Of a stretch of 64,000 nucleotides of DNA, positions 1 to 64,000 are shown piece after piece (position 1 is the stretch's first letter; each line of letters starts with the position of its first letter). The notes beneath the pieces were generated by a model. The model saw only the letters and a list, made by a program, of their open reading frames with translations. It made no database searches and was not told the DNA's origin. The DNA comes from Arthrobacter bambusae (GTDB lineage Bacteria; Actinomycetota; Actinomycetes; Actinomycetales; Micrococcaceae). The position numbers were made by a program, and so were the translations under genes. Where the stretch lies: assembly GCF_030812595.1 (NCBI RefSeq), contig NZ_JAUSSZ010000001.1, forward strand, positions 186,001-250,000, written 5' to 3'.

Positions 1-23
1 AACCCGGAAGGATCCCTGACCTG

Positions 24-1541
24 ATGCCCAAGCTCACCACCACCCTCGAGGCCTACGAAGTCTGGTTCCTCACCGGCAGCCAGGACCTCTACGGGCCCGA
101 GACCCTCGCTCAAGTCGCCAAGCAGTCCCGCCGGATCGCCGAGGAGCTCGCTGCAGCCAAAGCCGTGCCCGTCACGGTCGTCTGGAAACCAGCACTGACC
201 GAGGCGGACGCGATCCGACGGATCGCGCTCGAGGCAAACGCCGACGACCGCGTGATCGGCCTGATCGCCTGGATGCACACGTTTTCACCGGCGAAGATGT
301 GGATCACGGGCTTGTCCGCGCTGCAGAAGCCCCTCTTGCACTTCCACACCCAGGCGAACGTCGAGCTCCCGTGGGGTGAGATCGACTTCGACTTCATGAA
401 CCTGAACCAGGCCGCCCATGGCGACCGCGAGTTCGGCTACATCCAGTCCCGCCTCGGCGTCCCGCGGAAGACCGTTGTCGGTCACGTGTCCGACCCCCGC
501 GTGACCGAGCAGATCGGGATCTGGACCCGCGCCGCCGCCGGCTGGGCCGCCACCCGGTCCCTCAAGCTCGCCCGCTTCGGAGACAACATGCGCTACGTCG
601 CGGTCACCGAGGGCGACAAGACCGAGGCTGAGATCCGGCTCGGCGTGCAGGTGAACACCTGGAGCGTGAACGACCTCAGCGGTGCGGTCGAGGCCACGGA
701 GCCGGCCGACATCGACGCCCTCGTGGCCGAGTACGAGAACCTCTACGACGTCGCTCCCGAACTTCGCCACGGCGGGGACCGGCACCAATCCCTCCGCGAC
801 GGGGCCGCGATCGAGATCGGACTGCGCTCCTTCCTCGAAGACGGCGGCTTCGGGGCGTTCACCACGAGCTTCGAGGACCTCGGAGCCCTGAAGCAGCTGC
901 CCGGGCTGGCCGTGCAGCGGCTCATGGCCGAAGGCTATGGCTTCGGCGCCGAGGGTGACTGGAAGACAGCGATCCTGGTCCGGGCCGCGAACGTCATGGG
1001 CGCGGGCCTGCCCGGTGGCGCGTCCCTCATGGAGGACTACACGTACGACCTCACCCCCGGCGCGGAGCGGATCCTCGGCGCCCACATGCTCGAAGTCTCC
1101 CCGTCCCTGACCACCGCCCGCCCGACCCTGGAGGTCCATCCCCTCGGGATCGGGGGGAAGGACGACCCAGTCCGGCTCGTGTTCACCGCGGACCCGGGGC
1201 CTGCCGTCGTCGTCGCCCTCTCCGACATGCGCGACAGGTTCCGCCTCGTCGCCAACGCGGTCGACGTCGTCGAACCCACCGCGCCGCTGCCCAAGCTGCC
1301 CGTCGGACGCGCGGTGTGGAAGCCGGCTCCCGACTTCCACACCTCCGCCACCGCCTGGCTCGAGGCCGGGGCCGCCCACCACACAGTGATGAGCACCGCC
1401 ATCGGAATCGAGGCCTTCGAGGACTATGCCCGCATCGCCGGCACCGAACTCCTCATCATCGACCAGGACACGACAACCCGCGGCTTCACCCGCGAACTCC
1501 ACTGGAACGCCGCGTACTACCGGCTCGCCCAAGGGATCTGA
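24..1541 (+). CDS. araA: L-arabinose isomerase
   Basis: Cytoplasmic Mn-dependent enzyme that converts L-arabinose to L-ribulose, the first step of arabinose breakdown. The 505-residue product has the normal AraA length. It opens with the family signature [11 protein letters not shown] (about residues 14-24), continues with [10 protein letters not shown], and carries the conserved FTTSFEDL and GAEGDWKTA blocks (about residues 279-318). The ATG at 24 is only 23 bases from the window edge, so any upstream araB/araD partners are out of view. The gene directly downstream is a broken aldose 1-epimerase, so the sugar operon probably ends in a deletion scar. The family assignment is firm. Confidence 0.97.
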
Positions 1542-1560
1542 GAGGGCAAAGGAGGCATTG

Positions 1561-1887
1561 ATGGAGACCGGACGCGTTTCCACCTGCGCGGAGGGCCGCC
1601 CGCGCATGAGCGCCCTGATATCTGCCTTCCCGGATGGCCGGAGCAGGCAGGAAGCAGGGGGGTACGAAATCCGCCACGGAGAATACGCGGCAGTCGTGAC
1701 GGCGCGTGCCGGCGCGCTCCGGAGGCTGACGTACCGGGGACGCGATCTGGTAGTCCCGTTTCCGCACGGACACCCGATCCCCGACTACCGCGGCATCGTC
1801 GCTGCACCGTGGCCGAACCGCATCGCCGACGGCGTCCGCCCGGTCCGTCGGGAGTTCGGGTCAGGCATCACCCCGGGGGCCGCGTAG
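1561..1887 (+). pseudogene. Aldose 1-epimerase, N-terminal stub
   Basis: This ORF of 108 codons starts 19 bases after araA behind an AAAGGAGG-like ribosome site. It contains an N-terminal galactose-mutarotase segment: GGYEIRHGEYAAVVT, then RGIVAAPWPNRIADG, the conserved APWPNR block of the family. Full-length proteins have about 300 residues, and the catalytic His and Glu lie beyond the break. The reading frame ends right after IADGVRPVRREFGSG in unrelated sequence. I read it as a truncated remnant of an araA-linked mutarotase. It is unlikely to be active. Confidence 0.75.
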
Positions 1888-2121
1888 CCCGTGCTTCGAG
1901 CCCCGCCCGGCTTTTGACCACGACGGGATGGCAGGCCTTCATCTTCGCGTCCATGTAGATGTGGTTGGACGCACTAGCGTACGAGTGCCTACCGTTGTCG
2001 AAGAGACTTCTTCCAATCGAAGGAGCGCTGGGAAACGGCGGCGTGCCCGCTTCCGGAGGGCCGGGGTCTGCTGGGCAGCACGGGCCCGTTCGCTTTGCGG
2101 ACCCGTGCTGTCATCTGTCGG

Positions 2122-2310
2122 CTAGAAGGCGCCGTTGATTTCTCCGAAGTCGGCCCCGGACGATACGACCTCGTAGGTGCCGTCGTGGAAGGTTTCGCGT
2201 GCGGCGCTGAGCGCGGCGCCGTAGGCGGCTTGGGCGATGGCCGAGCCGAGGCTGACCCGGCGGACGCCGGCGTCGGTGAGCTGGGGGATGGTGGGGGCGC
2301 CTGGTCCGGC
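2122..2310 (-). pseudogene. Isocitrate lyase/PEP mutase family, C-terminal fragment
   Basis: Read on the minus strand in the frame ending at 2122, about 62 codons give AGPGAPTIPQLTDAGVRRVS followed by LGSAIAQAAYGAAL and a GTYEVVSSG-type tail. This is the typical C-terminus of actinobacterial PEP-mutase/isocitrate-lyase-like proteins. The catalytic barrel is missing. The fragment abuts the end of the frameshifted SDR gene in a different frame, so a deletion probably joined the two genes. It is non-functional alone. Confidence 0.6.
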
Positions 2311-2311
2311 T

Positions 2312-3036
2312 GCCGAAGATGGCGATGTAGCGGGACGGGGCGAGGGTGAGGGTGTTTTTGATGTCGCGGGCGACCCGGTCGGCGAGCACCTCGGTTGCGC
2401 CGGCCTCGACGCCGTCGAGAGCGGCGAGGACGACCCGCGCAGGGGTGACTTTGTCGAGCGGGAAGTGTGTGCCCATCTGGGTGTCTACCGGTCCCATGTG
2501 AAGGGCGAGGAGATTGGTGCCTTGGTCTGCGAGCTCGAGACGGAGCCCGTCCGTCAAAGACCAGGCGGCAGCCTTGCTGGCGCTGTATCCGGGTAGGCCG
2601 GGGAAAGAGACCCAGGAGACGGCGGAGAGACTGTTGAGGATGGTGCCGCCGCCGTTGGCCTTGAGGGCGGGCGCAAAGGCGCGGCCGACGTAGAGCGGTC
2701 CGAACGCATTGATCTCGAATTCATCATGCACGATGCCGAGGTCGCCGGTGAGCAGCGACCGGGGTTCAGCGATGCCCGCATTGTTGATGACGATCTGCAC
2801 GTCGGAAGCCAGGGCGGCAGCAGCCTGGATATCTTCCTGGTTGGTGACGTCGAACCGTATGGGGTGACACCATCATCGGCTGCATAGGTGTCAGGATTTC
2901 GGACACCTGCGTAGATCTTCGCGGCTCCACGTGCTCGCAGCTGGCGGACGAACTCTGCTCCGATGCCACGGTTGGCGCCAGTGACTAGGACGATCGATCG
3001 TTCGATTGGGGTGCCGGTGATGGCGGGGGTGCTCAT
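2312..3036 (-). pseudogene. Short-chain dehydrogenase, frameshifted
   Basis: An SDR oxidoreductase in two frames. The first part (from ATG at 3036) has the NAD(P)-binding VTGANRGIG motif near residue 20 and LRARGAAKIYAGVRN. Near 2860-2880 the frame breaks, and the rest continues in the next frame with VINNAGIAEP, the active-site Ser region SLSAVSW and the catalytic YSASK. It runs to SRYIAIFG at 2312. Both halves are needed for one Rossmann fold, so the gene looks inactivated unless the break is a sequencing error. Its start lies 40 bases after the MFS gene stop, so the two were probably one operon. Confidence 0.75.
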
Positions 3037-3076
3037 GGGTTGTGCTCTTTCCGTGTCTGGTGCCGGTTCGGCGGGG

Positions 3077-4339
3077 TCAGTTGCGGTGGTCCCGGGGACG
3101 GCGGGCGAGGAGCCCGATGCTGAGGACGAGGCCGGTCAGGGCGACGCCGGCCATTGTGATGCTGAAGCCGACCGCCATGGCGGTGACCCCGGTCGCGGCG
3201 GCGATAAGGCCTGCGATGATCGCCGATCCGCCGAACGCCAGGTAGGCGATGGTGAAGAACGCGGCGAACAGCCCAGCCCGCTGATGCGGTTCAACCTCGG
3301 GCACCAGCCCGCGGCTGCTCCCGGAGAACGCGGCCCCCGTTCCGGCGCCGGAGACGATCGCGGACGCCCAGACGAGCCAGAGCGCACCGTTGGGGATGGC
3401 GCCGAGGAACAGGACGGCGCCGATGGCGATACCCAGGTTTCCCCATATCTTCAGCCGATGTGGGTGCACGCTCCCGGTGAAAGCTGCGGCCGCAGTGGCT
3501 GCGGTGAACATCACGAAGTTAATCAGCCCCCCGATGATCGGGGTGGTGACGCCGAATACAGCAGCGAGAACGGTGGGCACCAAGCCAAGGAAGAACGCGG
3601 TCTCCAGGAACACGGCGATGATCGTCGGACTGGTCGCTGCGAAAAGCCGGCGCACGATTCCCGGGATCGACATCCGCGGGATGAGCGAACGCAGCGCGCC
3701 CGCACGACGGGTAGAGGTCTCCGGCGTGAGGAAGGCGAGCACGGTGCCTGCGGCCGTGAGAACGATGAACACGATCCAGACGGTGGTCCCCGCTTGTTTG
3801 GGGATCGCTAGGGCAACGAGGCCGGAGAAGAGTGCCCCGACGCCAAGTCCTGTGGTCGTTGCGAGACTCGACATGATAGCGCCAAGCCGCTTACGCCCTT
3901 CCGGTGCGAGCTCGACGATCGCCGCTCCGAAGGTGCTGGAGGCAACGCCAGTCGCCAGCCCCTGGAGGACACGGCCGATCACGATCCATTCGATTGAAGG
4001 TGCAAAGAGAAACACCACGACCGAGGCCAGTTCGAGAGCGAGCGCCCCACTCAGCACAGGCCTGCGGCCGATGTAGTCGGAGAGCGAGCCGACGACCAGC
4101 AGCGAGACGATCATCGCAAGCGCGTAGACCCCGAACGCGAAGGTCAGCATCGAGGGAGCGAACTTCCACTCTGCCTCATAGATCGGCAGCAGCGGCGTCG
4201 GAGCACCGGCAGCTGCGAAGAACGCCAGCAGCGCTCCGGACATTGCGACAAAGCCGACGGCGCGAGGCATGCGGATCCCGGTGGACCCGTCCGTGTTGCG
4301 GCGTGTGGCCGGTAGTGGCGGCGAAATTGGTTGAGTCAT
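3077..4339 (-). CDS. MFS transporter, drug-efflux type
   Basis: Twelve-helix major facilitator of 420 residues in the inner membrane, probably a proton-driven exporter. The motif-A loop GSLSDYIGRRPVLSG follows helix 2, and the N-terminus (SGALLAFFAAAGAPTPLLPI) is typical of DHA1-type MFS proteins. I place the start at the ATG at 4339 rather than 4375: a good promoter (TTGTTA, 17 bases, TATGCT, at about 4346-4374) puts +1 on this ATG, which makes the mRNA probably leaderless. It is divergent from a HxlR regulator and upstream of an SDR. The substrate is unknown; the context suggests an aldehyde, quinone or drug stress response. Confidence 0.85.
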   Translation of the reverse strand: MTQPISPPLPATRRNTDGSTGIRMPRAVGFVAMSGALLAFFAAAGAPTPLLPIYEAEWKFAPSMLTFAFGVYALAMIVSLLVVGSLSDYIGRRPVLSGALALELASVVVFLFAPSIEWIVIGRVLQGLATGVASSTFGAAIVELAPEGRKRLGAIMSSLATTTGLGVGALFSGLVALAIPKQAGTTVWIVFIVLTAAGTVLAFLTPETSTRRAGALRSLIPRMSIPGIVRRLFAATSPTIIAVFLETAFFLGLVPTVLAAVFGVTTPIIGGLINFVMFTAATAAAAFTGSVHPHRLKIWGNLGIAIGAVLFLGAIPNGALWLVWASAIVSGAGTGAAFSGSSRGLVPEVEPHQRAGLFAAFFTIAYLAFGGSAIIAGLIAAATGVTAMAVGFSITMAGVALTGLVLSIGLLARRPRDHRN

Positions 4340-4353
4340 GTGGAACAGCATAC

Positions 4354-4392
4354 GCATCAATGATTGATCTAACAAGATTCAATCATTGAATC
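4354..4392. promoter_or_regulatory. Divergent operator region (MFS / HxlR)
   Basis: Two related palindromes occupy the 72-base gap: ATCAATGATTGAT (4356-4368) and GATTCAATCATTGAATC (4376-4392). An 11-base perfect inverted repeat, TCAATGATTGA/TCAATCATTGA (4357-4367 and 4379-4389), spans both. The left palindrome falls in the spacer of the MFS promoter, where a bound repressor would block RNA polymerase. The right one lies just upstream of the TATGCT (4400-4405) of the hxlR promoter. Autorepression and control of the MFS gene by the HxlR protein is inferred. Confidence 0.65.
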
Positions 4393-4411
4393 TTTGTGAT
4401 ATGCTGTTGCC

Positions 4412-4918
4412 ATGCCGTTGGGAACCGATTACACAGGTCAGGACTGCGCGGTCGCGCGCTCGCTCGAGGTCGTGGGGGAGCGGTGGACCCTCCTGATCAT
4501 TCGCGACCTCTTCTACGGGATCCGCCGGTACAGCGAGCTGCGCAAACACATCGGCCTGCCGCCGGCAACCCTCACCGACCGGCTCACCGGCCTGGTCAGG
4601 GAAGGCGTGGTCGATCGTGTCGCGGGAAGCGGCGCGCGCGACGAGTATGAACTCACCGCCAAGGGGCGGGCGCTCTGGCCGGTGGTCGTCGGGCTGGCGC
4701 AGTGGGGGAACGAGAATTACGTCGAGCCCGAGCGGCGCATGCAGTACAAGCACCGCACCGACAACGGGGACCTAAACGCCAACGGCTCCTGCAGCATCTG
4801 CGGAGCCATCCCCGAAGCCGAAGATGTCCTCGTCCAGAAGACCACGCCCTACCCGAACGATATCTTCGCCGCAGCGCTCCAGGAGCCGCACCGGCTGCTA
4901 CAACCCTTGCGGTCGTAA
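4412..4918 (+). CDS. HxlR-family transcriptional regulator
   Basis: Winged-helix DNA-binding protein of 168 residues. The HxlR signature is complete: CAVARSLEVVGERWTLLIIR (about residues 12-31), then FYGIRRYSEL, GLPPATLTDRL (recognition helix) and YELTAKGRAL (wing). A C-terminal extension carries a CSICG pair of cysteines, as in longer members of the family, which could sense thiol-reactive compounds. The -10 element TATGCT ends six bases before the ATG, so the transcript may start on the ATG. The last residues run into IS debris, so the natural C-terminus may be slightly altered. Confidence 0.88.
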   Translation: MPLGTDYTGQDCAVARSLEVVGERWTLLIIRDLFYGIRRYSELRKHIGLPPATLTDRLTGLVREGVVDRVAGSGARDEYELTAKGRALWPVVVGLAQWGNENYVEPERRMQYKHRTDNGDLNANGSCSICGAIPEAEDVLVQKTTPYPNDIFAAALQEPHRLLQPLRS

Positions 4919-5079
4919 GGCGCTCAGTTCGGAAGGGGAGCCGACCAGTCGAACCCTCAAGGCCACCCGGTTGGGATGCGATCGCCCCGCACACCTCGCC
5001 GGGGCTACGTCAAGGCAGGTTACGACCTCACCATCATCGTGGGCCGGGACGGTTCCTGAGGCAACGGAAACCACCCTGT

Positions 5080-5642
5080 CATGACCCAGCACGGGGGCAG
5101 GATTTGTGGCGAGCCTGTGGGCGAGGTATTCGTCGGGGCTGAGGTAGCCGAGTCTCCGCTGGATTCGGGTACTGTTCCACCAACGCAGATACTCGGTTAG
5201 CCCGGTGTGGAACTGCTCGAATGTCCTGTGATGCTGGATCCGGAACCATTCCTCTTTGAGGTGGCTGAAGAACCCTTGCATGGAGGAGTGATCCAAGCAG
5301 CTGCCCTTACGGGACATTGATTGAGTGTGAGTCCGGCTTCGCGGAGCGTGTCCTGCCAGTGCGGAGGCCGGTACTGAAAACCCTGATCTATGGACCATGG
5401 GTTTCTCGTTGGGAGCGAGGCCGCTGATCGCAGTGCGAAGCCCATCGGTGACCACTTTGACGATGGGAGACGGACCTGACGATCCGGTTGTCATGAAGAT
5501 CAAGTATCGGTGAGACGTTGGACGTGCCCACAGTGAACTCTGTGACGTCGGCGGCCCACTTTGTGTGTTTGACCGCGGTTTCGAACTGGAGGTTCGACAC
5601 GTTATCTCCCATCTTTCCGACCTCGCCGCGGAAGGCGGACAA
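5080..5642 (-). pseudogene. IS3-family transposase (OrfB) remnant
   Basis: Pieces of an IS3-type DDE transposase in several minus frames. One frame gives KHTKWAADVTEFTVG (first catalytic Asp), another LAPNEKPMVH then DQGFQYRPPHWQDTL (second Asp region, broken by a frameshift), and a third SMQGFFSHLKEEWF (catalytic Glu) with the terminal WWNSTRIQRRLGYLSPDEY. No orfA or clear terminal inverted repeats were seen. The element is a dead relic that probably contributed to the rearrangements on both sides. Confidence 0.8.
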
Positions 5643-5774
5643 GCAGGGCGCGGAACGGGTCCGCGGACGAGGACAGCAGCTGCGGTCGCGGCCAGGGCGG
5701 CCGCTGGCCGGGGGCGCGTCGAAGCGCTCTGGGGCACGGGGGACCCCAAAGAGGAGTCTGGAAAAAGGGGGGTG

Positions 5775-5805
5775 GGCACCGGCCCCAGGGGGCGGGGCCG
5801 GTGCC
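5775..5805 (-). terminator. Rho-independent terminator
   Basis: Perfect 12-bp stem (5775-5786 with 5794-5805, arm GGCACCGGCCCC) and a 7-base loop. On the minus strand it is followed by a C-rich run and TTTTT. It lies 15 bases after the stop of the DUF305 gene and should end the copper-cluster transcript. Confidence 0.8.
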
Positions 5806-5819
5806 TGTGAGTTTGCTGG

Positions 5820-6458
5820 CTACAGGGTGGCCAGCAGGTCCTTCATTTCCTGGATCTCGGCTTGCTGGGCGCTGACGATGTCCTTGCTGAGCTGGACCGC
5901 GTCGGCGTTCTTGCCGTCGGTGGTTTCGGTCTTGGCCATGTCGACGGCGCCTTCGTGGTGGGCGATCATTTGGCTCAGGAACAGTTTGGCTGCCTCGGTG
6001 CCCTGTGCAGCGTCGAGCTTGGCCATGTCGTCCCCGCTCATCATTCCGGACATGCTGTGTCCCGAGGCCATGGCCGTAGGCATCGCGGTGGGCTGTCCCC
6101 AGCTTTGGAGCCAGCCGGTCATTTTCTGGATCTCCGGGCCCTGGGCGGCCTTGATTTTGGTGGCAAGGTCGGTCACTTGGGCCGGGACGCCTTCCTTTTT
6201 CAGGATTGTCTCGCTCATTGCCACGGCCTGTGTGTGGTGCGGGATCATCATCTGCGCGAAGATCGTGTCAGCGTCGTTGAACTGCGCGGAAGCGGCTGCT
6301 GACGTTGCCGGGCTGGATGGCATCATCCCGGAATTGCCGTGGTTCATGCCCGGCATGCCGGACGAATCCGAGCTGCCGGATCCGGTGGCGCCGGAGCAGC
6401 CTGCGAGGGCGATTGCCGCGGCAATGGCGGCAGCGGAAATGGTCAGGGTTTTCTTCAT
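5820..6458 (-). CDS. DUF305 lipoprotein, copper-associated
   Basis: 212-residue secreted lipoprotein. The start at 6458 gives a lipobox signal peptide (MKKTLTISAAAIAAAIALAG then Cys at residue 21); longer upstream starts do not. The mature part has a Met/His/Gly-rich linker (MPGMNHGNSGMM) and the two characteristic DUF305 repeats, AQMMIPHHTQAVAM and SQMIAHHEGAVDMA, thought to form a four-helix bundle. DUF305 proteins often sit next to copper exporters. Here a DUF6153 gene and a broken CopB-type ATPase follow upstream on the same strand. A role in binding copper outside the membrane is likely but not shown. Confidence 0.9.
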   Translation of the reverse strand: MKKTLTISAAAIAAAIALAGCSGATGSGSSDSSGMPGMNHGNSGMMPSSPATSAAASAQFNDADTIFAQMMIPHHTQAVAMSETILKKEGVPAQVTDLATKIKAAQGPEIQKMTGWLQSWGQPTAMPTAMASGHSMSGMMSGDDMAKLDAAQGTEAAKLFLSQMIAHHEGAVDMAKTETTDGKNADAVQLSKDIVSAQQAEIQEMKDLLATL

Positions 6459-6606
6459 GGAAATCAGGGTCCTCGAAAGTATCAGCGGCGCCCTTAGGCA
6501 CCCGTTTGCGTGCAGTGCCGACCCGCACCAAGGTTTGGGGCGGGCCTTTGGGCGTGCACAATGGCCGGTTTGTCCGCCCGGAAGGCGGGCGTGCAGAATC
6601 GGCGGT

Positions 6607-7110
6607 TTACGTCCGGCTGATACTGAGTTCGCCAGGTGTTGGGCTGTCCGGCGAGAAGGAATAGTGTGCCCCGGCTGCAGCGGCCGCAATGTTGGAGTCC
6701 GGCAGCGCGCAGGGTGCTGTTCCCGGCACCGGTGCTGCCAGGGTTGTGGTTCCGGGTGCGGGTACACAGGCCGTGCCCGCGCTGGACATTTTCGGGCACG
6801 TCGGTCCCGGGGAACACGTGGGCGGTCCGGCCGCTGCGGCGGCCGGGATCACCGCCGGTGCTGCCGGCGTTTCGGTGCCGACTTCCGTGGTGCCGGGTTC
6901 TGGTGTGCCGTGGCCGGTGTGGCCGGGGCTGGAGCGCATGAGGGTCGCGGTGTGTTCGTCGGCAGGGGCGGGCATGGCGTGAGCGGCCATGCTGTGGGCT
7001 CCGGTCATGATGTGCATGCCGAGGATGCCGGCGATGATGGCCAGGGCTGCTGCCAGGAAGCCCGCACGGAGAAGGAACGTGACGAGGCGTCCGCGCGGTG
7101 CCGTGGTCAC
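6607..7110 (-). CDS. DUF6153 family protein
   Basis: 167-residue protein with one N-terminal membrane segment (about residues 9-29, LVTFLLRAGFLAAALAIIAG) followed by GMHIMTGAHSMAAHAMPAP, a His/Met-rich stretch, and a low-complexity Ala/Pro region with PTCSPGPTC and CALPDS cysteines. I chose the GTG at 7110 because AAAGGAG lies eight bases upstream; the ATG at 7383 would add a sequence without support. These proteins occur beside DUF305 and copper ATPases in Arthrobacter relatives, as here. Metal binding at the cell surface is an inference from the His/Met/Cys content. Confidence 0.75.
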   Translation of the reverse strand: MTTAPRGRLVTFLLRAGFLAAALAIIAGILGMHIMTGAHSMAAHAMPAPADEHTATLMRSSPGHTGHGTPEPGTTEVGTETPAAPAVIPAAAAAGPPTCSPGPTCPKMSSAGTACVPAPGTTTLAAPVPGTAPCALPDSNIAAAAAGAHYSFSPDSPTPGELSISRT

Positions 7111-7190
7111 GATCTCTGCTCCTTTCCGTGGGGCCTGATGTCTTTCAAGCGTACCGGCAGGGGTTGGTGCTGCCGGTCGGTACGTTGGGT

Positions 7191-8955
7191 TCAACGCGCC
7201 TCGGAGGGGTTGAGTTTCATCCGTCGCAGCAGCTGGGCGTTCAGGGCCACCACGATGGTGGACGCGGACATCAGCACGGCACCGGCTGCCGGGGACAATA
7301 CGACACCGGCGAACGCCAGGACTCCGGCTGCCAGCGGGACGGAGAGGACGTTGTACCCGGTGGCCCAGATCAGGTTCTGCCACATCTTGGCGTAGCTGGC
7401 CCGGGACAGGTCCACCATCGAGAGCACGGCCCGCGGGTCGTTCCCGGCCAGGACCACCCCGGCCGATTCCATGGCCACATCGGTGCCGGCACCGATCGCG
7501 ATCCCCACCTCGGCACGGGCCAGTGCCGGTGAGTCGTTGACGCCGTCTCCGACCATGGCGACCTTCAACCCGCGGGCCTGCAGCTCGGCGACCTTTTTGT
7601 CCTTGTCGACCGGGAGCACTTCGGCGAAGACCTCGTCTATGTCCAGATCGTGGGCGATGGTCTGGGCGACCTGGCGGGCGTCCCCGGTGATCATGGCGAC
7701 CTTCACGCCGCGGTTTTGCAGCGCGGTCACAGCCTGCCGGGACTCAGGCCGGATGCTGTCCTCGAGGCTGACGGCACCGAGGACCTGGTTCCCGCCGATG
7801 ACGTGCAGCACGGCCGCGCCGCGTCCCATCCAGTCACGGGTGGACTGGGCCAAGATTTCGGGTTCGGCTGCGCCAAGTTCGCGCACCAGGGCAGGGCCCC
7901 CGACGTGGACGGTGCGGCTCTCAATAACGGCACGAACACCCCGACCGGTCAGCGAGCTGAAGCCGGCGGCCGACGGGATCGCCAGGTTCCGTTCCCGCGC
8001 CGCCCGGACGATGGCCCGGGCCACGGAGTGCTCGCTGTCGGATTCTGCCGCGGCCGCGAGGGCCAGCAGCACATTAGCGTCGATCCCCGGTACGGTCGCG
8101 ACGTCCTTGACATCCGGTTCGCCCGTGGTGAGGGTACCGGTCTTGTCGAACAGGACGACGTCGATAGTGCGCATCCGTTCCAGCGCCATCCGGTTCTTGA
8201 TCAGCACCCCGGCCTTGGCCGCCTGCTCGGTAGAGATTGCGATCACGAGCGGGATGGCAAGGCCCAGGGCGTGGGGGCAGGCGATGACCAGCACCGTGAC
8301 GGTGCGGGTGACAGCCTCAGGGACGCTGCCCAGCAGCGTCCATATGATGAAGGTGATGATGCCGGCGCCGGCGACGAAGTAGAACAGGAAGGCAGCGGCC
8401 CGGTCGGCCAGGGCCTGGGCCCTGGAGGATGATGCCTGCGCTTCGGCGACAAGCCGTTGGATACCGGCCGGGGCGGTGTTGTCCCCGACGGCGGTGACCC
8501 GCACCCGGACTGTGTTGACGGTCGCGACGGTCCCGGCGACCACGGTGTCTCCGGCGCCGCGGAAAACGGTTTTGGATTCGCCGGTGATCATGGACTCGTC
8601 AAACTCGGCCTGGCCGTCCACGATTAAACCGTCGGCTGGCATCCGTGCACCGGAACGGACCAGGGCCGTATCGCCTTCGCGGAGATCTGAGATGGAGACT
8701 AATTCCGTGCCAGCGGGGGTGATGCGTTCGGCCTCGTCGGGGAGGAGCGCGGCGAGGGCATCCAGTGCGCCCTGGGCTGATCCGAGGGCGCGCATCTCGA
8801 TCCAGTGGCCCAGCAGCATGATCGCCAGCAGCAGTGCCAGCTCCCACCAGAAGTCCAGATCGAACCCGCCGATGCCCAGGGTCGTAACCGAACGCGACGG
8901 TGATGGCCATCGCGATCAGCAGCATCATTCCGGGGCGTCGTGTCTTTAGTTCGGA
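7191..8955 (-). pseudogene. CopB-like heavy-metal P-type ATPase, truncated and frameshifted
   Basis: The intact frame (from 8819 down) covers about 540 residues of a P1B ATPase: TGES, the CPH metal-site motif in VIACPHALGLAIP (typical of the CopB class), phosphorylation motif DKTGTLTTGE and hinge GDGVNDSPAL. The preceding piece RRPGMMLLIAMAITVAFGY (about 8890-8945) is in another frame, separated by a small indel near 8890. Everything further upstream, including the His-rich N-terminus and first helices (about 150 residues), is missing. The ORF could still make a truncated membrane protein, but copper export is doubtful. Confidence 0.8.
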
Positions 8956-9319
8956 CCAGCCGCCCGTGGGATGTAAGGCAAGGGAGTGGCAGGCGAAACG
9001 GGTCCTCGCTTCGCTCAGGCTGTAGAAGCATTTTTCCGTTTTTTGCTGCTGTCCTCCGGATCGTACGTGCCCGCTCCACTGGCTCAACGGACGGCGGTGC
9101 AGCCGATGCCTTGTATCGGCGCGTCGCTTATTTCCTCCCACCAGCCGTCTGCGGCTTGCCCTTCGGGTGGCCCCGGCTCCGTCGGGCACAGCTCCGCGAT
9201 GCTCCGCCAGCAGCCAAAAAACGACCCGGAGAGAGGGGGCGTGGACCACCGGCAGGGGATGGGAGGCACAACTGTAGCGCCCGTAAAGCCGGTCCTTTAC
9301 CGGACGCCTCCGGTTTTCC
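8956..9319. other. Gene-free stretch with no recognisable content
   Basis: About 360 bases between the broken ATPase and the ligase remnant. I see no coding segment with family features on either strand and no repeat. It replaces the missing 5' part of the CopB-like gene, so one edge is probably a deletion or insertion junction. Confidence 0.4.
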
Positions 9320-9589
9320 TCAGGCTTTGACAGTGGGGCTGGGGCGATAGGAATAGCAGGCGCCCACCGCGTCTACCCCCCGTGGCTCGAAGAGAACCCG
9401 GACACAGGTCGGGCCATCCCGCGAGATGACCGCACCGAGGACGACATCAACGGACCGTCGACTCTTCACCTTCAACCACTGCCTCGTGCCGCCCACGTAC
9501 ATCTGGGAGGCACCCTTGACCTTCCCTGTCAGGTTGAGTGCGTTGAACGGATCTGGCTCGTTCTTCGCAAGCGTCGTAGGCAGGCCCGC
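9320..9589 (-). pseudogene. ATP-dependent DNA ligase-like fragment
   Basis: The minus frame between an in-frame stop (9590-9592) and the stop at 9320 reads AKNEPDPFNALNLTGKVKGA then YVGGTRQWLKVKSR and DVVLGAVIS. The WLKVK block with the following VVGAV strand is the motif V region and OB-fold start of ATP-dependent DNA ligases. Only about 90 codons remain and the catalytic lysine is absent. The rest of the C-terminus (VRVLFEPRGVDAVG) is poorly conserved. I call it a decayed ligase gene, with moderate certainty. Confidence 0.5.
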
Positions 9590-9818
9590 CTATTTCCCAA
9601 CTGCGCTCCGAATGCGTCCACAACGACCACCTGATGTGCCGGGCATCCGGAGTCCACGTCGGGCCCGGCGCCGATGACGCCGATTGCCTCACCTGCTCAC
9701 ACCCTTAGGCCAGGGAAAGCTCCGTGGCGAGCCGGATACCCGCACTCCCCGTGGTTCGCGGGCGCGAGTCCTGCGTTCCGTGGTCTCGCCCGGCCGGATG
9801 GATTTCCGAGGTGCCGGG

Positions 9819-11021
9819 TCAGGATTTGTTGTTGAGGACGTCTGTGCCGAAGGGTTTCAGTCCGGGAGCACCGGCGTAGCCAAGACGGGGGAGGGAAAAG
9901 ATGTCCTCGATGCTGGCGAGGAGACTGTAGTGGTTGTAGGGGGTGTTTGAGGTGGTGCCGCCCTTGGTGAAGGGCGAGAGTACGAGGGCGCCGATTTTTC
10001 CGCCGGCTGTGCCGCCGGGCAGAAGCCCGTCGGGTCCGGTGGTGCCGCCGTCGGTTTCGTCGAAGGTGATGACCAGCATGCCGTCCTGTTTGTAGGCCGG
10101 GGAGTCCAGGATGGCCGGGACCTGCTGGCGTAGCCATGCGTCGGCGTTTGCCAGTCCGCCCGGGTTGCCGTCCACGCACGGGCTGTCGTGGCCGTCGTTG
10201 CACAGGTTGGGGGTGATGTAGGACAGGTTGGGTGTCGTAGCGACGGTCTTCAGGTCATCGGCGAGATGGGAGAAGGCGACTACGTTGCTCAGGCACTCCG
10301 GGGACGATGTGATCGCCTCGAAGTACACGAACGGGTTGTGGCGGGTGGCGTACTGATCGCCCACCTTTGCGCCCTGGTGGTCGTCCTTGGCCCCGAGCTG
10401 GGGGTGTTCGCAGGGGGTCTGCATGTCCTCCATGTAGCCTTTCCAAGTCTTCCCGGCCGCGGTGAGCTGACCGGCAAGAGTGGGGACCGAGGCCGGATAC
10501 ACGCAGCCGGTCCCCTGTACCTGGCCAGGTGGATCCGTCCCTGTCTGCTGGAACGGAGCATAGGTCGGGCAGTCGTTCCGCGTCATCTGGTTCGAGGCCT
10601 GACCGGAAATCTGGGCCAGGTAATTCCCGGCCGAGTTGTGGGCAATCCCGTAGTACTCGGAAAGCAGGACGCCTTGGCCACGCAGGGTTTTGGACAGATA
10701 CGTGGCCTTCGAGCCGGCGCCCCAGACTTCGTTGTAACCCTTGTTCTCGAGGTTGATCACGAACACGTGCCCCGGCGCTCCGGAGGCCGGTTGCGCGGCC
10801 GGAGACGCGGATCCCGACGAAGAGCCCGGATCGGGGGAGGCCTCGGTGGTGCTCGCGCCGGGATGGACGGTTGTTGTTCCCGTTCCAGTGGAGGGTGCCG
10901 GGCCGGGAGACGGGGACTGGCAGCCCGCCGTCGCAAGAGCGAGGGCTGCCGCAGCAATCAGCCACGGAGACCGGCCCTTGGCCGTCCGGCCACGTATTCC
11001 TGCGACATTCCGGCTCATCAT
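9819..11021 (-). CDS. Secreted phosphoesterase (phospholipase C/acid phosphatase family)
   Basis: 400-residue exported lipoprotein. The signal peptide PWLIAAAALALATAGC puts the lipobox Cys near residue 34, followed by a Ser/Thr/Pro/Gly linker to about residue 82. The catalytic domain is of the PF04185 phosphoesterase type: HVFVINLENKGYNEVWG at its start, NSAGNYLAQISGQ, then MLVITFDETDGG and a late TPYNHYSLLASIED. These regions supply the metal-binding Glu, Asn/Ser, Asp and His residues of the fold. It probably hydrolyses extracellular phosphate esters. It stands alone, 321 bases downstream of chrA. The start could be either of the two adjacent Met codons. Confidence 0.9.
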   Translation of the reverse strand: MMSRNVAGIRGRTAKGRSPWLIAAAALALATAGCQSPSPGPAPSTGTGTTTVHPGASTTEASPDPGSSSGSASPAAQPASGAPGHVFVINLENKGYNEVWGAGSKATYLSKTLRGQGVLLSEYYGIAHNSAGNYLAQISGQASNQMTRNDCPTYAPFQQTGTDPPGQVQGTGCVYPASVPTLAGQLTAAGKTWKGYMEDMQTPCEHPQLGAKDDHQGAKVGDQYATRHNPFVYFEAITSSPECLSNVVAFSHLADDLKTVATTPNLSYITPNLCNDGHDSPCVDGNPGGLANADAWLRQQVPAILDSPAYKQDGMLVITFDETDGGTTGPDGLLPGGTAGGKIGALVLSPFTKGGTTSNTPYNHYSLLASIEDIFSLPRLGYAGAPGLKPFGTDVLNNKS

Positions 11022-11342
11022 TTCCGTCTTTCCGCTATGACCCGATCCGGCTGGAATCGGCGAACAATCACTGCAAAGGGATCGTCCGGCACCGTCAACA
11101 GGGAAACACGAGTCATACTTCGCCTGGGACGGCGACGGAGCGGATACCGTCAGATGCTTGAACTGTTCCAGAGCAGTAAGCGGATTACTACCGGATGAAC
11201 CTAGGAATTCCTTGTGAACTCTCCTTTCTCGGAGGGTCTCGGGGGCACTGTATGCCTCTCCCGCTGGCGCTACTTCGGAGGGTCCCGGAATTCGAGAGTT
11301 GCGGGCCGCTCCCTTTTGCGTTCCGGCCGATGGGCTGCCCGG
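11022..11342. other. Gene-free stretch between phosphoesterase and chrA
   Basis: About 320 bases. It must hold the phosphoesterase promoter and the 3' end of the chrA operon, but I found no convincing hairpin terminator, repeat or coding fragment. Confidence 0.4.
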
Positions 11343-12509
11343 TCAGTGCGGGAGTGGCAGACCCGCGAGGACGCACACGACTCCGGCGACGGCTGCGGCG
11401 AGCAGGGTCGTGACGACGCCGCGGCGGGCGAGGAGGAGCAAGAGTATGGCGGCGGCGAGGACCACGAGCTGCCAGACCTGGGTCAGGGCCATCGCCAGGG
11501 GCACGGCGGAGCCGAGAATGGCGCCGATCGCCGCGGGCCCGGCGCCGTCGAGGAACGCGCGGGCGGTGGCGTTGCCGCGGAGGCGGTCGAAGCGCTCGGC
11601 CCCGACGAGGATGAACAGGAACGAGGGCGAGAAGGCCACGAGCGAGGCGAGGATCCCGCCAGGTATGCCGGCGGCGGCGTAGCCGATCACGGCCACGGTC
11701 TGCACGACCGGGCCGGGGGTGATCTGGCCGAGGGCGACGGCGTTGAGGAACTGGGCGTCGCTCATCCAGTGATAGCCGGCGACCGCGTCGGCGTGCATGA
11801 GCGGGATGATCACAAACCCGCCGCCGTAGGAGAGGGCACCGACCTTGAACGCGACCCAGCACAAGGAGGCGAGGGTGCCCAGGGCGATCGCCGGCGCCCC
11901 CAGCAGCGGGAAGGATCCGAGCAGCGGGGCACCCAGCGCGTGGGCGCCGTTGCGGGCGAGCCGTCTCTCGAAGACGACCTCGAGGCCGCCGCAGGCCAGG
12001 AGCACGAGCACCAGCCACGGCCCGATGGTCGCCGCAGCGATCGCACCGGCGGCGGCGTAGATGGCCCAGCGGGCGCCGGAGCGGCGTCGCTCCCAGCTCG
12101 CCGGGACGAGCGAGATGCCCGCATGGAGGGCGACGGCGGCGACGGCCGCGCCAGCGCCTGCCCCGGCGGCGAGGACCCATTGCGGAGGGTTCGTCTCGAG
12201 GAACAGGGCCGCGAGGGCGAGGATGACGATCAGGCCGGGGATGATGAACGCCGCCCCGCCCACGAGCGCGCCGAGGCGTCCGCGGACCCGTGACGCGCAG
12301 TAGATGGCCAGCTGGGTCGAGGCCGGACCGGGCAGGAGGTTGCAGGCGGCGATCGCGTCCTCGAACTCCGTGGGCGTGATCCATTTCTTCCGTTCAACGA
12401 CCAGCTGGCGCAGGAGGCGGATGTGCGCGGGCGGGCCGCCGAATCCGATGCAGCCGATCCGGCCCCATTCGCGCAGGACGGTTCCGAGGCTCGGAGGCGC
12501 TGCCGTCAT
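11343..12509 (-). CDS. chrA: Chromate transporter family protein
   Basis: 388-residue polytopic membrane protein of the long-chain (two-domain) CHR family, which exports chromate by proton antiport. The N-half signature GCIGFGGPPAHIRLLR and ITPTEFEDAIAACNLLPGPA (about residues 18-64) is repeated in the C-half as VAFKVGALSYGGGFVIIPLM and FLNAVALGQITPGPV. Its ATG overlaps the stop of the upstream VOC gene (ATGA), so translation is coupled. The operon leader is an ArsR-ArsC fusion, so the real substrate may be another oxyanion. Family certain, substrate inferred. Confidence 0.88.
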   Translation of the reverse strand: MTAAPPSLGTVLREWGRIGCIGFGGPPAHIRLLRQLVVERKKWITPTEFEDAIAACNLLPGPASTQLAIYCASRVRGRLGALVGGAAFIIPGLIVILALAALFLETNPPQWVLAAGAGAGAAVAAVALHAGISLVPASWERRRSGARWAIYAAAGAIAAATIGPWLVLVLLACGGLEVVFERRLARNGAHALGAPLLGSFPLLGAPAIALGTLASLCWVAFKVGALSYGGGFVIIPLMHADAVAGYHWMSDAQFLNAVALGQITPGPVVQTVAVIGYAAAGIPGGILASLVAFSPSFLFILVGAERFDRLRGNATARAFLDGAGPAAIGAILGSAVPLAMALTQVWQLVVLAAAILLLLLARRGVVTTLLAAAVAGVVCVLAGLPLPH

Positions 12510-12898
12510 CGGGCGTCCGCCGGGGCGAAGAGCTCGACGGGGTTGCCCGAGGGGTCGTCGAAGACGGCTTGGCGGCCGCCAGGGCCGCTGATGACGGCAC
12601 TGCGGAAGCGGATCCCGGCTTCCTGGAGGCGGGCGACCTCGGCGTCGAGGTCATCGACGATGAAGTGGATGCGGTTCCATCCGCCGGGCTGCGGCACGGT
12701 CCCGTCGGGCAGCGGGCGTCCCCCGGAGCTGGCCGGGCCCGAGAGGATCAGGCGGAGGTTGCCGCGCTGGGCGTCGGCGAAGGCGGGCAATGCCGTGGTC
12801 AGGACGGTGAATCCGAGGTGTGTGGTGTAGAAGTCAAGGGCTTGCTGGACGTCTCTGACGAGGTAGCGGACGTCGACGGTGGACTGGTCGAGGATCAC
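12506..12898 (-). CDS. VOC (glyoxalase/dioxygenase) superfamily protein
   Basis: 130-residue single VOC module: VRYLVRDVQQALDFYTTHLG at the start, NRIHFIVDDLDAEVARLQEAG in the middle and VFDDPSGNPVELFAP at the end, giving the paired beta-alpha-beta units and the terminal metal Glu. The GTG at 12898 overlaps the stop of the ArsR-ArsC gene by four bases and is preferred over an ATG at 13096 that would overlap it heavily. ArsI C-As lyases are VOC proteins of ars operons, but their vicinal cysteines are absent here, so that activity is not supported. Role in the operon unknown. Confidence 0.8.
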   Translation of the reverse strand: MILDQSTVDVRYLVRDVQQALDFYTTHLGFTVLTTALPAFADAQRGNLRLILSGPASSGGRPLPDGTVPQPGGWNRIHFIVDDLDAEVARLQEAGIRFRSAVISGPGGRQAVFDDPSGNPVELFAPADAR

Positions 12899-13683
12899 GG
12901 CATGGCTCCTTCCGTGGCGGTGGTTTCGATGGTCTTGATCAGGTAGCTGATCCGGGTGGTCAGTTCGGCGGCGACGTCGTCGAACGCCTTCCGTGCGGCG
13001 CCGCCGTCGCCGGCTGCGGCGGGATCGGGGATGCTCCAGTGGATCGGCGCCGGGCTCCCCGGGAACTCGGGGCAGACTTCGCGGACCTTGTCGCACAAGG
13101 TGACCACGTAGTCGAACCTGCCCTCGGAGAACTCGCCAAGCTGCTTACTGCGCATCCCTGTCGCGTCGATGCCGCGCTCTGCCAGCACCCGGGCGGTTTC
13201 CGGGTGGACGGGCTTCGGGTGGCTCCCGGCGCTCACGGCCCGGCCCAGGGCCCCGGCCTCCTGGTTGAACAGGGCCTCGGCGACCTGGGATCGGGAGCTG
13301 TTGCCCGTGCACAGGAACAGCACCGAGACCGGGCGGCGCCCTTCGCGGAAGGGTGCGTCGGGCGGCGGGACGGCCGCGAGCCCCGGGTGCAGGGCTGCCG
13401 AGGCGTCCGCGAAGAGCACTGAGCAGCGGGGAAGGTCCAGGGCGTAGTACGTGTCCCGGCCATCGGCGGAGCTGCGCCGGGAGGTCACGAGGCCGCTGTC
13501 GCGGAGCCTGCGCAGGTGGTACGAGACAAGGTTCTGCGGCCGGCCCACCGCGGCGCACAGCTCGACAACGCGGCGGTCGCTGCGGGACAGCGCCTGCAGC
13601 AAGGCCCAGCGGAGCGGGTCGGCCGCGACCAGGAACAGCAGCGGCTGTCCTGCCACGCGCGGACTCTTACTGGCCTCCTCCAT
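12895..13683 (-). CDS. ArsR regulator-arsenate reductase (ArsC) fusion
   Basis: 262 residues joining two functions. Residues about 10-105 form a winged-helix ArsR repressor (RPQNLVSYHLRRLRDSGLVT). Residues about 118-250 form a low-molecular-weight phosphatase fold with the P-loop CTGNSSR (Cys125, Arg131), and the redox pair Cys197 and Cys204 in TLCDKVREVC, plus the SIPDP Asp at 220. This three-cysteine layout is that of arsenate reductases of the thioredoxin/mycothiol type rather than tyrosine phosphatases. It heads an operon with overlapping VOC and chrA genes. The start ATG at 13683 follows an ArsR-like operator. Confidence 0.88.
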   Translation of the reverse strand: MEEASKSPRVAGQPLLFLVAADPLRWALLQALSRSDRRVVELCAAVGRPQNLVSYHLRRLRDSGLVTSRRSSADGRDTYYALDLPRCSVLFADASAALHPGLAAVPPPDAPFREGRRPVSVLFLCTGNSSRSQVAEALFNQEAGALGRAVSAGSHPKPVHPETARVLAERGIDATGMRSKQLGEFSEGRFDYVVTLCDKVREVCPEFPGSPAPIHWSIPDPAAAGDGGAARKAFDDVAAELTTRISYLIKTIETTATEGAMP

Positions 13684-13691
13684 GCTCCGAA

Positions 13692-13713
13692 TATACATCA
13701 ATCCAGACTGATG
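13692..13713. promoter_or_regulatory. Probable ArsR-type operator
   Basis: An imperfect inverted repeat, ATACATCA-n8-TGATGCAAT, lies 9-30 bases before the ATG of the ArsR-ArsC fusion. It resembles the ATCAA-n6-TTGAT type of ArsR box. Autoregulation by the fusion protein is inferred. Confidence 0.45.
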
Positions 13714-13829
13714 CAATCCCGTGGAAAGCGGTCGAGGTCAGTCTGTCTCGATGTTGAAGGTCCAGAGCGCGATGATCTTGGCCTGGCGGCGGAGGGTGAT
13801 GTGGGCCGACCCGGTCTTGAAGGTCGCCT

Positions 13830-14894
13830 TCACTGCGAGGGTCGCACGTTGAGCGTGAGCACGGCGAGGGCGAGCATTTCGAGTCCGGTCCATGCGAGCG
13901 TTCCGCCCCAAATCTCAGGGGAGAAGCTCAGTGCCCCGTCGTGGAGCGCCACGCCGGCGAAGTACGGGACCCAGAACACGACGGGCGAGAGGCCTATTGC
14001 GGTCATGAGCCTTGCGTGGCGGTCCGGGGTGGGTCGCGCCACCGCCCACACCACTCCAACGAGGACTGCGCCGACGAGGGCCACCGGCACGAGCCAGGCG
14101 TCCCGCATCGCGACCATGAGCTGCAGGGCAACAGAAGGCACCAGGACCATGGCCGCGGGGACCGCGGCGTGCAGGCGCCAACGCAGCGACAGCAAGAGGA
14201 CGGGTACGAAGAGTACGGCCGTTGAGACGAAGAACGATGCCAAGGCGACCATGATGGACGACGACGTCGGTATCGTCACCGTGGGCTGCGTCCCGGCGGT
14301 GACGATGTATGTCTGGATGAGCCCATGGCGGGCGAAGACCGCGAACTCCTGAAGGATAAACGCTGCAACCATGCCGCAGAGCATGGCGCTCACGACGGCG
14401 GGCATCAGCCGCGGCCATGGCCGCCCGGGCGAGTGCCACGCGGCGGAGAACGGCGCGCCCAGGATGAGGAAGCCGCCAGTGGCGAGGCCCAGATGGGACG
14501 GGCTGAAGAGCGCCTTGAGGCTCTGCTCAACGCCGAACACTGAATGCCATGCGAAGTCGGCGGCCCCGGACACGAGGAAGAGGAGAACCCCTGCCGCCGC
14601 GGCGTCATAGCCAGCCGGGATCGCTTCCTTCCATCGTGCGCCGGGGGCGTGCCGGCGCCAGGCCAGTGCGGCGATCCAGAGGGCGCATGCCGCGAACCCA
14701 GAATAGAGGATCGCGTGCCATGGAGTGAAGAACGTCTCGAGGTCGCGGAGGTTGTTATGCGCCCAACCGTCCACGTAGGTGCCGGTGAGGAGCCAAACGC
14801 CGGCCGCGAGGGTGATGACGTCTTCAACGACACTGGTGGGCCGGTGAACAGATGCCGGGGGAATCGCAAAAGCGTGAGCTGCTGTGACGTCCAT
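13830..14894 (-). CDS. Polytopic membrane protein, unknown function
   Basis: 354 residues from the ATG at 14894, with about nine hydrophobic helices and no soluble domain. Short polar loops hold several His, Trp and Glu residues (for example YVDGWAHNN near residue 41, FAWHSVFGVEQS, DAWLVP). I do not recognise a family motif. The pattern of His/Trp at helix ends would fit a metal- or haem-linked membrane protein, but nothing in the sequence proves this. It is transcribed towards the ars-type operon and separated from it by about 145 bases. Confidence 0.65.
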   Translation of the reverse strand: MDVTAAHAFAIPPASVHRPTSVVEDVITLAAGVWLLTGTYVDGWAHNNLRDLETFFTPWHAILYSGFAACALWIAALAWRRHAPGARWKEAIPAGYDAAAAGVLLFLVSGAADFAWHSVFGVEQSLKALFSPSHLGLATGGFLILGAPFSAAWHSPGRPWPRLMPAVVSAMLCGMVAAFILQEFAVFARHGLIQTYIVTAGTQPTVTIPTSSSIMVALASFFVSTAVLFVPVLLLSLRWRLHAAVPAAMVLVPSVALQLMVAMRDAWLVPVALVGAVLVGVVWAVARPTPDRHARLMTAIGLSPVVFWVPYFAGVALHDGALSFSPEIWGGTLAWTGLEMLALAVLTLNVRPSQ

Positions 14895-15129
14895 AACTCC
14901 ACAGTAGGTCCGGCCGCCTTCCGCGGCGAGAGGCAATCCCTTGGCTGGCGGCCCTGGCAGAGGTGTGGTGTTCCCGTCCCGGCTAACGGATTCGTCGCCT
15001 TGACGCGCTAGACCTGCGCCCGCGGCCCGGAAACGGAGTAGTACGAGGGAGCCTGCGCGGGTCTATCGTGGAAGTAGCCCAGGGCCGTGCTGGGACGGCT
15101 GCCGGTAATAGGTCTCGCCGAGGTTCGTC

Positions 15130-15711
15130 ATGAGTTATGTCCCGGTCAGCAGGCGCACCATTAGGCGGCATCGCGAGTCCGAGCGGTCCACGAGGCGGCT
15201 TGTGGCCGCTCTGTCGGTTGCCGCCGTCGTGATTTGGCTGTTGTCGGTGATGGCCTCGACGGTGGTCCACGTGGACACTTCCGCCTTCAATGTCAGCGTC
15301 GTATTGCATGACCTGTTCCTCGTCCTGGCCTTTGGATCGATCATCCTGGTCGATTGGCATGGCTTCCTCTGGTTCATTGGAAAGCGCGAACTGGCCGAGA
15401 TCATACGACTCGATGGTGCGGCAACGCCACTGATCTGGATTGGCCTTGCGGGTTTGCTGGCCACGGGAGCGTTCCTCGGCCCGCACTTGAACAACCCCAT
15501 GACTGAACTCAAACTCGGGGCAGTCCTTGTCCTTAGCTTGAACGGAATCATGCTCATCCCCCTCATGCGCCGGCTCGCCCGGCTGCCCGCCAAGGCGGCA
15601 TTCATGGACCTGACGCCTGGCCAACGGATACACCTGTTGTCCTGTTTGGTGATTTCGCAGTTGTGCTGGTGGACAGCAATCATCATCGGCTTCGTCAACG
15701 CGACGTCCTGA
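15130..15711 (+). CDS. Integral membrane protein, unknown
   Basis: 193 residues with a basic N-terminus and about five membrane helices (first LVAALSVAAVVIWLLSVMAS, last LLSCLVISQLCWWTAIIIGF). His residues sit at helix boundaries (VVHVDTS, LHDLFLVL, WHGFLWF). The layout recalls small haem- or copper-linked membrane proteins, but no signature is present. It stands alone, divergent from the preceding membrane protein gene. Call based on hydropathy only. Confidence 0.65.
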   Translation: MSYVPVSRRTIRRHRESERSTRRLVAALSVAAVVIWLLSVMASTVVHVDTSAFNVSVVLHDLFLVLAFGSIILVDWHGFLWFIGKRELAEIIRLDGAATPLIWIGLAGLLATGAFLGPHLNNPMTELKLGAVLVLSLNGIMLIPLMRRLARLPAKAAFMDLTPGQRIHLLSCLVISQLCWWTAIIIGFVNATS

Positions 15712-16035
15712 GACGAACAGCGAGCTTGCTGGATCGCTGGTCATGGCGTGTCGGGACCGGCGTTCGCCTCATCGCCGGCGGCGTACTTACCCATGTGGTC
15801 ACGGGTCCGGAACCTATGCTCCGGTTATGGATCAGGTAAGGCCTCGCGTTCTTGTGGTTGAGGATGTCTTGGCTAGGGAGTTCGTGGTGTCCCCCGGTAA
15901 TGGATCCCCCCTGCGGGCAACCCGGAAGATCCAGCGGGGTGCGTCCGCGAAAAGCCTTGCCTGGGTGCGGAACGACTACTACCGTTGTGCGCAGTGGGCC
16001 TGCGGACCGCTGGCCCCTCGTCGAGAGGACGCGCC
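15712..16035. other. Intergenic stretch without clear gene
   Basis: About 320 bases. Short open frames exist on both strands (for example an ATG at 15827 reading MDQVRPRVLVVEDV), but none shows a family motif or a good ribosome site. The promoter of the small gene at 16036 should lie here. Confidence 0.35.
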
Positions 16036-16299
16036 ATGCCAACCGTTATCGGCCATCACGACGTGAAGGACAAGGATCATTGGCTTGCTTCACCGAAACG
16101 CGAAGAGATCTTCGGACCCCTCGGCGTCACCAACATTCGGACGTTCGTGAACCCGCAGAACCCAACTCAGGTCGCGGTCCTGATGGACGTTCCCGACATG
16201 GATGCCGTTATGGCACTGGTGCAGTCCGAGGCCGGGGCCGAAGCGATGGCGTACGACGGCGTGCTGCCGGAGACCTTGGTGATTCTCGTCGAAGCGTAA
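16036..16299 (+). CDS. Small conserved hypothetical protein
   Basis: 87 residues, cytoplasmic, starting at the ATG at 16036 (GAGAGGA about ten bases upstream). The sequence (VIGHHDVKDKDHWLASPKR, then VAVLMDVPDMDAVMALVQS) looks like a ferredoxin-like alpha/beta fold of the dimeric-barrel type, found widely as a hypothetical protein in actinobacteria. No catalytic motif is visible. It precedes the stress island by 150 bases. Confidence 0.6.
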   Translation: MPTVIGHHDVKDKDHWLASPKREEIFGPLGVTNIRTFVNPQNPTQVAVLMDVPDMDAVMALVQSEAGAEAMAYDGVLPETLVILVEA

Positions 16300-16449
16300 T
16301 TGCCTGCTGAATATCGTGGCTCCGTCTGCCGCGCTGGGAACCGCCGAGTCCGCCGTCGATCTGTTCCGGGAGCAGATGCTGGTTCGCAAGGTCAAGAACG
16401 ATAGGTGTAGGGATTCTCACCCTTTTCCCGACCGGGGCTTCCTAGGCTT

Positions 16450-17319
16450 CTACTGGGCATCGTGCCCTGTGCTGTTGTGTCGGGAGATGAGCATTGGACC
16501 TTTGGCATGGTGAAGAACTGCATGGGCGGTGGAACCGATGGTGCCTCGTATAAGTCCGTGGCCCTTGGTCCCCACGACGGTGATGCGGGCGTCATGGGAC
16601 GCGTTGATGATTGCCCGGGGGATGGAGGTATCGGTGAGCAGGCGAGTCTCGACGTTTACTCCGGGTGCCAGGCCGCGGGCAATATTGAGGGCAGCGTCCA
16701 GAAGATCCCCTGCGGCCGGGGAAGAATCCACGGGATCCCGAAGAATTCCGTAGCCCGTTTGGGCATGCTCGACGTGAACGATGTTGAGGTCCGCTCCTGT
16801 CACTCTGGCAACTGTGCAGGCATCTTCGAGTGCTGCCGGGGAGCCTGAGTTGTCCACGGCGACAACGACGGGCCCATCGGGGTGTTCGCAGGATCTGATT
16901 ACCGCAACTGGACAGTCCGCGGTGGCTGCCATTTCCAGACTGACGGATCCCACGAGCAATCCCATGAACCCGCCGAGGCCACGGCTTCCGACGACGAGCA
17001 TTTCTGCGCCTGCGGAAATTTTGAGCAGATGTACGCTGGGATACCCGTAAATGAGGGAGGTTTGGACTTCCACGCCGGGCGCCGCGTCCTTTGCGTACGC
17101 TAGGCCTTCTTCGAGGATCGCTTGCGCTGAGTGTTCGAGACCGCTGTCTGGCACTCCGGGGACCGGGGAGAGGTCGCGGGTCAGAAGGGGCCACAGTGAG
17201 CAATGCACCAGATGAAGCGGAAGATTACGCAGGCCAGCGTGCTCGGCCGCCCAGCGGACGGCCTGCGCCGCTTGAGCCGATCCGTCGTAGCCGACCACGA
17301 TGGTCTTGTTCTCCTGCAT
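16450..17319 (-). CDS. Universal stress protein, tandem UspA domains
   Basis: 289-residue cytoplasmic protein with two Usp domains (about residues 1-140 and 150-285). Each begins with a beta strand plus Asp (IVVGYDGSAQA; VVVAVDNSGSP) and ends in the ATP-binding glycine loop (GSRGLGGFMGLLVGS; GTKGHGLIRGTIGS). The ATG at 17319 has GGGAGAAAG upstream. It starts 23 bases after the stop of the P1B-5 ATPase, so it is the last gene of a USP-ATPase-USP operon. Two-domain Usps of this sort are prominent members of the mycobacterial DosR regulon. ATP binding is inferred from the loop. Confidence 0.92.
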   Translation of the reverse strand: MQENKTIVVGYDGSAQAAQAVRWAAEHAGLRNLPLHLVHCSLWPLLTRDLSPVPGVPDSGLEHSAQAILEEGLAYAKDAAPGVEVQTSLIYGYPSVHLLKISAGAEMLVVGSRGLGGFMGLLVGSVSLEMAATADCPVAVIRSCEHPDGPVVVAVDNSGSPAALEDACTVARVTGADLNIVHVEHAQTGYGILRDPVDSSPAAGDLLDAALNIARGLAPGVNVETRLLTDTSIPRAIINASHDARITVVGTKGHGLIRGTIGSTAHAVLHHAKGPMLISRHNSTGHDAQ

Positions 17320-17341
17320 GGCTTTCTCCCTTGTTGGTTGT

Positions 17342-19810
17342 TTATTCGTCGCGGTGCTTGGCCGCCGTGGGCTGTCGGGTGGGGCGGGTGTCTTTGCTCG
17401 GGGGCTGGCTGTCCGGCACGAGACTGAAGGCACCTTCCTCTTCGAGGGCATTGTGCAGTCTGAGGATGGCGTAGAGGCCATAGAGTAGGCGGCGGAGTTC
17501 GATGATGTCTTCGGGTTGGGCCCCGTTCTCGAGCCCGCTTAGCAGGCGGTGGAGCCGGCTGATGAGGTGTTCGATTTCGGCGTGGGTGCGGCTCATGTCG
17601 GCTGTTGCGTTCGTCCCGCCGAGTGCACGAGCGACGAGGGGGACGAGGAGTTCTTCGTCGGCGCGTTCGTGGGGGAGCAGCTCGGTTTCAAGACGGTTGA
17701 GGAGGGCTTGTGCCGGTGTCAGATCGTGCTCCCGGGTGGTAAGGGCATCTGCGACTGCGCGTATCTGTTCGACGACGGCGCTCATGGCGTCGTGCTCGGA
17801 TTTTAGCTGGTGCGCGGTCGCGATGTCGGCCGGCGCCATGTTGATCGTGTGTGACTTGCCGGGGATCACTGCGCGAAGGGCGATCCCTATCGCCAGGACA
17901 TCGATGATTTCCTGGAGGACCGCTCCTGCTGCCGGCGCGAGGTAACCGGCGGCTGCCGCCACCATAGCGACCACCGACAGGCCCATGCCCACGGTAACGG
18001 CTTCGAGACCGATGCGCATGGACCTGCGGGCGATCAGGATTGCGTCTGCCAGCGCGTCAATGCGATCCACGGTCAGCACGACGTCGGCAGCCTCCGACGA
18101 GGCGGTGGCGCCGCGTGCCGCTAGGGCCACGCCCACCCCCGCTGCGGCCAGGGCCGGAGCGTCGTTCACGCCGTCCCCGACCATGATCGTTGCCGCGCCG
18201 GCGGATTCTTCCGTGATCACTCGGAGCTTCTCGCCGGGGTCGCACTCTGCCCGGACTGAATCGACCCCCACGATCCGGCCTACTGTGTGGGCTGTATCCT
18301 CCCGGTCACCTGTCACGAGGATGATCCTGTCAATGCCCGCGTTTCGCAGGGCACGGATCATTCGCGGGGCGTCGGGCCTGACAGGGTCCTCCAGCAGAAA
18401 CGCCCCCGAGGCCTCACCGTCGACCGCGACGAACACCGTCAATGATCCGTCCAGGTCAGCCCGCCGGCGCACCTGTCGCACCCATCCCGGTTCCGGGCCG
18501 GGCGTGATCCAAGCGGCCTTGCCGAGCCTGACTTCACGGGCTCCGACGCTTCCCTGAAGTCCATAGCCGTGTTCCTCACGGACGTTTTCGGGCATTTCAA
18601 GCTCGAGGTTCCGTCGGGTGGCCGCAGTCACGATAGAACTAGCCAGAACGTGAGGTGAGACCTGGTCAAGGGAGGCTGCCATACACAGAATCTCATCGGC
18701 ATCGATACTGTCGGTAGCCGTGATCGTGTCAGCCAGTGTCGGCTGTCCGCGGGTCAGGGTGCCCGTTTTATCAAAGAGGGCAACCCTGCCGGCGGCAAGT
18801 CGCTCAAGGGCGCCGCCGCCTTTGACGACGACGCCTATGCTCGCGGCGCGCGAGAGTCCGGACATGATCGCGATCGGGGCGGCCAGCAGAAGCGGGCAAG
18901 GTGTTGCGACGACGAGGACCGCGACGGCCCGCACCGGGTCCGAGCTGAGCGCCCAGGCTGCCGTTGCCAAAACCAGGGTCAACGGAACAAAGAAGACAGC
19001 GAACCGGTCTGCCGTGCGCACAAACGGGGCCGAAGCCGCCTGGGCCTGCTCCACCAGACGGACCACACCAGCGTAGGTTGAGTCTGCCGCGGCTGCGGTC
19101 GCGATCAGGTTGATAGGCGCGCCTGCGTTCACCACGCCGCTGCGGACATCTTCGCCCACGAGCCTTTCCACCGGCAACGACTCGCCCGTTAGCGCGGACT
19201 CATCCAAAGTCCCGGCCGATAAGAGTCTTCCATCCACCGCGAGGACTTCACCCGTGCCAACAACAATCCGATCGCCCACGGCGAGTGCATCTACGGGAAC
19301 GGACTCCACGCCGCCTTCGACCAGGCGTCTGGCGTTGCGTGGGGCGCGCCTAACGAGCAGGCTCAACTCCCGTCGGGCACGGGCTTGGGCGCGTGCCTCG
19401 AGAAGCCGACCCGTTGCGAGCATGACCGAGATCATTGCGCCAGCGAATGGCTCGTTGACCCACAGGGCGCCCCCCAGAGCCAGGACCGCGATGACATCGA
19501 CGCTGGCCTGTCCGCGCCGGAGCGCGCCCGCCACCCAGGCGATGGCAAAGACCAGACCGAGAATCGTCCCCGCCGCCCAGAGAGTTCCCGCCGTCGGATA
19601 CCAGCCCAGGAGCCATGCTGCTCCGCCGCCCACCAACAGGACGGTGGAGGCAAGAAAGAGCAGTAGCTCAATGCGGGGACGCAGGTAGCCCATGAGCCAA
19701 TATTCACATGCCGGACGGGCCTCGAAGAAGCGCCAAAAGTCCCATATCTTCGGTGGTTGTGGGAGGATGCGAATAGAGGCGTCCTGCAAAGGCTCGCCGC
19801 CCTCCACCAT
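17342..19810 (-). CDS. P1B-5 type metal ATPase fused to hemerythrin domain
   Basis: 822 residues. After five or so N-terminal helices come TGES (208-211), the transmembrane metal motif TPC (303-305), DKTGT (phospho-Asp347) and GDGVND (545-550). Residues about 668-800 form a hemerythrin-like four-helix domain: His673, HERADEE (His714, Glu719), His743 and His786 with EEE. The combination of TPC and a C-terminal hemerythrin is that of P1B-5 ATPases such as S. meliloti Nia, reported to export Ni and Fe; the hemerythrin may sense iron or O2. The start is uncertain: 19810 is close behind the upstream stop, and MGYLRP at 19693 is an alternative. Confidence 0.9.
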   Translation of the reverse strand: MVEGGEPLQDASIRILPQPPKIWDFWRFFEARPACEYWLMGYLRPRIELLLFLASTVLLVGGGAAWLLGWYPTAGTLWAAGTILGLVFAIAWVAGALRRGQASVDVIAVLALGGALWVNEPFAGAMISVMLATGRLLEARAQARARRELSLLVRRAPRNARRLVEGGVESVPVDALAVGDRIVVGTGEVLAVDGRLLSAGTLDESALTGESLPVERLVGEDVRSGVVNAGAPINLIATAAAADSTYAGVVRLVEQAQAASAPFVRTADRFAVFFVPLTLVLATAAWALSSDPVRAVAVLVVATPCPLLLAAPIAIMSGLSRAASIGVVVKGGGALERLAAGRVALFDKTGTLTRGQPTLADTITATDSIDADEILCMAASLDQVSPHVLASSIVTAATRRNLELEMPENVREEHGYGLQGSVGAREVRLGKAAWITPGPEPGWVRQVRRRADLDGSLTVFVAVDGEASGAFLLEDPVRPDAPRMIRALRNAGIDRIILVTGDREDTAHTVGRIVGVDSVRAECDPGEKLRVITEESAGAATIMVGDGVNDAPALAAAGVGVALAARGATASSEAADVVLTVDRIDALADAILIARRSMRIGLEAVTVGMGLSVVAMVAAAAGYLAPAAGAVLQEIIDVLAIGIALRAVIPGKSHTINMAPADIATAHQLKSEHDAMSAVVEQIRAVADALTTREHDLTPAQALLNRLETELLPHERADEELLVPLVARALGGTNATADMSRTHAEIEHLISRLHRLLSGLENGAQPEDIIELRRLLYGLYAILRLHNALEEEGAFSLVPDSQPPSKDTRPTRQPTAAKHRDE

Positions 19811-19817
19811 CTTCCTG

Positions 19818-20678
19818 CTAATCGGGATGCTTTACCCGACGCACCCGGGTAACGACGGTCGGGCAGGGCAACGACCTCAGCACCGAGTGCGCGGTCGATC
19901 CCATCAGGAGGCGTTTGAAACTGCCGCGTCCACGGCTTCCTAGCACCAGCAACTTCGCGTTGGCGGCGGCACTCACGAGTGCCTCTGCCGGTTCGTTGTG
20001 GGACATCAGGACCTGATGGACCACCAGGTCGGGATAGTTCTCGGCCAGACCGGCAACGGTCTCGGCGAGGATGATCCGTTCTTCTTCGACCACGGCCTCG
20101 TTGAAGTTGGCCGCGGGCATCGCGCGCTCAAGGTGCGGCGGGGCCAGAACGGCGTGTACCACCGTCAGCTCCTGGCCGTCCGAGTCTGCTTCCGCGGCGG
20201 CGAACGAGACCGCTTGCGTGGATTCTGCGGAACCGTCAGCGCCGACCACGACACCGCGACGACCCGTCATATCCTGCTCCCCAACCACTGCCACCGGGCA
20301 ACGGGCGACGGCGGCTATCTGCAGGGCCCGGTCGGCGACGGGGCCCCCGGGCCAGTTGTGCCCGGTTCCGATGACCACCATCGAGGCTCCTTTGGACCGT
20401 TTCCTGAGCGCGTAGCCGGGGCTGCCGGGGGACAGCAAGGTCTCGACCTCTACGGAAGGTTCCAGTTCCCCTGCGTAGGCTGCGGTCTTGCTCAGTAGTT
20501 CGATTCCCGCTGCTTTGACCATCGCGCTGGGGGTGAACGACTCGTCGATCCAACGGGCGTCGATGGCGTGAACGAGTAGCACCGGCAGTTTCCGCCGGGC
20601 CGCCCGGTCCATGGCCCACGCCAAGGCGGTCCGGCTGGCGTTGGTGTCAACGACGCCGACAACGATTGGGTTCTTCAT
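19818..20678 (-). CDS. Universal stress protein, tandem UspA domains
   Basis: 286 residues with two Usp domains: IVVGVVDTNASRTALAWAM at the start, GVVVGADGSAESTQAV opening domain two, and the nucleotide loop GSRGRGSFKRLLMGSTAHS near the end. The first domain has a weaker loop (GTGHNWPGG). The ATG at 20678 follows GGAGGT by ten bases. It heads the operon that continues into the hemerythrin-ATPase and a second USP. A DevR-type box lies at 20763-20776, 85 bases upstream. It is about as close to the USP at 54971 as a paralogue: both have GYALRKRSK and an RVRRVK/RIRRVK tail. Confidence 0.93.
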   Translation of the reverse strand: MKNPIVVGVVDTNASRTALAWAMDRAARRKLPVLLVHAIDARWIDESFTPSAMVKAAGIELLSKTAAYAGELEPSVEVETLLSPGSPGYALRKRSKGASMVVIGTGHNWPGGPVADRALQIAAVARCPVAVVGEQDMTGRRGVVVGADGSAESTQAVSFAAAEADSDGQELTVVHAVLAPPHLERAMPAANFNEAVVEEERIILAETVAGLAENYPDLVVHQVLMSHNEPAEALVSAAANAKLLVLGSRGRGSFKRLLMGSTAHSVLRSLPCPTVVTRVRRVKHPD

Positions 20679-20762
20679 GACTTGTCCAACCTCCATGAAC
20701 CTGGGCTCCCTCTTTCGGGGTGCTTCCGGCACCATCTTCTGGCCCTTCGGTGCAGGGGGACA

Positions 20763-20776
20763 GGGCCAGAAGTCCT
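20763..20776 (-). promoter_or_regulatory. DevR/DosR-like box
   Basis: Minus-strand AGGACTTCTGGCCC, 85 bases upstream of the tandem USP at 20678. It fits the island-wide 14-bp pattern. Confidence 0.55.
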
Positions 20777-20977
20777 GCCCGCAGCCCTCGAGGACGCTCG
20801 TCGACCGTCCGGGATCGTCCAGGAAAGCCTCTTCATTCCCGTCATGCTGGTCCCGTTGACGCGGCCGGGCACGCCTGAGCGATCACACTCGGCGGGGTCC
20901 GCTATGGGATCAGCTCATCGGCATTCTGAGCCCGACGCTGATAATCCGTCAGGCCTTGAGCGCGGGGAATCCCTGAA

Positions 20978-21439
20978 TTAGTTGTTTCCGGCTTCCTGGG
21001 TGACCAGAAGGACGGGGCATTTTGCGTGCGCAGCGCAGGCGTGGCTCACGGAACCGATAGCTTGGTCCAGGAAACCGCCTCCTCCGTGGCGGCCAATCAC
21101 AAGCAGTGTGGCGTTCCGGCTTTCCTCGACAAGGACTTTGGCCGGCGCTCCGAATTTGACGGTGACCGTCAGGTTCTCCGGCCGCTTTGTGTCGAATGCC
21201 CGGTGGACGGCTTGCTCGACCAGTTCCTTCGCTGATTCCTCCAACTGGGCCGTGAATTTGTTGAGCCCCGGTTCCAGGCGCGAAGAGAGAATCAGATCAG
21301 ACGTACCCACACAGGTAATGACCTCCAGAGGGATGTCGAAGTGCACGGCCATCCTCCCGGCCCATTGCAGCGCGGCTGAGGAATATTCGGAGCCATCTAC
21401 GCCCACGATGACCCGATTCGAGGTCGGTTCGGTGTTCAT
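20978..21439 (-). CDS. Universal stress protein, single domain
   Basis: 153-residue single Usp domain. VIVGVDGSEYSSAALQWA gives the first strand and conserved Asp; the ATP-binding loop is GRHGGGGFLDQAIGSVSHA (about residues 121-139), followed by CPVLLV. The start at 21439 is the only good ATG. A DevR-type box lies 36 bases upstream, in the right place for activation. Transcribed in the same direction as the USP operon downstream but separated from it by about 300 bases. Confidence 0.93.
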   Translation of the reverse strand: MNTEPTSNRVIVGVDGSEYSSAALQWAGRMAVHFDIPLEVITCVGTSDLILSSRLEPGLNKFTAQLEESAKELVEQAVHRAFDTKRPENLTVTVKFGAPAKVLVEESRNATLLVIGRHGGGGFLDQAIGSVSHACAAHAKCPVLLVTQEAGNN

Positions 21440-21474
21440 TGCACCACCTTGTCTGGGCGGCGACCGGGAGGCTA

Positions 21475-21488
21475 GGGCCGAAAGTCAC
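21475..21488 (-). promoter_or_regulatory. DevR/DosR-like box
   Basis: Minus-strand GTGACTTTCGGCCC ends 36 bases before the USP start at 21439. The identical 14-mer occurs at 56440-56453 before another USP. Confidence 0.65.
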
Positions 21489-21506
21489 CGTTCAGGCTTC
21501 CACCCG

Positions 21507-21761
21507 TTACGGACTCTTTGGCGGACCGGATTCCTTCCGGCAGCTGGGGCAGAGACCGGGGGCCTTTGCCCCAGGGCCCGCAGGGCCTCCCGGGATGATC
21601 TCCAGATTGACCAATTCCCGAAGGAGGGCCCCGCTTACCGCCTGGGGTGGGGGGCCATAAGATGCGGTTACCATCAGCCCGGCGCCAAGGAGGATTCCGT
21701 CCCCTGTATCGATGACGCCGGAATCATTCGCGGCACTGTCAACGGTCAGGACTTCGGGCAT
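21507..21761 (-). CDS. Hypothetical small ORF (weak)
   Basis: 84 codons between two promoters. The product (VLTVDSAANDSGVIDTGDGI, then a hydrophobic middle and a C-terminal CPSCRK pair) has balanced composition and GC-rich third positions, but no family match and no ribosome site. It could be a real small protein with a metal-binding CPxC end or chance. Listed mainly because the surrounding 480 bases hold no other gene. Confidence 0.25.
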   Translation of the reverse strand: MPEVLTVDSAANDSGVIDTGDGILLGAGLMVTASYGPPPQAVSGALLRELVNLEIIPGGPAGPGAKAPGLCPSCRKESGPPKSP

Positions 21762-21850
21762 GGGTGCCGACTGTGCCGTTGTTACTGACCCTCTACCGCC
21801 GTTGCTACCGACTCCACCGGCGACAAGGGCCGAATTGCCCGGATTGAGTC

Positions 21851-21864
21851 ATGACCTTCGGCCC
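21851..21864 (+). promoter_or_regulatory. DevR/DosR-like box
   Basis: ATGACCTTCGGCCC, 62 bases upstream of the internally deleted USP at 21927. The operator outlived the intact gene. Confidence 0.5.
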
Positions 21865-21926
21865 TGTTTCCGGGAAGCGGTTCAGCCCACTCTTAGAGAA
21901 ACGCAGAGAGCGCGGGAAGGGAAGTC

Positions 21927-22205
21927 GTGGGCACCTGGAAGGAAAAGATCATCGTTGGCGCATCCCGGCAGGCCCTGGTTGAGGGCAGCTACAAGGCGGT
22001 CTTGCTGCATGTCGGACGGCGCGGGCACGGAGACTTCAACGGCGTGCTGCTGGGTTCGGTTAGGGCGGCGTTTGTCGCTCACCCTCATCCGGTCCTCATC
22101 GTCCACGCTCCCGAAGCGCAGGAGCATCCTGAGCCCCGTCCCGGATCCACCGGCGAGGAAATCCAAGAAAAACCTGCGGTCCCGGCTACCCGGGACCGGT
22201 CCTGA
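21927..22205 (+). pseudogene. Universal stress protein with internal deletion
   Basis: 92 codons from a GTG at 21927 behind GGGAAGGGAAG. The first strand KEKIIVG is joined in frame to the second half of a Usp domain (ASRQALVEGSYKAVLLHVGR, then RGHGDFNGVLLGSVRAAFVA). About 70 middle residues and the ATP-contacting Asp are missing. The ATP loop GRRGHG is kept, so a folded mini-protein is possible but improbable. The gene is followed 12 bases later by the beta-CASP gene, so its promoter probably still drives that gene. Confidence 0.7.
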
Positions 22206-22217
22206 GAGGAGGCCACC

Positions 22218-23603
22218 ATGAAAGGCCAGCACCCGGCACGGCTACGCTTCCTGGGGGCGACGGACACTGTGACGGGATCCCGTTATCTCCTCGATTCCGG
22301 AGACACGCGGGTCCTGGTCGACTGTGGGCTCTTTCAGGGCTACAAAAATATCCGCGACCGCAACAGGGCCACGTTTCCCGTTGCCGCCGGTTCCATAGAT
22401 GCAGTGCTGCTGACCCACGCTCATCTGGATCACACCGGATATGTTCCGGCGCTCGTCCGGGACGGATTCACGGGGCCGATTTATGCCACCCACGGGACGA
22501 GTGACCTGTGCAAGCTGCTGCTACCCGATAGCGGTCACCTTCAGGAAGAGGAAGCGCGTTACGCTGACCACCGCGGCTCCTCGATGCATGTTCCCGCGCT
22601 TCCCCTCTACACCGCAGCCGATGCGGTCAGGTCCCTGAATGCCTTCGAGCCCCGGGACTTTGATGCCCCGCTTGATCTTGGCGCTGGCATCGAGGCAGTT
22701 TTCTTCCCGGCCGGACACATCCTCGGCGCAGCCCAGATTCACATAGACGTTGAAGGGCATTCCATACACTTCACCGGAGACCTCGGCCGTGCCGACGATC
22801 CGCTCATGTTCCCTCCACGGGAATTGGAATCCGCGGACATTCTTGTCACTGAATCCACGTACGGCAACAGAAGCCACTCTGACCAGGACCCCGCAGCCGA
22901 GCTCGGCGAAGTCGTGTCCCGCGTTGCCAAACGTGGGGGAGTCATCATGATCGCCGCGTTCGCCGTCGGCCGCGCGGAAACCCTCCTGCTCCATCTCTCC
23001 CGGCTCCGTCGTAAAGGCCTCATACCGGACGTCCCCGTCTATCTCAACAGCCCCATGGCCATTGATGCGTCCTACATGTATCGGCAGCACCCCGACGAAC
23101 ACCGACTGCTGGTTGACGAGTTCGAAGATATGTACAAGCTGGCCACCATGACACGTACCGCCGACGATTCCAAGCTTCTCAACCTGAGGGGAGGGCCCAT
23201 GATCATCATCTCCGCAAGTGGCATGCTCACGGGGGGCAGGATTCTTCATCACCTTGAGGCTTATGGTCCGGATCCGAAAAACGCGATCGTCCTCAGCGGC
23301 TACCAGGCTGGAGGGACACGCGGCGCGGACCTTGCCGCGGGAGCGAAGGAGCTCAGAATCTACGGACAGGATGTCCCCATCCAGGCCGAGGTCATACACA
23401 TTGAAGGATTCTCCGCGCACGCAGACGCCGACGGAATCATCCGGTGGATGCACGCAGCGGATCAGGCACCGCAAATGACCTATGTCACCCACGGCGAACC
23501 AGCCGCTTCCGACGCCCTGCGCCGCCGCATCAAACGCGAGCTGGGCTGGAGCGTCCGGGTGCCTGAACATCTCGAAGGAATCCCGCTCGACAACCCGTTC
23601 TAG
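22218..23603 (+). CDS. MBL-fold beta-CASP ribonuclease/hydrolase
   Basis: 461-residue cytoplasmic metallo-beta-lactamase of the beta-CASP class, which cleaves RNA with two zinc ions. Motif 2 is THAHLDHTG (about residues 66-74), FPAGHILGA gives motif 3, FTGDLGR motif 4. The beta-CASP cap follows with TESTYGNR and AFAVGRAETLL, and the RMMBL end has EGFSAHADADGIIRW and VTHGEP. The ATG at 22218 has GAGAGGAGG upstream. It lies directly behind the mini-USP and before a DUF3040 gene. Membership of the island suggests RNA turnover or stabilisation in dormant cells; target unknown. Confidence 0.92.
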   Translation: MKGQHPARLRFLGATDTVTGSRYLLDSGDTRVLVDCGLFQGYKNIRDRNRATFPVAAGSIDAVLLTHAHLDHTGYVPALVRDGFTGPIYATHGTSDLCKLLLPDSGHLQEEEARYADHRGSSMHVPALPLYTAADAVRSLNAFEPRDFDAPLDLGAGIEAVFFPAGHILGAAQIHIDVEGHSIHFTGDLGRADDPLMFPPRELESADILVTESTYGNRSHSDQDPAAELGEVVSRVAKRGGVIMIAAFAVGRAETLLLHLSRLRRKGLIPDVPVYLNSPMAIDASYMYRQHPDEHRLLVDEFEDMYKLATMTRTADDSKLLNLRGGPMIIISASGMLTGGRILHHLEAYGPDPKNAIVLSGYQAGGTRGADLAAGAKELRIYGQDVPIQAEVIHIEGFSAHADADGIIRWMHAADQAPQMTYVTHGEPAASDALRRRIKRELGWSVRVPEHLEGIPLDNPF

Positions 23604-23643
23604 CAGCAATAGTTTCCACCCATGCAGGCAAAGGAGGCCCGTA

Positions 23644-23961
23644 ATGGCTCTCTCCGAATACGAAAAGAAGACATTGGAACAAATCGCCCAGGAACTTGAA
23701 CGCGATGACCCGAGACTCGCCTCCAAAATGACACTGATGCCTGGAAAGGCATCCGGACACCTTGGAGCCGGCATCCTTACCTGCCTCGCTGGCTGCCTTG
23801 TTCTGATCACCGGAATCGCGGCCCGCGCGCCAGCCTTGGGAATCATCGGATTCACAATCATGGGGACCGGGGCATACCTGGCAACGATCCGGATTCGTTC
23901 ACTGCGGATCAGACGGCGCCCGGAGGCTTCGCCGTCCATGGGACCGGCGGAACTGGGGTAG
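23644..23961 (+). CDS. DUF3040 membrane protein
   Basis: 105 residues. The N-terminus MALSEYEKKTLEQIAQEL with the following DDPRLASKM is the DUF3040 signature, common in actinobacteria. Two membrane helices follow (GAGILTCLAGCLVLITGIA and ALGIIGFTIMGTGAYLA), ending in a basic tail. AAGGAGG lies about seven bases before the ATG. It is 40 bases downstream of the beta-CASP gene and probably co-transcribed. Function unknown. Confidence 0.85.
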   Translation: MALSEYEKKTLEQIAQELERDDPRLASKMTLMPGKASGHLGAGILTCLAGCLVLITGIAARAPALGIIGFTIMGTGAYLATIRIRSLRIRRRPEASPSMGPAELG

Positions 23962-24071
23962 GCGACCCGCGGGCTCTGTGCTTGGCCATGGACCCGGGCT
24001 AGAGGTTCACAGCAGTTAAAGCCATGGACGGGATCGATCTGCGCGGCAGCCTCGAAGCGATCGATGGAGTC

Positions 24072-24302
24072 CTATGCCCAACGGGCGCCGGGATCATCCA
24101 CGACGAACCGCATTCTGTCGGGTCTGGTTCGCAGCCAGCAGACGAACAACGATTTCTCTGGCACGAGCCATGGTTCGTCCCGACCGCCTTGTACCAAAGG
24201 ATCATCGTGATTCACGGAAAAGATCTCTGGACGGTCGCCGTTGACGACGGCGACCATTCCGGTGGAAGAGGACCGAATACAGTTGGGGTGTCCCCCCGAC
24301 AA
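24072..24302 (-). pseudogene. PNPOx-like split-barrel protein, fragment
   Basis: The minus frame contains IRSSSTGMVAVVNGDRPEIF then SVNHDDPLVQGG. This closely resembles the core of the intact paralogue at 56971 (LRSSSVARVAVVNGDSPEIF). Both ends run into unrelated sequence. It is a scrap of a duplicated flavin-barrel gene. Confidence 0.6.
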
Positions 24303-24515
24303 CGTCCAGGCTTGCCCGGTTTCAGCGGGCCCGACGACCGCGCTGCTGTGCTCCGTGAGCCACGGCCGGGCAGTCGCAGGTGCCGCTCACCACCAAACAT
24401 AGTGCCCGACGACCCGCCATATGCGGCCGGTGTCAGGCCGGACCGTGAAGCAATCTTCGATCTTGCCCCGTGGGCGACGGGGCGCAGACTTTTTCACACA
24501 AGAAGGAATCCCGCC

Positions 24516-24950
24516 ATGAGTGATCTATTGAGATGGTCGCCGTTCGAGCGACGCAACCCTTTTGATCTGATGGACCAGTTCCGCAGGCTCTTCGACAGTG
24601 ACGCGGGCAGATCCATGATCCGGGTTGAAGAAGAAACAAAGGACAACGTCCTGACTGTCCGGGCTGAACTGCCCGGCGTCGATCCGGACAAGGACGTGGA
24701 GATCTCCGTCTCCGACGGCCAGTTGCACATCCGCGCCGAACGCACCGAGACAACCGAGCAAAAGGACGAGGGCAATTACCGTTCGGAGTTCCATTACGGA
24801 TCCATGTACCGCAGCCTCCCCTTGCCTAAAGGCGTGAAGGAAGAGGACATCACGGCCACTTACAAAGATGGTGTCCTTGAGGTCAAAGCACCTGTTCCCC
24901 AGACAGAAGGCGGAACAAAGCCGCAAAAGATCCAAATCTCGCGCAACTAG
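24516..24950 (+). CDS. Hsp20/alpha-crystallin small heat-shock protein
   Basis: 144-residue ATP-independent chaperone that holds unfolding proteins as oligomers. The alpha-crystallin domain (about residues 36-125) has VRAELPGVDPDKDVEISV, RSEFHYGSMYRSLPLPKGVK and the DGVLEVKAPV strand; an ISRN tail gives the C-terminal anchor. The ATG at 24516 has AGAAGGAA upstream. HspX, a DosR-regulon hallmark of M. tuberculosis, is of the same family. No good DevR-type box was found in the 500 bases upstream, so its regulation may differ from its neighbours. Confidence 0.94.
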   Translation: MSDLLRWSPFERRNPFDLMDQFRRLFDSDAGRSMIRVEEETKDNVLTVRAELPGVDPDKDVEISVSDGQLHIRAERTETTEQKDEGNYRSEFHYGSMYRSLPLPKGVKEEDITATYKDGVLEVKAPVPQTEGGTKPQKIQISRN

Positions 24951-25173
24951 ATGCGCGTCAGACGGCGACCTGCACAGGTACCCCGGACCGTTCCCCGCGA
25001 CGGCAACGGTCCGGGCCTCGCCGGCGGCCCCTATCACCGTCACAGCACCCGACGTCGGTACTCGTTGCGGCCAACCTCGGGTTCCATCAAGCGCGTGCGC
25101 ACGTTCAAACGCCGCGGATAGTCCCCGAACCCGGAGCGGGCATTTTCGGGATTTGTCCCAGAGCGACTTTTGC

Positions 25174-26868
25174 CTACTGTCGTTTACTCCCGAGGATGCG
25201 CACGGCGGCGCTCACCGTGGGGTAGAAATGCCCCGGCCCGAACCGGGCGCCGGCCGCGAAGTGCAACACCCGGTCTTTGACGGGTCCTTTGAGCTCGGCG
25301 AAGACGAGATCGATCCCGCGGTTCGCCAGCCATTCATCAAGGGCCACGAGTTCGTCCATGGCTGTGATATCGATGCCGGTGATCGGTTCTGCGGCCAACA
25401 CCAGATGGGTTGTAGCCGGCGGCCCTTTTTCGACGAGTCGGCGGATGAAAGCAGAGAACACCTCGGCGTTGGCGAAAAAGAGCGGAGCATCGAAACGGGC
25501 CAGGATGATGCCGGGAACCCGGTGTCCTTCCGGGTGCCGCGCAAGGTCGTGATAACCGGGGACATCCTCAAGTGCACCCAGTTCTGCCGTGTACGGATCC
25601 CAGGCACGGGCGATGAAGCCCAGCAGCGCCAAACCGATCGCCACGAGGATTCCAGTCAGCACACCCACGGTCGTGACCGCCGCAAATGCGACAAGCATCA
25701 GGACAAACTCCGAGCGGCTCATCCTGTACAGTCGTCGAACGGCTGCGGTGTCGATGAGGCCGACGGCGGCGGCCAGGACCACCGCGGCCAGCGTGCTCGT
25801 GGGCAGATACGCCGTCAAACCCGGGGCAAGCAGCATGAAGACCAGAACGAACACAGCCCCTGCGGCACCGGTGATCTGGGTTTTTCCGCCCGCACGGATC
25901 GCAACCGGGGTCCGCGACGCACTGGCCGAGACCGGAAAGCCTCCGAAAAGGCCGGCCGCCACGTTTGCTGCCCCTAGGGCAGCCATCTCATGATTTCCGG
26001 AGACTCTTCTTCCTTCCCGCGACGCAAGCGTCTGGGAAAGGACACTGGTGTCAGCGAAAACAATTATCGCGATGCCGACGGCCACGGGAAGCAGCGCTCC
26101 GGCGTCCGTCCAACTCAGTTCGCCAAGCTGAGGCCCAGGCAGTCCCTTCGGCAGCGGTCCAACCACATGGATCACGCTTTGCAGGCCCAGAGCTGAGGTC
26201 ATGGCGCAGGACGCGGCGACGGCAAGCAGCACACCCGGGATGCGCCTACTGGTGAAACGCGGGATCCAGATGAGCGCCAGCGCGCCAAGACCGACCCCCA
26301 CGGCGGAGACGTTTGTCTTGCCCTGAATGATCTGGGACGCGACGCCGGCCAGCCGCTCCCATGCGGTTCCGTTCACCGGTGCCAGGCCCAGCCAGGCCGG
26401 CAATTGGGATGCGGCGACAACGAAGGCGATGCCTTGCAGATAGCCCAAACGGATGGGGGTGGACAGAAAACCGGCGACGACCCCGAACCGAAGCAGCGCC
26501 CCGGCAAGGAGCACGAGTCCAATCAGCACCCCCAGCAGGCCCGCCAGAGCGGGAGCCCGTCCGATCCCGCCGCCGGCGAGGGGTAGTACAGCAGCGGCGA
26601 TCATCGGGGCCAGCGCCGAATCCGGGCCAAGGACCATCACCCGTGACGGACCCACCAATGCATACGCCAAGAGCGATGCGATTGTTGCATTCAGGCCCAT
26701 GGCCGGAGGAAGACCTGCAGCCTGGGCGTACGCCATGCCAGCCGGGACCAGCAACGTAGACAAGGAGGCGCCCGCGAGGACGTCATGCCCAAGCCAGCGA
26801 AGACGGTAGTCCCGCAACAGCGCCGCGCCCGGCAGCCCGGTCACGTCGCCCGCCCTTCCCGGATGCAT
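25174..26868 (-). CDS. SulP/SLC26 anion transporter with STAS domain
   Basis: 564 residues. The membrane part (about residues 25-420, some 10-14 helices) has the family signature LVPAGMAYAQAAGLPPAMGL and the GGFPVSASASRTPVAIRAGG motif. A cytoplasmic STAS domain follows (about residues 445-555: ILARFDAPLFFANAEVF, then AEPITGIDITAMDELVAL). It transports an inorganic anion such as sulfate or bicarbonate. A SulP gene (Rv1739c) also borders the DosR genes of M. tuberculosis. The ATG at 26868 is the first in frame; an adjacent one is out of frame. No DevR-type box was seen directly upstream. Confidence 0.93.
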   Translation of the reverse strand: MHPGRAGDVTGLPGAALLRDYRLRWLGHDVLAGASLSTLLVPAGMAYAQAAGLPPAMGLNATIASLLAYALVGPSRVMVLGPDSALAPMIAAAVLPLAGGGIGRAPALAGLLGVLIGLVLLAGALLRFGVVAGFLSTPIRLGYLQGIAFVVAASQLPAWLGLAPVNGTAWERLAGVASQIIQGKTNVSAVGVGLGALALIWIPRFTSRRIPGVLLAVAASCAMTSALGLQSVIHVVGPLPKGLPGPQLGELSWTDAGALLPVAVGIAIIVFADTSVLSQTLASREGRRVSGNHEMAALGAANVAAGLFGGFPVSASASRTPVAIRAGGKTQITGAAGAVFVLVFMLLAPGLTAYLPTSTLAAVVLAAAVGLIDTAAVRRLYRMSRSEFVLMLVAFAAVTTVGVLTGILVAIGLALLGFIARAWDPYTAELGALEDVPGYHDLARHPEGHRVPGIILARFDAPLFFANAEVFSAFIRRLVEKGPPATTHLVLAAEPITGIDITAMDELVALDEWLANRGIDLVFAELKGPVKDRVLHFAAGARFGPGHFYPTVSAAVRILGSKRQ

Positions 26869-27006
26869 GCATGGCGCATCGAGTGCCCGGGCGCTCTCAC
26901 ATTGTGCGCCTCAAGGCGGCCCGGCGTTCGAAGAGCTCGTCCTCGTTGATGTCCTGACTTCCTGTCCATCAGGTGCTCCGCCTGCCGGATCCGACGCGGC
27001 GACGGC

Positions 27007-27468
27007 CTACGCCAGATACACGTGCCGTCCTGTCACCACGGCGGCGTGGATGCGGACGAAGAGATTCCTTTCGCCGCCGCCCCACGGTTCGGGCATGGCC
27101 CGCCCTCGTAGGAAAGCGAGAACGTCCGGTTCCTGGACCCATGACGAGGGTCCGCTGACCAGTACGGACCAGCCCTCGCTGCGATCGGGCCGGGCTGCGT
27201 CAATCTGGAACGAGGACGTGAGGCGGGGAACCGCGTCGCCGATTGAGCCGACGGGCGAAGTGCGGAAGTAGATGGCCGTGTTGTGAACCAGATAGTTGAC
27301 AGGAAGGATCATGATCCTGCCCTTGTAACTGAAGCCGAAGCGGCCGGTGTGATGTGAACAAAGCAGATCCCAGCACTGCGCCGTATTCAGTTCCGTGCTG
27401 ACATGGCGTGCACCGTCAAGGCGGGCCGGTTCCAGACCTAGTGCGGGCATTCGGTCGGGTATGGACAT
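27007..27468 (-). CDS. PNPOx-like flavin split-barrel protein
   Basis: 153-residue cytoplasmic protein of the pyridoxamine-5'-phosphate-oxidase-like fold. The pattern is AQCWDLLCSHHTGRFGFSYK, ILPVNYLVHN, IYFRTSP, WSVLVSG and a C-terminal VTGRRVYLA-type strand (VTGRHVYLA). Members bind FMN or F420, or act as non-catalytic barrels. It belongs to the subgroup shared with the broken gene at 41110-41553. A DevR-type box lies 87 bases upstream. A PNPOx-like protein (Rv3129) is in the mycobacterial DosR regulon. Cofactor and substrate are unknown. Confidence 0.85.
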   Translation of the reverse strand: MSIPDRMPALGLEPARLDGARHVSTELNTAQCWDLLCSHHTGRFGFSYKGRIMILPVNYLVHNTAIYFRTSPVGSIGDAVPRLTSSFQIDAARPDRSEGWSVLVSGPSSWVQEPDVLAFLRGRAMPEPWGGGERNLFVRIHAAVVTGRHVYLA

Positions 27469-27554
27469 CGGGCACCCCCGGTTGAATGGATCGATGAAGG
27501 GCGTGGACGGGTTTGTACCTCTTTGAAGGCTAGCAGTCTCCCGCGCCCCGGCGT

Positions 27555-27568
27555 AGTGCCGAAAGCCC
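27555..27568 (-). promoter_or_regulatory. DevR/DosR-like box
   Basis: Minus-strand GGGGCTTTCGGCAC, 87 bases before the split-barrel gene at 27468. Confidence 0.5.
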
Positions 27569-27657
27569 CTAGCGGCGGGCCCTTCCCGGCGGCTGCCGGA
27601 TGTCCGTGGGTGCCCATGACCAAGTCCAAGCCTTCCCGGGGGCGCATGGTGGAGAGA

Positions 27658-27671
27658 GTGACTTTTGGCCC
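27658..27671 (+). promoter_or_regulatory. DevR/DosR-like box
   Basis: GTGACTTTTGGCCC, 68 bases before the USP start at 27740. It differs by one base from the boxes of the USPs at 21439 and 56369. Confidence 0.62.
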
Positions 27672-27739
27672 TGCACAGCGGCGGGCATTCCGGTCAGGCT
27701 TCAAGAGACAGCAGACCATGATCCGGGTAGGAGCAAGCC

Positions 27740-28183
27740 GTGGGCCGAGAATCATTCGCAGGCAAGATCGTCGTTGGTGTTGACGGTTCTCCCGCTTCAA
27801 TTGAGGCCCTCAAGCAGGGCTGGAGTATCGCAGGGGCGATGGGCTCGGAGCTCGTCGCGGTGGCATGCTGGGCATTCCCCCAAGTCTATGGCGGATACGT
27901 GGCCATGGGTGTTGAAGACTATGAGGAGGAAGCCCGCGGGATACTGGAAGAGTCCCTCTCACAGGCTTTTGGGCCTTCGGTTCCTGAAAAGGTGTCCCCG
28001 CGGCTGCTCTGCGGCCCAGTCCGGGACTTGCTCATCGACGCTAGCCGGGATGCGGACATGCTTGTTGTCGGCCGGCGTGGGCATGGCGGATTTGCCGGAC
28101 TGTTGCTCGGTTCGGTAAGTTCTGCCTGCGTGGCACACGCGCTATGCCCCGTCTTGGTGGTTCACGCCTCAGAGTCGAGCTGA
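27740..28183 (+). CDS. Universal stress protein, single domain
   Basis: 147-residue Usp: IVVGVDGSPASIEALKQGW, a middle WAFPQVYGGYVAMG loop, and the ATP loop GRRGHGGFAGLLLGS followed by CVAHALCPVLVVH. The GTG at 27740 has TAGGAG upstream. It is a close paralogue of the USPs at 54150 and 55926 (the latter shares FPQVYGGY and LGRRGHGGFGGLLLGS). A DevR-type box precedes it. Confidence 0.93.
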   Translation: MGRESFAGKIVVGVDGSPASIEALKQGWSIAGAMGSELVAVACWAFPQVYGGYVAMGVEDYEEEARGILEESLSQAFGPSVPEKVSPRLLCGPVRDLLIDASRDADMLVVGRRGHGGFAGLLLGSVSSACVAHALCPVLVVHASESS

Positions 28184-28257
28184 CAAGCAGGCACAACGCC
28201 CCGCGACTTTCGACCCTAGCCAGCCTGCCAGAGTCGGAGTCCATGACTGCAGAAGTG

Positions 28258-28488
28258 GAACCATCAATTACTACAAGGCCGCATGCAGCGGATTTTCCTG
28301 GGATAAGACCAGGCACGCAATGGCAGGACTGCCCGGCGCTCGGGGCAACAACATTGCCGATGAAGCGTGGACCGCCCCTTCGTGGCTGATCACGGCGATC
28401 GCGAGGCCTTACGATTCGTCCGCGCCGATAGAAGCACCGACTCGATCGGTTTTGCGGAACTGGCCAGCGCGGGCCTACGCTCCCGCGG
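28258..28488 (+). pseudogene. Acetyl-CoA synthetase-like N-terminal fragment
   Basis: One plus frame reads INYYKAACSGFSWDKTRHA then AMAGLPGARGNNIADEAW; after a frameshift near 28370, a second reads FVADHGDREALRFVRADRST then DSIGFAELASAGLRSRG. Together they match the N-terminal 90 or so residues of AMP-forming acetyl-CoA synthetases. The adenylation core is gone. It runs into the 3' end of the convergent SDR. This suggests an acetate-activating gene was once part of the island. Confidence 0.6.
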
Positions 28489-29221
28489 GCGGGGTCACCG
28501 TTCCAGCAGTGTCGCCGCCGTCGATCACGAATTCGGCTCCAGTGACGAACGAAGACTCGTTCGAGGCCAGGTACAGGACGAGGTCCGCGATTTCGCCTGG
28601 ATGGCCCATCCGGCTGAGCGCCACGCGGCTCATGTCCATCTCCAGACCCGCCGTCATCGGGGTGGAGATGACTCCGGGGTGCACTGAGTTGACCCTGATG
28701 CCATGGTGCCCCAGATCCAGCGCTGCACTCTTCGTCAGACCACGGACGCCGAATTTCGACGCGGTGTATCCGGGGATCTTTTCGTAGCCTCGGATCCCCG
28801 CAATCGAGGAAATGTTCACTATCGACCCGCCTTTGGACGCTTTCAGCGCAGGGATTGCTGCCTTGATCCCATTGAAGGTGCCGGTCAGGTTCACACTAAT
28901 GACGGCATTCCATTGTTCCAGGGTGTACTCCTCGATCGAGGCGAAGTTCACGATGCCGGCGTTGTTGACCAGGATGCCCAGGCTTCCAAAAGTTTCGACC
29001 GCGGCACTGACCGCTGCCTCCCAGTCCTGCGGATTAGTCACGTCCAGATGCACGTAAAGGGCCCCGGAGCCTATGCGTTCGGCGGTTTCCTTGCCCTCTT
29101 CGTCCAAAACGTCGCCGATAACGACCCTTGCCCCTTCGCCGTGCAGCCTCGATGCCACTGCGGCACCGATGCCGCGGGCACCTCCGCTGACCAGCGCCAC
29201 TTTGTCAATAACCCTTTCCAC
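28475..29221 (-). CDS. SDR-family NAD(P)-dependent dehydrogenase
   Basis: 248-residue classical SDR, similar to 3-alpha/20-beta-hydroxysteroid or 3-oxoacyl reductases. Cofactor loop SGGARGIG (about residues 11-18), NNAG at about 86-89, catalytic Ser in NISSIAG and Tyr/Lys in YTASK, and the PG(V)IxTPM loop. Asp at the end of strand 2 (VVIGDV) favours NAD over NADP. The GTG at 29221 with AAGGAG six bases upstream is preferred; the open frame continues 700 bases further only through the antisense of decayed genes. A DevR-type box lies 103 bases upstream. Substrate unknown. Confidence 0.9.
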   Translation of the reverse strand: MERVIDKVALVSGGARGIGAAVASRLHGEGARVVIGDVLDEEGKETAERIGSGALYVHLDVTNPQDWEAAVSAAVETFGSLGILVNNAGIVNFASIEEYTLEQWNAVISVNLTGTFNGIKAAIPALKASKGGSIVNISSIAGIRGYEKIPGYTASKFGVRGLTKSAALDLGHHGIRVNSVHPGVISTPMTAGLEMDMSRVALSRMGHPGEIADLVLYLASNESSFVTGAEFVIDGGDTAGTVTPPAGA

Positions 29222-29323
29222 GTCATCTCCTTCATTGACATCGACAAGGAATTCCACAGCAGCCTCCAACGGGCAGTGCTCGTGTTCCGCTCTAAGACTG
29301 GGGCCGGGAGCCCGTTCATGACA

Positions 29324-29337
29324 GGGTCGAAAGTCCC
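29324..29337 (-). promoter_or_regulatory. DevR/DosR-like box
   Basis: Minus-strand GGGACTTTCGACCC, 103 bases upstream of the SDR start at 29221. One of the best matches to the DosR half-site GGGACT. Confidence 0.6.
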
Positions 29338-29538
29338 ACACCACAGCGGCACCGGCCAGAGGGTTTTTCGGGCCGAACCAAGCGCCGCGGGTCCTCGATG
29401 CGGTCGCGGATGATGCCTGCACATCGTAGTATTCCTGCCCAAGACGGGGAAACCGGTTTCGACGGTCAACGGAGCCATGGCGGCCTGTGGCAACCATGAC
29501 ACCTTCGGGTTGCCTAGTCTGATTGCACGGCCGGTTTT

Positions 29539-29718
29539 GTTGTGGACCGTGGTCACGTGGGGTGAGGACCACGCGGCTCCACCGGCGGCTTTGCGTTCGC
29601 TCCGGGTTGCGACCCTGCCGGTGAGGGTGACTTCGGTCCCTTCGACGTCGACCCCGATCTTTTCTGCGTCCAACACCGCTTGGCGGGCGATGGCGTTCCT
29701 GACCCGGGCCTCGTCGAA
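29539..29718 (-). pseudogene. BON-domain protein, C-terminal fragment
   Basis: Sixty codons: EARVRNAIARQAVLDAEKIG, then VEGTEVTLTGRVATRSERKA and AAWSSPHVTTVHN. They match the last BON repeat of the intact protein at 31964-32638 almost residue for residue. The fragment is in frame with the PEP-synthase remnant upstream, so one long chimeric ORF (30198 to 29071) covers both. Confidence 0.7.
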
Positions 29719-29772
29719 AGCGGAGGCACGCGGGCTTTGAGGCCACGTACCTGGAGGGCGGCTTGCCAGGGA

Positions 29773-30198
29773 CCCTTCGTAGACGTGCCCTCTCTCGCCA
29801 TCGGCACACGAGACAGTGACGGATTGCCCATTTCCGATAACGGAGGTTGCGGTGGACGTTCCAACGACTGCCGCGATTCCGATCGGTGAACAAGGAGGCA
29901 AAGCAGCGCAGGCAAGCGTCCAGCAATTGCCGATCGCGACGTACATTGAGATAGGTTTCCTGCTGGCCGGCGAACCAGCGTCCGGAAGGTCTTCCGCCGT
30001 CGCGCTGCTTCGGACCGCGACGGCGGGGCCGTTATGGGCCGCGCGGACAGACAGCCCGCGGTATTTTCCATGAATGCCCTCCTCAAGTTCCGGGGGAATC
30101 TTCGCCTCGAGAACCATGGAGCGCATGGCCGCGCCTGCACTCCTTAGCCAATCTCGAGTGACCCCCTCGACGGCCTGCCCACTAGGGGACAAAGACAC
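29773..30198 (-). pseudogene. Phosphoenolpyruvate synthase remnant
   Basis: Two separated pieces of PEP synthase in one open frame. The first (VLEAKIPPELEEGIHGKYRG, then PAVAVRSSATAEDLPDA) is from the ATP-grasp N-domain. A frameshift follows, with another frame giving LLDACLRCFASLFTDR. The second piece (ATSVIGNGQSVTVSCADGER, then GHVYEG) is from the phospho-His mobile-domain boundary. More than 600 residues, including the catalytic His, are missing. Confidence 0.65.
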
Positions 30199-30264
30199 CG
30201 TCGGAGCGCGAACGCCATATTTTGCTTCATTGTCCAGGGGCGCGCCGTGGATCCGTGGGCGGGG

Positions 30265-30278
30265 AGGACCTTCGGCCC
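30265..30278 (+). promoter_or_regulatory. DevR/DosR-like box
   Basis: AGGACCTTCGGCCC, 61 bases upstream of the alcohol dehydrogenase ATG at 30340. It could also have served the divergent PEP-synthase gene. Confidence 0.58.
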
Positions 30279-30339
30279 TACCTGCTCCGAGTCCCCTGAG
30301 GGAAACTGGCGGAAAGAGCGGCAGGAAGAGGCGGTATCA

Positions 30340-31344
30340 ATGCGTGCGTGGTGGGTCGGCGAACCCGGGCCGATCGCTTCAATGCCGCTTGAATGGGGCG
30401 AGCGTCCTGATCCAGCTCCTGGGCCGGGCGAACTACTCGTCGGCGTCCACGTGTGCGGGGTGTGCCGCACTGATCTTCACCTGGCCGAGGGCGACCTCAA
30501 ACCGCGGCAACCGAACGTGATCCCTGGTCACGAAGTCGTCGGCACCGTGCTGGAGGTGGGAGATGGCTGTACAAGGTTCCGGCCCGGCGACAGGGTTGGC
30601 GTAGCCTGGCTCGGAAAAAGCTGCGGGACCTGCCGGTACTGCTTCCGCGGCGACGAGAACCTGTGCATTTCTCCCACTTTTACCGGCTGGGATCAAGACG
30701 GCGGATATGCGGAGCGTCTGACCGTTGCCGAGGATTTCGCATACGCCATCCCGGCTGTCTTTACGGACGAGCAGGCAGCACCCTTGCTGTGTTCGGGGAT
30801 CATCGGCTACCACGCGCTCCAGCGGGCGGCGGTTCCGGACGGCGGTCGCTTGGGAATCTATGGTTTCGGCGGATCCGCCCACCTCACCGCGCAGATCGCA
30901 CGCCACCAAGGAGCATCGGTCTATGTGATGACACGGTCCGAGGCTGCTCGTGCCTTGGCGCGCGAACTGGGCGCAATCTTCGTCGGCGGGCCATACGATA
31001 CCCCGCCCGATGCGCTGGACTCCGCGATCCTGTTCGCTCCTGTCGGTGACCTGGTCCCGCCAGCACTGCAGGCACTGGACCGGGGCGGAACCCTGGCCGT
31101 GGCCGGAATCCACCTGAGCGACATTCCGGCGCTCAACTACCAAAGGGATCTCTTCAACGAGCGACGGCTGCTCAGCGTCACCGCAAACACCAGGAAGGAC
31201 GGAGAGCAGTTCCTTGCCCTGGCCGCGACAATTCCGCTGGAACCGACAACAACGATCTACCCGTTTGAGGCCGCAGATCAAGCCTTGGCGGACCTGGACG
31301 GTGATCGCGTCACGGGATCTGCAGTGTTGGACATGTCCCGATGA
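30340..31344 (+). CDS. Zinc-dependent alcohol dehydrogenase
   Basis: 334-residue medium-chain dehydrogenase (AdhA/AdhP type). Catalytic zinc ligands are in CGVCRTDLH (Cys, Asp/His) and GHEVVG; structural zinc cysteines in GKSCGTCRYCFRGDENLC; the Rossmann loop is IYGFGGSAH. I start at the ATG at 30340, where MRAWWV begins the usual N-terminus; the upstream in-frame ATG at 30247 would precede the operator. It probably reoxidises NADH by reducing aldehydes when O2 is short. Preceded by a DevR-type box, divergent from PEP-synthase debris. Confidence 0.92.
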   Translation: MRAWWVGEPGPIASMPLEWGERPDPAPGPGELLVGVHVCGVCRTDLHLAEGDLKPRQPNVIPGHEVVGTVLEVGDGCTRFRPGDRVGVAWLGKSCGTCRYCFRGDENLCISPTFTGWDQDGGYAERLTVAEDFAYAIPAVFTDEQAAPLLCSGIIGYHALQRAAVPDGGRLGIYGFGGSAHLTAQIARHQGASVYVMTRSEAARALARELGAIFVGGPYDTPPDALDSAILFAPVGDLVPPALQALDRGGTLAVAGIHLSDIPALNYQRDLFNERRLLSVTANTRKDGEQFLALAATIPLEPTTTIYPFEAADQALADLDGDRVTGSAVLDMSR

Positions 31345-31454
31345 TCCTTCGCGATCCCCTCGGTACGGTGGGGCGGGCGGGTACAGTAAGGCGGGTCGGT
31401 GCAGTGAGGCGTGCGGGAAGGACGCCGACGTCTGCGCCGTTCGGATTCACTCGT

Positions 31455-31785
31455 TGCCGGCGCGGGTTGTTTCGTCCAAGGGGAGCCCAAGCCAGGGGGC
31501 GAGTCAAAGTGAATCGCCTGCCAGTCACCGACTCCGGCACGATCCTGACCAAGTAGTCCTTCCCCACTCCTAGCCATGGGAATAGTCCGCGGCTTATTGA
31601 GTCAAGCACTTGCCCGGACGCAGTCTCCCGCTGAGCTCTTCCCTTGATCACGACACTCCACGCCATGACAAACTCTGCGCTCACGCTGTCAGCTTCCAAT
31701 GCAATGGCGGAGCAGGCCTCAAGGGCTTCCTGTTTTGTGCCGGTTCCTGTCCGGATCCCCTTCCACCGATCGATCCTGGATCGTC
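31455..31785 (-). pseudogene. PNPOx-like split-barrel protein, truncated
   Basis: The minus frame gives IRTGTGTKQEALEA, then AIALEADSVSA, AWSVVIKGRAQ, LFPWLGVGKDYLVRIVPESV and TGRRFTLTRPLAWAPL. This is the C-terminal two-thirds of the barrel seen intact at 50883 and 50354. The N-terminal third (CWELL...GRLAV) is lost, with a frame disruption near 31770, and the C-terminal end is also unlike its paralogues. The promoter palindrome next to it (31793-31834) is still perfect. Confidence 0.65.
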
Positions 31786-31792
31786 TGGTGAT

Positions 31793-31834
31793 GATGGGTA
31801 CGGTTAGGGGCTTATGCCCCTAACCGTACCCATC
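31793..31834. promoter_or_regulatory. 42-bp perfect palindrome containing a DevR-like box
   Basis: Arms of 19 bases (31793-31811 and 31816-31834, GATGGGTACGGTTAGGGGC and its complement) match without error around a TTAT centre. The inner 14 bases (31807-31820, GGGGCTTATGCCCC) are a DevR-type box. It lies between divergent genes (truncated split-barrel and BON protein), 129 bases before the BON ATG. A terminator is unlikely because there is no T-run and no gene ends there. Confidence 0.7.
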
Positions 31835-31963
31835 TGGTGGGGATGGAATGGAAGTACCCGGTTTGTGGCTTCTCCCAAGAACAGCGGACCGGGCCCGGCT
31901 ACCCATTCCCTCGGCTGTTCTTGGAAGGGTTTCCTGCCGGGATGAAAACGACAAGGATTTATC

Positions 31964-32638
31964 ATGACCACCTCTACCAACGTCCCCCGCTCGGATCATG
32001 AGCTGCAGCAGGCCGTCTTGAATGAGCTCGATTGGACACCCGAGGTTGACGCCTCCCACATCGGAGTGACGGCCATCTCGGGCGCCGTGACTCTCACGGG
32101 CGAGGTCTCGAGCTATTCGGCCCGGCTAGCTGCAAAGAAGGCCGCCCTGCGGGTCCGCGGAGTCACGGCTCTGGCCGATGAACTGACCGTCCACTACCTC
32201 GGCGGCCCGGTCACCGACACGGACATCGCCGAAGCCGCCCTAGGTGTTCTCCGTCGGAACGCGGTCGTGCCTGAGGGTGCGGTCACCGCGGAAGTCCGTA
32301 ATCATGCCATCACCCTGACCGGGGACGTGGATTGGAACTACGAACGCGAAGCAGCAGCCCGCGCCGTCGAACATCTCCGGGGCGTCAGGTCCGTGGAGAA
32401 CCTCATCACCCTCAAAGGCCGCGCGTCCGCCGTCGATACCAAAACCCGGGTGAAGAACGCCATCGCCCGGCAGGCGGCACTGGACGCCGAAAGTATCCTC
32501 GTTACGGTCGACGGGACAGAAGTGACCCTCACCGGCAGGGTCGCGAGCTGGAACGAGAAGAAGGCCGCCGGGAAAGCCGCCTGGGCCTCACCCCACGTGA
32601 GCGCCGTCCTCAACCTGCTTGAAGTACGTCCTTCATAA
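31964..32638 (+). CDS. BON-domain protein with three repeats
   Basis: 224 residues composed of three BON modules (about 15-80, 85-150, 155-222), each with the TLTGxV strand (AVTLTGEVSSY, AITLTGDVDWN, EVTLTGRVASW). BON domains bind phospholipid surfaces or small ligands. There is no signal peptide, so the protein is cytoplasmic or membrane-associated. The second module carries DWNYEREAAARAVEHLRGVR, typical of OsmY-like stress proteins. A perfect palindromic operator lies upstream; the CYTH-CHAD gene starts 112 bases downstream on the same strand. Confidence 0.9.
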   Translation: MTTSTNVPRSDHELQQAVLNELDWTPEVDASHIGVTAISGAVTLTGEVSSYSARLAAKKAALRVRGVTALADELTVHYLGGPVTDTDIAEAALGVLRRNAVVPEGAVTAEVRNHAITLTGDVDWNYEREAAARAVEHLRGVRSVENLITLKGRASAVDTKTRVKNAIARQAALDAESILVTVDGTEVTLTGRVASWNEKKAAGKAAWASPHVSAVLNLLEVRPS

Positions 32639-32750
32639 AGCCCGCGCCGGCTTACAGCCCCGGGAGCGGCCATGGCCCCGCCCCATGAGGACTGGACCAG
32701 GTCTCTGTCCCGACGGTTGAAACTCAGGATGACGAGAAAGTGTGTGGGTT

Positions 32751-34277
32751 ATGGAAGTTGGTGTTGTTGAGACGGCTCGTAGGTTCGACGTCGAAGAGCC
32801 GGCCCCGGTTCCCGCATTTCTTGATGTTGCCGGTGTCGACCGTGTCGAAGGTCCGTCACAGGACACACTTGACGTCCTCTATTTCGATACGGTGGCGTTG
32901 GACCTGGCTGCGCGAGGGATGACGCTCGGCCACAGCACGGGAGGATCTGATCCTGGCTGGCAGCTCAAAGTCCCCGGAGGACCGGGCCGGAAGCGCGAAT
33001 TGCACGCCTGGCGGGGTCTGGAAGATACCGTACCCGCAAAGCTCCTCGACGAACTCCGAGTCCACCTCCGGGGACATGAGCTGGTGCCGGTCGCGCGGAT
33101 AACGACGCTGCGCAGCCGGCTGAAACTGTACGCCCCCGATGGCACATACTTGGCCGGGTTCGCCGACGGTACGGTAAGTGCCCGGACACTGTACCCGGTC
33201 CAGTCAACGGATCACTGGCGCGAATGGGAAGTCGATCCCCAACAGGGAGGAACGGACTTCCTCACCGGCGTTGAGGCGGTCCTGGCGAAGGCCGGGGCCC
33301 GACCTTCGGAACATACCCCAAAGCTGGCGCGGGCCTTTGGCCCTTCCTGGCCTTCCGCCCGTGTTCCCTCCACGGTGATTCCGCGCGCAGAAGGTCCCGC
33401 ATCCGATGTCGTCGTCTCCTATCTGGGAGAGCAAATCGACCTGCTAATACGACTTGATCCTGACGTGCGCGGGGAAGTAGCCGACGCGCTCCACCAATTC
33501 CGGGCCGCCACGCGCCGCATCCGGTCCGTTCTCGAGACGTACCGAACCCTGTTTGATAAAGGCACCATCGGGAGCCTCGCCTCTGACCTTAGATGGCTAG
33601 CAAGACTCCTTGGCCGGGCCAGGGACGCCGAAGTCCTTCGGGACCGCATCCGGGAAGCACCCGTCCTCAGGCCAAGAGGACTCCACGGTAAATCGGCACT
33701 CCAACCTGTCGAAAAGGACCTCAACGCCTCATACGATCTCGGCTTCGGCCGCGCCCTGAGAGCCTTGGATTCCGTCCGGTACTACCGGATGCTTGACCGC
33801 CTCGAATCGTTCCACGAGAACCCCTCGGTCACCGCACGTGCATCCAGGCCCGCCCTTGAAATGACCGCCAGGATCGTGAACAAGGCGGTCAATCAATTGC
33901 ACGTCGATCACAAGGCAGTCCGCCGTTCGGTACTCCCAAAAGCCCGCAGCAAGGCACTGCATCGTGTGCGGAAAGACGCCAAACGCTTGCGGCACGCAGC
34001 TGAGGCGGTCGCAAGCGTCCATGGAGGACAAGCCATCAGACTGGTACAGGCCGCGGAAACGATCCAGAAGATCCTCGGCGAACACCAGGACAGTGTCATG
34101 GCCCAGGCTGTCCTCCGGCAACGCATTTCAGAAAGAGGCCTGCCCAAGAGCACCAAACGTGCCTACAAGAAGGCGATTGCAACGGAAGAACACCGCGCCG
34201 CGGCCGCTGAAGCCAAGTACAAGAGGGTCAGGAAGACGCCGGACGGCGCCCGGCTGAGGACCCAGGACGGTTGCTAA
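32751..34277 (+). CDS. CYTH-CHAD domain protein
   Basis: 508 residues. The N-terminal CYTH domain (about 1-200) has the barrel strands DVLYFDTVALDLAARG, WQLKVPGGPGRKR and WREWEVD, but the usual ExExK start is reduced to VETARRFDV. The C-terminal CHAD domain (about 225-500) is a His/Arg-rich helical bundle with VADALHQFRAATRRIRSVLE and LHRVRKDAKRLRHAAEAV, which binds polyphosphate. It may act on or sense polyphosphate granules, a reserve of dormant actinobacteria. I use the ATG at 32751; a GTG lies nine bases upstream. Confidence 0.9.
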   Translation: MEVGVVETARRFDVEEPAPVPAFLDVAGVDRVEGPSQDTLDVLYFDTVALDLAARGMTLGHSTGGSDPGWQLKVPGGPGRKRELHAWRGLEDTVPAKLLDELRVHLRGHELVPVARITTLRSRLKLYAPDGTYLAGFADGTVSARTLYPVQSTDHWREWEVDPQQGGTDFLTGVEAVLAKAGARPSEHTPKLARAFGPSWPSARVPSTVIPRAEGPASDVVVSYLGEQIDLLIRLDPDVRGEVADALHQFRAATRRIRSVLETYRTLFDKGTIGSLASDLRWLARLLGRARDAEVLRDRIREAPVLRPRGLHGKSALQPVEKDLNASYDLGFGRALRALDSVRYYRMLDRLESFHENPSVTARASRPALEMTARIVNKAVNQLHVDHKAVRRSVLPKARSKALHRVRKDAKRLRHAAEAVASVHGGQAIRLVQAAETIQKILGEHQDSVMAQAVLRQRISERGLPKSTKRAYKKAIATEEHRAAAAEAKYKRVRKTPDGARLRTQDGC

Positions 34278-34612
34278 GCCGCGGTGATCGCAGACGGTGC
34301 TGGGTTCTATGACATCAAATTAGCAGGGGCATCAGCCGGCGTAATATGAAGGATACCTTCGGCAGGCGAGGCAGTCCTTGGCGTTCTGCTTATCCCTGCT
34401 CTGGCCTTCCTGCTCCCCGCCGCCATTGCAGACTGGCGCTCCACAAGACGGCACAAAACCACTCTCCACACATTGGAGCTTCATCATCGGCGCTAGTCGC
34501 GGATCCGCACCCGCGGACCCTGTCCGAGTGGGGGCTTTGTGCCCTGTCTCGGGAACTCGGGCGGTGCCTATCATTGCCGGTGTCGAATCCTCTGCATGGA
34601 AGGACTTGTACG
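34278..34612. other. Intergenic region with coding-like scrap
   Basis: About 335 bases. A plus frame around 34360-34494 without a start reads VLGVLLIPALAFLLPAAIAD then WRSTRRHKTTLH, which looks like the end of a membrane protein, possibly another relic. The DUF805 promoter with a DevR-type box is at the right end. Confidence 0.35.
34531..34544 (+). promoter_or_regulatory. DevR/DosR-like box, weaker
   Basis: GGGGCTTTGTGCCC, 68 bases upstream of the DUF805 gene. The right half is shifted by one base relative to the consensus. Confidence 0.4.
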
Positions 34613-35092
34613 ATGACCAGTTACCAGCCTCGGAATGTTCCTCCGGGTAGCTTCCCGCTCGAGCTGCCGTACTACGGGGCGCCGCCGGTTGAGGCGGTCA
34701 AACGATTCTGGAAGAAATACGCCGTCTTCTATGGGAGGGCCAGCCGCAGCGAGTACTGGTGGTGGTTCCTCGCCTCCACCATCGTCTCGGGCGTTCTCAA
34801 CGTTGCTGGCTCGACCGGGAGCGGCAGCACCAGCACGTCGACCTCGCTGGGCGGCCTGTGGTTCCTGGCGACGGTCGTGCCCTCACTCGCTCTGGCTGCG
34901 CGGCGCCTGCATGACGTGAACCTCAGCGCGTGGCTCCTGTTGCTCGCGCTGGTTCCAGTGCTTGGCTGGATCGCTTTGCTTGTGTTCATGATCCTGCCAG
35001 CCAATCCCCAAGGCCAACGCTTCGACCGCCCGGTGCAAGCATATCCACCATCCCCGCCGTACCCGCAGCACCAGTACCCGCCGCAGGCGTGA
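34613..35092 (+). CDS. DUF805 membrane protein
   Basis: 159 residues. The DUF805 signature is clear: FWKKYAVFYGRASRSEYWWW near residue 30, then about four helices and the ARRLHDVNLSAWLLLL motif, ending in a Pro/Tyr/Gln-rich tail (YPPSPPYPQHQYPPQA). The start at 34613 (MTSYQP) is chosen because the upstream in-frame ATG at 34346 would read through the operator. Function unknown; DUF805 proteins are common stress-linked membrane proteins. A box is present upstream. Confidence 0.88.
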   Translation: MTSYQPRNVPPGSFPLELPYYGAPPVEAVKRFWKKYAVFYGRASRSEYWWWFLASTIVSGVLNVAGSTGSGSTSTSTSLGGLWFLATVVPSLALAARRLHDVNLSAWLLLLALVPVLGWIALLVFMILPANPQGQRFDRPVQAYPPSPPYPQHQYPPQA

Positions 35093-35212
35093 GGCTCGCC
35101 TGCCAGAGGAACCGGGCGGCATTCGAGGTGGCGATCCGGCTGGCGACGCCGCGCGGAACCCGCCGCCGAGTCCGGACCCGCTTGGCAACGAGGACCTCTG
35201 AAAGGAGCCATC

Positions 35213-35761
35213 GTGAAGAGGGTTTTCATCGCCTACGGCACATCCGAAGGGCAGACTGCGAAGATTGCGGACTTCATCTCCGATGTAGTCCGTCAACACG
35301 GCCACGATCCAACCGTGCTGGACGTGAAGGGTGCCATGGAAGCGAGCCTTGACGGCTACGATGGCGTCATCATCGGCGCGTCCGTCCACATGGGCAAGCA
35401 CGACGAGCATGTCGCGGACTTTGCCCGCAGGAATCTGGACACACTTTCACGGGTGCCGTCCGCTTTCTTTTCGGTCAGCCTGGCCGCTCACGGGGACTTG
35501 GCGGATGCCCAGGGCTACATCGAGCTGTTCGAACACGAGACGGGGTGGCGGCCAGACAAGATCGCACTGTTCGGCGGCGCGCTGATGTACACACAGTACG
35601 GCTACATCAAGCGGCGCTTGATGAAGAAGATTGCCGGCAGCAAGCCGGGAAAACTGGGAACTGATATGTCCCGCGACTACGTCTACACCGAGTGGGACGG
35701 TGTGAAACGATTCGCAGAAGATTTCGCCGCCGCGCTTACCGACGAAGGGCCGTCGCTCTGA
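35213..35761 (+). CDS. Flavodoxin-domain protein (HemG-like)
   Basis: 182 residues, FMN-binding flavodoxin fold. The phosphate loop is AYGTSEGQTAKIADFI (about residues 7-22); GVIIGASVHMGKHDEHV and FFSVSLAAHGD follow, as in menaquinone-dependent protoporphyrinogen IX dehydrogenases (HemG). It may pass electrons from a reductant, possibly protoporphyrinogen, to menaquinone, which would suit anaerobic haem synthesis. The GTG at 35213 has GAAAGGAGCC upstream. No DevR-type box was seen directly before it. Confidence 0.87.
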   Translation: MKRVFIAYGTSEGQTAKIADFISDVVRQHGHDPTVLDVKGAMEASLDGYDGVIIGASVHMGKHDEHVADFARRNLDTLSRVPSAFFSVSLAAHGDLADAQGYIELFEHETGWRPDKIALFGGALMYTQYGYIKRRLMKKIAGSKPGKLGTDMSRDYVYTEWDGVKRFAEDFAAALTDEGPSL

Positions 35762-35769
35762 GTCGTGGA

Positions 35770-35922
35770 CTCACGCTCTTTGATGTTCCCGCCCGGAACG
35801 TACACCGTGAAGCGCCAGGCGAATTCTGCCCACTCCGGGTCGCCCGGATCGAGGTCGAGTGCCTGAAGCCGTTCCCAATAGAGTTCTGCATAGGTGCCTG
35901 CCGGTCGCTCGGCAAACTGCAC
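35770..35922 (-). pseudogene. Possible short gene or gene remnant
   Basis: About 50 codons from a GTG: VQFAERPAGTYAELYWERLQ then LDLDPGDPEWAEFAWRFTVY. Composition looks protein-like, but the frame then runs into the antisense of the flavodoxin gene. No family recognised. Probably the remains of a small gene. Confidence 0.25.
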
Positions 35923-35964
35923 CGTGCACCCGCGCCGGCCGTGTCCGGACGATCCCGGGTTGTG

Positions 35965-37587
35965 TCACGCAGTGCCCACCTCCCGGCGGCGTACGGAGGC
36001 CAGCGCGATTGCCGTGAGGACCGCGGCGATGCCGAGCATCCAGAAGCCGCCGCTCCAGTCGGTCCCGGTGCTTGTGGTGACGGGGGTGTGGGTGAACGGT
36101 GAGAGGTCCCGGATTTTCCGGTCAAGGCCGAGGATGCCGCCGTAGACCCCGAGGACGACGCCGATGCCCAGGAGCGCCCACCCGGCAGCGATCGTGGCCC
36201 GGGGCCAGAAGACGAACACCGCTGCGGGCAGGGCCAGGTATACGAGCGCTGCGGGGAGCTGGTCGACGGCGGTCTGCCAGACGTTGCTCGCGTCCTCTGA
36301 GGTTTCTCCGGTGGCGGCGAGGGAGACCGATGCCCCGAGCGCGGTGAACGCCATTACGAGCACGACCGAGACGGCGCCGAGTCCCAGGAAGCTCCCCAGC
36401 CAGCTCATCCGGCCCACCGAGCCGGATACGACGGGCTCGGCAGTTCCCGCCACCTCTTCCTGGCGCAGGCGGAGGACGGCCTGGAGTCCGCAAGCTGCGG
36501 CGAGGATTCCGGCTATTTCGAATAGGGCCGCGACGAGCAGCTGGGTCATCGATGTGCCCTGAGCCTCGATCATGCCGCGAAGCACGGCCGTGATTTGGGG
36601 GTTGGCGGTGATCGAGGACTGGATCGCGGACCCGAGCGAGCCTGTGAGGAGGCCTGTCGCGAGCCCGCCGATGCACCAGCCGATGATTGCGGCCTGCTGG
36701 AGGCGCAGGGCGAGGGAGAAGGTCCCACGCAGCCAGGGCCGGGCGTCGGCGCGTCCGGATCGTCCGGCGAGGACGCTCGCGCCGACATCGCGGCGCGCCA
36801 TGACGGCTACGACGACGGCGGTGCACGCCGCCCCGAGCGCGATTGGCAGGAGTAGAGGCCACCATCGGTTGCCCGTGTAGGCGAAGGTCTGCTGGCCCCA
36901 GCCGATGGGGGAGATCCAGCTTGGCCAAGCGGCCGTCATGGTTGTGCCGTCGGGACTGACTTGTCCCGTGGCGTCCCCGAAGCCTCGCAGCAGGTACGCG
37001 GTCATCACGAGCGCCGACGAAATACCGTTGGCCCCACGCGATGTGCTGAAGAACTCGGAGGCCAGCAGGCCCACGCCGAGGAAGGCGAAGCCCACGGCAC
37101 CCGTCGCGAGACCGGCCATGATCGAGCCGGCCGGGTCAAGCCCGCCGGCCATGAAGCCGAGAGCCGTGGCGGCGGCTACGAGCAAGTCGGCGACGGTGCC
37201 GTGGAGGACGGTGGCACCGAGCGGGGCCCACCGTCCGGCAGCCGTCGCGGAGACGAGCTCGGCCCGGCCGGACTCCTCTTCCGCCCTGCTGTGGCGGACG
37301 GCCATGAACGTATTCATGAGCCCTGCAAGGAGGGCCAGGAATGCGAAGATCTCGAAGAACGTGAACGAATCGAGCGCCGGGCCACGCGGGAGGCCGCGCA
37401 GCACGAGGATTGCGGGGGCAGCGGTCGCGAGCTGCAGCACCTGTGCGCGGGTCGCGTCGTCGCCGAAGGTCTTCGCAATGGCTGCAACGGCGAGCAGCGC
37501 GAGCCCTCCGATTGAGAGGATCCAGACAATCACCTGCCAGCGGTCCCGGCGCATCCGTTGCCGGTACAGGATCCATAGCTCGCCCAT
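35965..37587 (-). CDS. ABC exporter permease, twelve-helix type
   Basis: 540-residue integral membrane protein, of the family annotated as antibiotic (polyketide) exporter permeases. It has two halves of about six helices each. The N-half has VRHSRAEEESGRAELVSATA, typical of these permeases. The start at 37587 (MGELWILYRQRMRRD) lies one base after the ATPase stop (TGA-G-ATG), so the two are coupled. The pair has no operator of the island type and looks like a separate resistance cassette within it. Confidence 0.88.
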   Translation of the reverse strand: MGELWILYRQRMRRDRWQVIVWILSIGGLALLAVAAIAKTFGDDATRAQVLQLATAAPAILVLRGLPRGPALDSFTFFEIFAFLALLAGLMNTFMAVRHSRAEEESGRAELVSATAAGRWAPLGATVLHGTVADLLVAAATALGFMAGGLDPAGSIMAGLATGAVGFAFLGVGLLASEFFSTSRGANGISSALVMTAYLLRGFGDATGQVSPDGTTMTAAWPSWISPIGWGQQTFAYTGNRWWPLLLPIALGAACTAVVVAVMARRDVGASVLAGRSGRADARPWLRGTFSLALRLQQAAIIGWCIGGLATGLLTGSLGSAIQSSITANPQITAVLRGMIEAQGTSMTQLLVAALFEIAGILAAACGLQAVLRLRQEEVAGTAEPVVSGSVGRMSWLGSFLGLGAVSVVLVMAFTALGASVSLAATGETSEDASNVWQTAVDQLPAALVYLALPAAVFVFWPRATIAAGWALLGIGVVLGVYGGILGLDRKIRDLSPFTHTPVTTSTGTDWSGGFWMLGIAAVLTAIALASVRRREVGTA

Positions 37588-37588
37588 C

Positions 37589-38572
37589 TCATGCTCCCGC
37601 CGCGGCGGTGCGATGGCGCCGGTGGTGGGCGCCGCCGTCGTCCGCTGCCTGGGCGGTCGCCGCGGCGACTGTGTCGCCATAGTGGCGTAGGAACAGTTCT
37701 TCAAGCGACGGCGGCGCGATGAGCAGGCCTTTGACCCCGAGGCGGCCGAGAAGGGGCAGGACCTCGTGGACGCGGTCGGAATCGGCGCTGAACTTGATGC
37801 GCCCCTCGGCCACAGCAAGGTCGTGGATCTGTGAGAGTGCGGCGAGGGCTTGGGTGCCGACGCTGTCCTGCGCGAAGGAGATTTCCGTGCGGGTAAGGTG
37901 GCGCAGCGCGTCGAGCGTGCCGCCGTCCACGATCCGGCCCGCCCGGATGATGCTCACGCGGCCCGCGAGCTGCTCGACCTCTGAGAGGATGTGGCTCGAG
38001 AGCAGGACCGTCGCGCCGTTCTCGTTCACCATCCGCCGGATTTCGCGAGTGAAGACCGCCTCCATGAGCGGGTCAAGGCCGCTCGTGGGCTCGTCCAGGA
38101 GATACAGCTCGGCGTCGATAACGAGCGCAGCAATGAGCGCGACCTTCTGGCGGTTTCCCTTCGAGTAGGCGCGCCCCTTCTTGCTTGGGTCGAAGTCGAA
38201 GAGTTCGCACAGATGGTGCTTGCGCTCCTTATAGGCCGCCTCCTCCACCTCGCCCCCGCGGAGGCGGGAGAGAAGATCGATGGCCTCGCCGCCCGAGAGG
38301 TTGGGCCAGATGCTGACGTCGCCGGGGACGCTCGCTACGCGCCTGTGGAGCTCGACGGCGTCCGTCCACGGATGCTTTCCCAGGACGCTCGCGCTGCCCG
38401 AGGACGCCCGGGCCAGGCCGAGCAGGATGCGAAGTGTGGTTGTCTTTCCCGCGCCGTTCGGCCCGAGAAAGCCGTGGATTTCACCTTCGTGGACTTCAAG
38501 GTCGAGGCCGTCGAGGGCCTTGACCCGTCCGAAGTTCTTGTGCAGGTCGACAGTCTGGATGACAGTGTCCAT
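37589..38572 (-). CDS. ABC exporter ATP-binding protein
   Basis: 327 residues from MDTVIQ (38572). Walker A GPNGAGKTTT (about 37-46), signature YSKGNRQKVALIAAL in place of the usual LSGGQ, Walker B LYLLDEPTSGLDP and the His loop LLSSHILSEVE. The signature variant is typical of the antibiotic-exporter (DrrA-like) group with a C-terminal regulatory domain. The His-rich end (GGAHHRRHR) is unusual. Partner of the permease downstream. An ATG eight codons upstream is possible but extends the protein by nonconserved residues. Confidence 0.9.
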   Translation of the reverse strand: MDTVIQTVDLHKNFGRVKALDGLDLEVHEGEIHGFLGPNGAGKTTTLRILLGLARASSGSASVLGKHPWTDAVELHRRVASVPGDVSIWPNLSGGEAIDLLSRLRGGEVEEAAYKERKHHLCELFDFDPSKKGRAYSKGNRQKVALIAALVIDAELYLLDEPTSGLDPLMEAVFTREIRRMVNENGATVLLSSHILSEVEQLAGRVSIIRAGRIVDGGTLDALRHLTRTEISFAQDSVGTQALAALSQIHDLAVAEGRIKFSADSDRVHEVLPLLGRLGVKGLLIAPPSLEELFLRHYGDTVAAATAQAADDGGAHHRRHRTAAAGA

Positions 38573-38650
38573 AATCAAAAAGTACGCCGCCTTCATAAAG
38601 TCTTGAATGGTCGAAAGGCCCGTGTATTTCCGTGAGGTTCGTGCGTCGGA

Positions 38651-39604
38651 TTAGCGGTGCTTGTAGTAGTCCCTCCAAATCAGCCGGTGCACGGGAATGC
38701 GTCGGGGCAAGGACCTGAGCCCGGGAATGAAGGGCACGAGGGTCAGGAGCAGCGTCAGGATCACCATGGTAAACACGACGAGGACATCGGCGTTCGGCGC
38801 TGATTTGAACGGTTCCACTTGGTAGAGGGCGGAGAAGAGCCACAGCCAGGACTGGCCGGGGTAGTTCCCGGTTTCATTCATCATTCCCCACTGGTCGCCC
38901 GTGAGATGCTGAGCGTCGGCGAGAGCAGGAAAGTAGCTGCCGTCACCGAGGAACAAGATGCTGGCTTTGTAATCGGTGTTGTAGAACGAACCTTTTGCGC
39001 CCAGCACCGGATCGAGAGCGCCTTGCTGCGCCATACCGAGCAGTGCTCCCGTGAGGGCCGGAACCGGGCCGTAGTCGCCCGGGGCCACCTTTGCGGGGTC
39101 GTTATCAGGGGCTTTACTGAGCGCGTCCCCGTACGCTGTGGTCCACTCAGTGTGTCGGGCGTCGCTTGCCGTCGTCCATTCCTTGACCGCCGCCGGGGGT
39201 GTCGGAAGGGTCTGGAGCGGAGCGATGACGAAGTCGTTGGCAGTGTCGATCGGGAGCCTGACGCCGGAGAGATTCTGAAGATCGATCGGGCCGAGTTTTT
39301 GCGTGGCATCGGGTGTCGAGTTGTAGGGCGGTCCGTACCCGGCGGTGCGGCTGGTGCCGCCAAGTTCCGCGGTGGCCGTTGCCACGAAGTCCGCGGGCTG
39401 GGCCTGGGCCCATGACTTGAGGGTCACGCTCGGTTCATCGGGTGAGCTGAATAGCGCTGAGAGCCCTAGAACCAGCAGTCCGACAACGACCAGTCCGACA
39501 GCGAGCTCCTTGAACAAGTCGTATTCGCGCGATGTGCCGCCCCATGGCCTGCTGGCGATGTCGTCCCGTGTGCGCCACGACGTCGACACGGGTGTCTTTG
39601 TCAT
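38651..39604 (-). CDS. Membrane-anchored partner of cytochrome b, unknown
   Basis: 317 residues with one helix near the N-terminus (ELAVGLVVVGLLVLGLSALF, about 32-51), a large outside domain (about 55-270, with GYGPPYNSTPDATQKLGPID) and a C-terminal helix (VLVVFTMVILTLLLTLVPFI) ending in a basic RDYYKHR tail. No haem CxxCH or Rieske cysteines are present. Its ATG lies two bases after the cytochrome b stop, so the products must be made together. It replaces the usual Rieske and c-type subunits; I cannot name its family with certainty. Confidence 0.75.
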   Translation of the reverse strand: MTKTPVSTSWRTRDDIASRPWGGTSREYDLFKELAVGLVVVGLLVLGLSALFSSPDEPSVTLKSWAQAQPADFVATATAELGGTSRTAGYGPPYNSTPDATQKLGPIDLQNLSGVRLPIDTANDFVIAPLQTLPTPPAAVKEWTTASDARHTEWTTAYGDALSKAPDNDPAKVAPGDYGPVPALTGALLGMAQQGALDPVLGAKGSFYNTDYKASILFLGDGSYFPALADAQHLTGDQWGMMNETGNYPGQSWLWLFSALYQVEPFKSAPNADVLVVFTMVILTLLLTLVPFIPGLRSLPRRIPVHRLIWRDYYKHR

Positions 39605-39606
39605 GG

Positions 39607-40302
39607 CTAATCCTCCCCGTCGGTGGCTGGATTTGGCGCGGTCGAGCGCAGCTGGGCGTCAGATGCCGCAGCCTCCAAAGGCGGTACCACCCCGTGCATG
39701 CGTACGAGCACCACATGAACGGCGACGACGACGGCGACCGCAAGGGGGAGGAGGGTGATGTGCCACATGAGTAGCTGGCCTAGATCGGCGACGTTGAACC
39801 ACGCACCGATACCGACCGCGTTGAGGGCGTCTTTTGCCTGGAACGCAATCCACTGCGAATCGAAATTTGTTTGAAGGAGGTATCCGGTGAAGGCGGTGAC
39901 GATCGAGACGAGGAATGCGAGCATCCCCGTGATCCACGTCATCACCCGCCCGCCGCGCCAGGCGGCCATCCAGAATTTGCCCCAGAGGTGGACCACCATG
40001 AACATGAAGAACAGTTCAACGCTCCACAAATGGGTGCTGTTGATGAAACGGCCAAGCCCGGAGACATGGAACCAGGCGGGTCCGTTCAATGCCAGTACGG
40101 CGCCGGAACCGAGGATGTAGACGAACGCCGCGACGGCGGCCATGCCGAAGATGTAAATCCACGAGGACACGTAGCTCGGCTGGCGTTCGGGGAGCAGCTT
40201 GTCCGCCGGCAGCCGACGTAAGGCCCAGCCCCGGGCCTTACCCGTCCAGGTGGAAAAGCCTGGTTCGCCGTCAGGGGCAGCAGGCGCACTGTCACTGCTC
40301 AT
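39607..40302 (-). CDS. b6-type cytochrome b, N-terminal subunit
   Basis: 231-residue membrane protein with four helices. The bis-His haem ligands are His91/His105 on helix B and His181/His196 on helix D; the helix D gap of 14 residues is that of cytochrome b6 rather than mitochondrial b. It should bind two b haems and move electrons between quinol and a partner. It sits in a three-gene operon with overlapping or two-base junctions, downstream of a small membrane protein and upstream of the 317-residue partner. The operon has a DevR-type box, so it may be a hypoxic quinol-linked chain. Confidence 0.9.
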   Translation of the reverse strand: MSSDSAPAAPDGEPGFSTWTGKARGWALRRLPADKLLPERQPSYVSSWIYIFGMAAVAAFVYILGSGAVLALNGPAWFHVSGLGRFINSTHLWSVELFFMFMVVHLWGKFWMAAWRGGRVMTWITGMLAFLVSIVTAFTGYLLQTNFDSQWIAFQAKDALNAVGIGAWFNVADLGQLLMWHITLLPLAVAVVVAVHVVLVRMHGVVPPLEAAASDAQLRSTAPNPATDGED

Positions 40303-40466
40303 TTCCTTTTCCTCCCGTGTGGAAACGGAATCACCAAGGCCAAAATGAACAGCACGACCATCGTGGTGATGACCACCAAATTGCCGAATTGAATCAGGAA
40401 ATCACCCCACTGGAAATAAACTCCGGCATCCGGCATTCCGGCACCCGCCTGTCTTGAGCCGAGCAT
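40299..40466 (-). CDS. Small single-helix membrane protein
   Basis: 55 residues from the ATG at 40466: a short polar head, then FGNLVVITTMVVLFILALVI and a basic PHGRKRK end inside the cell. Its stop overlaps the ATG of the cytochrome b gene (ATGA). An upstream start at 40547 would add 27 residues that cover the operator, so I prefer the shorter form. Likely an accessory subunit of the cytochrome complex. Confidence 0.7.
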   Translation of the reverse strand: MLGSRQAGAGMPDAGVYFQWGDFLIQFGNLVVITTMVVLFILALVIPFPHGRKRK

Positions 40467-40547
40467 CACGGCCTCTCTCGGTGAAAGGCGAACCTTTACG
40501 GAGGCCTTCTTACGAATGACGCTACAAGCTTCCTGGCCGACATACAT

Positions 40548-40561
40548 GGGTCCAAGGACCC
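40548..40561. promoter_or_regulatory. DevR/DosR-like box in divergent promoter
   Basis: GGGTCCAAGGACCC, six-base arms perfect around AA. It lies 82 bases before the cytochrome operon and 67 before the split-barrel gene at 40629, so one site could serve both. Confidence 0.6.
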
Positions 40562-40628
40562 TATTGGATGATTCCGGCCGCGTGCATGCTGAAATGGCTT
40601 GGTATTCCGACCACCGAAAGGACCGACC

Positions 40629-41072
40629 ATGTCACCGGATACCGCTAACCCCGTGGAAGTCCTGACAGAGGAAGAATGCTGGAATATCCTTTTGGGTGCG
40701 ACGTTGGGACGGTTGGCATTAAGCATCGCCAACGAACCCGAGATTTACCCGATCAATTTCGTCGCCCACGACGGAAAAATCCTCATCCGCACGAATCCAG
40801 GGGAGAAGCTGTTCGCGCTCACGATCAATGACAAAGTTGCTCTGGAGACCGATGGGGTCGGTAGCCAATCCGTCTGGAGCGTGGTGGTTAAAGGCAAGGC
40901 TCGGCAACTGGAGTCCGGCGCCGAGATTGAGGCCGCCGAAAGGATTCCCCGCCAACAATTGACCTCTACGAAGAAGCGGGTTTTCGTTGAGATCGTCCCG
41001 ACGTCCATCAGCGGGAGACGGATTCACCGGGGACCGGAGGATGAAGAGCTTGTCCCTGGCGACTTGTACTGA
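40629..41072 (+). CDS. PNPOx-like flavin split-barrel protein
   Basis: 147 residues: LTEEECWNILLGATLGRLAL, then PEIYPINFVAHDGKILIRT, WSVVVKGKARQLES and VPTSISGRRIHRGP. It has the full barrel of the family. The ATG at 40629 has GAAAGGACC upstream. It differs from the others in lacking the Trp-rich C-terminus (no TWWSPL). It shares the divergent operator with the cytochrome operon, suggesting a redox link. Cofactor unknown. Confidence 0.87.
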   Translation: MSPDTANPVEVLTEEECWNILLGATLGRLALSIANEPEIYPINFVAHDGKILIRTNPGEKLFALTINDKVALETDGVGSQSVWSVVVKGKARQLESGAEIEAAERIPRQQLTSTKKRVFVEIVPTSISGRRIHRGPEDEELVPGDLY

Positions 41073-41109
41073 AGCGACTTGCAGCGAGACCTGTAGTGAG
41101 CGGGGCAGT

Positions 41110-41553
41110 TCACGCGAGGTGCACGCGGCGTCCGGTGATCGTCTGTGCCTGGATTCGGATAAAAAGGTTCCGTGCTCCGCCGGCCCACGGCTCGGCCATG
41201 GCCTTCCCCCAAAGCCGGGTCAGCAGATCCTTGTCCTCAACCCGGGAGGACGCCCCGCTGACCAGCACAGACCAACCCTCGCTCCGGTCGGACCGTGAAT
41301 CGTCGATTTGAAAGGACGACTCGGGTGAAGGGACTGACTCGGCGATGGATCCATCGCCGGCAGTACGGAAGTAAATGGACTAGCCGTCGACCAGATAATT
41401 CACAGGCAGGATCACCACCCTGCCTTGCTGAACAAACCCGAAACGTCCGGTGGTGTTTGAGCGCAGGAGATCCCAGCACTGTTCCTGGCCGAGTTCTTCC
41501 GCCACGTGCAGTCCGCCGTCGACTCGGCCTGCGTCCATGCTGGGGAGTGACAT
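41110..41553 (-). pseudogene. PNPOx-like split-barrel gene with an in-frame stop
   Basis: The full 148-codon frame aligns end to end with the paralogue at 27007 (EQCWDLLRSNTTGRFGFVQQ, ILPVNYLVDG, SIYFRTAGDGS, WSVLVSGA, ITGRRVHLA). One TAG (41380-41382) replaces codon 58, between VDG and SIYF. The rest shows no frameshift. It is a very recent inactivation, a sequencing error, or a suppressed stop. Confidence 0.8.
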
Positions 41554-41657
41554 GTCTGCTCCTGTGTCGTCGGGTCTAGTCCGTCATTCGGTCACGCAAC
41601 CGCGGGCATGAAGCCCTTGACTCCCTGCAGCCTATTGAACCCTCTTCTGCTGCTGTA

Positions 41658-41691
41658 GGGCCGAAAGGCCCGGTGATGTGACTAAATGCCC
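41658..41691 (+). promoter_or_regulatory. Tandem DevR/DosR-like boxes
   Basis: GGGCCGAAAGGCCC (41658-41671) and GTGACTAAATGCCC (41678-41691). Their centres are 20 bases apart, two helical turns, as in cooperative DosR promoters. They lie 63-97 bases upstream of the SHOCT gene and may also serve the broken split-barrel gene. Confidence 0.68.
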
Positions 41692-41754
41692 TGTGGGAGC
41701 GGTGAGTAACGAGCGACACTGGACGCAGGCAGTCCAGAGCCAAGGAGGTTGGCC

Positions 41755-42006
41755 ATGATGTATGGATGGGGTGGAAACATCGGCATCGGCGGATGGATCG
41801 CCATGGGGCTGATGATGCTGCTGCTCTGGGGTGGCATTGGCGCCTTGGTGATCATCCTGCTGCGTGGAAGCCACACGGGCGGACGGGGTTTCCACGAGCC
41901 ACCGGATGATGATTCCGAGCGTATCCTCAACGAGCGTTTCGCGCGGGGCGAGATCGACGAGACGGAGTTCGCGGCGCGCCGAGCTGCTCTAAGGCGCAGA
42001 CCGTGA
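41755..42006 (+). CDS. SHOCT-domain membrane protein
   Basis: 83 residues: an N-terminal helix rich in Gly/Met/Trp (IGGWIAMGLMMLLLWGGIGA), then a linker and the C-terminal SHOCT motif SERILNERFARGEIDETEFA. AAGGAGG lies six bases before the ATG at 41755. Its last 18 bases overlap the 3' end of the convergent P-type ATPase gene. Two operators precede it, so it may be one of the most strongly induced genes. Function unknown; SHOCT often tethers proteins into oligomers. Confidence 0.85.
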   Translation: MMYGWGGNIGIGGWIAMGLMMLLLWGGIGALVIILLRGSHTGGRGFHEPPDDDSERILNERFARGEIDETEFAARRAALRRRP

Positions 42007-44466
42007 GGAGGTTTCCCGCGCGGTCAGGGGCTTCTTCCGGGCGTTTCGGCGACCTAGGAATTGATGGAGTGCTTCAATAGCGAGAATTCCTCCGAGCCCG
42101 CTTCCCAGCGCCGCAAAGAGAAGATCGTTCGGGGGCCATTCCAAGCTGAAGAAGTCTTGGAGGAAGGGCACCGTCAGTACAAAGACCAAGCCCAGGTACA
42201 TCGCTCCGATGACGGCCGCCCGTCCCAGGTTGAGGGGACGCGAAATGGCTGCCAGCGCCCACAAACCCGTGAATGAAAGTGTGATAACCGAGCCAGTGCG
42301 GGTGGCACTGGTTGTGTGGGCACCGACAGTCGTGGCGAAGACGTTGAGGGCAAAGACGGCGGCAGCAATGACGAGCCCGAACGGCACGGCGAAGGAGAGG
42401 GATCGTTTGAGGAATCCCGGGGCATAGCGGCGGTTGTTGGGCATGAGGGCAAGGAAAAACGCCGGGATTCCGATGGTGAGGCCGTCTGTGGCAGAGAGCT
42501 GGCGCGGCAGGAACGGGAATTCCCACAGGAGTGCTCCAAAGACGACGGAGAGAGCAACGGCATAGGCGGTCTTGCTAAGGAACAGGACCGAAACCCGTTC
42601 AATATTTGCGATGACGCGTCGGCCCTCCGCGACCACACCGGGGAGCCTGTCGAAACGCCCGTCCAGGAGAACGAGCCGGGACACCGCCTTGCTAGCAGCG
42701 GCAGCCGAGTCCATGGATATGCCGATGTCAGCTGCCTTGAGCGCAGGTATGTCGTTGACCCCGTCTCCGGTCATCGCGACGGTATGGCCGCCACGCTGCA
42801 GTGCAATGACCATGTCCCTTTTCTGTTCCGGGGTCACGCGCCCGAACAGCACATGGTTCTCCACCACTTCAAGCAGCAATTCCGGGTCCTCCGGCAGTTT
42901 CCGCGCGTCGTACCCGTTTTCCGCGTCCAGCCCTACCTCACGGGCGAGGGCGGCGACGGTGCGCGGATCGTCCCCGGAGATGATCCGCACTTCCACGCCC
43001 TCATTTCGGAAATAGCCGAGGATTCTTGCAGCGTCCGGACGCACCTTCTCCCGGAAGGTCAGCAGGCAGATCGGATCGCAGCCGGGTGGCAGCTGGGCGT
43101 CGTCCCTACCCTGAGGGGGGAGCGGTTCAGGTGCGTGAGCCAGGACCAAGGTCCGCAGCCCCGACGAAGCTAGGCGGGCTGCTGCCTCGAGGAGGTGAAC
43201 TGTGCCTGGGGTATCTTCGCGAAGGACTATCTCCGGAGCGCCCAGCACCCAGGTGCCCGCGACGAATTGGTCTGAGCCGAAGCTGACGGCACTCCATTTC
43301 CGTACAGACGAGAATGGCGCCGTCGAGCTCGGTCGGAGACTGGCGCCCGACGGGAAGGCAGCGGCAAGGCAGCGAGCAGTGGCGTTGGCCTGGGGGTCGG
43401 CTCCGAACCAGCCCAGAACCTGCCTCCATCCGGGGGCAGGCGACGCACTGGTTTCGTGGATGGCGTCGAAGACAAGCCGACCTTCGGTGAGCGTGCCCGT
43501 CTTGTCCAGGCAGAGCATGTCCACACGGGCGAGGCCTTCGACAGCTGCCAGCTCCTGGATAAGGACTTTCGCACGGGCCAGCCGTATGCCGCCGACGGCG
43601 AAAGCGACGCTTGTGAGGAGGACGAGCCCCAGAGGGATCATTGCAATGACGCTGGCGACTGCACCCACCGCACCCGCTCTCCAACGTCCAGTGGCGATTG
43701 ACTCCTCCCAGCCGCCACTGGCCTGCATTTGGCCGTTGACGACAAGAACCATGGCAGGCACGAGCAGCCAGGTGATCCAACGGAGGATCGTGTCCAGACT
43801 CTCCCGGATCTCGGATCTGACCACGGAGAAACGCTTCGCCTCGGCGGTGATGCTGCTGGCGAAGGAGTCGGCGCCGACTCGGATTACGCGGGCGATGCCG
43901 CGGCCGGCTACAACGCTGGAGCCGGCGAACACTTCGGATCCCGGTCCCTTGCTCACGGGATTTGATTCACCAGTGAGCAGCGATTCGTCGATTTCCAAGC
44001 CGTCGCCGTCGATGATAGACGCGTCCGCGGGCACCTGGTCGCCGGGGCCCAGCAGGAGGACGTCGTCGCGGACGACGTCTTGCATGCCAATATTCTGCTC
44101 AGTATCGTCGCGAACCACCCGGGTGAGGGAGGCGTTGAGGATCGAGAGCCGGTCCAATGACTTTTTAGCCCGGTATTCCTGAACGACACCGATGAGGATG
44201 TTACCCAAGGCAGCTAGTCCAAAGAGAGCATCCTTCCATTGGCCCAGCAGAAGGAGGAGTGCGAAGCTGCAGCCCACAATTGCGTTGAACAGCGTCAGCA
44301 CGTTCCCTCGGAAGATCTGCCACAGTGTTCTGCTTGGCCTACTGGAAACGCTGTTGGCCAGTCCTGCTTCCGTTCGGGCCATGACCTCGGCCCTGGACAA
44401 CCCGGGTCCCAAACGGGGGCGGGTACCTTTACCGCCTGGATGGTTCAGAGCTGGCTGCTGGGTCAC
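41989..44466 (-). CDS. Cation-transporting P-type ATPase, CtpE-like
   Basis: 825 residues from a GTG. TGES in DESLLTGESNPV (about 163-174), phosphorylation site DKTGTLTEG, and hinge GDGVNDIPALKAADIG. There is no CPx motif in helix 4, so it is not a heavy-metal pump; the layout (ten helices, large C-terminal membrane half) resembles mycobacterial CtpE/CtpF, linked to calcium or alkali cations. CtpF belongs to the M. tuberculosis DosR regulon. It follows the phosphoketolase gene after 41 bases and is probably co-transcribed. Confidence 0.9.
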   Translation of the reverse strand: MTQQPALNHPGGKGTRPRLGPGLSRAEVMARTEAGLANSVSSRPSRTLWQIFRGNVLTLFNAIVGCSFALLLLLGQWKDALFGLAALGNILIGVVQEYRAKKSLDRLSILNASLTRVVRDDTEQNIGMQDVVRDDVLLLGPGDQVPADASIIDGDGLEIDESLLTGESNPVSKGPGSEVFAGSSVVAGRGIARVIRVGADSFASSITAEAKRFSVVRSEIRESLDTILRWITWLLVPAMVLVVNGQMQASGGWEESIATGRWRAGAVGAVASVIAMIPLGLVLLTSVAFAVGGIRLARAKVLIQELAAVEGLARVDMLCLDKTGTLTEGRLVFDAIHETSASPAPGWRQVLGWFGADPQANATARCLAAAFPSGASLRPSSTAPFSSVRKWSAVSFGSDQFVAGTWVLGAPEIVLREDTPGTVHLLEAAARLASSGLRTLVLAHAPEPLPPQGRDDAQLPPGCDPICLLTFREKVRPDAARILGYFRNEGVEVRIISGDDPRTVAALAREVGLDAENGYDARKLPEDPELLLEVVENHVLFGRVTPEQKRDMVIALQRGGHTVAMTGDGVNDIPALKAADIGISMDSAAAASKAVSRLVLLDGRFDRLPGVVAEGRRVIANIERVSVLFLSKTAYAVALSVVFGALLWEFPFLPRQLSATDGLTIGIPAFFLALMPNNRRYAPGFLKRSLSFAVPFGLVIAAAVFALNVFATTVGAHTTSATRTGSVITLSFTGLWALAAISRPLNLGRAAVIGAMYLGLVFVLTVPFLQDFFSLEWPPNDLLFAALGSGLGGILAIEALHQFLGRRNARKKPLTARETSSRSAP

Positions 44467-44507
44467 AATTCTTCCCTTGTTGAGAATAGCTGCCTCTCGT
44501 CTGGACT

Positions 44508-46916
44508 TTAAGGACGAGGCGCTGTCCAGACCCAGCTCCGGATTTCCGGAAGGTCTTCGAAGTGCTCGCGGATGTACTGTTTGTGAGCATCCAGCTGCCT
44601 CCGGCAGAAGTCGCTGAGTTCATCCGCGCCGGTGACCTGCCGGTGAACGCGTCGCAGCGCTTCGAGGACGAGATGGTACCGGCTCATCTTATTCAGGACC
44701 ACCATGTCGAAAGGTGTGGTGGTGGTTCCCTGTTCGTTGTAGCCACGGACGTGGAATCGTTCGGGACGCGGCCGTCCATGCAGAAGCTGGTGCAGGGCGC
44801 GGGCGTAGCCGTGCCAGGCCATGATGACTTCTCCGTCGGCAGTGAAGAGTTCTTCGAACTTTGGACCGGAAAGGCCGTGGGGGTGGGTGTCGCGCGGTGG
44901 AAGGACCATGGCATCCATGACGTTGACCACGCGGACCGTGAGTTCAGGGAGATGCCTTTGCAGCAACCACGCTGCGGCTAGTGTCTCTTCGGTGGCGATG
45001 TCCCCTGCGCAGGCCATGACGACGTCGGGCCTGGCCCGGGCGCCGGTAGGTTCCTCGTTACCGGCCCAGGACCAGACGGATGCTCCCGCAGCGGCGTGTC
45101 GGCGGGCCTCCTCAAGCGTTAGGTACTGCGGGTGGGGTTGTTTGTCCACTACCACCAGGTTCACGTAGTCCTTGCTCCGCAGTATGTGTTCGGCGGTGAC
45201 GAGGAGGGTGTTGGCGTCCGGAGGCAGGTAGACGCGGGTGACTGTCCCTGACAGGGACAGCACAGTGTCGATCAGTCCGGGTCCCTGGTGGCTGAATCCG
45301 TTGTGGTCGTTGCGCCAGCAGGTGGAGGTCAGGAGGATGTTCAGGCTTGGCACGGGTGCGCGCCATTCAAGTTCCCTTGCGTGTTGGAGCCATTTGGCGT
45401 GTTGGATGGTCATCGATGCGCTGACCATCGCGAAAGCCTCATAGCTGGCAAAGACCCCATGGCGACCCGTGAGCAGGTAACCCTCCAGCCAGCCTTGGCA
45501 CAGATGCTCGGAGAGGACTTCCATAACTCTGCCACCCGCTGAGACGTGGTCTTCGGCTAGTGCATGCTCGCCGTTCCTGGCAGGTTCCAGAAGGCAGCGG
45601 TCGGTGGCTTCGAACACAGCCCCGAGCCGGTTGCTGTTGGTTTCATCAGGGCAGAAGAGCCGGAACCGGGGACTGTCGGCCGTATCGATATAGATGTCCC
45701 GGAGCAGTTCACCCAGGGGCCTGGTGGTCTCATGGATGACCGATCCCCGGGGCGCCGGGCGGACCGCGTATCGCTCCAAGTCGGGGATATTGAGGGCAGC
45801 TCCGGGGCCGCCAAGCCCGGCATGGGCCGCGCCCATGCGGAGGCTGCCTTCCGGTGCTAGGGCCGCCAGTTCCGGGACGAGCCGGCCTGCGCTGTCGAAG
45901 AGGGTTTCCGGCCGGTAGGAGCGCATCCAGGCTTCCAGCTGGGCCAGATGTTGCGGATTTTCGCGAACGTTTGGAAGAGGCACCTGGTGGGAACGAAAGG
46001 TGCCTTCCACGGGGAGGCCGTCGACGGTATCTGGGCCCGTCCACCCTTTGGGCGTCCGCAGGATGATGGCAGGCCACCGCGCCGGGCCGTGTACGCCATG
46101 GCTATGCGCCTGGGATTGCAGCTCGCGAATACGACCATAAGCCTTGTCCATCGCGGCGGCCAGAGCGCGGTGGACAAGGAACGGGTCATCGCCGGCGACG
46201 GTCAGCGGATCCCAGCCGTGGGCCGAAAGGAGCCCCTCGACCTCCTCATCGGATTCACGGCCCAGAACGGTTGGACCCGAGATCTTGTGCCCGTTCAGAT
46301 GCAGGATCGGCAGCACGGCACCGTCCCTCGCGGGATTGAGGAAGGAAGGAGCTTTCCATGATGCTTCCAATGGGCCGGTTTCGGCTTCGCCGTCGCCGAT
46401 AACACAGGCGACAATCAGCCCCGGGTTGTCCATGGCGGCGCCGGTGGCGTGCATCAAGGAGTAGCCAAGTTCGCCTCCTTCGTGGATGGAACCAGGAGTC
46501 GCTGGGCCGACGTGGCTCGAGATCCCGCCGGGCGTTGAAAATTGCCGGACAAGGCGCCTCAGTCCCGGGAGGTCCATCCCTACCTTCGGGTAGATCTCCG
46601 AGTAGGTGCCTTCAAGATAGACATTGGCGACCACCGCCGGACCACCATGGCCCGGACCCGCAACGAAGAGCACATTTGCGGAGGTTCGCGTGATCAGCCG
46701 GTTCAAGTGGGCATAGATCAGCGACAAACCAGGACTGGTTCCCCAATGTCCCAGAAGCCGTGGCTTGATGTGGGCTGGCAGCAACGGCTCACGCAGCAGA
46801 GGATTTTCCTGGAGGTAGATCTGGGCCACGCTGAGGTAGTTGGCGGCGGACCAATACCGGTTCAGCAAGTCAAAGTCCTCGCTGGCAGCCTCACCTATTG
46901 CTGTTTCCATGGGCAT
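44508..46916 (-). CDS. xfp: Phosphoketolase (xylulose-5-P/fructose-6-P)
   Basis: 802-residue TPP enzyme that splits xylulose-5-phosphate or fructose-6-phosphate into acetyl phosphate plus a sugar phosphate. Family blocks: GPGHGGPAVVANVYLEGTYS, GGELGYSLMHATGAAMDNPG, TPP/Mg motif GDGEAETGPLEASW, TPKGWTGP, and CWRNDHNGFSHQGPG. With acetate kinase upstream it yields ATP without glycolysis or oxygen. A second Met (46910) is possible as start. A DevR-type box lies about 98 bases upstream, overlapping the ackA stop. Confidence 0.95.
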   Translation of the reverse strand: MPMETAIGEAASEDFDLLNRYWSAANYLSVAQIYLQENPLLREPLLPAHIKPRLLGHWGTSPGLSLIYAHLNRLITRTSANVLFVAGPGHGGPAVVANVYLEGTYSEIYPKVGMDLPGLRRLVRQFSTPGGISSHVGPATPGSIHEGGELGYSLMHATGAAMDNPGLIVACVIGDGEAETGPLEASWKAPSFLNPARDGAVLPILHLNGHKISGPTVLGRESDEEVEGLLSAHGWDPLTVAGDDPFLVHRALAAAMDKAYGRIRELQSQAHSHGVHGPARWPAIILRTPKGWTGPDTVDGLPVEGTFRSHQVPLPNVRENPQHLAQLEAWMRSYRPETLFDSAGRLVPELAALAPEGSLRMGAAHAGLGGPGAALNIPDLERYAVRPAPRGSVIHETTRPLGELLRDIYIDTADSPRFRLFCPDETNSNRLGAVFEATDRCLLEPARNGEHALAEDHVSAGGRVMEVLSEHLCQGWLEGYLLTGRHGVFASYEAFAMVSASMTIQHAKWLQHARELEWRAPVPSLNILLTSTCWRNDHNGFSHQGPGLIDTVLSLSGTVTRVYLPPDANTLLVTAEHILRSKDYVNLVVVDKQPHPQYLTLEEARRHAAAGASVWSWAGNEEPTGARARPDVVMACAGDIATEETLAAAWLLQRHLPELTVRVVNVMDAMVLPPRDTHPHGLSGPKFEELFTADGEVIMAWHGYARALHQLLHGRPRPERFHVRGYNEQGTTTTPFDMVVLNKMSRYHLVLEALRRVHRQVTGADELSDFCRRQLDAHKQYIREHFEDLPEIRSWVWTAPRP

Positions 46917-47013
46917 AGCCTCTTCCGGGTAGACGGCGCGCGCTGCTGGTGTCTGGGCCGTTTGGTCTTGACAGTGCTGGTTTCACGGTGCCAGAGACCC
47001 GGGGGAGCGGTTA

Positions 47014-47027
47014 GGGCCATATGGCCT
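47014..47027 (-). promoter_or_regulatory. DevR/DosR-like box
   Basis: GGGCCATATGGCCT within TTAGGGCCATATGGCCTTAG. It is a near-perfect palindrome between ackA and xfp, so the two may have separate promoters. Confidence 0.55.
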
Positions 47028-48193
47028 TAGAAGTTCCGAATCGCTGGATCTTTCGAAAGTACGACGGCGGCCGTCGCCTCCGCGATGGCCCGTTCCTCGT
47101 CGCTGGGGACCACGAGGACGGGAAACGCTGATTCGTCGGTACTGATGGCACGGATACCGCTGTTTTCCGTCTGGTTGCGAGCTTCGTCGATGCTGATGCC
47201 AAGGGGCCCGAGCAGCGCCATCACCTGGGATCTGAAATGACCGGAATGCTCACCGATCCCGCCTGTAAAGACCAAGACTCCGGCCGTTCCGACAACCATG
47301 TTGTAGGCGGCGATGTACTTAGCCAGCCGGTAGGCGGCCATCTCGGTGGCGAGGAGCGCCCGGGGATCGCCGTGTTGCGCGGCGTCCTGGACGGTGCGCA
47401 TGTCGGCTGATCCGGACAGGCCCAGCAAGCCCGCCCGATGGTTGAGGAGCTCATCGACTTGGTCCGGTCCGAGGCCGCGGCGCTGCAGCAGCGTGACAAT
47501 GGAGGGATCAAGATCACCGGAACGTGTACCCATGACCAGCCCTTCCAAGGGGGTCATTCCCATGGACGTGTCGATGCTGCGGCCGTTCTTGACGGCGGTC
47601 ACGGAGGCGCCATTTCCAAGGTGTGCCACTACGGCGTTGAGCGAAGTCATCGGGACTCCGAGGAACGCCGCGGCCTCGCGGCAGGCGATCTCGACGGAGA
47701 TCCCGTGGAAGCCGTAGCGCCGGATCCCGTATTTCGTGGAGAGGTCTTCCGGGATGGCGTAGCGGGAGGCGTATTCGGGCACGGTGTGGTGGAAGGCCGT
47801 GTCGAAGACGGCTACCTGCGGTGTGTCCGGCCACCGGGCGGCGGTTGCATGCATGCACGCCACACTTGCCGCGTTGTGGAGCGGCGCTAACTCGGCAAGT
47901 TCCTCGATGGTCGCAATAACCTCGGGGGTGACGCGGACAGGAGAGCTGAAGTGATCAGCGCCATGCACCACTCGATGACCGATCGCGTCGATGCCGGTTC
48001 CACGGTAAGCGTGCGGGACCGCCGCGTCGACCACGTCGAACACGTTCTCCAGGAAACCAGGATTCAGCGTGCCCTCTCTGGGGCTGTCGATGACCCGATC
48101 CAGCAGGATCCTAGTCTTCGTGCCAGGTGTTCCGCTCCGCCGCAGCTGGTACTTCAAGGATGAGGAACCTGGATTCAACACAAGGATCAGCAC
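47027..48193 (-). CDS. ackA: Acetate kinase
   Basis: 388 residues, ASKHA fold. It forms ATP and acetate from acetyl phosphate, the product of the phosphoketolase next door. Signatures: VLNPGSSSLKYQL at the start, GHRVVHGAD, VFDTAFHHTVPEYA, YGFHGIS, AHLGNGASV and FTGGIGEHS. The GTG at 48193 has AAAGGA upstream. No phosphotransacetylase gene is near, which supports coupling to Xfp. Two DevR-type boxes lie in the 175-base gap to the divergent USP. Confidence 0.96.
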   Translation of the reverse strand: MLILVLNPGSSSLKYQLRRSGTPGTKTRILLDRVIDSPREGTLNPGFLENVFDVVDAAVPHAYRGTGIDAIGHRVVHGADHFSSPVRVTPEVIATIEELAELAPLHNAASVACMHATAARWPDTPQVAVFDTAFHHTVPEYASRYAIPEDLSTKYGIRRYGFHGISVEIACREAAAFLGVPMTSLNAVVAHLGNGASVTAVKNGRSIDTSMGMTPLEGLVMGTRSGDLDPSIVTLLQRRGLGPDQVDELLNHRAGLLGLSGSADMRTVQDAAQHGDPRALLATEMAAYRLAKYIAAYNMVVGTAGVLVFTGGIGEHSGHFRSQVMALLGPLGISIDEARNQTENSGIRAISTDESAFPVLVVPSDEERAIAEATAAVVLSKDPAIRNF

Positions 48194-48226
48194 ACTGATG
48201 TCCTTTCACGAAGCCCACCCAGCACC

Positions 48227-48240
48227 GGGCCATGGGACCC
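48227..48240. promoter_or_regulatory. DevR/DosR-like box
   Basis: GGGCCATGGGACCC, 34 bases upstream of ackA in the ackA/USP divergent region. Centre 56 bases from the next box. Confidence 0.58.
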
Positions 48241-48282
48241 GATCCCCTCAGGACCATAACCCGGCAAACGCGTTCGCGGGGA

Positions 48283-48296
48283 GGGTCTTACGGCCC
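48283..48296. promoter_or_regulatory. DevR/DosR-like box
   Basis: GGGTCTTACGGCCC, 72 bases before the USP start at 48369. Confidence 0.58.
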
Positions 48297-48368
48297 TTGC
48301 AGTGGACCGACGCGGCAAACAAGACTGGGCAGGGGATCGCTACTGCTTCCAGGAAGGCACGTGCGCTC

Positions 48369-49256
48369 GTGAAGAAGATTCTTGTTGGTGTCGATGGGTC
48401 CGTGGCAGGGGGTGCTGCTGCGGACTGGGCTGCCGAACGGGCCCGTGACCTTGGACTTCAGCTCAACCTGGTCCATGCCGTTCCCGAGCCTTGGGCGTTC
48501 CCGGAGAAGGCTCTCCACACGGAGGCGATCGCGCAGGCCAAGGACCTGCTGAAAGGGGAGACAGCACGGATCGCCGCAAGGTTTCCCTCCTTGGAGGTGC
48601 TGACGACACTGAGTTCGGGAGAGCCCGCCGAGACCATGCGCAAGCTTTCCGCAGGCGCGGAAATGGTCGTCGTTGGAACCGATCGGCGTCCTGGCAACCA
48701 CGGCGAAGGATTCGGTTCTGTCAGCTTTCAGATTGCGGTGATCAGCCATTGCGTCGTTGCGGTTGTTCCAGCTCCTTCAGCGCGTGACTCGTCCGGCGTG
48801 GTGGTTGGTGTCGATGGCTCCCGGGACTCCGAATTCGCCGTCGAGTATGCAGCTGACGAGGCAGAGCGAATGGGAGAAGTACTCGCGGTCGTTCATGCCG
48901 GTGGCGGCCCTGGTCCTGTTCCATCTTCGTCCGGTAGGTCAGTGCGCGGGGCTGACCCTTCAGGGTCTGAGCACCTTGGGCACGGGCTGTTGTCCGAATC
49001 GGTCCGGAGAATGGAGCGGCGGCACCCGGGTTTGGTCATCCGTGGCATCCTGGACCTTGAGCGCGCTCCGGCCGAAGTCCTCCTAGACGCCAGTGCGCGT
49101 GCACGCCTGCTGGTCATGGGCTGCAAAGGAAGGGGCGGGGCCCGCGTGCTGGTCGGTTCCGTGGCTCAGCACGTGCTGCTTAATGTCCAGTGCCCGACGT
49201 TGATAACCCGCCCCGATCTGCAGGCTATCGGCCAGGACCCGCGTTATCCCGGCTGA
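48369..49256 (+). CDS. Universal stress protein, tandem UspA domains
   Basis: 295 residues. Domain one starts ILVGVDGSVAGGAAADWA but has a degenerate loop (GTDRRPGNHGEGFGS). Domain two starts VVVGVDGSRDSEFAVEYAAD and has MGCKGRGGARVLVGSVAQH. A Ser/Gly-rich insert follows the second domain's second strand. I start at the GTG at 48369 (MKKILVG); the open frame begins earlier but covers the operators. Its 3' end overlaps the convergent alcohol dehydrogenase by 32 bases. Confidence 0.92.
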   Translation: MKKILVGVDGSVAGGAAADWAAERARDLGLQLNLVHAVPEPWAFPEKALHTEAIAQAKDLLKGETARIAARFPSLEVLTTLSSGEPAETMRKLSAGAEMVVVGTDRRPGNHGEGFGSVSFQIAVISHCVVAVVPAPSARDSSGVVVGVDGSRDSEFAVEYAADEAERMGEVLAVVHAGGGPGPVPSSSGRSVRGADPSGSEHLGHGLLSESVRRMERRHPGLVIRGILDLERAPAEVLLDASARARLLVMGCKGRGGARVLVGSVAQHVLLNVQCPTLITRPDLQAIGQDPRYPG

Positions 49257-50301
49257 GGATGACCTTCAGGGCGTGTGTTTCCGCTGCCCTTGAGAAGGTG
49301 TCGTAGGCATCGATGATCTGATCCAGGGTGAAATGGTGGGTCGCGAATTTCTCGGCGGGAATCTTGTGCTGGGCCACCAGCCGTAACAGCATCGGGGTGG
49401 TGTTGGTATTGACCAAGCCCATGCTGATGTTGAGGTTGCGGATCCAGAGGTCCTGGAGGCGCAGTTCGACGGATCTTCCGTGGACGCCGATGTTGGCGAC
49501 ATTCCCGCCGGGGCGGACGAGCCGCAAGGCCATGTCGAAGGTGTCCGGGATTCCGACTGCTTCAATGGCGACATCCACTCCTTCGCCGTCGGTGTAGGAC
49601 ATGACGTCGCTGATCCAATCCGGGTTGGACGGGTTCACCGTCCCTGTTGCGCCGAACTCCCGGGCCCGGGCAAGTCGCCCCTCGTCAGGATCGATGGCGA
49701 TGATGGTGGCGGCGCCGTGGAGGCCTGATGTGGCTATCGCTGCCAGGCCGATGGGGCCTGCTCCTACGACCGCGACGACGTCACCTGGCTTGATGTGACC
49801 AGCCTGGACTCCGATTTCGAAGCCCGTGGGCAGAATGTCGGACAGCATGATCGCCTCGTCGTTGGTGACTCCGCGGGGTAATTTGTAGAGCGAGTTATCA
49901 GCGTAGGGGACGCGCACATACTCGGCTTGGGTGCCGTCAATGAGGTGGCCGAATATCCAGCCTGTTCCGGCTTGGCCTTCCTCGCCGGCGCAATGTGAGT
50001 ACAGGCCCCTCTTGCAGTTCTCGCAGTGCCCGCAGGACTTGATGCAGGAGATGAGGACGCGGTCCCCGGCCCTGAGGCCGGTGACCGAGGAACCCACTTC
50101 CGTGACCGTTCCGACGCCCTCATGCCCGAGGACCCGTCCCTCCTGGACGGCTGGAACGTCACCTTTGAGAATGTGAAGGTCCGTACCGCAGATCGTCGTG
50201 GTATCGACACGGACGACGGCGTCGGTGGGGTTGACGATGTGCGGATCAGGAACGTCGGTCCAAGACTTCTTTCCGGGGCCCTTATAAACGAGTGCTTTCA
50301 T
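49225..50301 (-). CDS. Zinc-dependent alcohol dehydrogenase
   Basis: 358-residue medium-chain dehydrogenase. Catalytic zinc: ICGTDLHILKGD and LGHEGVGTV; structural zinc: KSCGHCENCKRGLYSHC; NAD loop VVGAGPIGLAAI followed by acidic IAIDPDEGRLARA, which favours NAD. It is a different subfamily from the enzyme at 30340 (class III/AdhC-like). It starts 52 bases after the split-barrel gene stop and is probably the last gene of a three-gene operon from 51353. Role: fermentative redox balance. Confidence 0.93.
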   Translation of the reverse strand: MKALVYKGPGKKSWTDVPDPHIVNPTDAVVRVDTTTICGTDLHILKGDVPAVQEGRVLGHEGVGTVTEVGSSVTGLRAGDRVLISCIKSCGHCENCKRGLYSHCAGEEGQAGTGWIFGHLIDGTQAEYVRVPYADNSLYKLPRGVTNDEAIMLSDILPTGFEIGVQAGHIKPGDVVAVVGAGPIGLAAIATSGLHGAATIIAIDPDEGRLARAREFGATGTVNPSNPDWISDVMSYTDGEGVDVAIEAVGIPDTFDMALRLVRPGGNVANIGVHGRSVELRLQDLWIRNLNISMGLVNTNTTPMLLRLVAQHKIPAEKFATHHFTLDQIIDAYDTFSRAAETHALKVILSRDNAGPGR

Positions 50302-50353
50302 GATGCTCCATCCAGGAAGACAAGCAGTACCGCCGGCGACGCCGGCAGCAAAG

Positions 50354-50818
50354 TTAGTGGAACAGCTCCGAGCGGGCATCCCACAGGGGAGTGTTCCAGA
50401 TGTCAGGCCTGGTGGCCTTGAACCGTCGACCGGTGAGAGCATCCAACGTCAAACGCAAATAGTGGCTCTTGCTCCCCGGCTGCCAAGGATCCAGGTGGAG
50501 GGCATCGGCTGCGGCCTTTTCCTGCAGGTCGACGATGAGGTGCGCCGGTCCTCTGGCGACGACGCTCCAGGCTTTCCCGGAACCCGCCTCGAAGCCATCG
50601 ATTTCGAGTGCGCAGGGGTCCCGCATCGTGCTCCAAAATTTCGTGCCGACGCCTGTCCGGAAGACGATGGATCCACGGTCCACGACGTAGTTCACGGGGA
50701 AAATGTCCGGATGCTTCCCGACAATCACGGCCAGCCTACCAACGGTGGCGTGGCCAAGCAGTTCCAAGCATTCCTCCGGGCTCAGTCTTTCGACCGCATC
50801 CGCTGATTGGGGGTTCAT
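50354..50818 (-). CDS. PNPOx-like flavin split-barrel protein
   Basis: 154 residues: LSPEECLELLGHATVGRLAV, HPDIFPVNYVVDRGSIVFRT, WSVVARGPAHLI, LDPWQPGSKSHYLRL and LTGRRFKATRPDIWNTPLWD. A complete barrel, closest in pattern to the gene at 50883, from which it may have arisen by tandem duplication. A DevR-type box lies 37 bases upstream. Cofactor unknown. Confidence 0.88.
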   Translation of the reverse strand: MNPQSADAVERLSPEECLELLGHATVGRLAVIVGKHPDIFPVNYVVDRGSIVFRTGVGTKFWSTMRDPCALEIDGFEAGSGKAWSVVARGPAHLIVDLQEKAAADALHLDPWQPGSKSHYLRLTLDALTGRRFKATRPDIWNTPLWDARSELFH

Positions 50819-50854
50819 GTCCCTGACGCTACCGGCGGCTGTCCGCCGTCGTTA

Positions 50855-50868
50855 GGGGCTTTAGGCCC
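50855..50868 (-). promoter_or_regulatory. DevR/DosR-like box
   Basis: GGGGCTTTAGGCCC, 37 bases before the split-barrel gene at 50818, in the short gap between tandem paralogues. Confidence 0.6.
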
Positions 50869-50882
50869 GGCAGGACGCCCCG

Positions 50883-51353
50883 TCATTCGAGTCCGGCCCG
50901 GGTGGCGTCGTCCAGGGGACTCCACCATGTCAGGGGAGGGGTGACGGTAAATCGGCGTCCAGTGATCGACGTCGGGACGATGCGGATGAAGTGGTCTTTT
51001 CGGCCCGCTTGCCAGGGAAAAAGGAGAAGCCCGACAGTATCAAGCACCTCCTGGGTGAGCTTGATGGCGACAGCCTCCCCTTTCACGACTACGCTCCACG
51101 CCACCCCGGTATCCGGGTTGACGCCGTCGGCCTCCAGCGCAACCGCGGTTTCTCCCAGGGCCGAGTGGAGCTTGGTTCCTTCTCCGGTCCGGAATACGAG
51201 GGTGCCGTGGTCCACCTTGTAGTTGATCGGGAAGATGTCCGGATGATCTTCCACCCACACGGCGAGGCGTCCTACCGAAACGCCACGCATGAGCTCCCAG
51301 CATTGTTGCGGCTGCAGGACCTCCGGCGCAGGGGTTGATGGTTTGTTCGTCAT
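50883..51353 (-). CDS. PNPOx-like flavin split-barrel protein
   Basis: 156 residues from MTNKPS (51353): PQQCWELMRGVSVGRLAVWV, HPDIFPINYKVDHGTLVFRT, WSVVVKGEAVAI, FPWQAGRKDHFIRIVPTSIT and TGRRFTVTPPLTWWSPL. It gives the most complete reference for the family in this window. The upstream ATG at 51407 would cover the operator. It is divergent from the sensor kinase gene, with about 165 bases between them. Confidence 0.88.
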   Translation of the reverse strand: MTNKPSTPAPEVLQPQQCWELMRGVSVGRLAVWVEDHPDIFPINYKVDHGTLVFRTGEGTKLHSALGETAVALEADGVNPDTGVAWSVVVKGEAVAIKLTQEVLDTVGLLLFPWQAGRKDHFIRIVPTSITGRRFTVTPPLTWWSPLDDATRAGLE

Positions 51354-51389
51354 GTCGCAGAGGCTACGCCCCGGCGGGAGCCGAAAACA

Positions 51390-51403
51390 GGGCACAAAGA
51401 CCC
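51390..51403 (-). promoter_or_regulatory. DevR/DosR-like box, weaker
   Basis: Minus-strand GGGTCTTTGTGCCC, 37 bases before the split-barrel gene and 117 before devS. Same shifted right half as the box at 34531. Confidence 0.42.
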
Positions 51404-51519
51404 TCACCCCATGAGCGTATGGGCGAACGCGGGACTCGGGAGTAGTCTGGCATGGGATATGGGGCCTGCCATGACACGGGTATCTGCCCCGTGCGGGTGG
51501 TCACCTCGGAAGGGGGTAG

Positions 51520-53235
51520 ATGAACGGCTCTATCCCAGAGCCCGAGAGGGCTGAGCGTCCGCCTGTCACCGGGATCAGGATCGAGGACCTACTGAGGGAC
51601 TTTCTGGCCCGCGCAGGAGAGCTGCTGCATGCCCAGGAACACATGCGGGGGCTTCTGGAAGCCGTGGTGGCGGTTGCGGAAGACCTGAGCCTTGAATCCG
51701 TGCTGGAGAGGGTGGTCAAATCCGCATGTCGGCTTCTGCATGCCCGATATGGCGCGCTGGGTGTCATCGGGGAGAACAAGTCTCTGAGCCACTTCGTCAC
51801 AGTGGGCATCGACGGAGACCTTGCACGCCGCATCGGTCCGCTACCTACCGGGCACGGTGTACTCGGTCTGCTGATCAGCGAACCTGCGCCGCTTCGCCTT
51901 CATGATTTGCGTGAGCACCCGAAGTCCTACGGATTCCCAGCAAACCACCCACCGATGAAGTCGTTTCTCGGCGTCCCGGTGCGCGTTCGTGACGTCGTTT
52001 TCGGCAATCTTTACTTGACGGAAAAGGAAGACGGCGGCGATTTCACCTCGGAGGACGAGGATCTTGCCGTGGCGTTGGCTGCGGCTGCTGGCGTCGCCAT
52101 CGAGAATGCTCGCCTTTACCAAGACGCCCGCCGTCGCGCTTCCTGGCTTGAAGCGTGCATGGACGTGACCGGTCGGATGCTCGGTGATGGCCAGATCGCC
52201 GATTCGGACAATGTCGGACTGGACCTTATCGCGGACAGGGCGCTCCGGGAATCGGACTCCCAGCTGGCCCTGATCCTCATTCCGGACGGCGGCGTGGGGT
52301 CGTACGGCGTTGCGGGGGCCGCAGGGACGGGCAGCGCCAGTTTCGCGGGGAGCATCTTGCCCATGGATTCGCCCGCCATCAGGTCAGTCGCCGCCACCGG
52401 GACGCCAGCCTGTTTGGACGATGCCGGAGACATCCTCAGCCCGGCTGCCGGCGTATCCCTCGGAAAGCTCTTGGCGATCGATCTCAGCGCCCACGGAGCT
52501 CACCATGGGCTCCTGTTTCTGGTTCGAGGCCCTGGAACGGGGCCATTCGCTAAGACGGATGTGGAGATGGGGGCCGTCTTTGGCTCACATGTGGCCTTGG
52601 GCCTGGAGCTTGACCGGATTCACCGGCTACGTGAACAGTTGCTGGTTTTCTCGGACCGGGACCGCATTGCCCGGGACCTGCACGACCTCGTCATCCAACG
52701 CCTTTTCGCTGCCGGACTCAGCATCCAGAGTCTTCGGCGGTTCACAACAGGCGAACCTGCCCTGAACCGGATTGATGCGGTCACGGCGGAGCTGGATGAG
52801 ACCATCCGGGACCTCCGGAACACCATCTACTCGTTGCGTTCTTCGGGCGAACAAGAGTTGCTGAGCAGCCGGATTCTGCAGACTGTCCGCACTGCCACCA
52901 GGTCGCTGCCCTTCGCCCCCCGCCTGACGCTCAATGGAGAAGTCGATTCCGTGCTGGACGACGAAACAGTCTCCAACGCGCTGGCGGTCATCTCCGAAGG
53001 GCTCAGCAACGCGGTCCGTCATTCGGACGCGCAGGCAATCAGCGTGTCAGTGTCGGTGGAAGACGGCATCCTGACCTTAGTCATCGACGACGACGGCAGG
53101 GGCTTCAGGGACGCCGTGCCCGGAAATGGCCTGGCGAACATGGAACAGCGCGCCTCGGAGTTGTGCGGTTCCTTTGAGGTGACCAGCGCCCCGACGAAGG
53201 GCACTACTGTGTTGTGGTCCGTACCGGTCCACTGA
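51520..53235 (+). CDS. devS: DevS/DosT-like haem GAF sensor histidine kinase
   Basis: 571 residues, soluble. GAF-A spans about 57-200, GAF-B about 205-370, then a HisKA_3 dimer with phospho-His388 (RDRIARDLHDLVIQRLF) and an ATPase domain (Asn497 in SEGLSNAVRHSD, DDDGRGF at 523-529, GNGLANM). In GAF-A, His143 (GFPANHPPMKSFLGVPVRVR) and Tyr165 (FGNLYLTEK) are spaced 22 apart, exactly as the haem His149 and Tyr171 of M. tuberculosis DosS. It should therefore bind haem and sense O2, NO or CO, or redox state. Convergent with devR, 20 bases between stops. Confidence 0.92.
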   Translation: MNGSIPEPERAERPPVTGIRIEDLLRDFLARAGELLHAQEHMRGLLEAVVAVAEDLSLESVLERVVKSACRLLHARYGALGVIGENKSLSHFVTVGIDGDLARRIGPLPTGHGVLGLLISEPAPLRLHDLREHPKSYGFPANHPPMKSFLGVPVRVRDVVFGNLYLTEKEDGGDFTSEDEDLAVALAAAAGVAIENARLYQDARRRASWLEACMDVTGRMLGDGQIADSDNVGLDLIADRALRESDSQLALILIPDGGVGSYGVAGAAGTGSASFAGSILPMDSPAIRSVAATGTPACLDDAGDILSPAAGVSLGKLLAIDLSAHGAHHGLLFLVRGPGTGPFAKTDVEMGAVFGSHVALGLELDRIHRLREQLLVFSDRDRIARDLHDLVIQRLFAAGLSIQSLRRFTTGEPALNRIDAVTAELDETIRDLRNTIYSLRSSGEQELLSSRILQTVRTATRSLPFAPRLTLNGEVDSVLDDETVSNALAVISEGLSNAVRHSDAQAISVSVSVEDGILTLVIDDDGRGFRDAVPGNGLANMEQRASELCGSFEVTSAPTKGTTVLWSVPVH

Positions 53236-53255
53236 GGATACTGTGCGCCGTTACC

Positions 53256-53954
53256 TCAACGGACTGGCCCGGAGCCGGGTTCCGGTCCATGGGCAATATA
53301 GACGGCCGCCTGGGTGCGGCGTTCGAATCCCAGCTTCGCCAACATCGAGGACACGTAGTTCTTCACGGTTTTTTCGGCGAGCTGCATGACTTCTCCGATC
53401 TGCCTGTTTGTCAGGCCCTGCCCGACCAGATCCAGGACCCGCCTCTCTTGCGGCGTCAATGAGGCAACCCTGGGATCCACACGCTTGGGTTCAGTAAGTC
53501 CCTGGATGATCCTCGCCTTCACTGCCGCATCAAACAGCGATTCACCGCGCGCGGCCCTGTGAAGGGCTCCAATCAGGTCGGTGCCGCCGATTTCTTTCAG
53601 GACGTACCCCGCGGCACCGGCGAGCACCGCTCCGCGCAGGGCCTGTTCGTCGTCGTAACTGGTCAGAATCAGGCAATTGAGGGTGGGGTCGACGGAACGC
53701 ACCTCCCGGCATACTTCGATGCCGGTGCCGTCGGGCAGCCTCGCGTCCAGGACTGACACGTCCGGCCGCAAGGCGGGAATGCGTCGGGCGGCCTCCTCCG
53801 CGGAACCGGACATGCCTACCACCACGAAGCCCTCGCTTTCCAGCAGTTCCTGAAGCCCCCGGCGAACAAGCTCATGATCGTCAAGGACATAGACCCGGAT
53901 CGGCGGCGCGCCAGCGGCCCGGGCGTCGCTCAGGGGTGGTACTGGGCGTTCCAT
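53256..53954 (-). CDS. devR: DevR/DosR-like response regulator
   Basis: 232 residues. Receiver domain (about 19-135): acidic Asp25/Asp26, phospho-Asp70 (VSVLDARLPDGTG), Lys120. LuxR-type HTH (about 164-222): LTPQERRVLDLVGQGLTNRQ, then AEKTVKNYVSSMLAKLG and ERRTQAAVYIA. AEKTVKNYVS and ERRTQAAV match mycobacterial DosR, and Lys195, Lys198 and Asn199 correspond to DNA-contact residues Lys179, Lys182 and Asn183. Two boxes in the gap to the next USP suggest autoregulation. Phosphorylated by the adjacent kinase (inferred). Confidence 0.93.
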   Translation of the reverse strand: MERPVPPLSDARAAGAPPIRVYVLDDHELVRRGLQELLESEGFVVVGMSGSAEEAARRIPALRPDVSVLDARLPDGTGIEVCREVRSVDPTLNCLILTSYDDEQALRGAVLAGAAGYVLKEIGGTDLIGALHRAARGESLFDAAVKARIIQGLTEPKRVDPRVASLTPQERRVLDLVGQGLTNRQIGEVMQLAEKTVKNYVSSMLAKLGFERRTQAAVYIAHGPEPGSGPVR

Positions 53955-54049
53955 GATCCTCCTGTCCGGCAGCCGCTGGGCCGCTGTCCCGCCGGGGCGT
54001 CATGGTTGCCCGGCTATGTCATTGTTCATTGGCCCCCGTTGGTAAACAA

Positions 54050-54063
54050 GGGCCAAAGGACCC
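54050..54063. promoter_or_regulatory. DevR/DosR-like box
   Basis: GGGCCAAAGGACCC, 96 bases upstream of devR and 87 upstream of the USP at 54150. Centre 25 bases from the next box. Confidence 0.6.
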
Positions 54064-54074
54064 AGGCCGGTGCC

Positions 54075-54088
54075 ATGACTTTCGACCC
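54075..54088 (+). promoter_or_regulatory. DevR/DosR-like box
   Basis: ATGACTTTCGACCC, 61 bases before the USP start at 54150. Confidence 0.58.
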
Positions 54089-54149
54089 TTTTTGACGGCA
54101 CCACCATCTGCGCATTCTTAGAGAAACCGCGGGAACGGAAAGGAACCTC

Positions 54150-54668
54150 ATGGCCACGCGAACCCCGCATGACAAGATCGTCGTCGGCGTCGACGGCTCG
54201 GATGCCTCGGTCGAGGCCCTGCGCGAAGCCCACCGCCTTGCATCAGCACTGGGAATCAGCGTCGAAGGCTGGATCTGCTGGGATTTCCCCGCTGGACATG
54301 AGGCCTACGAAATGATGGGGCGGGACGGATTCAGCCACCAAGCATCCGAGATCCTCCACGACGCGATGACGAAGGCGTTCGGCCCGGAATTGCCTCCGAA
54401 CGTCCGGACCAGGCTTGTCCTAGGTTCCGCCCGGCAGTCCCTCATCGACGCCAGCCGGTTCGCCTCCTTGCTGGTTGTCGGACGGCGCGGCCACGGCGGG
54501 TTCAACGGCTTGCTCCTCGGTTCGGTGAGCGCAGCCTGCGTCGCCCACGCGCGTTGCCCCGTTCTTGTTGTCCACACGCCTGATTCAAGCGAGCACGACG
54601 AGCCTCGCCCCGGCGCCGGGGCGGCAAGCAAAACACCGCGATCGATCAAAGGAACACAATCTAAATGA
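54150..54668 (+). CDS. Universal stress protein, single domain
   Basis: 172 residues: IVVGVDGSDASVEALREAHR, then CWDFPAGHEAYEMMG, and ATP loop GRRGHGGFNGLLLGSVSAAC. It has a C-terminal extension rich in Pro, Ser and Lys not seen in the other single-domain Usps. ATG at 54150 with GGAAAGGAA upstream. It shares its control region with devR, so it should be co-induced with the regulator. Confidence 0.93.
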   Translation: MATRTPHDKIVVGVDGSDASVEALREAHRLASALGISVEGWICWDFPAGHEAYEMMGRDGFSHQASEILHDAMTKAFGPELPPNVRTRLVLGSARQSLIDASRFASLLVVGRRGHGGFNGLLLGSVSAACVAHARCPVLVVHTPDSSEHDEPRPGAGAASKTPRSIKGTQSK

Positions 54669-54970
54669 AGAAGTGGAACCGTTGGCAGGACTGGACGGTC
54701 GTCGCCGGCATCCGGCCACGGCCGATGCCGGGTCTGCGTCCAACCTTCAGGAGACCAGCGTGAAAGGCGCCGCCCGGCCCCGGCCCCTGCAATGAACGTC
54801 TGGAAGTGAGTCCCGAGGGGGAGCCGAAGCACCGCCACGGACGCCTGCGTTCAACCGATAACTATGCGGCGGGACTTCCGGCCCTAACGCTCAGAAGCAT
54901 CGGGACGGAGACTGAACCTGCACAGGTCGGTAACGGGTCAAGATAGTTCTTAAGGAAGAGCGGACATGTC
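54669..54970. other. Intergenic region with operator
   Basis: About 300 bases without a gene. Apart from the box at 54871-54884 nothing stands out; a frame around 54700-54780 has a coding-like composition but no motif. Confidence 0.35.
54871..54884 (+). promoter_or_regulatory. DevR/DosR-like box
   Basis: GGGACTTCCGGCCC, 86 bases before the tandem USP at 54971. One of the closest matches to the DosR consensus. Confidence 0.62.
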
Positions 54971-55834
54971 GTGAAAGAACCAATAGTTGTCGGCATCAAC
55001 GATTCTGGGGCCAATGAGGCCGCGTTGACGTGGGCAATGCATCGGGCCGCGGCCCTGAAGCTGCCAGTAAGGCTCGTGCACGCCGTGGATGACAGATGGA
55101 TGTCCGAAGCCTTTGTCTACAACGAGGTGGCCAGCAAGGCAGCGACAAAACTTCTGACCACGGCCAAAGCCCACGCGGCCCGGCTGGAACCGACCGTTGA
55201 CGTTCGCACGGTATTGGTCTCCGGCACCGCAGGGTATGCCCTCCGCAAAAGATCCAAGAAAGCCTCCTTGGTGGTCATAGGCTCCGGGACCCATGTCAGG
55301 GCCGGAGGCCGGGTCACCGACCGAGCCCTCCAGATCGCTTCCGTGGCGCTATGTCCGGTGGCCGTCGTCGGCGAAGACCCACTGAAGAACCGCCACGGCG
55401 TCATCGTCGGAGTGGACGGGTCGGAGGAATCAACCCAAGCGGTAGCCTTTGCTGCATCCGAGGCAGACCGCGAAGGAGAGGAGCTGACCGTGCTGCACGC
55501 CTTCCCGATGCCCGGCTCCTGGTTGCAAAAGGGGCTGCCCGAGGGCAGCTTCGTCGAGCAATTCATGGAAGAAGAACGGATGGTCCTCGCCGAAACAATT
55601 GCCGGCCTGGCGGAAGAGTATCCCGACCTCGTCGTCCACAAAGTCCTGGCCAGCGATCCACCGGCCCAAGCCCTCACCGAAGCAGCATCGAAGGCGAAGT
55701 TACTGGTCCTCGGCAGCCGCGGCAGCGGCAGAATCAAGCGGCTCTTGCTGGGCTCAACCGCCCACGCTGTCCTTGCCCAGTTGGCCTGCCCGACCATCAT
55801 CATCCGCATACGCCGGGTCAAGAACACCAAGTAG
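54971..55834 (+). CDS. Universal stress protein, tandem UspA domains
   Basis: 287 residues. Domain one IVVGINDSGANEAALTWAMH with GYALRKRSKKASLVVIGSGT; domain two GVIVGVDGSEESTQAVAFAA with ATP loop GSRGSGRIKRLLLGSTAHAV, ending RIRRVKNTK. It is a clear paralogue of the USP at 19818. GTG start at 54971, with AAGGAAGAG about 12 bases upstream. The first loop is degenerate, as in its paralogue, so only the second domain may bind ATP. Confidence 0.93.
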   Translation: MKEPIVVGINDSGANEAALTWAMHRAAALKLPVRLVHAVDDRWMSEAFVYNEVASKAATKLLTTAKAHAARLEPTVDVRTVLVSGTAGYALRKRSKKASLVVIGSGTHVRAGGRVTDRALQIASVALCPVAVVGEDPLKNRHGVIVGVDGSEESTQAVAFAASEADREGEELTVLHAFPMPGSWLQKGLPEGSFVEQFMEEERMVLAETIAGLAEEYPDLVVHKVLASDPPAQALTEAASKAKLLVLGSRGSGRIKRLLLGSTAHAVLAQLACPTIIIRIRRVKNTK

Positions 55835-55925
55835 AACGAGGGGTTCTTCCCCGGAGGAAGGGCGGGCACGAGGATTCCAGCTTGTCCGATTCGACGCCCC
55901 GTTCTTCTTCGGCAACTGCCATGGT

Positions 55926-56369
55926 TCAGCTACTTTCCGGAACGTGGACCACAAGAACCGGGCAATGGGCGTGGGCAACACAGGCTGAACTCACCGACCC
56001 GAGCAGCAGGCCGCCAAATCCACCGTGGCCACGCCTGCCGAGGACGAGCATGTCCGCTTCCCGGCTAGCCTCGATAAGGGATTCCCGGGCGTGACCACGG
56101 ACGACGCGTGAGACGACGTTGTCCGGCAATTCCGGACCGAACGCGTTATCCAAGGACTCCTTGAGGACCTGTCCGGCTCCTTCCTCGAAGTTATCTATGC
56201 CCATGGCCAAGTAGCCGCCATAGACCTGAGGGAACTCCCAATAAGCGACGGCCATGAGTTGCGCTCCCAATGGCACCGCAAGCCTCTGGGCCTGCCGCAG
56301 TGCCTCGACGGAGGCTTCGGATCCATCGACGCCAACAACGATCCTTGCTCTGCGTGCTTCCTCGCCCAT
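55926..56369 (-). CDS. Universal stress protein, single domain
   Basis: 147 residues: IVVGVDGSEASVEALRQAQR, YWEFPQVYGGYLAMG, ATP loop GRRGHGGFGGLLLGSVSSAC and CPVLVVHVPESS. Close paralogue of the gene at 27740. Convergent with the tandem USP. A DevR-type box identical to that of the USP at 21439 lies 71 bases upstream. Confidence 0.93.
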   Translation of the reverse strand: MGEEARRARIVVGVDGSEASVEALRQAQRLAVPLGAQLMAVAYWEFPQVYGGYLAMGIDNFEEGAGQVLKESLDNAFGPELPDNVVSRVVRGHARESLIEASREADMLVLGRRGHGGFGGLLLGSVSSACVAHAHCPVLVVHVPESS

Positions 56370-56439
56370 GACTTTCCTCCCCGCGTTAAGGGTGATTCCG
56401 GTATCCTGCTAGCCTCACCCGAAGCTCTCCCAGGTTGTA

Positions 56440-56453
56440 GGGCCGAAAGTCAC
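56440..56453 (-). promoter_or_regulatory. DevR/DosR-like box
   Basis: Minus-strand GTGACTTTCGGCCC, 71 bases before the USP start at 56369. Confidence 0.65.
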
Positions 56454-56459
56454 ACCCCG

Positions 56460-56810
56460 GCCTGTGGCACGCTCCGCCCATCCTGGGTGTCCAGTCCGAT
56501 GTTGGTGTCGCGAGTTGTCGGGTTCATTAGGTGTTTGGGCCTCGTTATTTGATCGGTCGAGGTGTCTAGAGCCGCCCAGTTCCGCAACCCTCCGACACGG
56601 CGGGCCACAACCCGAATCGAGCTATCTCCGCGTGGAACCAAGCTAAATTTCAAAGGCAACACCAACCAAAAGGACGCCTCCTACCTTTCCGTCCCGTTTG
56701 CATGAATGCTGAGCCCGCTCGAATGGACAATAGCCTTGACACGGGCGGAAGCAATCGGTGTCTCTTCTCTGGAGGGCGCAGTGCGCATACACAGAAACAT
56801 CGTCGTCCCG
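56460..56810. other. Gene-free stretch
   Basis: About 350 bases with no supported gene. AT content is higher than in the neighbours (for example around 56500-56560), hinting at non-coding or foreign DNA. The adjoining Hsp20 scrap suggests this is a deletion zone. Confidence 0.35.
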
Positions 56811-56812
56811 AT

Positions 56813-56895
56813 TTTTCAGGAGGTATCGCCAAGAATGATTTCAACATCTTCCTCGGGATCGATTCCCGGCAGCTCTGGGCGAAAACCGCCCGCCC
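56813..56895 (-). pseudogene. Hsp20 fragment
   Basis: A minus frame reads GGFRPELPGIDPEEDVEIIL, matching the VRAELPGVDPDKDVEIS strand of the intact Hsp20 at 24516. Only about 25 codons are left, ending in an in-frame stop. It is the scrap of a second small heat-shock gene. Confidence 0.5.
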
Positions 56896-56970
56896 CCTTC
56901 CAGCATGCGAATGACGGGGTAGATCCCGGAGGCTCTCGTTCTCCGTTTTGGGGGTTTCCCTGAGCAGTGG

Positions 56971-57420
56971 TCAGGAATCCCGTGGGGGCCACCATCGGGA
57001 TGGTGGGCTGATAACGAACCTGCGACCGGTCAACTCCGTCGGCGTTACCCGGATAAGGTGGTCTTTGGCGCCAGGCTCCCAAGGCGAGAGTTCCATTGAG
57101 GAAAATGCCTGCAGTTCTTCGTCTACGGAGACAATTTCTGCATGTCCCTTAACGATTACGCTCCATGCAATTGTGCCGTATGTATTGAAACCATCGGCTT
57201 CTAGGGCGATCATTCGGCCGGCCAGGACGGCACCCAGTTTGGTACCGGGTCCCGTCCGAAAGACTACCGTCCCCTCGTCAGGCACGTAATTGATAGGGAA
57301 AATCTCCGGGCTGTCACCGTTGACGACCGCAACCCTAGCGACGGAGGAAGAACGAAGGTACTTCCAGCAGTCATGAACGCTGAGCTCTTCGGTGTCCGGT
57401 CTCGACTCTGAATTCTCCAT
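56971..57420 (-). CDS. PNPOx-like flavin split-barrel protein
   Basis: 149 residues from MENSES (57420): VHDCWKYLRSSSVARVAVVN, DSPEIFPINYVPDEGTVVFR, WSVIVKGHAEIV, LSPWEPGAKDHLIRVTPTEL and TGRRFVISPPSRWW. It is the parent-type sequence of the fragment at 24072-24302. No convincing DevR-type box was found in the 100 bases upstream, so its control may have been lost in the rearrangement that left LacI/TetR debris next to it. Confidence 0.86.
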   Translation of the reverse strand: MENSESRPDTEELSVHDCWKYLRSSSVARVAVVNGDSPEIFPINYVPDEGTVVFRTGPGTKLGAVLAGRMIALEADGFNTYGTIAWSVIVKGHAEIVSVDEELQAFSSMELSPWEPGAKDHLIRVTPTELTGRRFVISPPSRWWPPRDS

Positions 57421-57474
57421 AAAGCTGAGCCTACCGGGGTGGGGCAGGCGGTAGTAGAGGAACAACAGGTGACA

Positions 57475-57715
57475 TCGAGAAGGAAGACGGTTGTTGCCGA
57501 TGTCTCGTTCGCCGTCCTTGATGGGATGCCCAACGGAGCTGCGCGTGGAACCATTGATGGCCAGTTGGTTCCGACGAGAGCCGCGGCTGGACAGCGGCGC
57601 TTTCGGCTTCTACCGGGCCCTGCGGAAACACGGGGTACCCGCCGATTCCGTCAGACTCATCGGCTACGACGACATCCGTGTAGCAGCCCTTTTTGAACCG
57701 AAGCTGACCAGCATG
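57475..57715 (+). pseudogene. LacI-family repressor, C-terminal fragments
   Basis: Two plus frames: ADVSFAVLDGMPNGAARGTIDG-like (about 57495-57560) and then SGAFGFYRALRKHGVPADSV with RLIGYDDIRVAALFEPKLTS (57590-57715). The second is the effector-domain end of LacI repressors. DNA-binding domain and most of the sensor domain are missing. It meets the TetR remnant head-on near 57720. Confidence 0.6.
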
Positions 57716-57724
57716 GCCCTGTTC

Positions 57725-58168
57725 GCCGTCGTATTCGAGCAGTTCGGGGGCGACGCGGCGTAGGTGAGGGAATTCGCGCATGGGCAGGCGCTGGAGCCCG
57801 AGGCGCAGGAGGGCTTCGTTTTCTTCAGGGTCGGCGATCAGTTCCTGGAGTTCGTTGAGGACGTGACCGTAGAGGTATCCGTAGAAAGCGCGGTAGATTC
57901 GCAGGGCGTCTGCCGGCGCGAAACCGGCGCCGATGAGGATCCCCACGATCTGTTCCACCGGCCGCAGGGTCCCGGCAGGGCGCAGCCCCAAGGGCGTGGA
58001 CAGGGGTCCGGTCACCAGCAGGGGTGCGGCGTTCGGGTGCGGCAGGCATACCCGGCGCAGTTCGTGGGCAATCCGGCGCAGCTGCTCCTGCCAGTTCGTA
58101 CCGTCAGGAAACACTTCCAGTTCCTTGAGCATCAGTTCGGCGACGCCGGCCAGAAGTTCGTTCCGGTT
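57725..58168 (-). pseudogene. TetR-family regulator, C-terminal half
   Basis: About 148 codons of a TetR C-terminal ligand domain: NELLAGVAELMLKELEVF, NWQEQLRRIAHELRRVCLPH, then ADALRIYRAFYGYLYGHVLN and FPHLRRVAPELLEYDG. The N-terminal HTH is missing; the upstream part of the open frame (from 58324) shows no helix-turn-helix. It cannot bind DNA in the usual way, so I treat it as decayed. Confidence 0.65.
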
Positions 58169-58339
58169 GGCGGTTGTGCCTGCGGGTTCCGTTGCTTGTT
58201 CGTACCTTCCAGGCGCCGTTTCGGGGAGTCTCCGGCGAAATCCGTTGCGTTCCGTCGCCCGTAGTTCTGAGCTCCACGCTGCGGCGACTGCGAAGCTCCT
58301 TTCTGCCTTGCATGCTTGGTCCACACGGGTGTGGAACGT

Positions 58340-59428
58340 CTAGAAGCGTCCGTGCGTCGAGGCTACGGGACAGTCGAAGCCACGGCCGGCTGCCAGGCCC
58401 ACGTCATTGAGGTATCGGACCACGATGCTGTAGGACTGCACCAGGGTTGTTTCGGTGTAGGGGACGGAATGTTTGGCGCAGAATTCGCGGACGATCGTTG
58501 CTGCTTTGTGGAGCTGGGGCCGCGCCATGTCCGGGAACAGGTGGTGTTCCACCTGACGGTTGAGTCCGCCGAGAAGGAAGTCCATGAAGCGGCCGCCGGA
58601 AATGTTGCGTGAGGTCAGGATCTGCCGGTTGAGGAAATCCGCCCGGCTGTCTTTCGGAAGGACGGGCATGCCCTTGTGGTTGGGCGCGAAGGAGGCCCCC
58701 ATGTAGAAGCCGTAGACCATGATCTGGACGCCGAGGAAGGCAAAGGCCATCCCGATGGGCAGGAAAGTGAAGGCCAGGACGGGAAGGGCGCTAAGCCTTG
58801 CCATGAGGATAGGGGTCTCAACCGGGCGGTGGCGAACGTTCTGCTTGCTGAAGACAAAGCGCAACGAGTCGAATTGGAGGCTCAGTCCAAGCAGTGTGAG
58901 CAGGGGGAAGAAGAACCAGCCCTGTTTCTTCGTCAGGAACGCCAGGGGGCCCTTTCGTTCGGCTGCAGCGTCTTCGTGGAAGACCAGGGCGTTGTTCTGG
59001 AGGTCAGGGTCTTTGGAGATGACATTGGGGTGGTTGTGGTGGGCGCCGTGCTTCTGTTCCCACCAAGAGTAGCTGATGCCGGCCACTCCAGTGGCAAGGA
59101 TTCGGGCTGACCAGTCGTTTGCGCGGCGTGAGGCGAAGATCTGCTTGTGTCCGGCCTCATGGGCCAGGAAGCTCAGCTGCGTGCAGAGGATGCCGACGGC
59201 GGCCGCGATCAGGAGCTGGTACCAGGACTCGCCGATCAAGGCGAACCCGAGCCAAGTTCCGGCCATGAGAAGCATGAGGGCCACAAAAACCCAAATGTAG
59301 AAGCCGCTGCGACGCTCGAGGAGGCCCGCGGACTTCACGCTTTTCAAGAGCTCTGAATAGCTCTGGACAACGGGGTTTGGCTGAATTGCGCGTGCTTTGG
59401 AGCGCTCAGCGGTGGACGTGGGTGCCAT
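58340..59428 (-). CDS. Fatty acid desaturase, membrane di-iron type
   Basis: 362 residues, four to six membrane helices. The three His boxes are intact: HEAGHK (about 108-113), HGAHHNHP (about 145-152) and VEHHLFPD near residue 302. It needs O2 and ferredoxin or a similar donor to add a double bond to acyl chains. The ATG at 59428 is preferred over one 66 bases upstream. The last residues of the open frame end in a clean stop. It lies outside the series of DevR-type boxes. Confidence 0.92.
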   Translation of the reverse strand: MAPTSTAERSKARAIQPNPVVQSYSELLKSVKSAGLLERRSGFYIWVFVALMLLMAGTWLGFALIGESWYQLLIAAAVGILCTQLSFLAHEAGHKQIFASRRANDWSARILATGVAGISYSWWEQKHGAHHNHPNVISKDPDLQNNALVFHEDAAAERKGPLAFLTKKQGWFFFPLLTLLGLSLQFDSLRFVFSKQNVRHRPVETPILMARLSALPVLAFTFLPIGMAFAFLGVQIMVYGFYMGASFAPNHKGMPVLPKDSRADFLNRQILTSRNISGGRFMDFLLGGLNRQVEHHLFPDMARPQLHKAATIVREFCAKHSVPYTETTLVQSYSIVVRYLNDVGLAAGRGFDCPVASTHGRF

Positions 59429-59702
59429 GATTGTGCCCCGTATCGCTAACGGGCAACGCTGCAGCCGACGTTCGGACTGCACGGTCTGGATCACCCTTCA
59501 TCAAGCATAAGCGCAACGTCCTAACAAATGCGTCCCCGGAACGCTGGCAGTTGGCCCGCTGGCTGTGCGAAGCAATCGTGGACGGAACTGCACTACCACT
59601 GAGGAACTCGCCCGGACTGACCCGGGAGACCGCGCTGCGCAGCTGACGGCCAGAGGCGTAGACGTAGTCCACACCCACCGTCCGCCATCCGGAACACGCT
59701 GC

Positions 59703-60503
59703 TCACCCGGTATGTTCCTGGGTCGTTTCACGCCCGGTACCCGCTATGCCGGCGAAGGCGAGGATAGAGTCCGCCACCTCGTTGGCGCGGTTGTGTTGAA
59801 CCACGTGCCCTGTTCCGCTGATTTCGAGATACTGCGCTGTGCTCGCCCCGGCCACGAGTCGGCGGCACCACTCCGACGGGGCCACGGGATCATGCGCCCC
59901 GCGCAGCACCAGGACAGGTGCCCTCACCCCACCGATCCTGGCCTCGATGCGGTAGTCCATCATGACCTTCAGGTTTTTGAGGTACCAGCCCGGCCCGCAG
60001 CGAAGATAGTCGGTGAAGACGATGGCGTTAGAGGATGGGCTTTCAAAGAACAGGCAGTCCCGGGCCAGCGCCAGCGCCTGTCGCGCCACGGACCGCCGCT
60101 GGTCGTTGACCACCGGGCCCATTAGGACCACATGCGGTATCCGCTGCGGCTGCTGCCGCGCTGCTTCGACCGCGAACTGCGTACCCATGGAGTGGCCGAC
60201 GACGACGAACTCCAGCACTCCCAGCTGCTCAAGGGCGCCCAAGACGTAGGTCGCGTGCTCCGCAGCCGTAAGCACGTGCTCAGGAGCCGGGGTCCCGCCG
60301 AAGCCCGGCAGGTCGATCGAATATGTGTCAACAGTCAGGGCCAGCAGCCCGTGGAGCCGTTGGAGGTAGCGGTGCGAGACGCCGATGCCGTGTAAAAGCA
60401 CGACGGCGGGTCCCGTTGCCCCTGTACCTACGGGCTGCCGGGAGGCGAAGACGTGGCCCAAATGGCCTGCGGCCTTGACCTCGATGCGCACGGGCCTGCT
60501 CAT
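59703..60503 (-). CDS. Alpha/beta hydrolase
   Basis: 266 residues, cytoplasmic. Oxyanion hole LLHGIGVSHRY (about 36-46), nucleophile elbow VVGHSMGTQ (Ser near 108), acid in LRGAHDPVAP and catalytic His in GTGHVVQH. The fold is that of esterases and haloperoxidase-like hydrolases; substrate unknown. The ATG at 60503 is the first. Single gene, not linked to the island. Confidence 0.88.
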   Translation of the reverse strand: MSRPVRIEVKAAGHLGHVFASRQPVGTGATGPAVVLLHGIGVSHRYLQRLHGLLALTVDTYSIDLPGFGGTPAPEHVLTAAEHATYVLGALEQLGVLEFVVVGHSMGTQFAVEAARQQPQRIPHVVLMGPVVNDQRRSVARQALALARDCLFFESPSSNAIVFTDYLRCGPGWYLKNLKVMMDYRIEARIGGVRAPVLVLRGAHDPVAPSEWCRRLVAGASTAQYLEISGTGHVVQHNRANEVADSILAFAGIAGTGRETTQEHTG

Positions 60504-60844
60504 TGTGGAACTCGCTCCTGTTCATCGCCGCTGATCGGCGTCCAGTAAGCATACTGACAGTCTGTGCTGCGGGCAGCTGGCGGGCCCTGAGGTTGGCCCG
60601 TCTTCAGGAGGCACGCGCCGCAGGCACCGTCCGGAAAATCCTGTCAAGGGCGGGAAGTTGACTACGGTTCACCGAGTGCCATGGCCTTGAGGAACTCCAC
60701 ATCTTTGCCGAAGCAGTCGAGAGGGCGGCTGCCGGAGCACCTCAGGGCTGTTGTCTTGCGGGGACGAAGGGCATGACCGACACTCTGACCCGAACGGCTC
60801 ACCATGGCAGGAGCCTTCGTGAGGCTCCTGCCATGGTGGTGGCT
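60504..60844. other. Intergenic region with terminator hairpin
   Basis: About 340 bases without a gene. Apart from the hairpin at 60801-60837 and an inverted pair of GC-rich stretches, nothing was recognised. Confidence 0.4.
60801..60837 (-). terminator. Strong hairpin after the oxidoreductase operon
   Basis: Perfect 15-bp stem (60801-60815 with 60823-60837, arm ACCATGGCAGGAGCC) and 7-base loop, seven bases beyond the stop of the FAD oxidoreductase. No T-run follows, so it may work with Rho or protect the mRNA end. Confidence 0.65.
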
Positions 60845-61966
60845 CTAGGAGAAGCGCGCTGGCCGGAAGGTGGCCAGCATCGGGTGCTTTTTGCCGGTGA
60901 CGATCTCGCCGGCGAGTAGTTCGCCGGCGATGAGTCCGAGCGTGGCTCCGGAGTGCGTGAAGGCCACGAAGCAGCCGGGTACTTGACCGAGTTCGCCAAG
61001 GATCGGCTCGCCGTCGCCAGGAATGGGTTTGTAACCGATCTTCCACGATGCGGGTTTGAGGTCGGGGTTGCCGATGATGAGTTTGGAGGCTTCATCGGCG
61101 AGTTCCTGGACGATGTCGTCGGGGATGCTGAAGGAGCCGTCGGTGTGTTCGGTGATGTGTTCTTCGTACCAGTCGTGGTCCAGGGCCAGGGTGTTGCCGG
61201 GGTTGGGGCGGACGGCGGCCCGCGGGGTGTTCAGCACCGACTTCAGCTCGTGGTCCACGGGTTTGGTCAGCACGAGCATCGAGACGGGAGAGCCGTTGGG
61301 GATGTCGACGCCCAGCGGTGCGAGGACGGCGGGAGTCGCGGCGCCGCAGGCCACCAGCACGGCATCCGCCTCGTAGGTCCCGCCCGCGGCGGTTTCGACG
61401 CCGGTGGCCCTTCCGGCGTCGACGGTGACGGATACCTTGCCGGCGTTCAGGACCAGCTCACCGCCGCGGGCATGGAATTCTTCCATCAGGAAGTCCACGA
61501 GGTCGGGCAGGCTGACCCAGCCCTCGCCGGGGTTGAAGATGGCGTTTTCGGGCACTGCATTCGGGTCGATCCCGGGAGTGGCTGATGCAATGTCCGCCGG
61601 CCGCAGCAGGTTGGAGTCGTAACCGATGGATTTTTCGTAAGCGTGACGTGCTTGGGTGTCGGCTGCGTGTCCGCTGGTGTTCCACATGAGGCCGCCGCCG
61701 AACTGGAGCCAGTCGCGGCCGGGGTCGGAGGCGAAGAGGGTTCGGTACCGGTCCATGCCGGCGACCCGGAGTTGGTGGTAGGGAGTGGAGCGTTCTCCGG
61801 CGGAGTTCAGCCAGGACAGGGACCGTCCGGTGGCTTCGCTGGCCAGGCCCCGCTCGGTCAGCAGGATCACGGAAGCGCCTTCGCGGAGCAGGTGGACGGC
61901 GGTGGAGACGCCGAGGATGCCGCCGCCGATGACGGCGACGCGCTTGGTGGAAGCTGTGGAGGACAT
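60845..61966 (-). CDS. FAD-dependent oxidoreductase (DAO family)
   Basis: 373 residues. Dinucleotide-binding VAVIGGGILGVSTAVHLLRE (about 10-29), ATGRSLSWLN FAD contact, and late FTHSGATLGLIAGELLAGEI. The DAO fold oxidises amino acids or N-methyl amines to imines. The ATG at 61966 is used; the open frame upstream has no motif. It is the last gene of an operon behind an amino-acid ABC transporter and a Gfo/Idh/MocA protein, so its substrate is probably the imported compound. Confidence 0.9.
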   Translation of the reverse strand: MSSTASTKRVAVIGGGILGVSTAVHLLREGASVILLTERGLASEATGRSLSWLNSAGERSTPYHQLRVAGMDRYRTLFASDPGRDWLQFGGGLMWNTSGHAADTQARHAYEKSIGYDSNLLRPADIASATPGIDPNAVPENAIFNPGEGWVSLPDLVDFLMEEFHARGGELVLNAGKVSVTVDAGRATGVETAAGGTYEADAVLVACGAATPAVLAPLGVDIPNGSPVSMLVLTKPVDHELKSVLNTPRAAVRPNPGNTLALDHDWYEEHITEHTDGSFSIPDDIVQELADEASKLIIGNPDLKPASWKIGYKPIPGDGEPILGELGQVPGCFVAFTHSGATLGLIAGELLAGEIVTGKKHPMLATFRPARFS

Positions 61967-62022
61967 GGGTGTCGCTTTCTTGGTGTTGTGTCGGGGGTGC
62001 CGGCTGCCGGGTTCGGTGCCGG

Positions 62023-63063
62023 CTAGGCGAAGGCGTGGATCTTTTCGATGATCCGCATGACGTTCAGGGATTCTGCCGGGTCCACGGGCAGCGGCCCGCG
62101 GCTGTGGATTGCCTCGGCGAGTCCTGCATAGAACCGGGGGTATGCGCCCCGCTCTGCCGGGACCGGGACGGCTGATCCGTCGACGACCAAGACGCCCCAG
62201 GACTCTCTCGGTTCGATGCCGTAGGCGGGATTTGTCGGCGCCATGCCGGCGGCGAGGGCCGGTTCCTGGCGGTCGAGTCCCCACTTGGTGTAGCCGGCCT
62301 TGGAACCGAGGACGTGGAACCGCGGTCCGGTCCGGGCCGCCATGCCGTTCATCCAGAGCCGTGTCCGCACTCCCGAGGCGTGAAGCAGGGACACGAACGC
62401 CTCGGTGTCGGCAGCGTCCGGGTGGGGTCCGTGGTTGGCGGTTTCCCCATAGCAGTCCTCGACGGGTCCGAACAATTGGATTGCCTGGTCGATCAGGTGG
62501 GCGCCGAGGTCGTGGAGGATGCCACCTCCTTCGGCGAGGGGTGCCGTATCGCGCCAGTTCCCGAACCCGTCAGGGCGCCACCATTCAAAGCGTGACTCGA
62601 CGCTGCGGACCTCACCGAGGGCGCCGTCCTGGATCAGGGCTTGGAGGGTGAGGAAGTCCGCATCCCAGCGCCGGTTCTGGAATACCGTGAGCTGAGTCCC
62701 GGCATCGGCTGCCCGGGCGATGAGCTCTGCACCGTGGGCCGAGGTCGTGACGAACGGCTTGTCGACTACGACGTGCAGGCCATGCGCGATCGCGGTCGCG
62801 GCGAGGTCGAAATGGGTGATCGGGGGCGTGCCGAGGATGACCAGGTCCAGCCCGCCGCTGTGGGCGAAAAGTGCCTCCGGGGTCGGGATGATCCGTGCGT
62901 GCGGGTGAAGCCTTGCGGCCTCGGCGGCGCGGTGGGGGTCGGCGGTGACGATGACGTCGAGGGAGTAGCGGGGGTCCGCTGCGATCAGGGGCGCGTGGAA
63001 GACTTTGCCAGACACCCCGTAGCCGACGACGGCGGTCCTGATAGCCGCGGGAGCGTGACCCAT
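62023..63063 (-). CDS. Gfo/Idh/MocA-family oxidoreductase
   Basis: 346 residues. NAD(P) loop AVVGYGVSGKVFHAPL (about 11-26), VDKPFVTT (the EKP-type motif with Lys) and a C-terminal alpha/beta sheet domain including EGGGILHDLGAHLIDQAIQL with the catalytic-type Asp/His. Substrate probably a polyol, inositol or related sugar acid. It begins right after the ABC ATPase stop, with no gap, and is followed by the DAO gene. Confidence 0.92.
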   Translation of the reverse strand: MGHAPAAIRTAVVGYGVSGKVFHAPLIAADPRYSLDVIVTADPHRAAEAARLHPHARIIPTPEALFAHSGGLDLVILGTPPITHFDLAATAIAHGLHVVVDKPFVTTSAHGAELIARAADAGTQLTVFQNRRWDADFLTLQALIQDGALGEVRSVESRFEWWRPDGFGNWRDTAPLAEGGGILHDLGAHLIDQAIQLFGPVEDCYGETANHGPHPDAADTEAFVSLLHASGVRTRLWMNGMAARTGPRFHVLGSKAGYTKWGLDRQEPALAAGMAPTNPAYGIEPRESWGVLVVDGSAVPVPAERGAYPRFYAGLAEAIHSRGPLPVDPAESLNVMRIIEKIHAFA

Positions 63064-63846
63064 TTAGAGCACCTCCGAGAGGAAGCGTCGGAGGCGTTCG
63101 CTCTTGGGGTTGTCGAAGAGCTCGGCGGGGGTGCCGGCTTCGACGACTTCGCCTTCGTCCATGAAGACAACCTGGTCGGCGACTTTCCGGGCGAAGCCCA
63201 TTTCGTGGGTCACGACGACCATGGTCATGCCGCGTTTGGCGAGTCCGGCCATCAGGTTCAGGACGCCCTTGACCAGTTCCGGGTCCAGGGCGCTGGTGGC
63301 TTCGTCGAAGAGCATGACCTCCGGTTCCATGGCCAGGGCCCGGGCGATGGCGACGCGTTGTTGCTGGCCGCCGGAGAGGTCGCGAGGCCTGTGGTCGGCA
63401 CGTTCGGCGAGCCCTACCTCCGCAAGGCGGTGGCGTGCGCGTTCACGTGCTTCTGCCTTGGGCATGCCCTTGACGCTCCAGAGGGCGAGGGCCACATTTT
63501 CAAGTGCGGTGTGGTCCGGGAAGAGGTTGAAGTGCTGGAACACCATGCCGATGCGGGCCCGCAGGATGTCGGGGTTGACTTTCAGTGCGCTTTCTCCGGC
63601 GAGGAGGACGTCGCCGCTCTTGGGTTCGTGCAGGCGGTTGACTCCCCGGAGGAGGGTGGACTTGCCTGAACCGGAAGGCCCGATGATGCATGTGGTGGTG
63701 CCCGGTGCCACGGTGAGGTTGACGTTGCGGAGGACTTCAATGTCGCCGTAGGCCATGGTCAGGTTCTTCAGCTCGAGGGACGAGCCGTGGAAGGTCTCGA
63801 TCGTCGCAGCCGCGGCGCGGCGTGAGGTGTTGTTGGTGAGGCTCAT
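63064..63846 (-). CDS. Amino-acid ABC transporter ATP-binding protein
   Basis: 260 residues. Walker [14 protein letters not shown] (about 55-67), signature [15 protein letters not shown], Walker [16 protein letters not shown] and [11 protein letters not shown]. This is the polar amino acid (GlnQ/HisP) type. An N-terminal extension of about 24 residues is present. The ATG overlaps the stop of the upstream permease gene by four bases (ATGA). Confidence 0.94.
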
Positions 63847-64000
63847 GTGTTGCTCCCCGTGATGAGCGGCGATGCCGCGTCGAGTTCGGTGACTTCCTTC
63901 AACCCGCTGGTGGGCGGAGTTGCCCTCCGGCGGCCGGTGCGGAATCTGGCGTCGAAGTAGTTGACCAGGTGGGTCAGCGGGACGGTGATGACCAGGTAGA
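63843..64000 (-). CDS. Amino-acid ABC permease, 3' end only
   Basis: 52 codons up to the stop, continuing beyond the window edge. The end reads [20 protein letters not shown], typical for His/Gln ABC permeases, plus a longer unconserved tail. It is translationally coupled to the ATPase downstream. Confidence 0.82.

What the first reader, a model, noticed from the sequence alone, without database searches (positions are those of the whole stretch)
20763..56453. A DevR/DosR-type dormancy regulon island with about 20 operator copies
Seen: 21 near-palindromes of the form GGGnCy-nn-nGnCCC, mostly 35-105 bases upstream of starts; G3, C5 and C12 are invariant after orientation. Listed sites: 20763, 21475, 21851, 27555, 27658, 29324, 30265, 31807, 34531, 40548, 41658, 41678, 47014, 48227, 48283, 50855, 51390, 54050, 54075, 54871, 56440. 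Known: M. tuberculosis DosR binds TTSGGGACTWWAGTCCCSAA and controls USPs, HspX, a CtpF ATPase and PNPOx-like genes. Inference: the same circuit, with a different metabolic load (phosphoketolase-acetate kinase, two alcohol dehydrogenases, b6-like cytochrome), operates here.
Basis: partly seen in the sequence, partly recalled or inferred. Interest (0 to 1): 0.93.

Follow-up and report, generated by a model that had tools for sequence, protein, structure and literature searches.

The report
DevR-type oxygen regulon drives fermentation genes
An Arthrobacter-like bacterium carries a DevR-type regulator, a likely oxygen-sensing kinase, and 19 look-alike DNA sites each lying 30-31 bases before a promoter-like hexamer, so low oxygen would likely switch on stress proteins and an acetate-forming ATP route: a known kind of switch with a new set of targets.

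Summary
All 21 listed near-palindromes are in the sequence, and 19 survive the tests I ran. The genome is Arthrobacter-like. A DevR-like regulator (53256-53954 -) and a DevS-like two-GAF kinase (51520-53235 +) sit inside the island, convergent rather than in one operon. The 14-base core with an A/T centre occurs 30 times in 4.28 Mb, 8 of them in this island. The strongest new evidence is geometry: 19 of 21 sites are followed, 30-31 bases from their centre towards a gene, by a -10-like NANNNT hexamer (about 5% by chance), which puts the operator near -42, as for a class II activator. The spacing recurs around sites in devR loci of relatives and not around weak background matches. Two listed sites fail: 48227 (weak match) and 31807 (middle of a 42-base perfect hairpin). 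Operators precede devR in 30 of 30 same-genus loci examined. They precede phosphoketolase or acetate kinase in 12 of 16 devR-bearing genomes examined, in 0 of 5 lacking devR (one keeps a palindrome without the hexamer), and in 0 of 9 loci of a second phosphoketolase type. I read it as a DevRS/OsdKR-type hypoxia regulon with a fermentative load. Binding, oxygen sensing and induction are untested.

The parts
53256..53954 (-). DevR/DosR-like response regulator (232 aa): Asp70, Lys195, Lys198, Asn199 align with DosR Asp54, Lys179, Lys182, Asn183
   Evidence: next best match in genome 35% identical
51520..53235 (+). DevS/DosT-like sensor kinase, GAF-GAF-HisKA_3-HATPase; His143 and Tyr165 align with DevS His149 and Tyr171 (numbering recalled); convergent with devR
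   Evidence: other matches in genome partial and 30-32% identical
54050..54063 (.). operator for devR (-10 AACAAT, minus strand); distal site for usp 54150
54075..54088 (.). operator for usp 54150 (-10 CATTCT, plus strand); distal site for devR
47014..47027 (.). operator for phosphoketolase and the P-type ATPase behind it (-10 CACCGT)
48283..48296 (.). operator for acetate kinase (-10 TATGGT)
44508..46916 (-). xylulose/fructose-6-phosphate phosphoketolase (802 aa)
47027..48193 (-). acetate kinase (388 aa)
41989..44466 (-). P-type cation ATPase, 41 bases behind phosphoketolase; ion not established
50855..50868 (.). operator for PNPOx-like gene that overlaps alcohol dehydrogenase (-10 TAGCGT)
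49225..50818 (-). PNPOx-like gene (50354-50818) overlapping zinc alcohol dehydrogenase (49225-50442)
51390..51403 (.). operator for PNPOx-like 50883 (-10 TAGCCT, minus; start re-placed to 51353, predicted); no -10 on the devS side
50883..51353 (-). PNPOx-like gene with predicted start (ORF as listed reaches 51407)
40548..40561 (.). one operator with -10 hexamers on both sides: CATGCT for PNPOx 40599 (+) and TAGCGT for the cytochrome b cluster (-)
   Evidence: both hexamers in 7 of 7 close homologues, this genome included
38651..40547 (-). 82-aa protein, cytochrome b/b6-like protein (39607-40302), 317-aa protein of unknown function
40599..41072 (+). PNPOx-like gene
41658..41671 (.). operator (-10 TAGGCT, minus) before a PNPOx-like frame that has one in-frame stop here
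41678..41691 (.). operator (-10 GACACT, plus) before SHOCT-domain ORF 41749-42006
27556..27569 (.). operator for PNPOx-like 27007 (-10 TAGCCT, minus)
27658..27671 (.). operator for universal stress protein 27740 (-10 CAGGCT, plus)
29324..29337 (.). operator for short-chain dehydrogenase (-10 CAGTCT, minus); predicted start about 29257
30265..30278 (.). operator for alcohol dehydrogenase (-10 GAAACT, plus); predicted start about 30340
34531..34544 (.). operator for DUF805 gene (-10 TATCAT, plus); predicted start about 34613
20763..20776 (.). operator for double universal stress protein 19818 (-10 GAAGAT, minus)
21475..21488 (.). operator for universal stress protein 20978 (-10 CAAGGT, minus)
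21827..21864 (.). operator pair 21827 and 21851 (24 bp apart; -10 CACTCT of 21851, plus) before a Usp-like half ORF (21927-22205) and beta-CASP nuclease (22218-23603)
54871..54884 (.). operator for universal stress protein 54971 (-10 GAGACT, plus)
56440..56453 (.). operator for universal stress protein 55926 (-10 GAGGCT, minus)
31793..31834 (.). not an operator on this reading: 19-bp perfect inverted repeat with TTAT loop containing reader site 31807
48227..48240 (.). reader site not supported: weak matrix score, no -10

Best explanation
This is a DevR-type regulon island in which a likely haem-based oxygen-sensing kinase (DevS-like) is predicted to phosphorylate the DevR-like regulator when oxygen falls, and the regulator would then bind about 19 palindromes and switch on the promoters behind them. 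Shown: the sites exist, are enriched in the island and conserved in relatives, and a -10-like hexamer starts 30-31 bases from the operator centre. Inferred: that this spacing makes the operator a class II activator site at about -42, overlapping the -35 region. At the devR/usp and 41658/41678 pairs, two operators 20-25 bp apart would serve two back-to-back promoters, each the distal site of the other. At 40548 one palindrome would serve two divergent promoters. The predicted output is universal stress proteins and PNPOx-like proteins, plus a fermentative module. In that module phosphoketolase and acetate kinase would make ATP as acetate, alcohol and short-chain dehydrogenases would reoxidise NADH, and a P-type pump and a b-type cytochrome cluster would tend ion and electron balance. 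The operator before devR predicts positive autoregulation. devS has no such promoter on its side of 51390.
For: Regulator and kinase homology with conserved functional residues, with no other close copy in the genome. Site enrichment: with the hexamer [TC]ANNNT added, matrix score 10 or more gives 15 promoter-like hits in the island (14 sites, 40548 counted both ways, one being 38608, not a reader site), 0 in the rest of the window and 6 in 1.18 Mb. Fixed spacing without gene information: A...T at +31 in 20 of 48 window orientations (mean over offsets 1.8), 51 of 164 in L025-L046 (5.9), 49 of 228 in L047-L103 (6.2), but 6 of 124 around weak background matches (4.2). In gene direction 19 of 21, chance 0.051. 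Conservation: 23 of 23 related named loci L024-L046 carry hits, 90 against 13.6 expected; 30 of 30 same-genus devR loci have an operator (score 9 or more) within 400 bp upstream and 27 of 30 have two or more. Phosphoketolase test: 12 of 16 devR-bearing, 0 of 5 devR-less, Fisher p 0.006, not corrected for kinship. Cytochrome promoter pair in 7 of 7 close homologues.
Against: No binding, phosphorylation, oxygen or expression data. A matrix from published S. coelicolor OsdR sites gives only modest enrichment (11 hits at score 9 or more in 41 kb against 3.5 expected). In the wider set of named loci only 15 of 23 devR genes have a site of score 10 or more within 250 bp, and most metabolic orthologues there have none. 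A devR-less genome (G105) keeps a strong operator before phosphoketolase, though without the -10. 4 of 16 devR-bearing genomes lack the operator-plus-hexamer directly before phosphoketolase or acetate kinase, one of these having it before an upstream PNPOx gene. Ten more distant cytochrome loci have no such promoter. A DevR homologue of Microlunatus was reported to bind GTTCAC direct repeats instead (PMC6754071, passages). Gene directions and some starts were assigned after the sites were known.
Confidence: 0.87

Rival explanations
1. The operators and the DevR-like regulator are real, but the signal is redox state, NO or nutrient stress rather than oxygen, and the regulon is mainly a stress programme in which acetate formation is overflow rather than fermentation.
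For: DevS is described as a redox sensor, and NO, CO and ascorbate also induce DevR (PMC5069765 passages). Universal stress protein genes are the most often controlled targets across named loci: 24 of 31 usp and 12 of 32 pnpox with an operator.
Against: The haem-ligand His and distal Tyr positions of the oxygen sensors are kept. Dehydrogenases and phosphoketolase plus acetate kinase fit fermentation. A paper states that fermentative metabolism was detected in Arthrobacter (PMC2947987 passage), and a reference title says the same.
Confidence: 0.25
2. A different regulator, not the island's DevR homologue, recognises the palindromes.
For: 31 other regulator-like matches exist in the genome; G105 keeps an operator without devR.
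Against: The next best match is 35% identical. Operators sit before devR itself in 30 of 30 same-genus loci examined.
Confidence: 0.05
3. The palindromes are chance or compositional matches in GC-rich DNA.
For: The bare 14-mer core occurs 143 times genome-wide and its reversed control 298 times.
Against: Clustering, A/T centre, conservation and fixed hexamer spacing.
Confidence: 0.01

Closest known systems
DevR/DosR-DevS/DosT dormancy regulon of Mycobacterium tuberculosis
   Same: Regulator and sensor homology, contact and haem residues, GGGNC...GNCCC operator core, universal stress and PNPOx-type targets.
   Different: devS and devR are convergent, not one operon (the mycobacterial order is recalled). 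Positions 4 and 11 of the operator are not fixed as A and T. The load includes phosphoketolase, acetate kinase and a cytochrome b cluster. Hsp20 has no good operator.
OsdR-OsdK regulon of Streptomyces coelicolor (PMC5069765; parts 1-2 of 9 and passages read)
   Same: An island of universal stress, PNPOx and alcohol dehydrogenase genes around the regulator; consensus AGGGCCGATCGGCCCT; near-identical sites (its AGGGCCGAAAGTCCCG against AGGGCCGAAAGTCACC at 21475 and AGGGTCGAAAGTCCCA at 29324 here).
   Different: osdR-osdK are an operon. Its listed targets include nitrate reductase and pyruvate phosphate dikinase. The words phosphoketolase, acetate kinase and Arthrobacter do not occur in its main text.
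DosR boxes of Rhodococcus equi (PMC2947987, passages)
   Same: DosR-type boxes NNNGGGHCNWWNGNCCCBNN reported; a phosphoketolase gene is present in that genome.
   Different: The passages seen do not link the phosphoketolase to DosR; its table of boxes is in a supplement I did not see.
PolS-PolR of Microlunatus phosphovorus (PMC6754071, passages)
   Same: DevS/DevR homologues in another non-mycobacterial actinobacterium.
   Different: Reported motif is a GTTCAC direct repeat and the targets are phosphate genes.

Membership tests
DevRS/OsdKR-type hypoxia regulon | Response regulator with receiver and LuxR-type HTH, closest to DevR | tested here: met
   Pfam; 3c3w E 4.6e-61, next best 1.3e-31
DevRS/OsdKR-type hypoxia regulon | Phospho-acceptor Asp and DNA-contact Lys/Lys/Asn | tested here: met
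   Asp70, Lys195, Lys198, Asn199; DosR residue roles recalled
DevRS/OsdKR-type hypoxia regulon | Sensor kinase with two GAF domains and HisKA_3/HATPase | tested here: met
DevRS/OsdKR-type hypoxia regulon | Haem-ligand His and distal Tyr in the first GAF domain | tested here: met
   His143, Tyr165 in alignment; numbering of DevS recalled
DevRS/OsdKR-type hypoxia regulon | Haem and oxygen binding | not testable with these tools
   needs purified protein
DevRS/OsdKR-type hypoxia regulon | Palindromic operator with GGGNC half-sites upstream of targets | tested here: met
DevRS/OsdKR-type hypoxia regulon | Operator before the regulator gene itself | tested here: met
   54050 in the window; 30 of 30 same-genus loci, 15 of 23 wider named loci at stricter limits
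DevRS/OsdKR-type hypoxia regulon | Induction by low oxygen and direct binding | not testable with these tools
   no expression or binding data
Mycobacterial DosR box in its narrow 20-mer form | A at position 4 and T at 11 of the core | tested here: not met
   position 4: 10 A, 19 C, 5 G, 8 T of 42 half-sites, with 27556 read one base off; the OsdR consensus also has C there, so this is a feature of the mycobacterial branch

The most novel reading that the evidence does not exclude
In Arthrobacter the DevR oxygen switch has been rewired from dormancy to fermentation. It directly turns on a phosphoketolase-acetate kinase ATP route, a P-type cation pump, alcohol dehydrogenases and an undescribed b-cytochrome membrane complex through promoters with one near-fixed operator-to--10 spacing. 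This would explain how these 'obligate aerobes' live without oxygen.
Probability: 0.4. Interest if true: 0.66.

Novelty: new variant of a known kind. Interest (0 to 1): 0.52.

Why it matters
It extends the DevR circuit, known mainly as the latency switch of tubercle bacilli, to Arthrobacter and its relatives. It gives a rule (operator centre, 30-31 bases, NANNNT) that predicts transcription starts and corrects gene starts. It also makes a concrete, testable link between oxygen sensing and phosphoketolase-acetate kinase energy metabolism, in a genus that can be worked on in an ordinary laboratory. In the held library my searches for phosphoketolase with DosR and dormancy, Arthrobacter with DosR and universal stress protein, and Arthrobacter with hypoxia, phosphoketolase and acetate kinase listed no such description (titles, abstract starts and, for PMC2947987, passages seen); most subscription papers are not held.

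Tried and rejected
A first genome scan used a 15-base pattern by mistake; it serves as a spacing control. The S. coelicolor matrix proved too GC-rich in its centre to be sharp. Of 25 places outside the window listed, nine were inspected. Seven lie inside coding frames. Two lie before genes: a 227-aa protein without Pfam match at C1:181379-182062, and a WXG100 protein on C2, the latter site also overlapping a listed frame. I did not add them. Site 31807 was first accepted and then rejected as a hairpin. The P-type ATPase could not be assigned an ion. Literature searches for the -42.5 position and for Arthrobacter fermentation gave little: the Eschbach 2003 paper was seen only as a reference title, and its fermentation products are recalled, not read. 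That M. tuberculosis operators lie near -42.5 is also recalled.

Limits: background is 1,184,213 bases of contigs 1-3. A further 357 kb, chosen largely around core matches, was used only for listing places, not for rates. The phosphoketolase test used the 30 best loci of about 100 matches; the second phosphoketolase copy of G028 was not fetched. The devR test used 30 loci of the 89 genomes with a match. The matrix was trained on operators first located with the window matrix, so it is not fully independent; it finds 12 of the 21 reader sites at score 8 or more. The window matrix includes 31807. Expected counts in relatives use the rate of this genome, not their own.

Full report
What is there. 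The window is G000:C1:186001-250000 of a 4.28-Mb assembly. The nearest named relatives of its regulator are Arthrobacter and other Micrococcaceae (91% identity to Arthrobacter sp. efr-133-TYG-118). Pfam scans show in 16-58 kb: seven universal stress protein genes, five PNPOx-like genes without a stop, an Hsp20 protein, a metal P-type ATPase with a C-terminal hemerythrin domain, a beta-CASP nuclease, a sulfate permease, a short-chain dehydrogenase, two zinc alcohol dehydrogenases, BON, CHAD and DUF805 proteins, a flavodoxin, a cytochrome b/b6-like protein, an ABC ATPase, a second P-type ATPase, phosphoketolase, acetate kinase, the sensor kinase and the regulator.

The sites. All 21 listed sites exist. 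A symmetric matrix shows strong G1-G3, C5 and an A/T centre, and weak preference at position 4. In leave-one-out scoring against 786 kb of the same genome, 20 of 21 stand out and 48227 does not. In 20 random halves trained on 10 sites, with the threshold set at one background hit per 36 kb, the island gave on average 10.2 further hits and 7.6 of 11 held-out sites, against 1.1 in the other 27 kb of the window. The core with an A/T centre has 30 matches in the whole genome, eight of them here.

Promoter geometry. Without using gene positions, every matrix hit of score 11 or more was taken in both orientations and the following bases were searched for a -10-like pattern. A...T peaks at one offset, 31 bases after the centre: 20 of 48 in the window, 7 of 16 in L024, 51 of 164 in L025-L046, and 49 of 228 in L047-L103 (Nocardioides, Micromonospora, Streptomyces and others). 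The means over offsets are 1.8, 0.7, 5.9 and 6.2. Background hits of score 9 or more show no peak (6 of 124, mean 4.2). In gene direction 19 of 21 reader sites have NANNNT starting at +30 or +31. The chance rate at other offsets is 73 of 1426. The two failures are the two sites that other tests also reject. From this I infer operators centred near -42. Several ORF starts as listed lie upstream of these predicted transcription starts; better starts are 29257, 30340, 34613 and 51353 (predicted). Some starts fall on the predicted transcription start itself (21439, 50818, 51353), which would mean leaderless messages.

Paired and shared operators. At devR/usp the two sites are 25 bp apart and each belongs to one of two divergent promoters. 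In 27 of 30 same-genus loci there are two or more sites upstream of devR. At 40548 a single palindrome has -10 hexamers on both sides, TAGCGT towards the cytochrome cluster and CATGCT towards a PNPOx gene, and both are present in 7 of 7 close homologues (one being this genome). Ten more distant homologues of the cytochrome gene have weak or no sites upstream and no hexamer. A further composite hit at 38608, before the ABC genes, was not seen in the relatives and is left open.

The metabolic load. Phosphoketolase occurs in the genus in a type 75-91% identical to this one and a type about 54-57% identical. Of 21 loci of the first type, 16 come from genomes with devR and 5 from genomes whose best regulator match is only 37-38% identical. 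Operator plus [TC]ANNNT hexamer lies directly before phosphoketolase or before an acetate kinase-phosphoketolase pair in 12 of 16 and in 0 of 5 (Fisher p 0.006, not corrected for kinship, this genome included). A thirteenth, G091, has it before a PNPOx gene that precedes phosphoketolase. Exceptions: G028, G071 and G107 lack it (G071 has a palindrome of score 12.1 without the hexamer); devR-less G105 keeps a strong palindrome without the hexamer, and G102 a weak one. Nine loci of the second type, eight from devR-bearing genomes, have none within 800 bp upstream. In the named loci L024-L046 sites of score 10 or more were found within 250 bp before 24 of 31 usp, 12 of 32 pnpox, 15 of 23 devR, 10 of 21 devS, 1 of 8 adhB, 1 of 2 adhA, 1 of 3 phosphoketolase, 1 of 1 acetate kinase, 1 of 1 BON, 0 of 6 hemerythrin-ATPase, 0 of 3 P-ATPase and 0 of 2 beta-CASP orthologues. 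The stress genes are therefore the common core, and the metabolic genes are regulated in fewer lineages or inside operons that this count misses.

Regulator and sensor. The recognition-helix stretch AEKTVKNYVS is identical to DosR, and the HTH region matches in 38 of 57 positions. The kinase's first GAF domain aligns along the solved GAF domains of DosT and DevS, with the His and Tyr at the haem positions. The kinase and regulator genes converge, in this window and in 21 of 23 named loci (one tandem, one without a devS match), whereas osdR-osdK form an operon and so, from recall, do the mycobacterial genes. The site 51390 has a -10 only on the PNPOx side, so devS is probably not activated from it.

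Known or new. The island works like, and on the tested features belongs with, the DevRS/OsdKR regulons. To my knowledge new are the lineage, the convergent order, the quantified promoter rule, the shared operator at 40548 and the conserved operators before phosphoketolase and acetate kinase. My searches listed no paper on this in the held library, which lacks most subscription journals.

Not shown: binding, phosphorylation, haem, oxygen response, induction, acetate production, and the ion moved by the P-type ATPase.

Noticed in passing
31793-31834: A 19-bp perfect inverted repeat with TTAT loop, found once in the genome (RNA fold -46.9 kcal/mol for the 71-nt stretch, z -8.3), between alcohol dehydrogenase and the BON gene, followed by a second 17-bp repeat at 31872-31927; no T-run follows it directly, role unknown.
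   Followed up: partly
41110-41553: PNPOx-like frame with one in-frame stop in this genome although a promoter-type operator (41658) stands before it; the matching stretches in G045, G064 and G078 have none.
   Followed up: partly
38651-40547: Trio of an 82-aa protein, a cytochrome b/b6-like protein and a 317-aa protein without Pfam or NCBIfam match; 7474 homologues of the last among scored candidates, 120 listed, those with a name called hypothetical and mostly from Micrococcaceae and Microbacteriaceae. Possibly an undescribed quinol-linked membrane complex.
   Followed up: partly
17342-19810: Heavy-metal P-type ATPase with a C-terminal hemerythrin domain, a fusion recalled from Acidothermus; a weaker palindrome at 19730 (score 11.7, hexamer GAATAT at +31) lies inside its listed frame.
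   Followed up: no
21927-22205: Short ORF resembling only the C-terminal half of a universal stress protein (Pfam match just under its cut-off), directly before a beta-CASP RNase-like gene, under the operator pair 21827/21851.
   Followed up: partly
24024-24950: Hsp20 domain occupies only the last third of the listed frame (residues 204-306 of 308); best nearby palindrome 24402 is weak and has no hexamer, unlike hspX of mycobacteria as recalled.
   Followed up: partly
L194 (G105): A genome whose best devR match is 38% identical keeps a top-scoring operator before phosphoketolase but not its -10 hexamer: possible relic of a lost regulator.
   Followed up: partly
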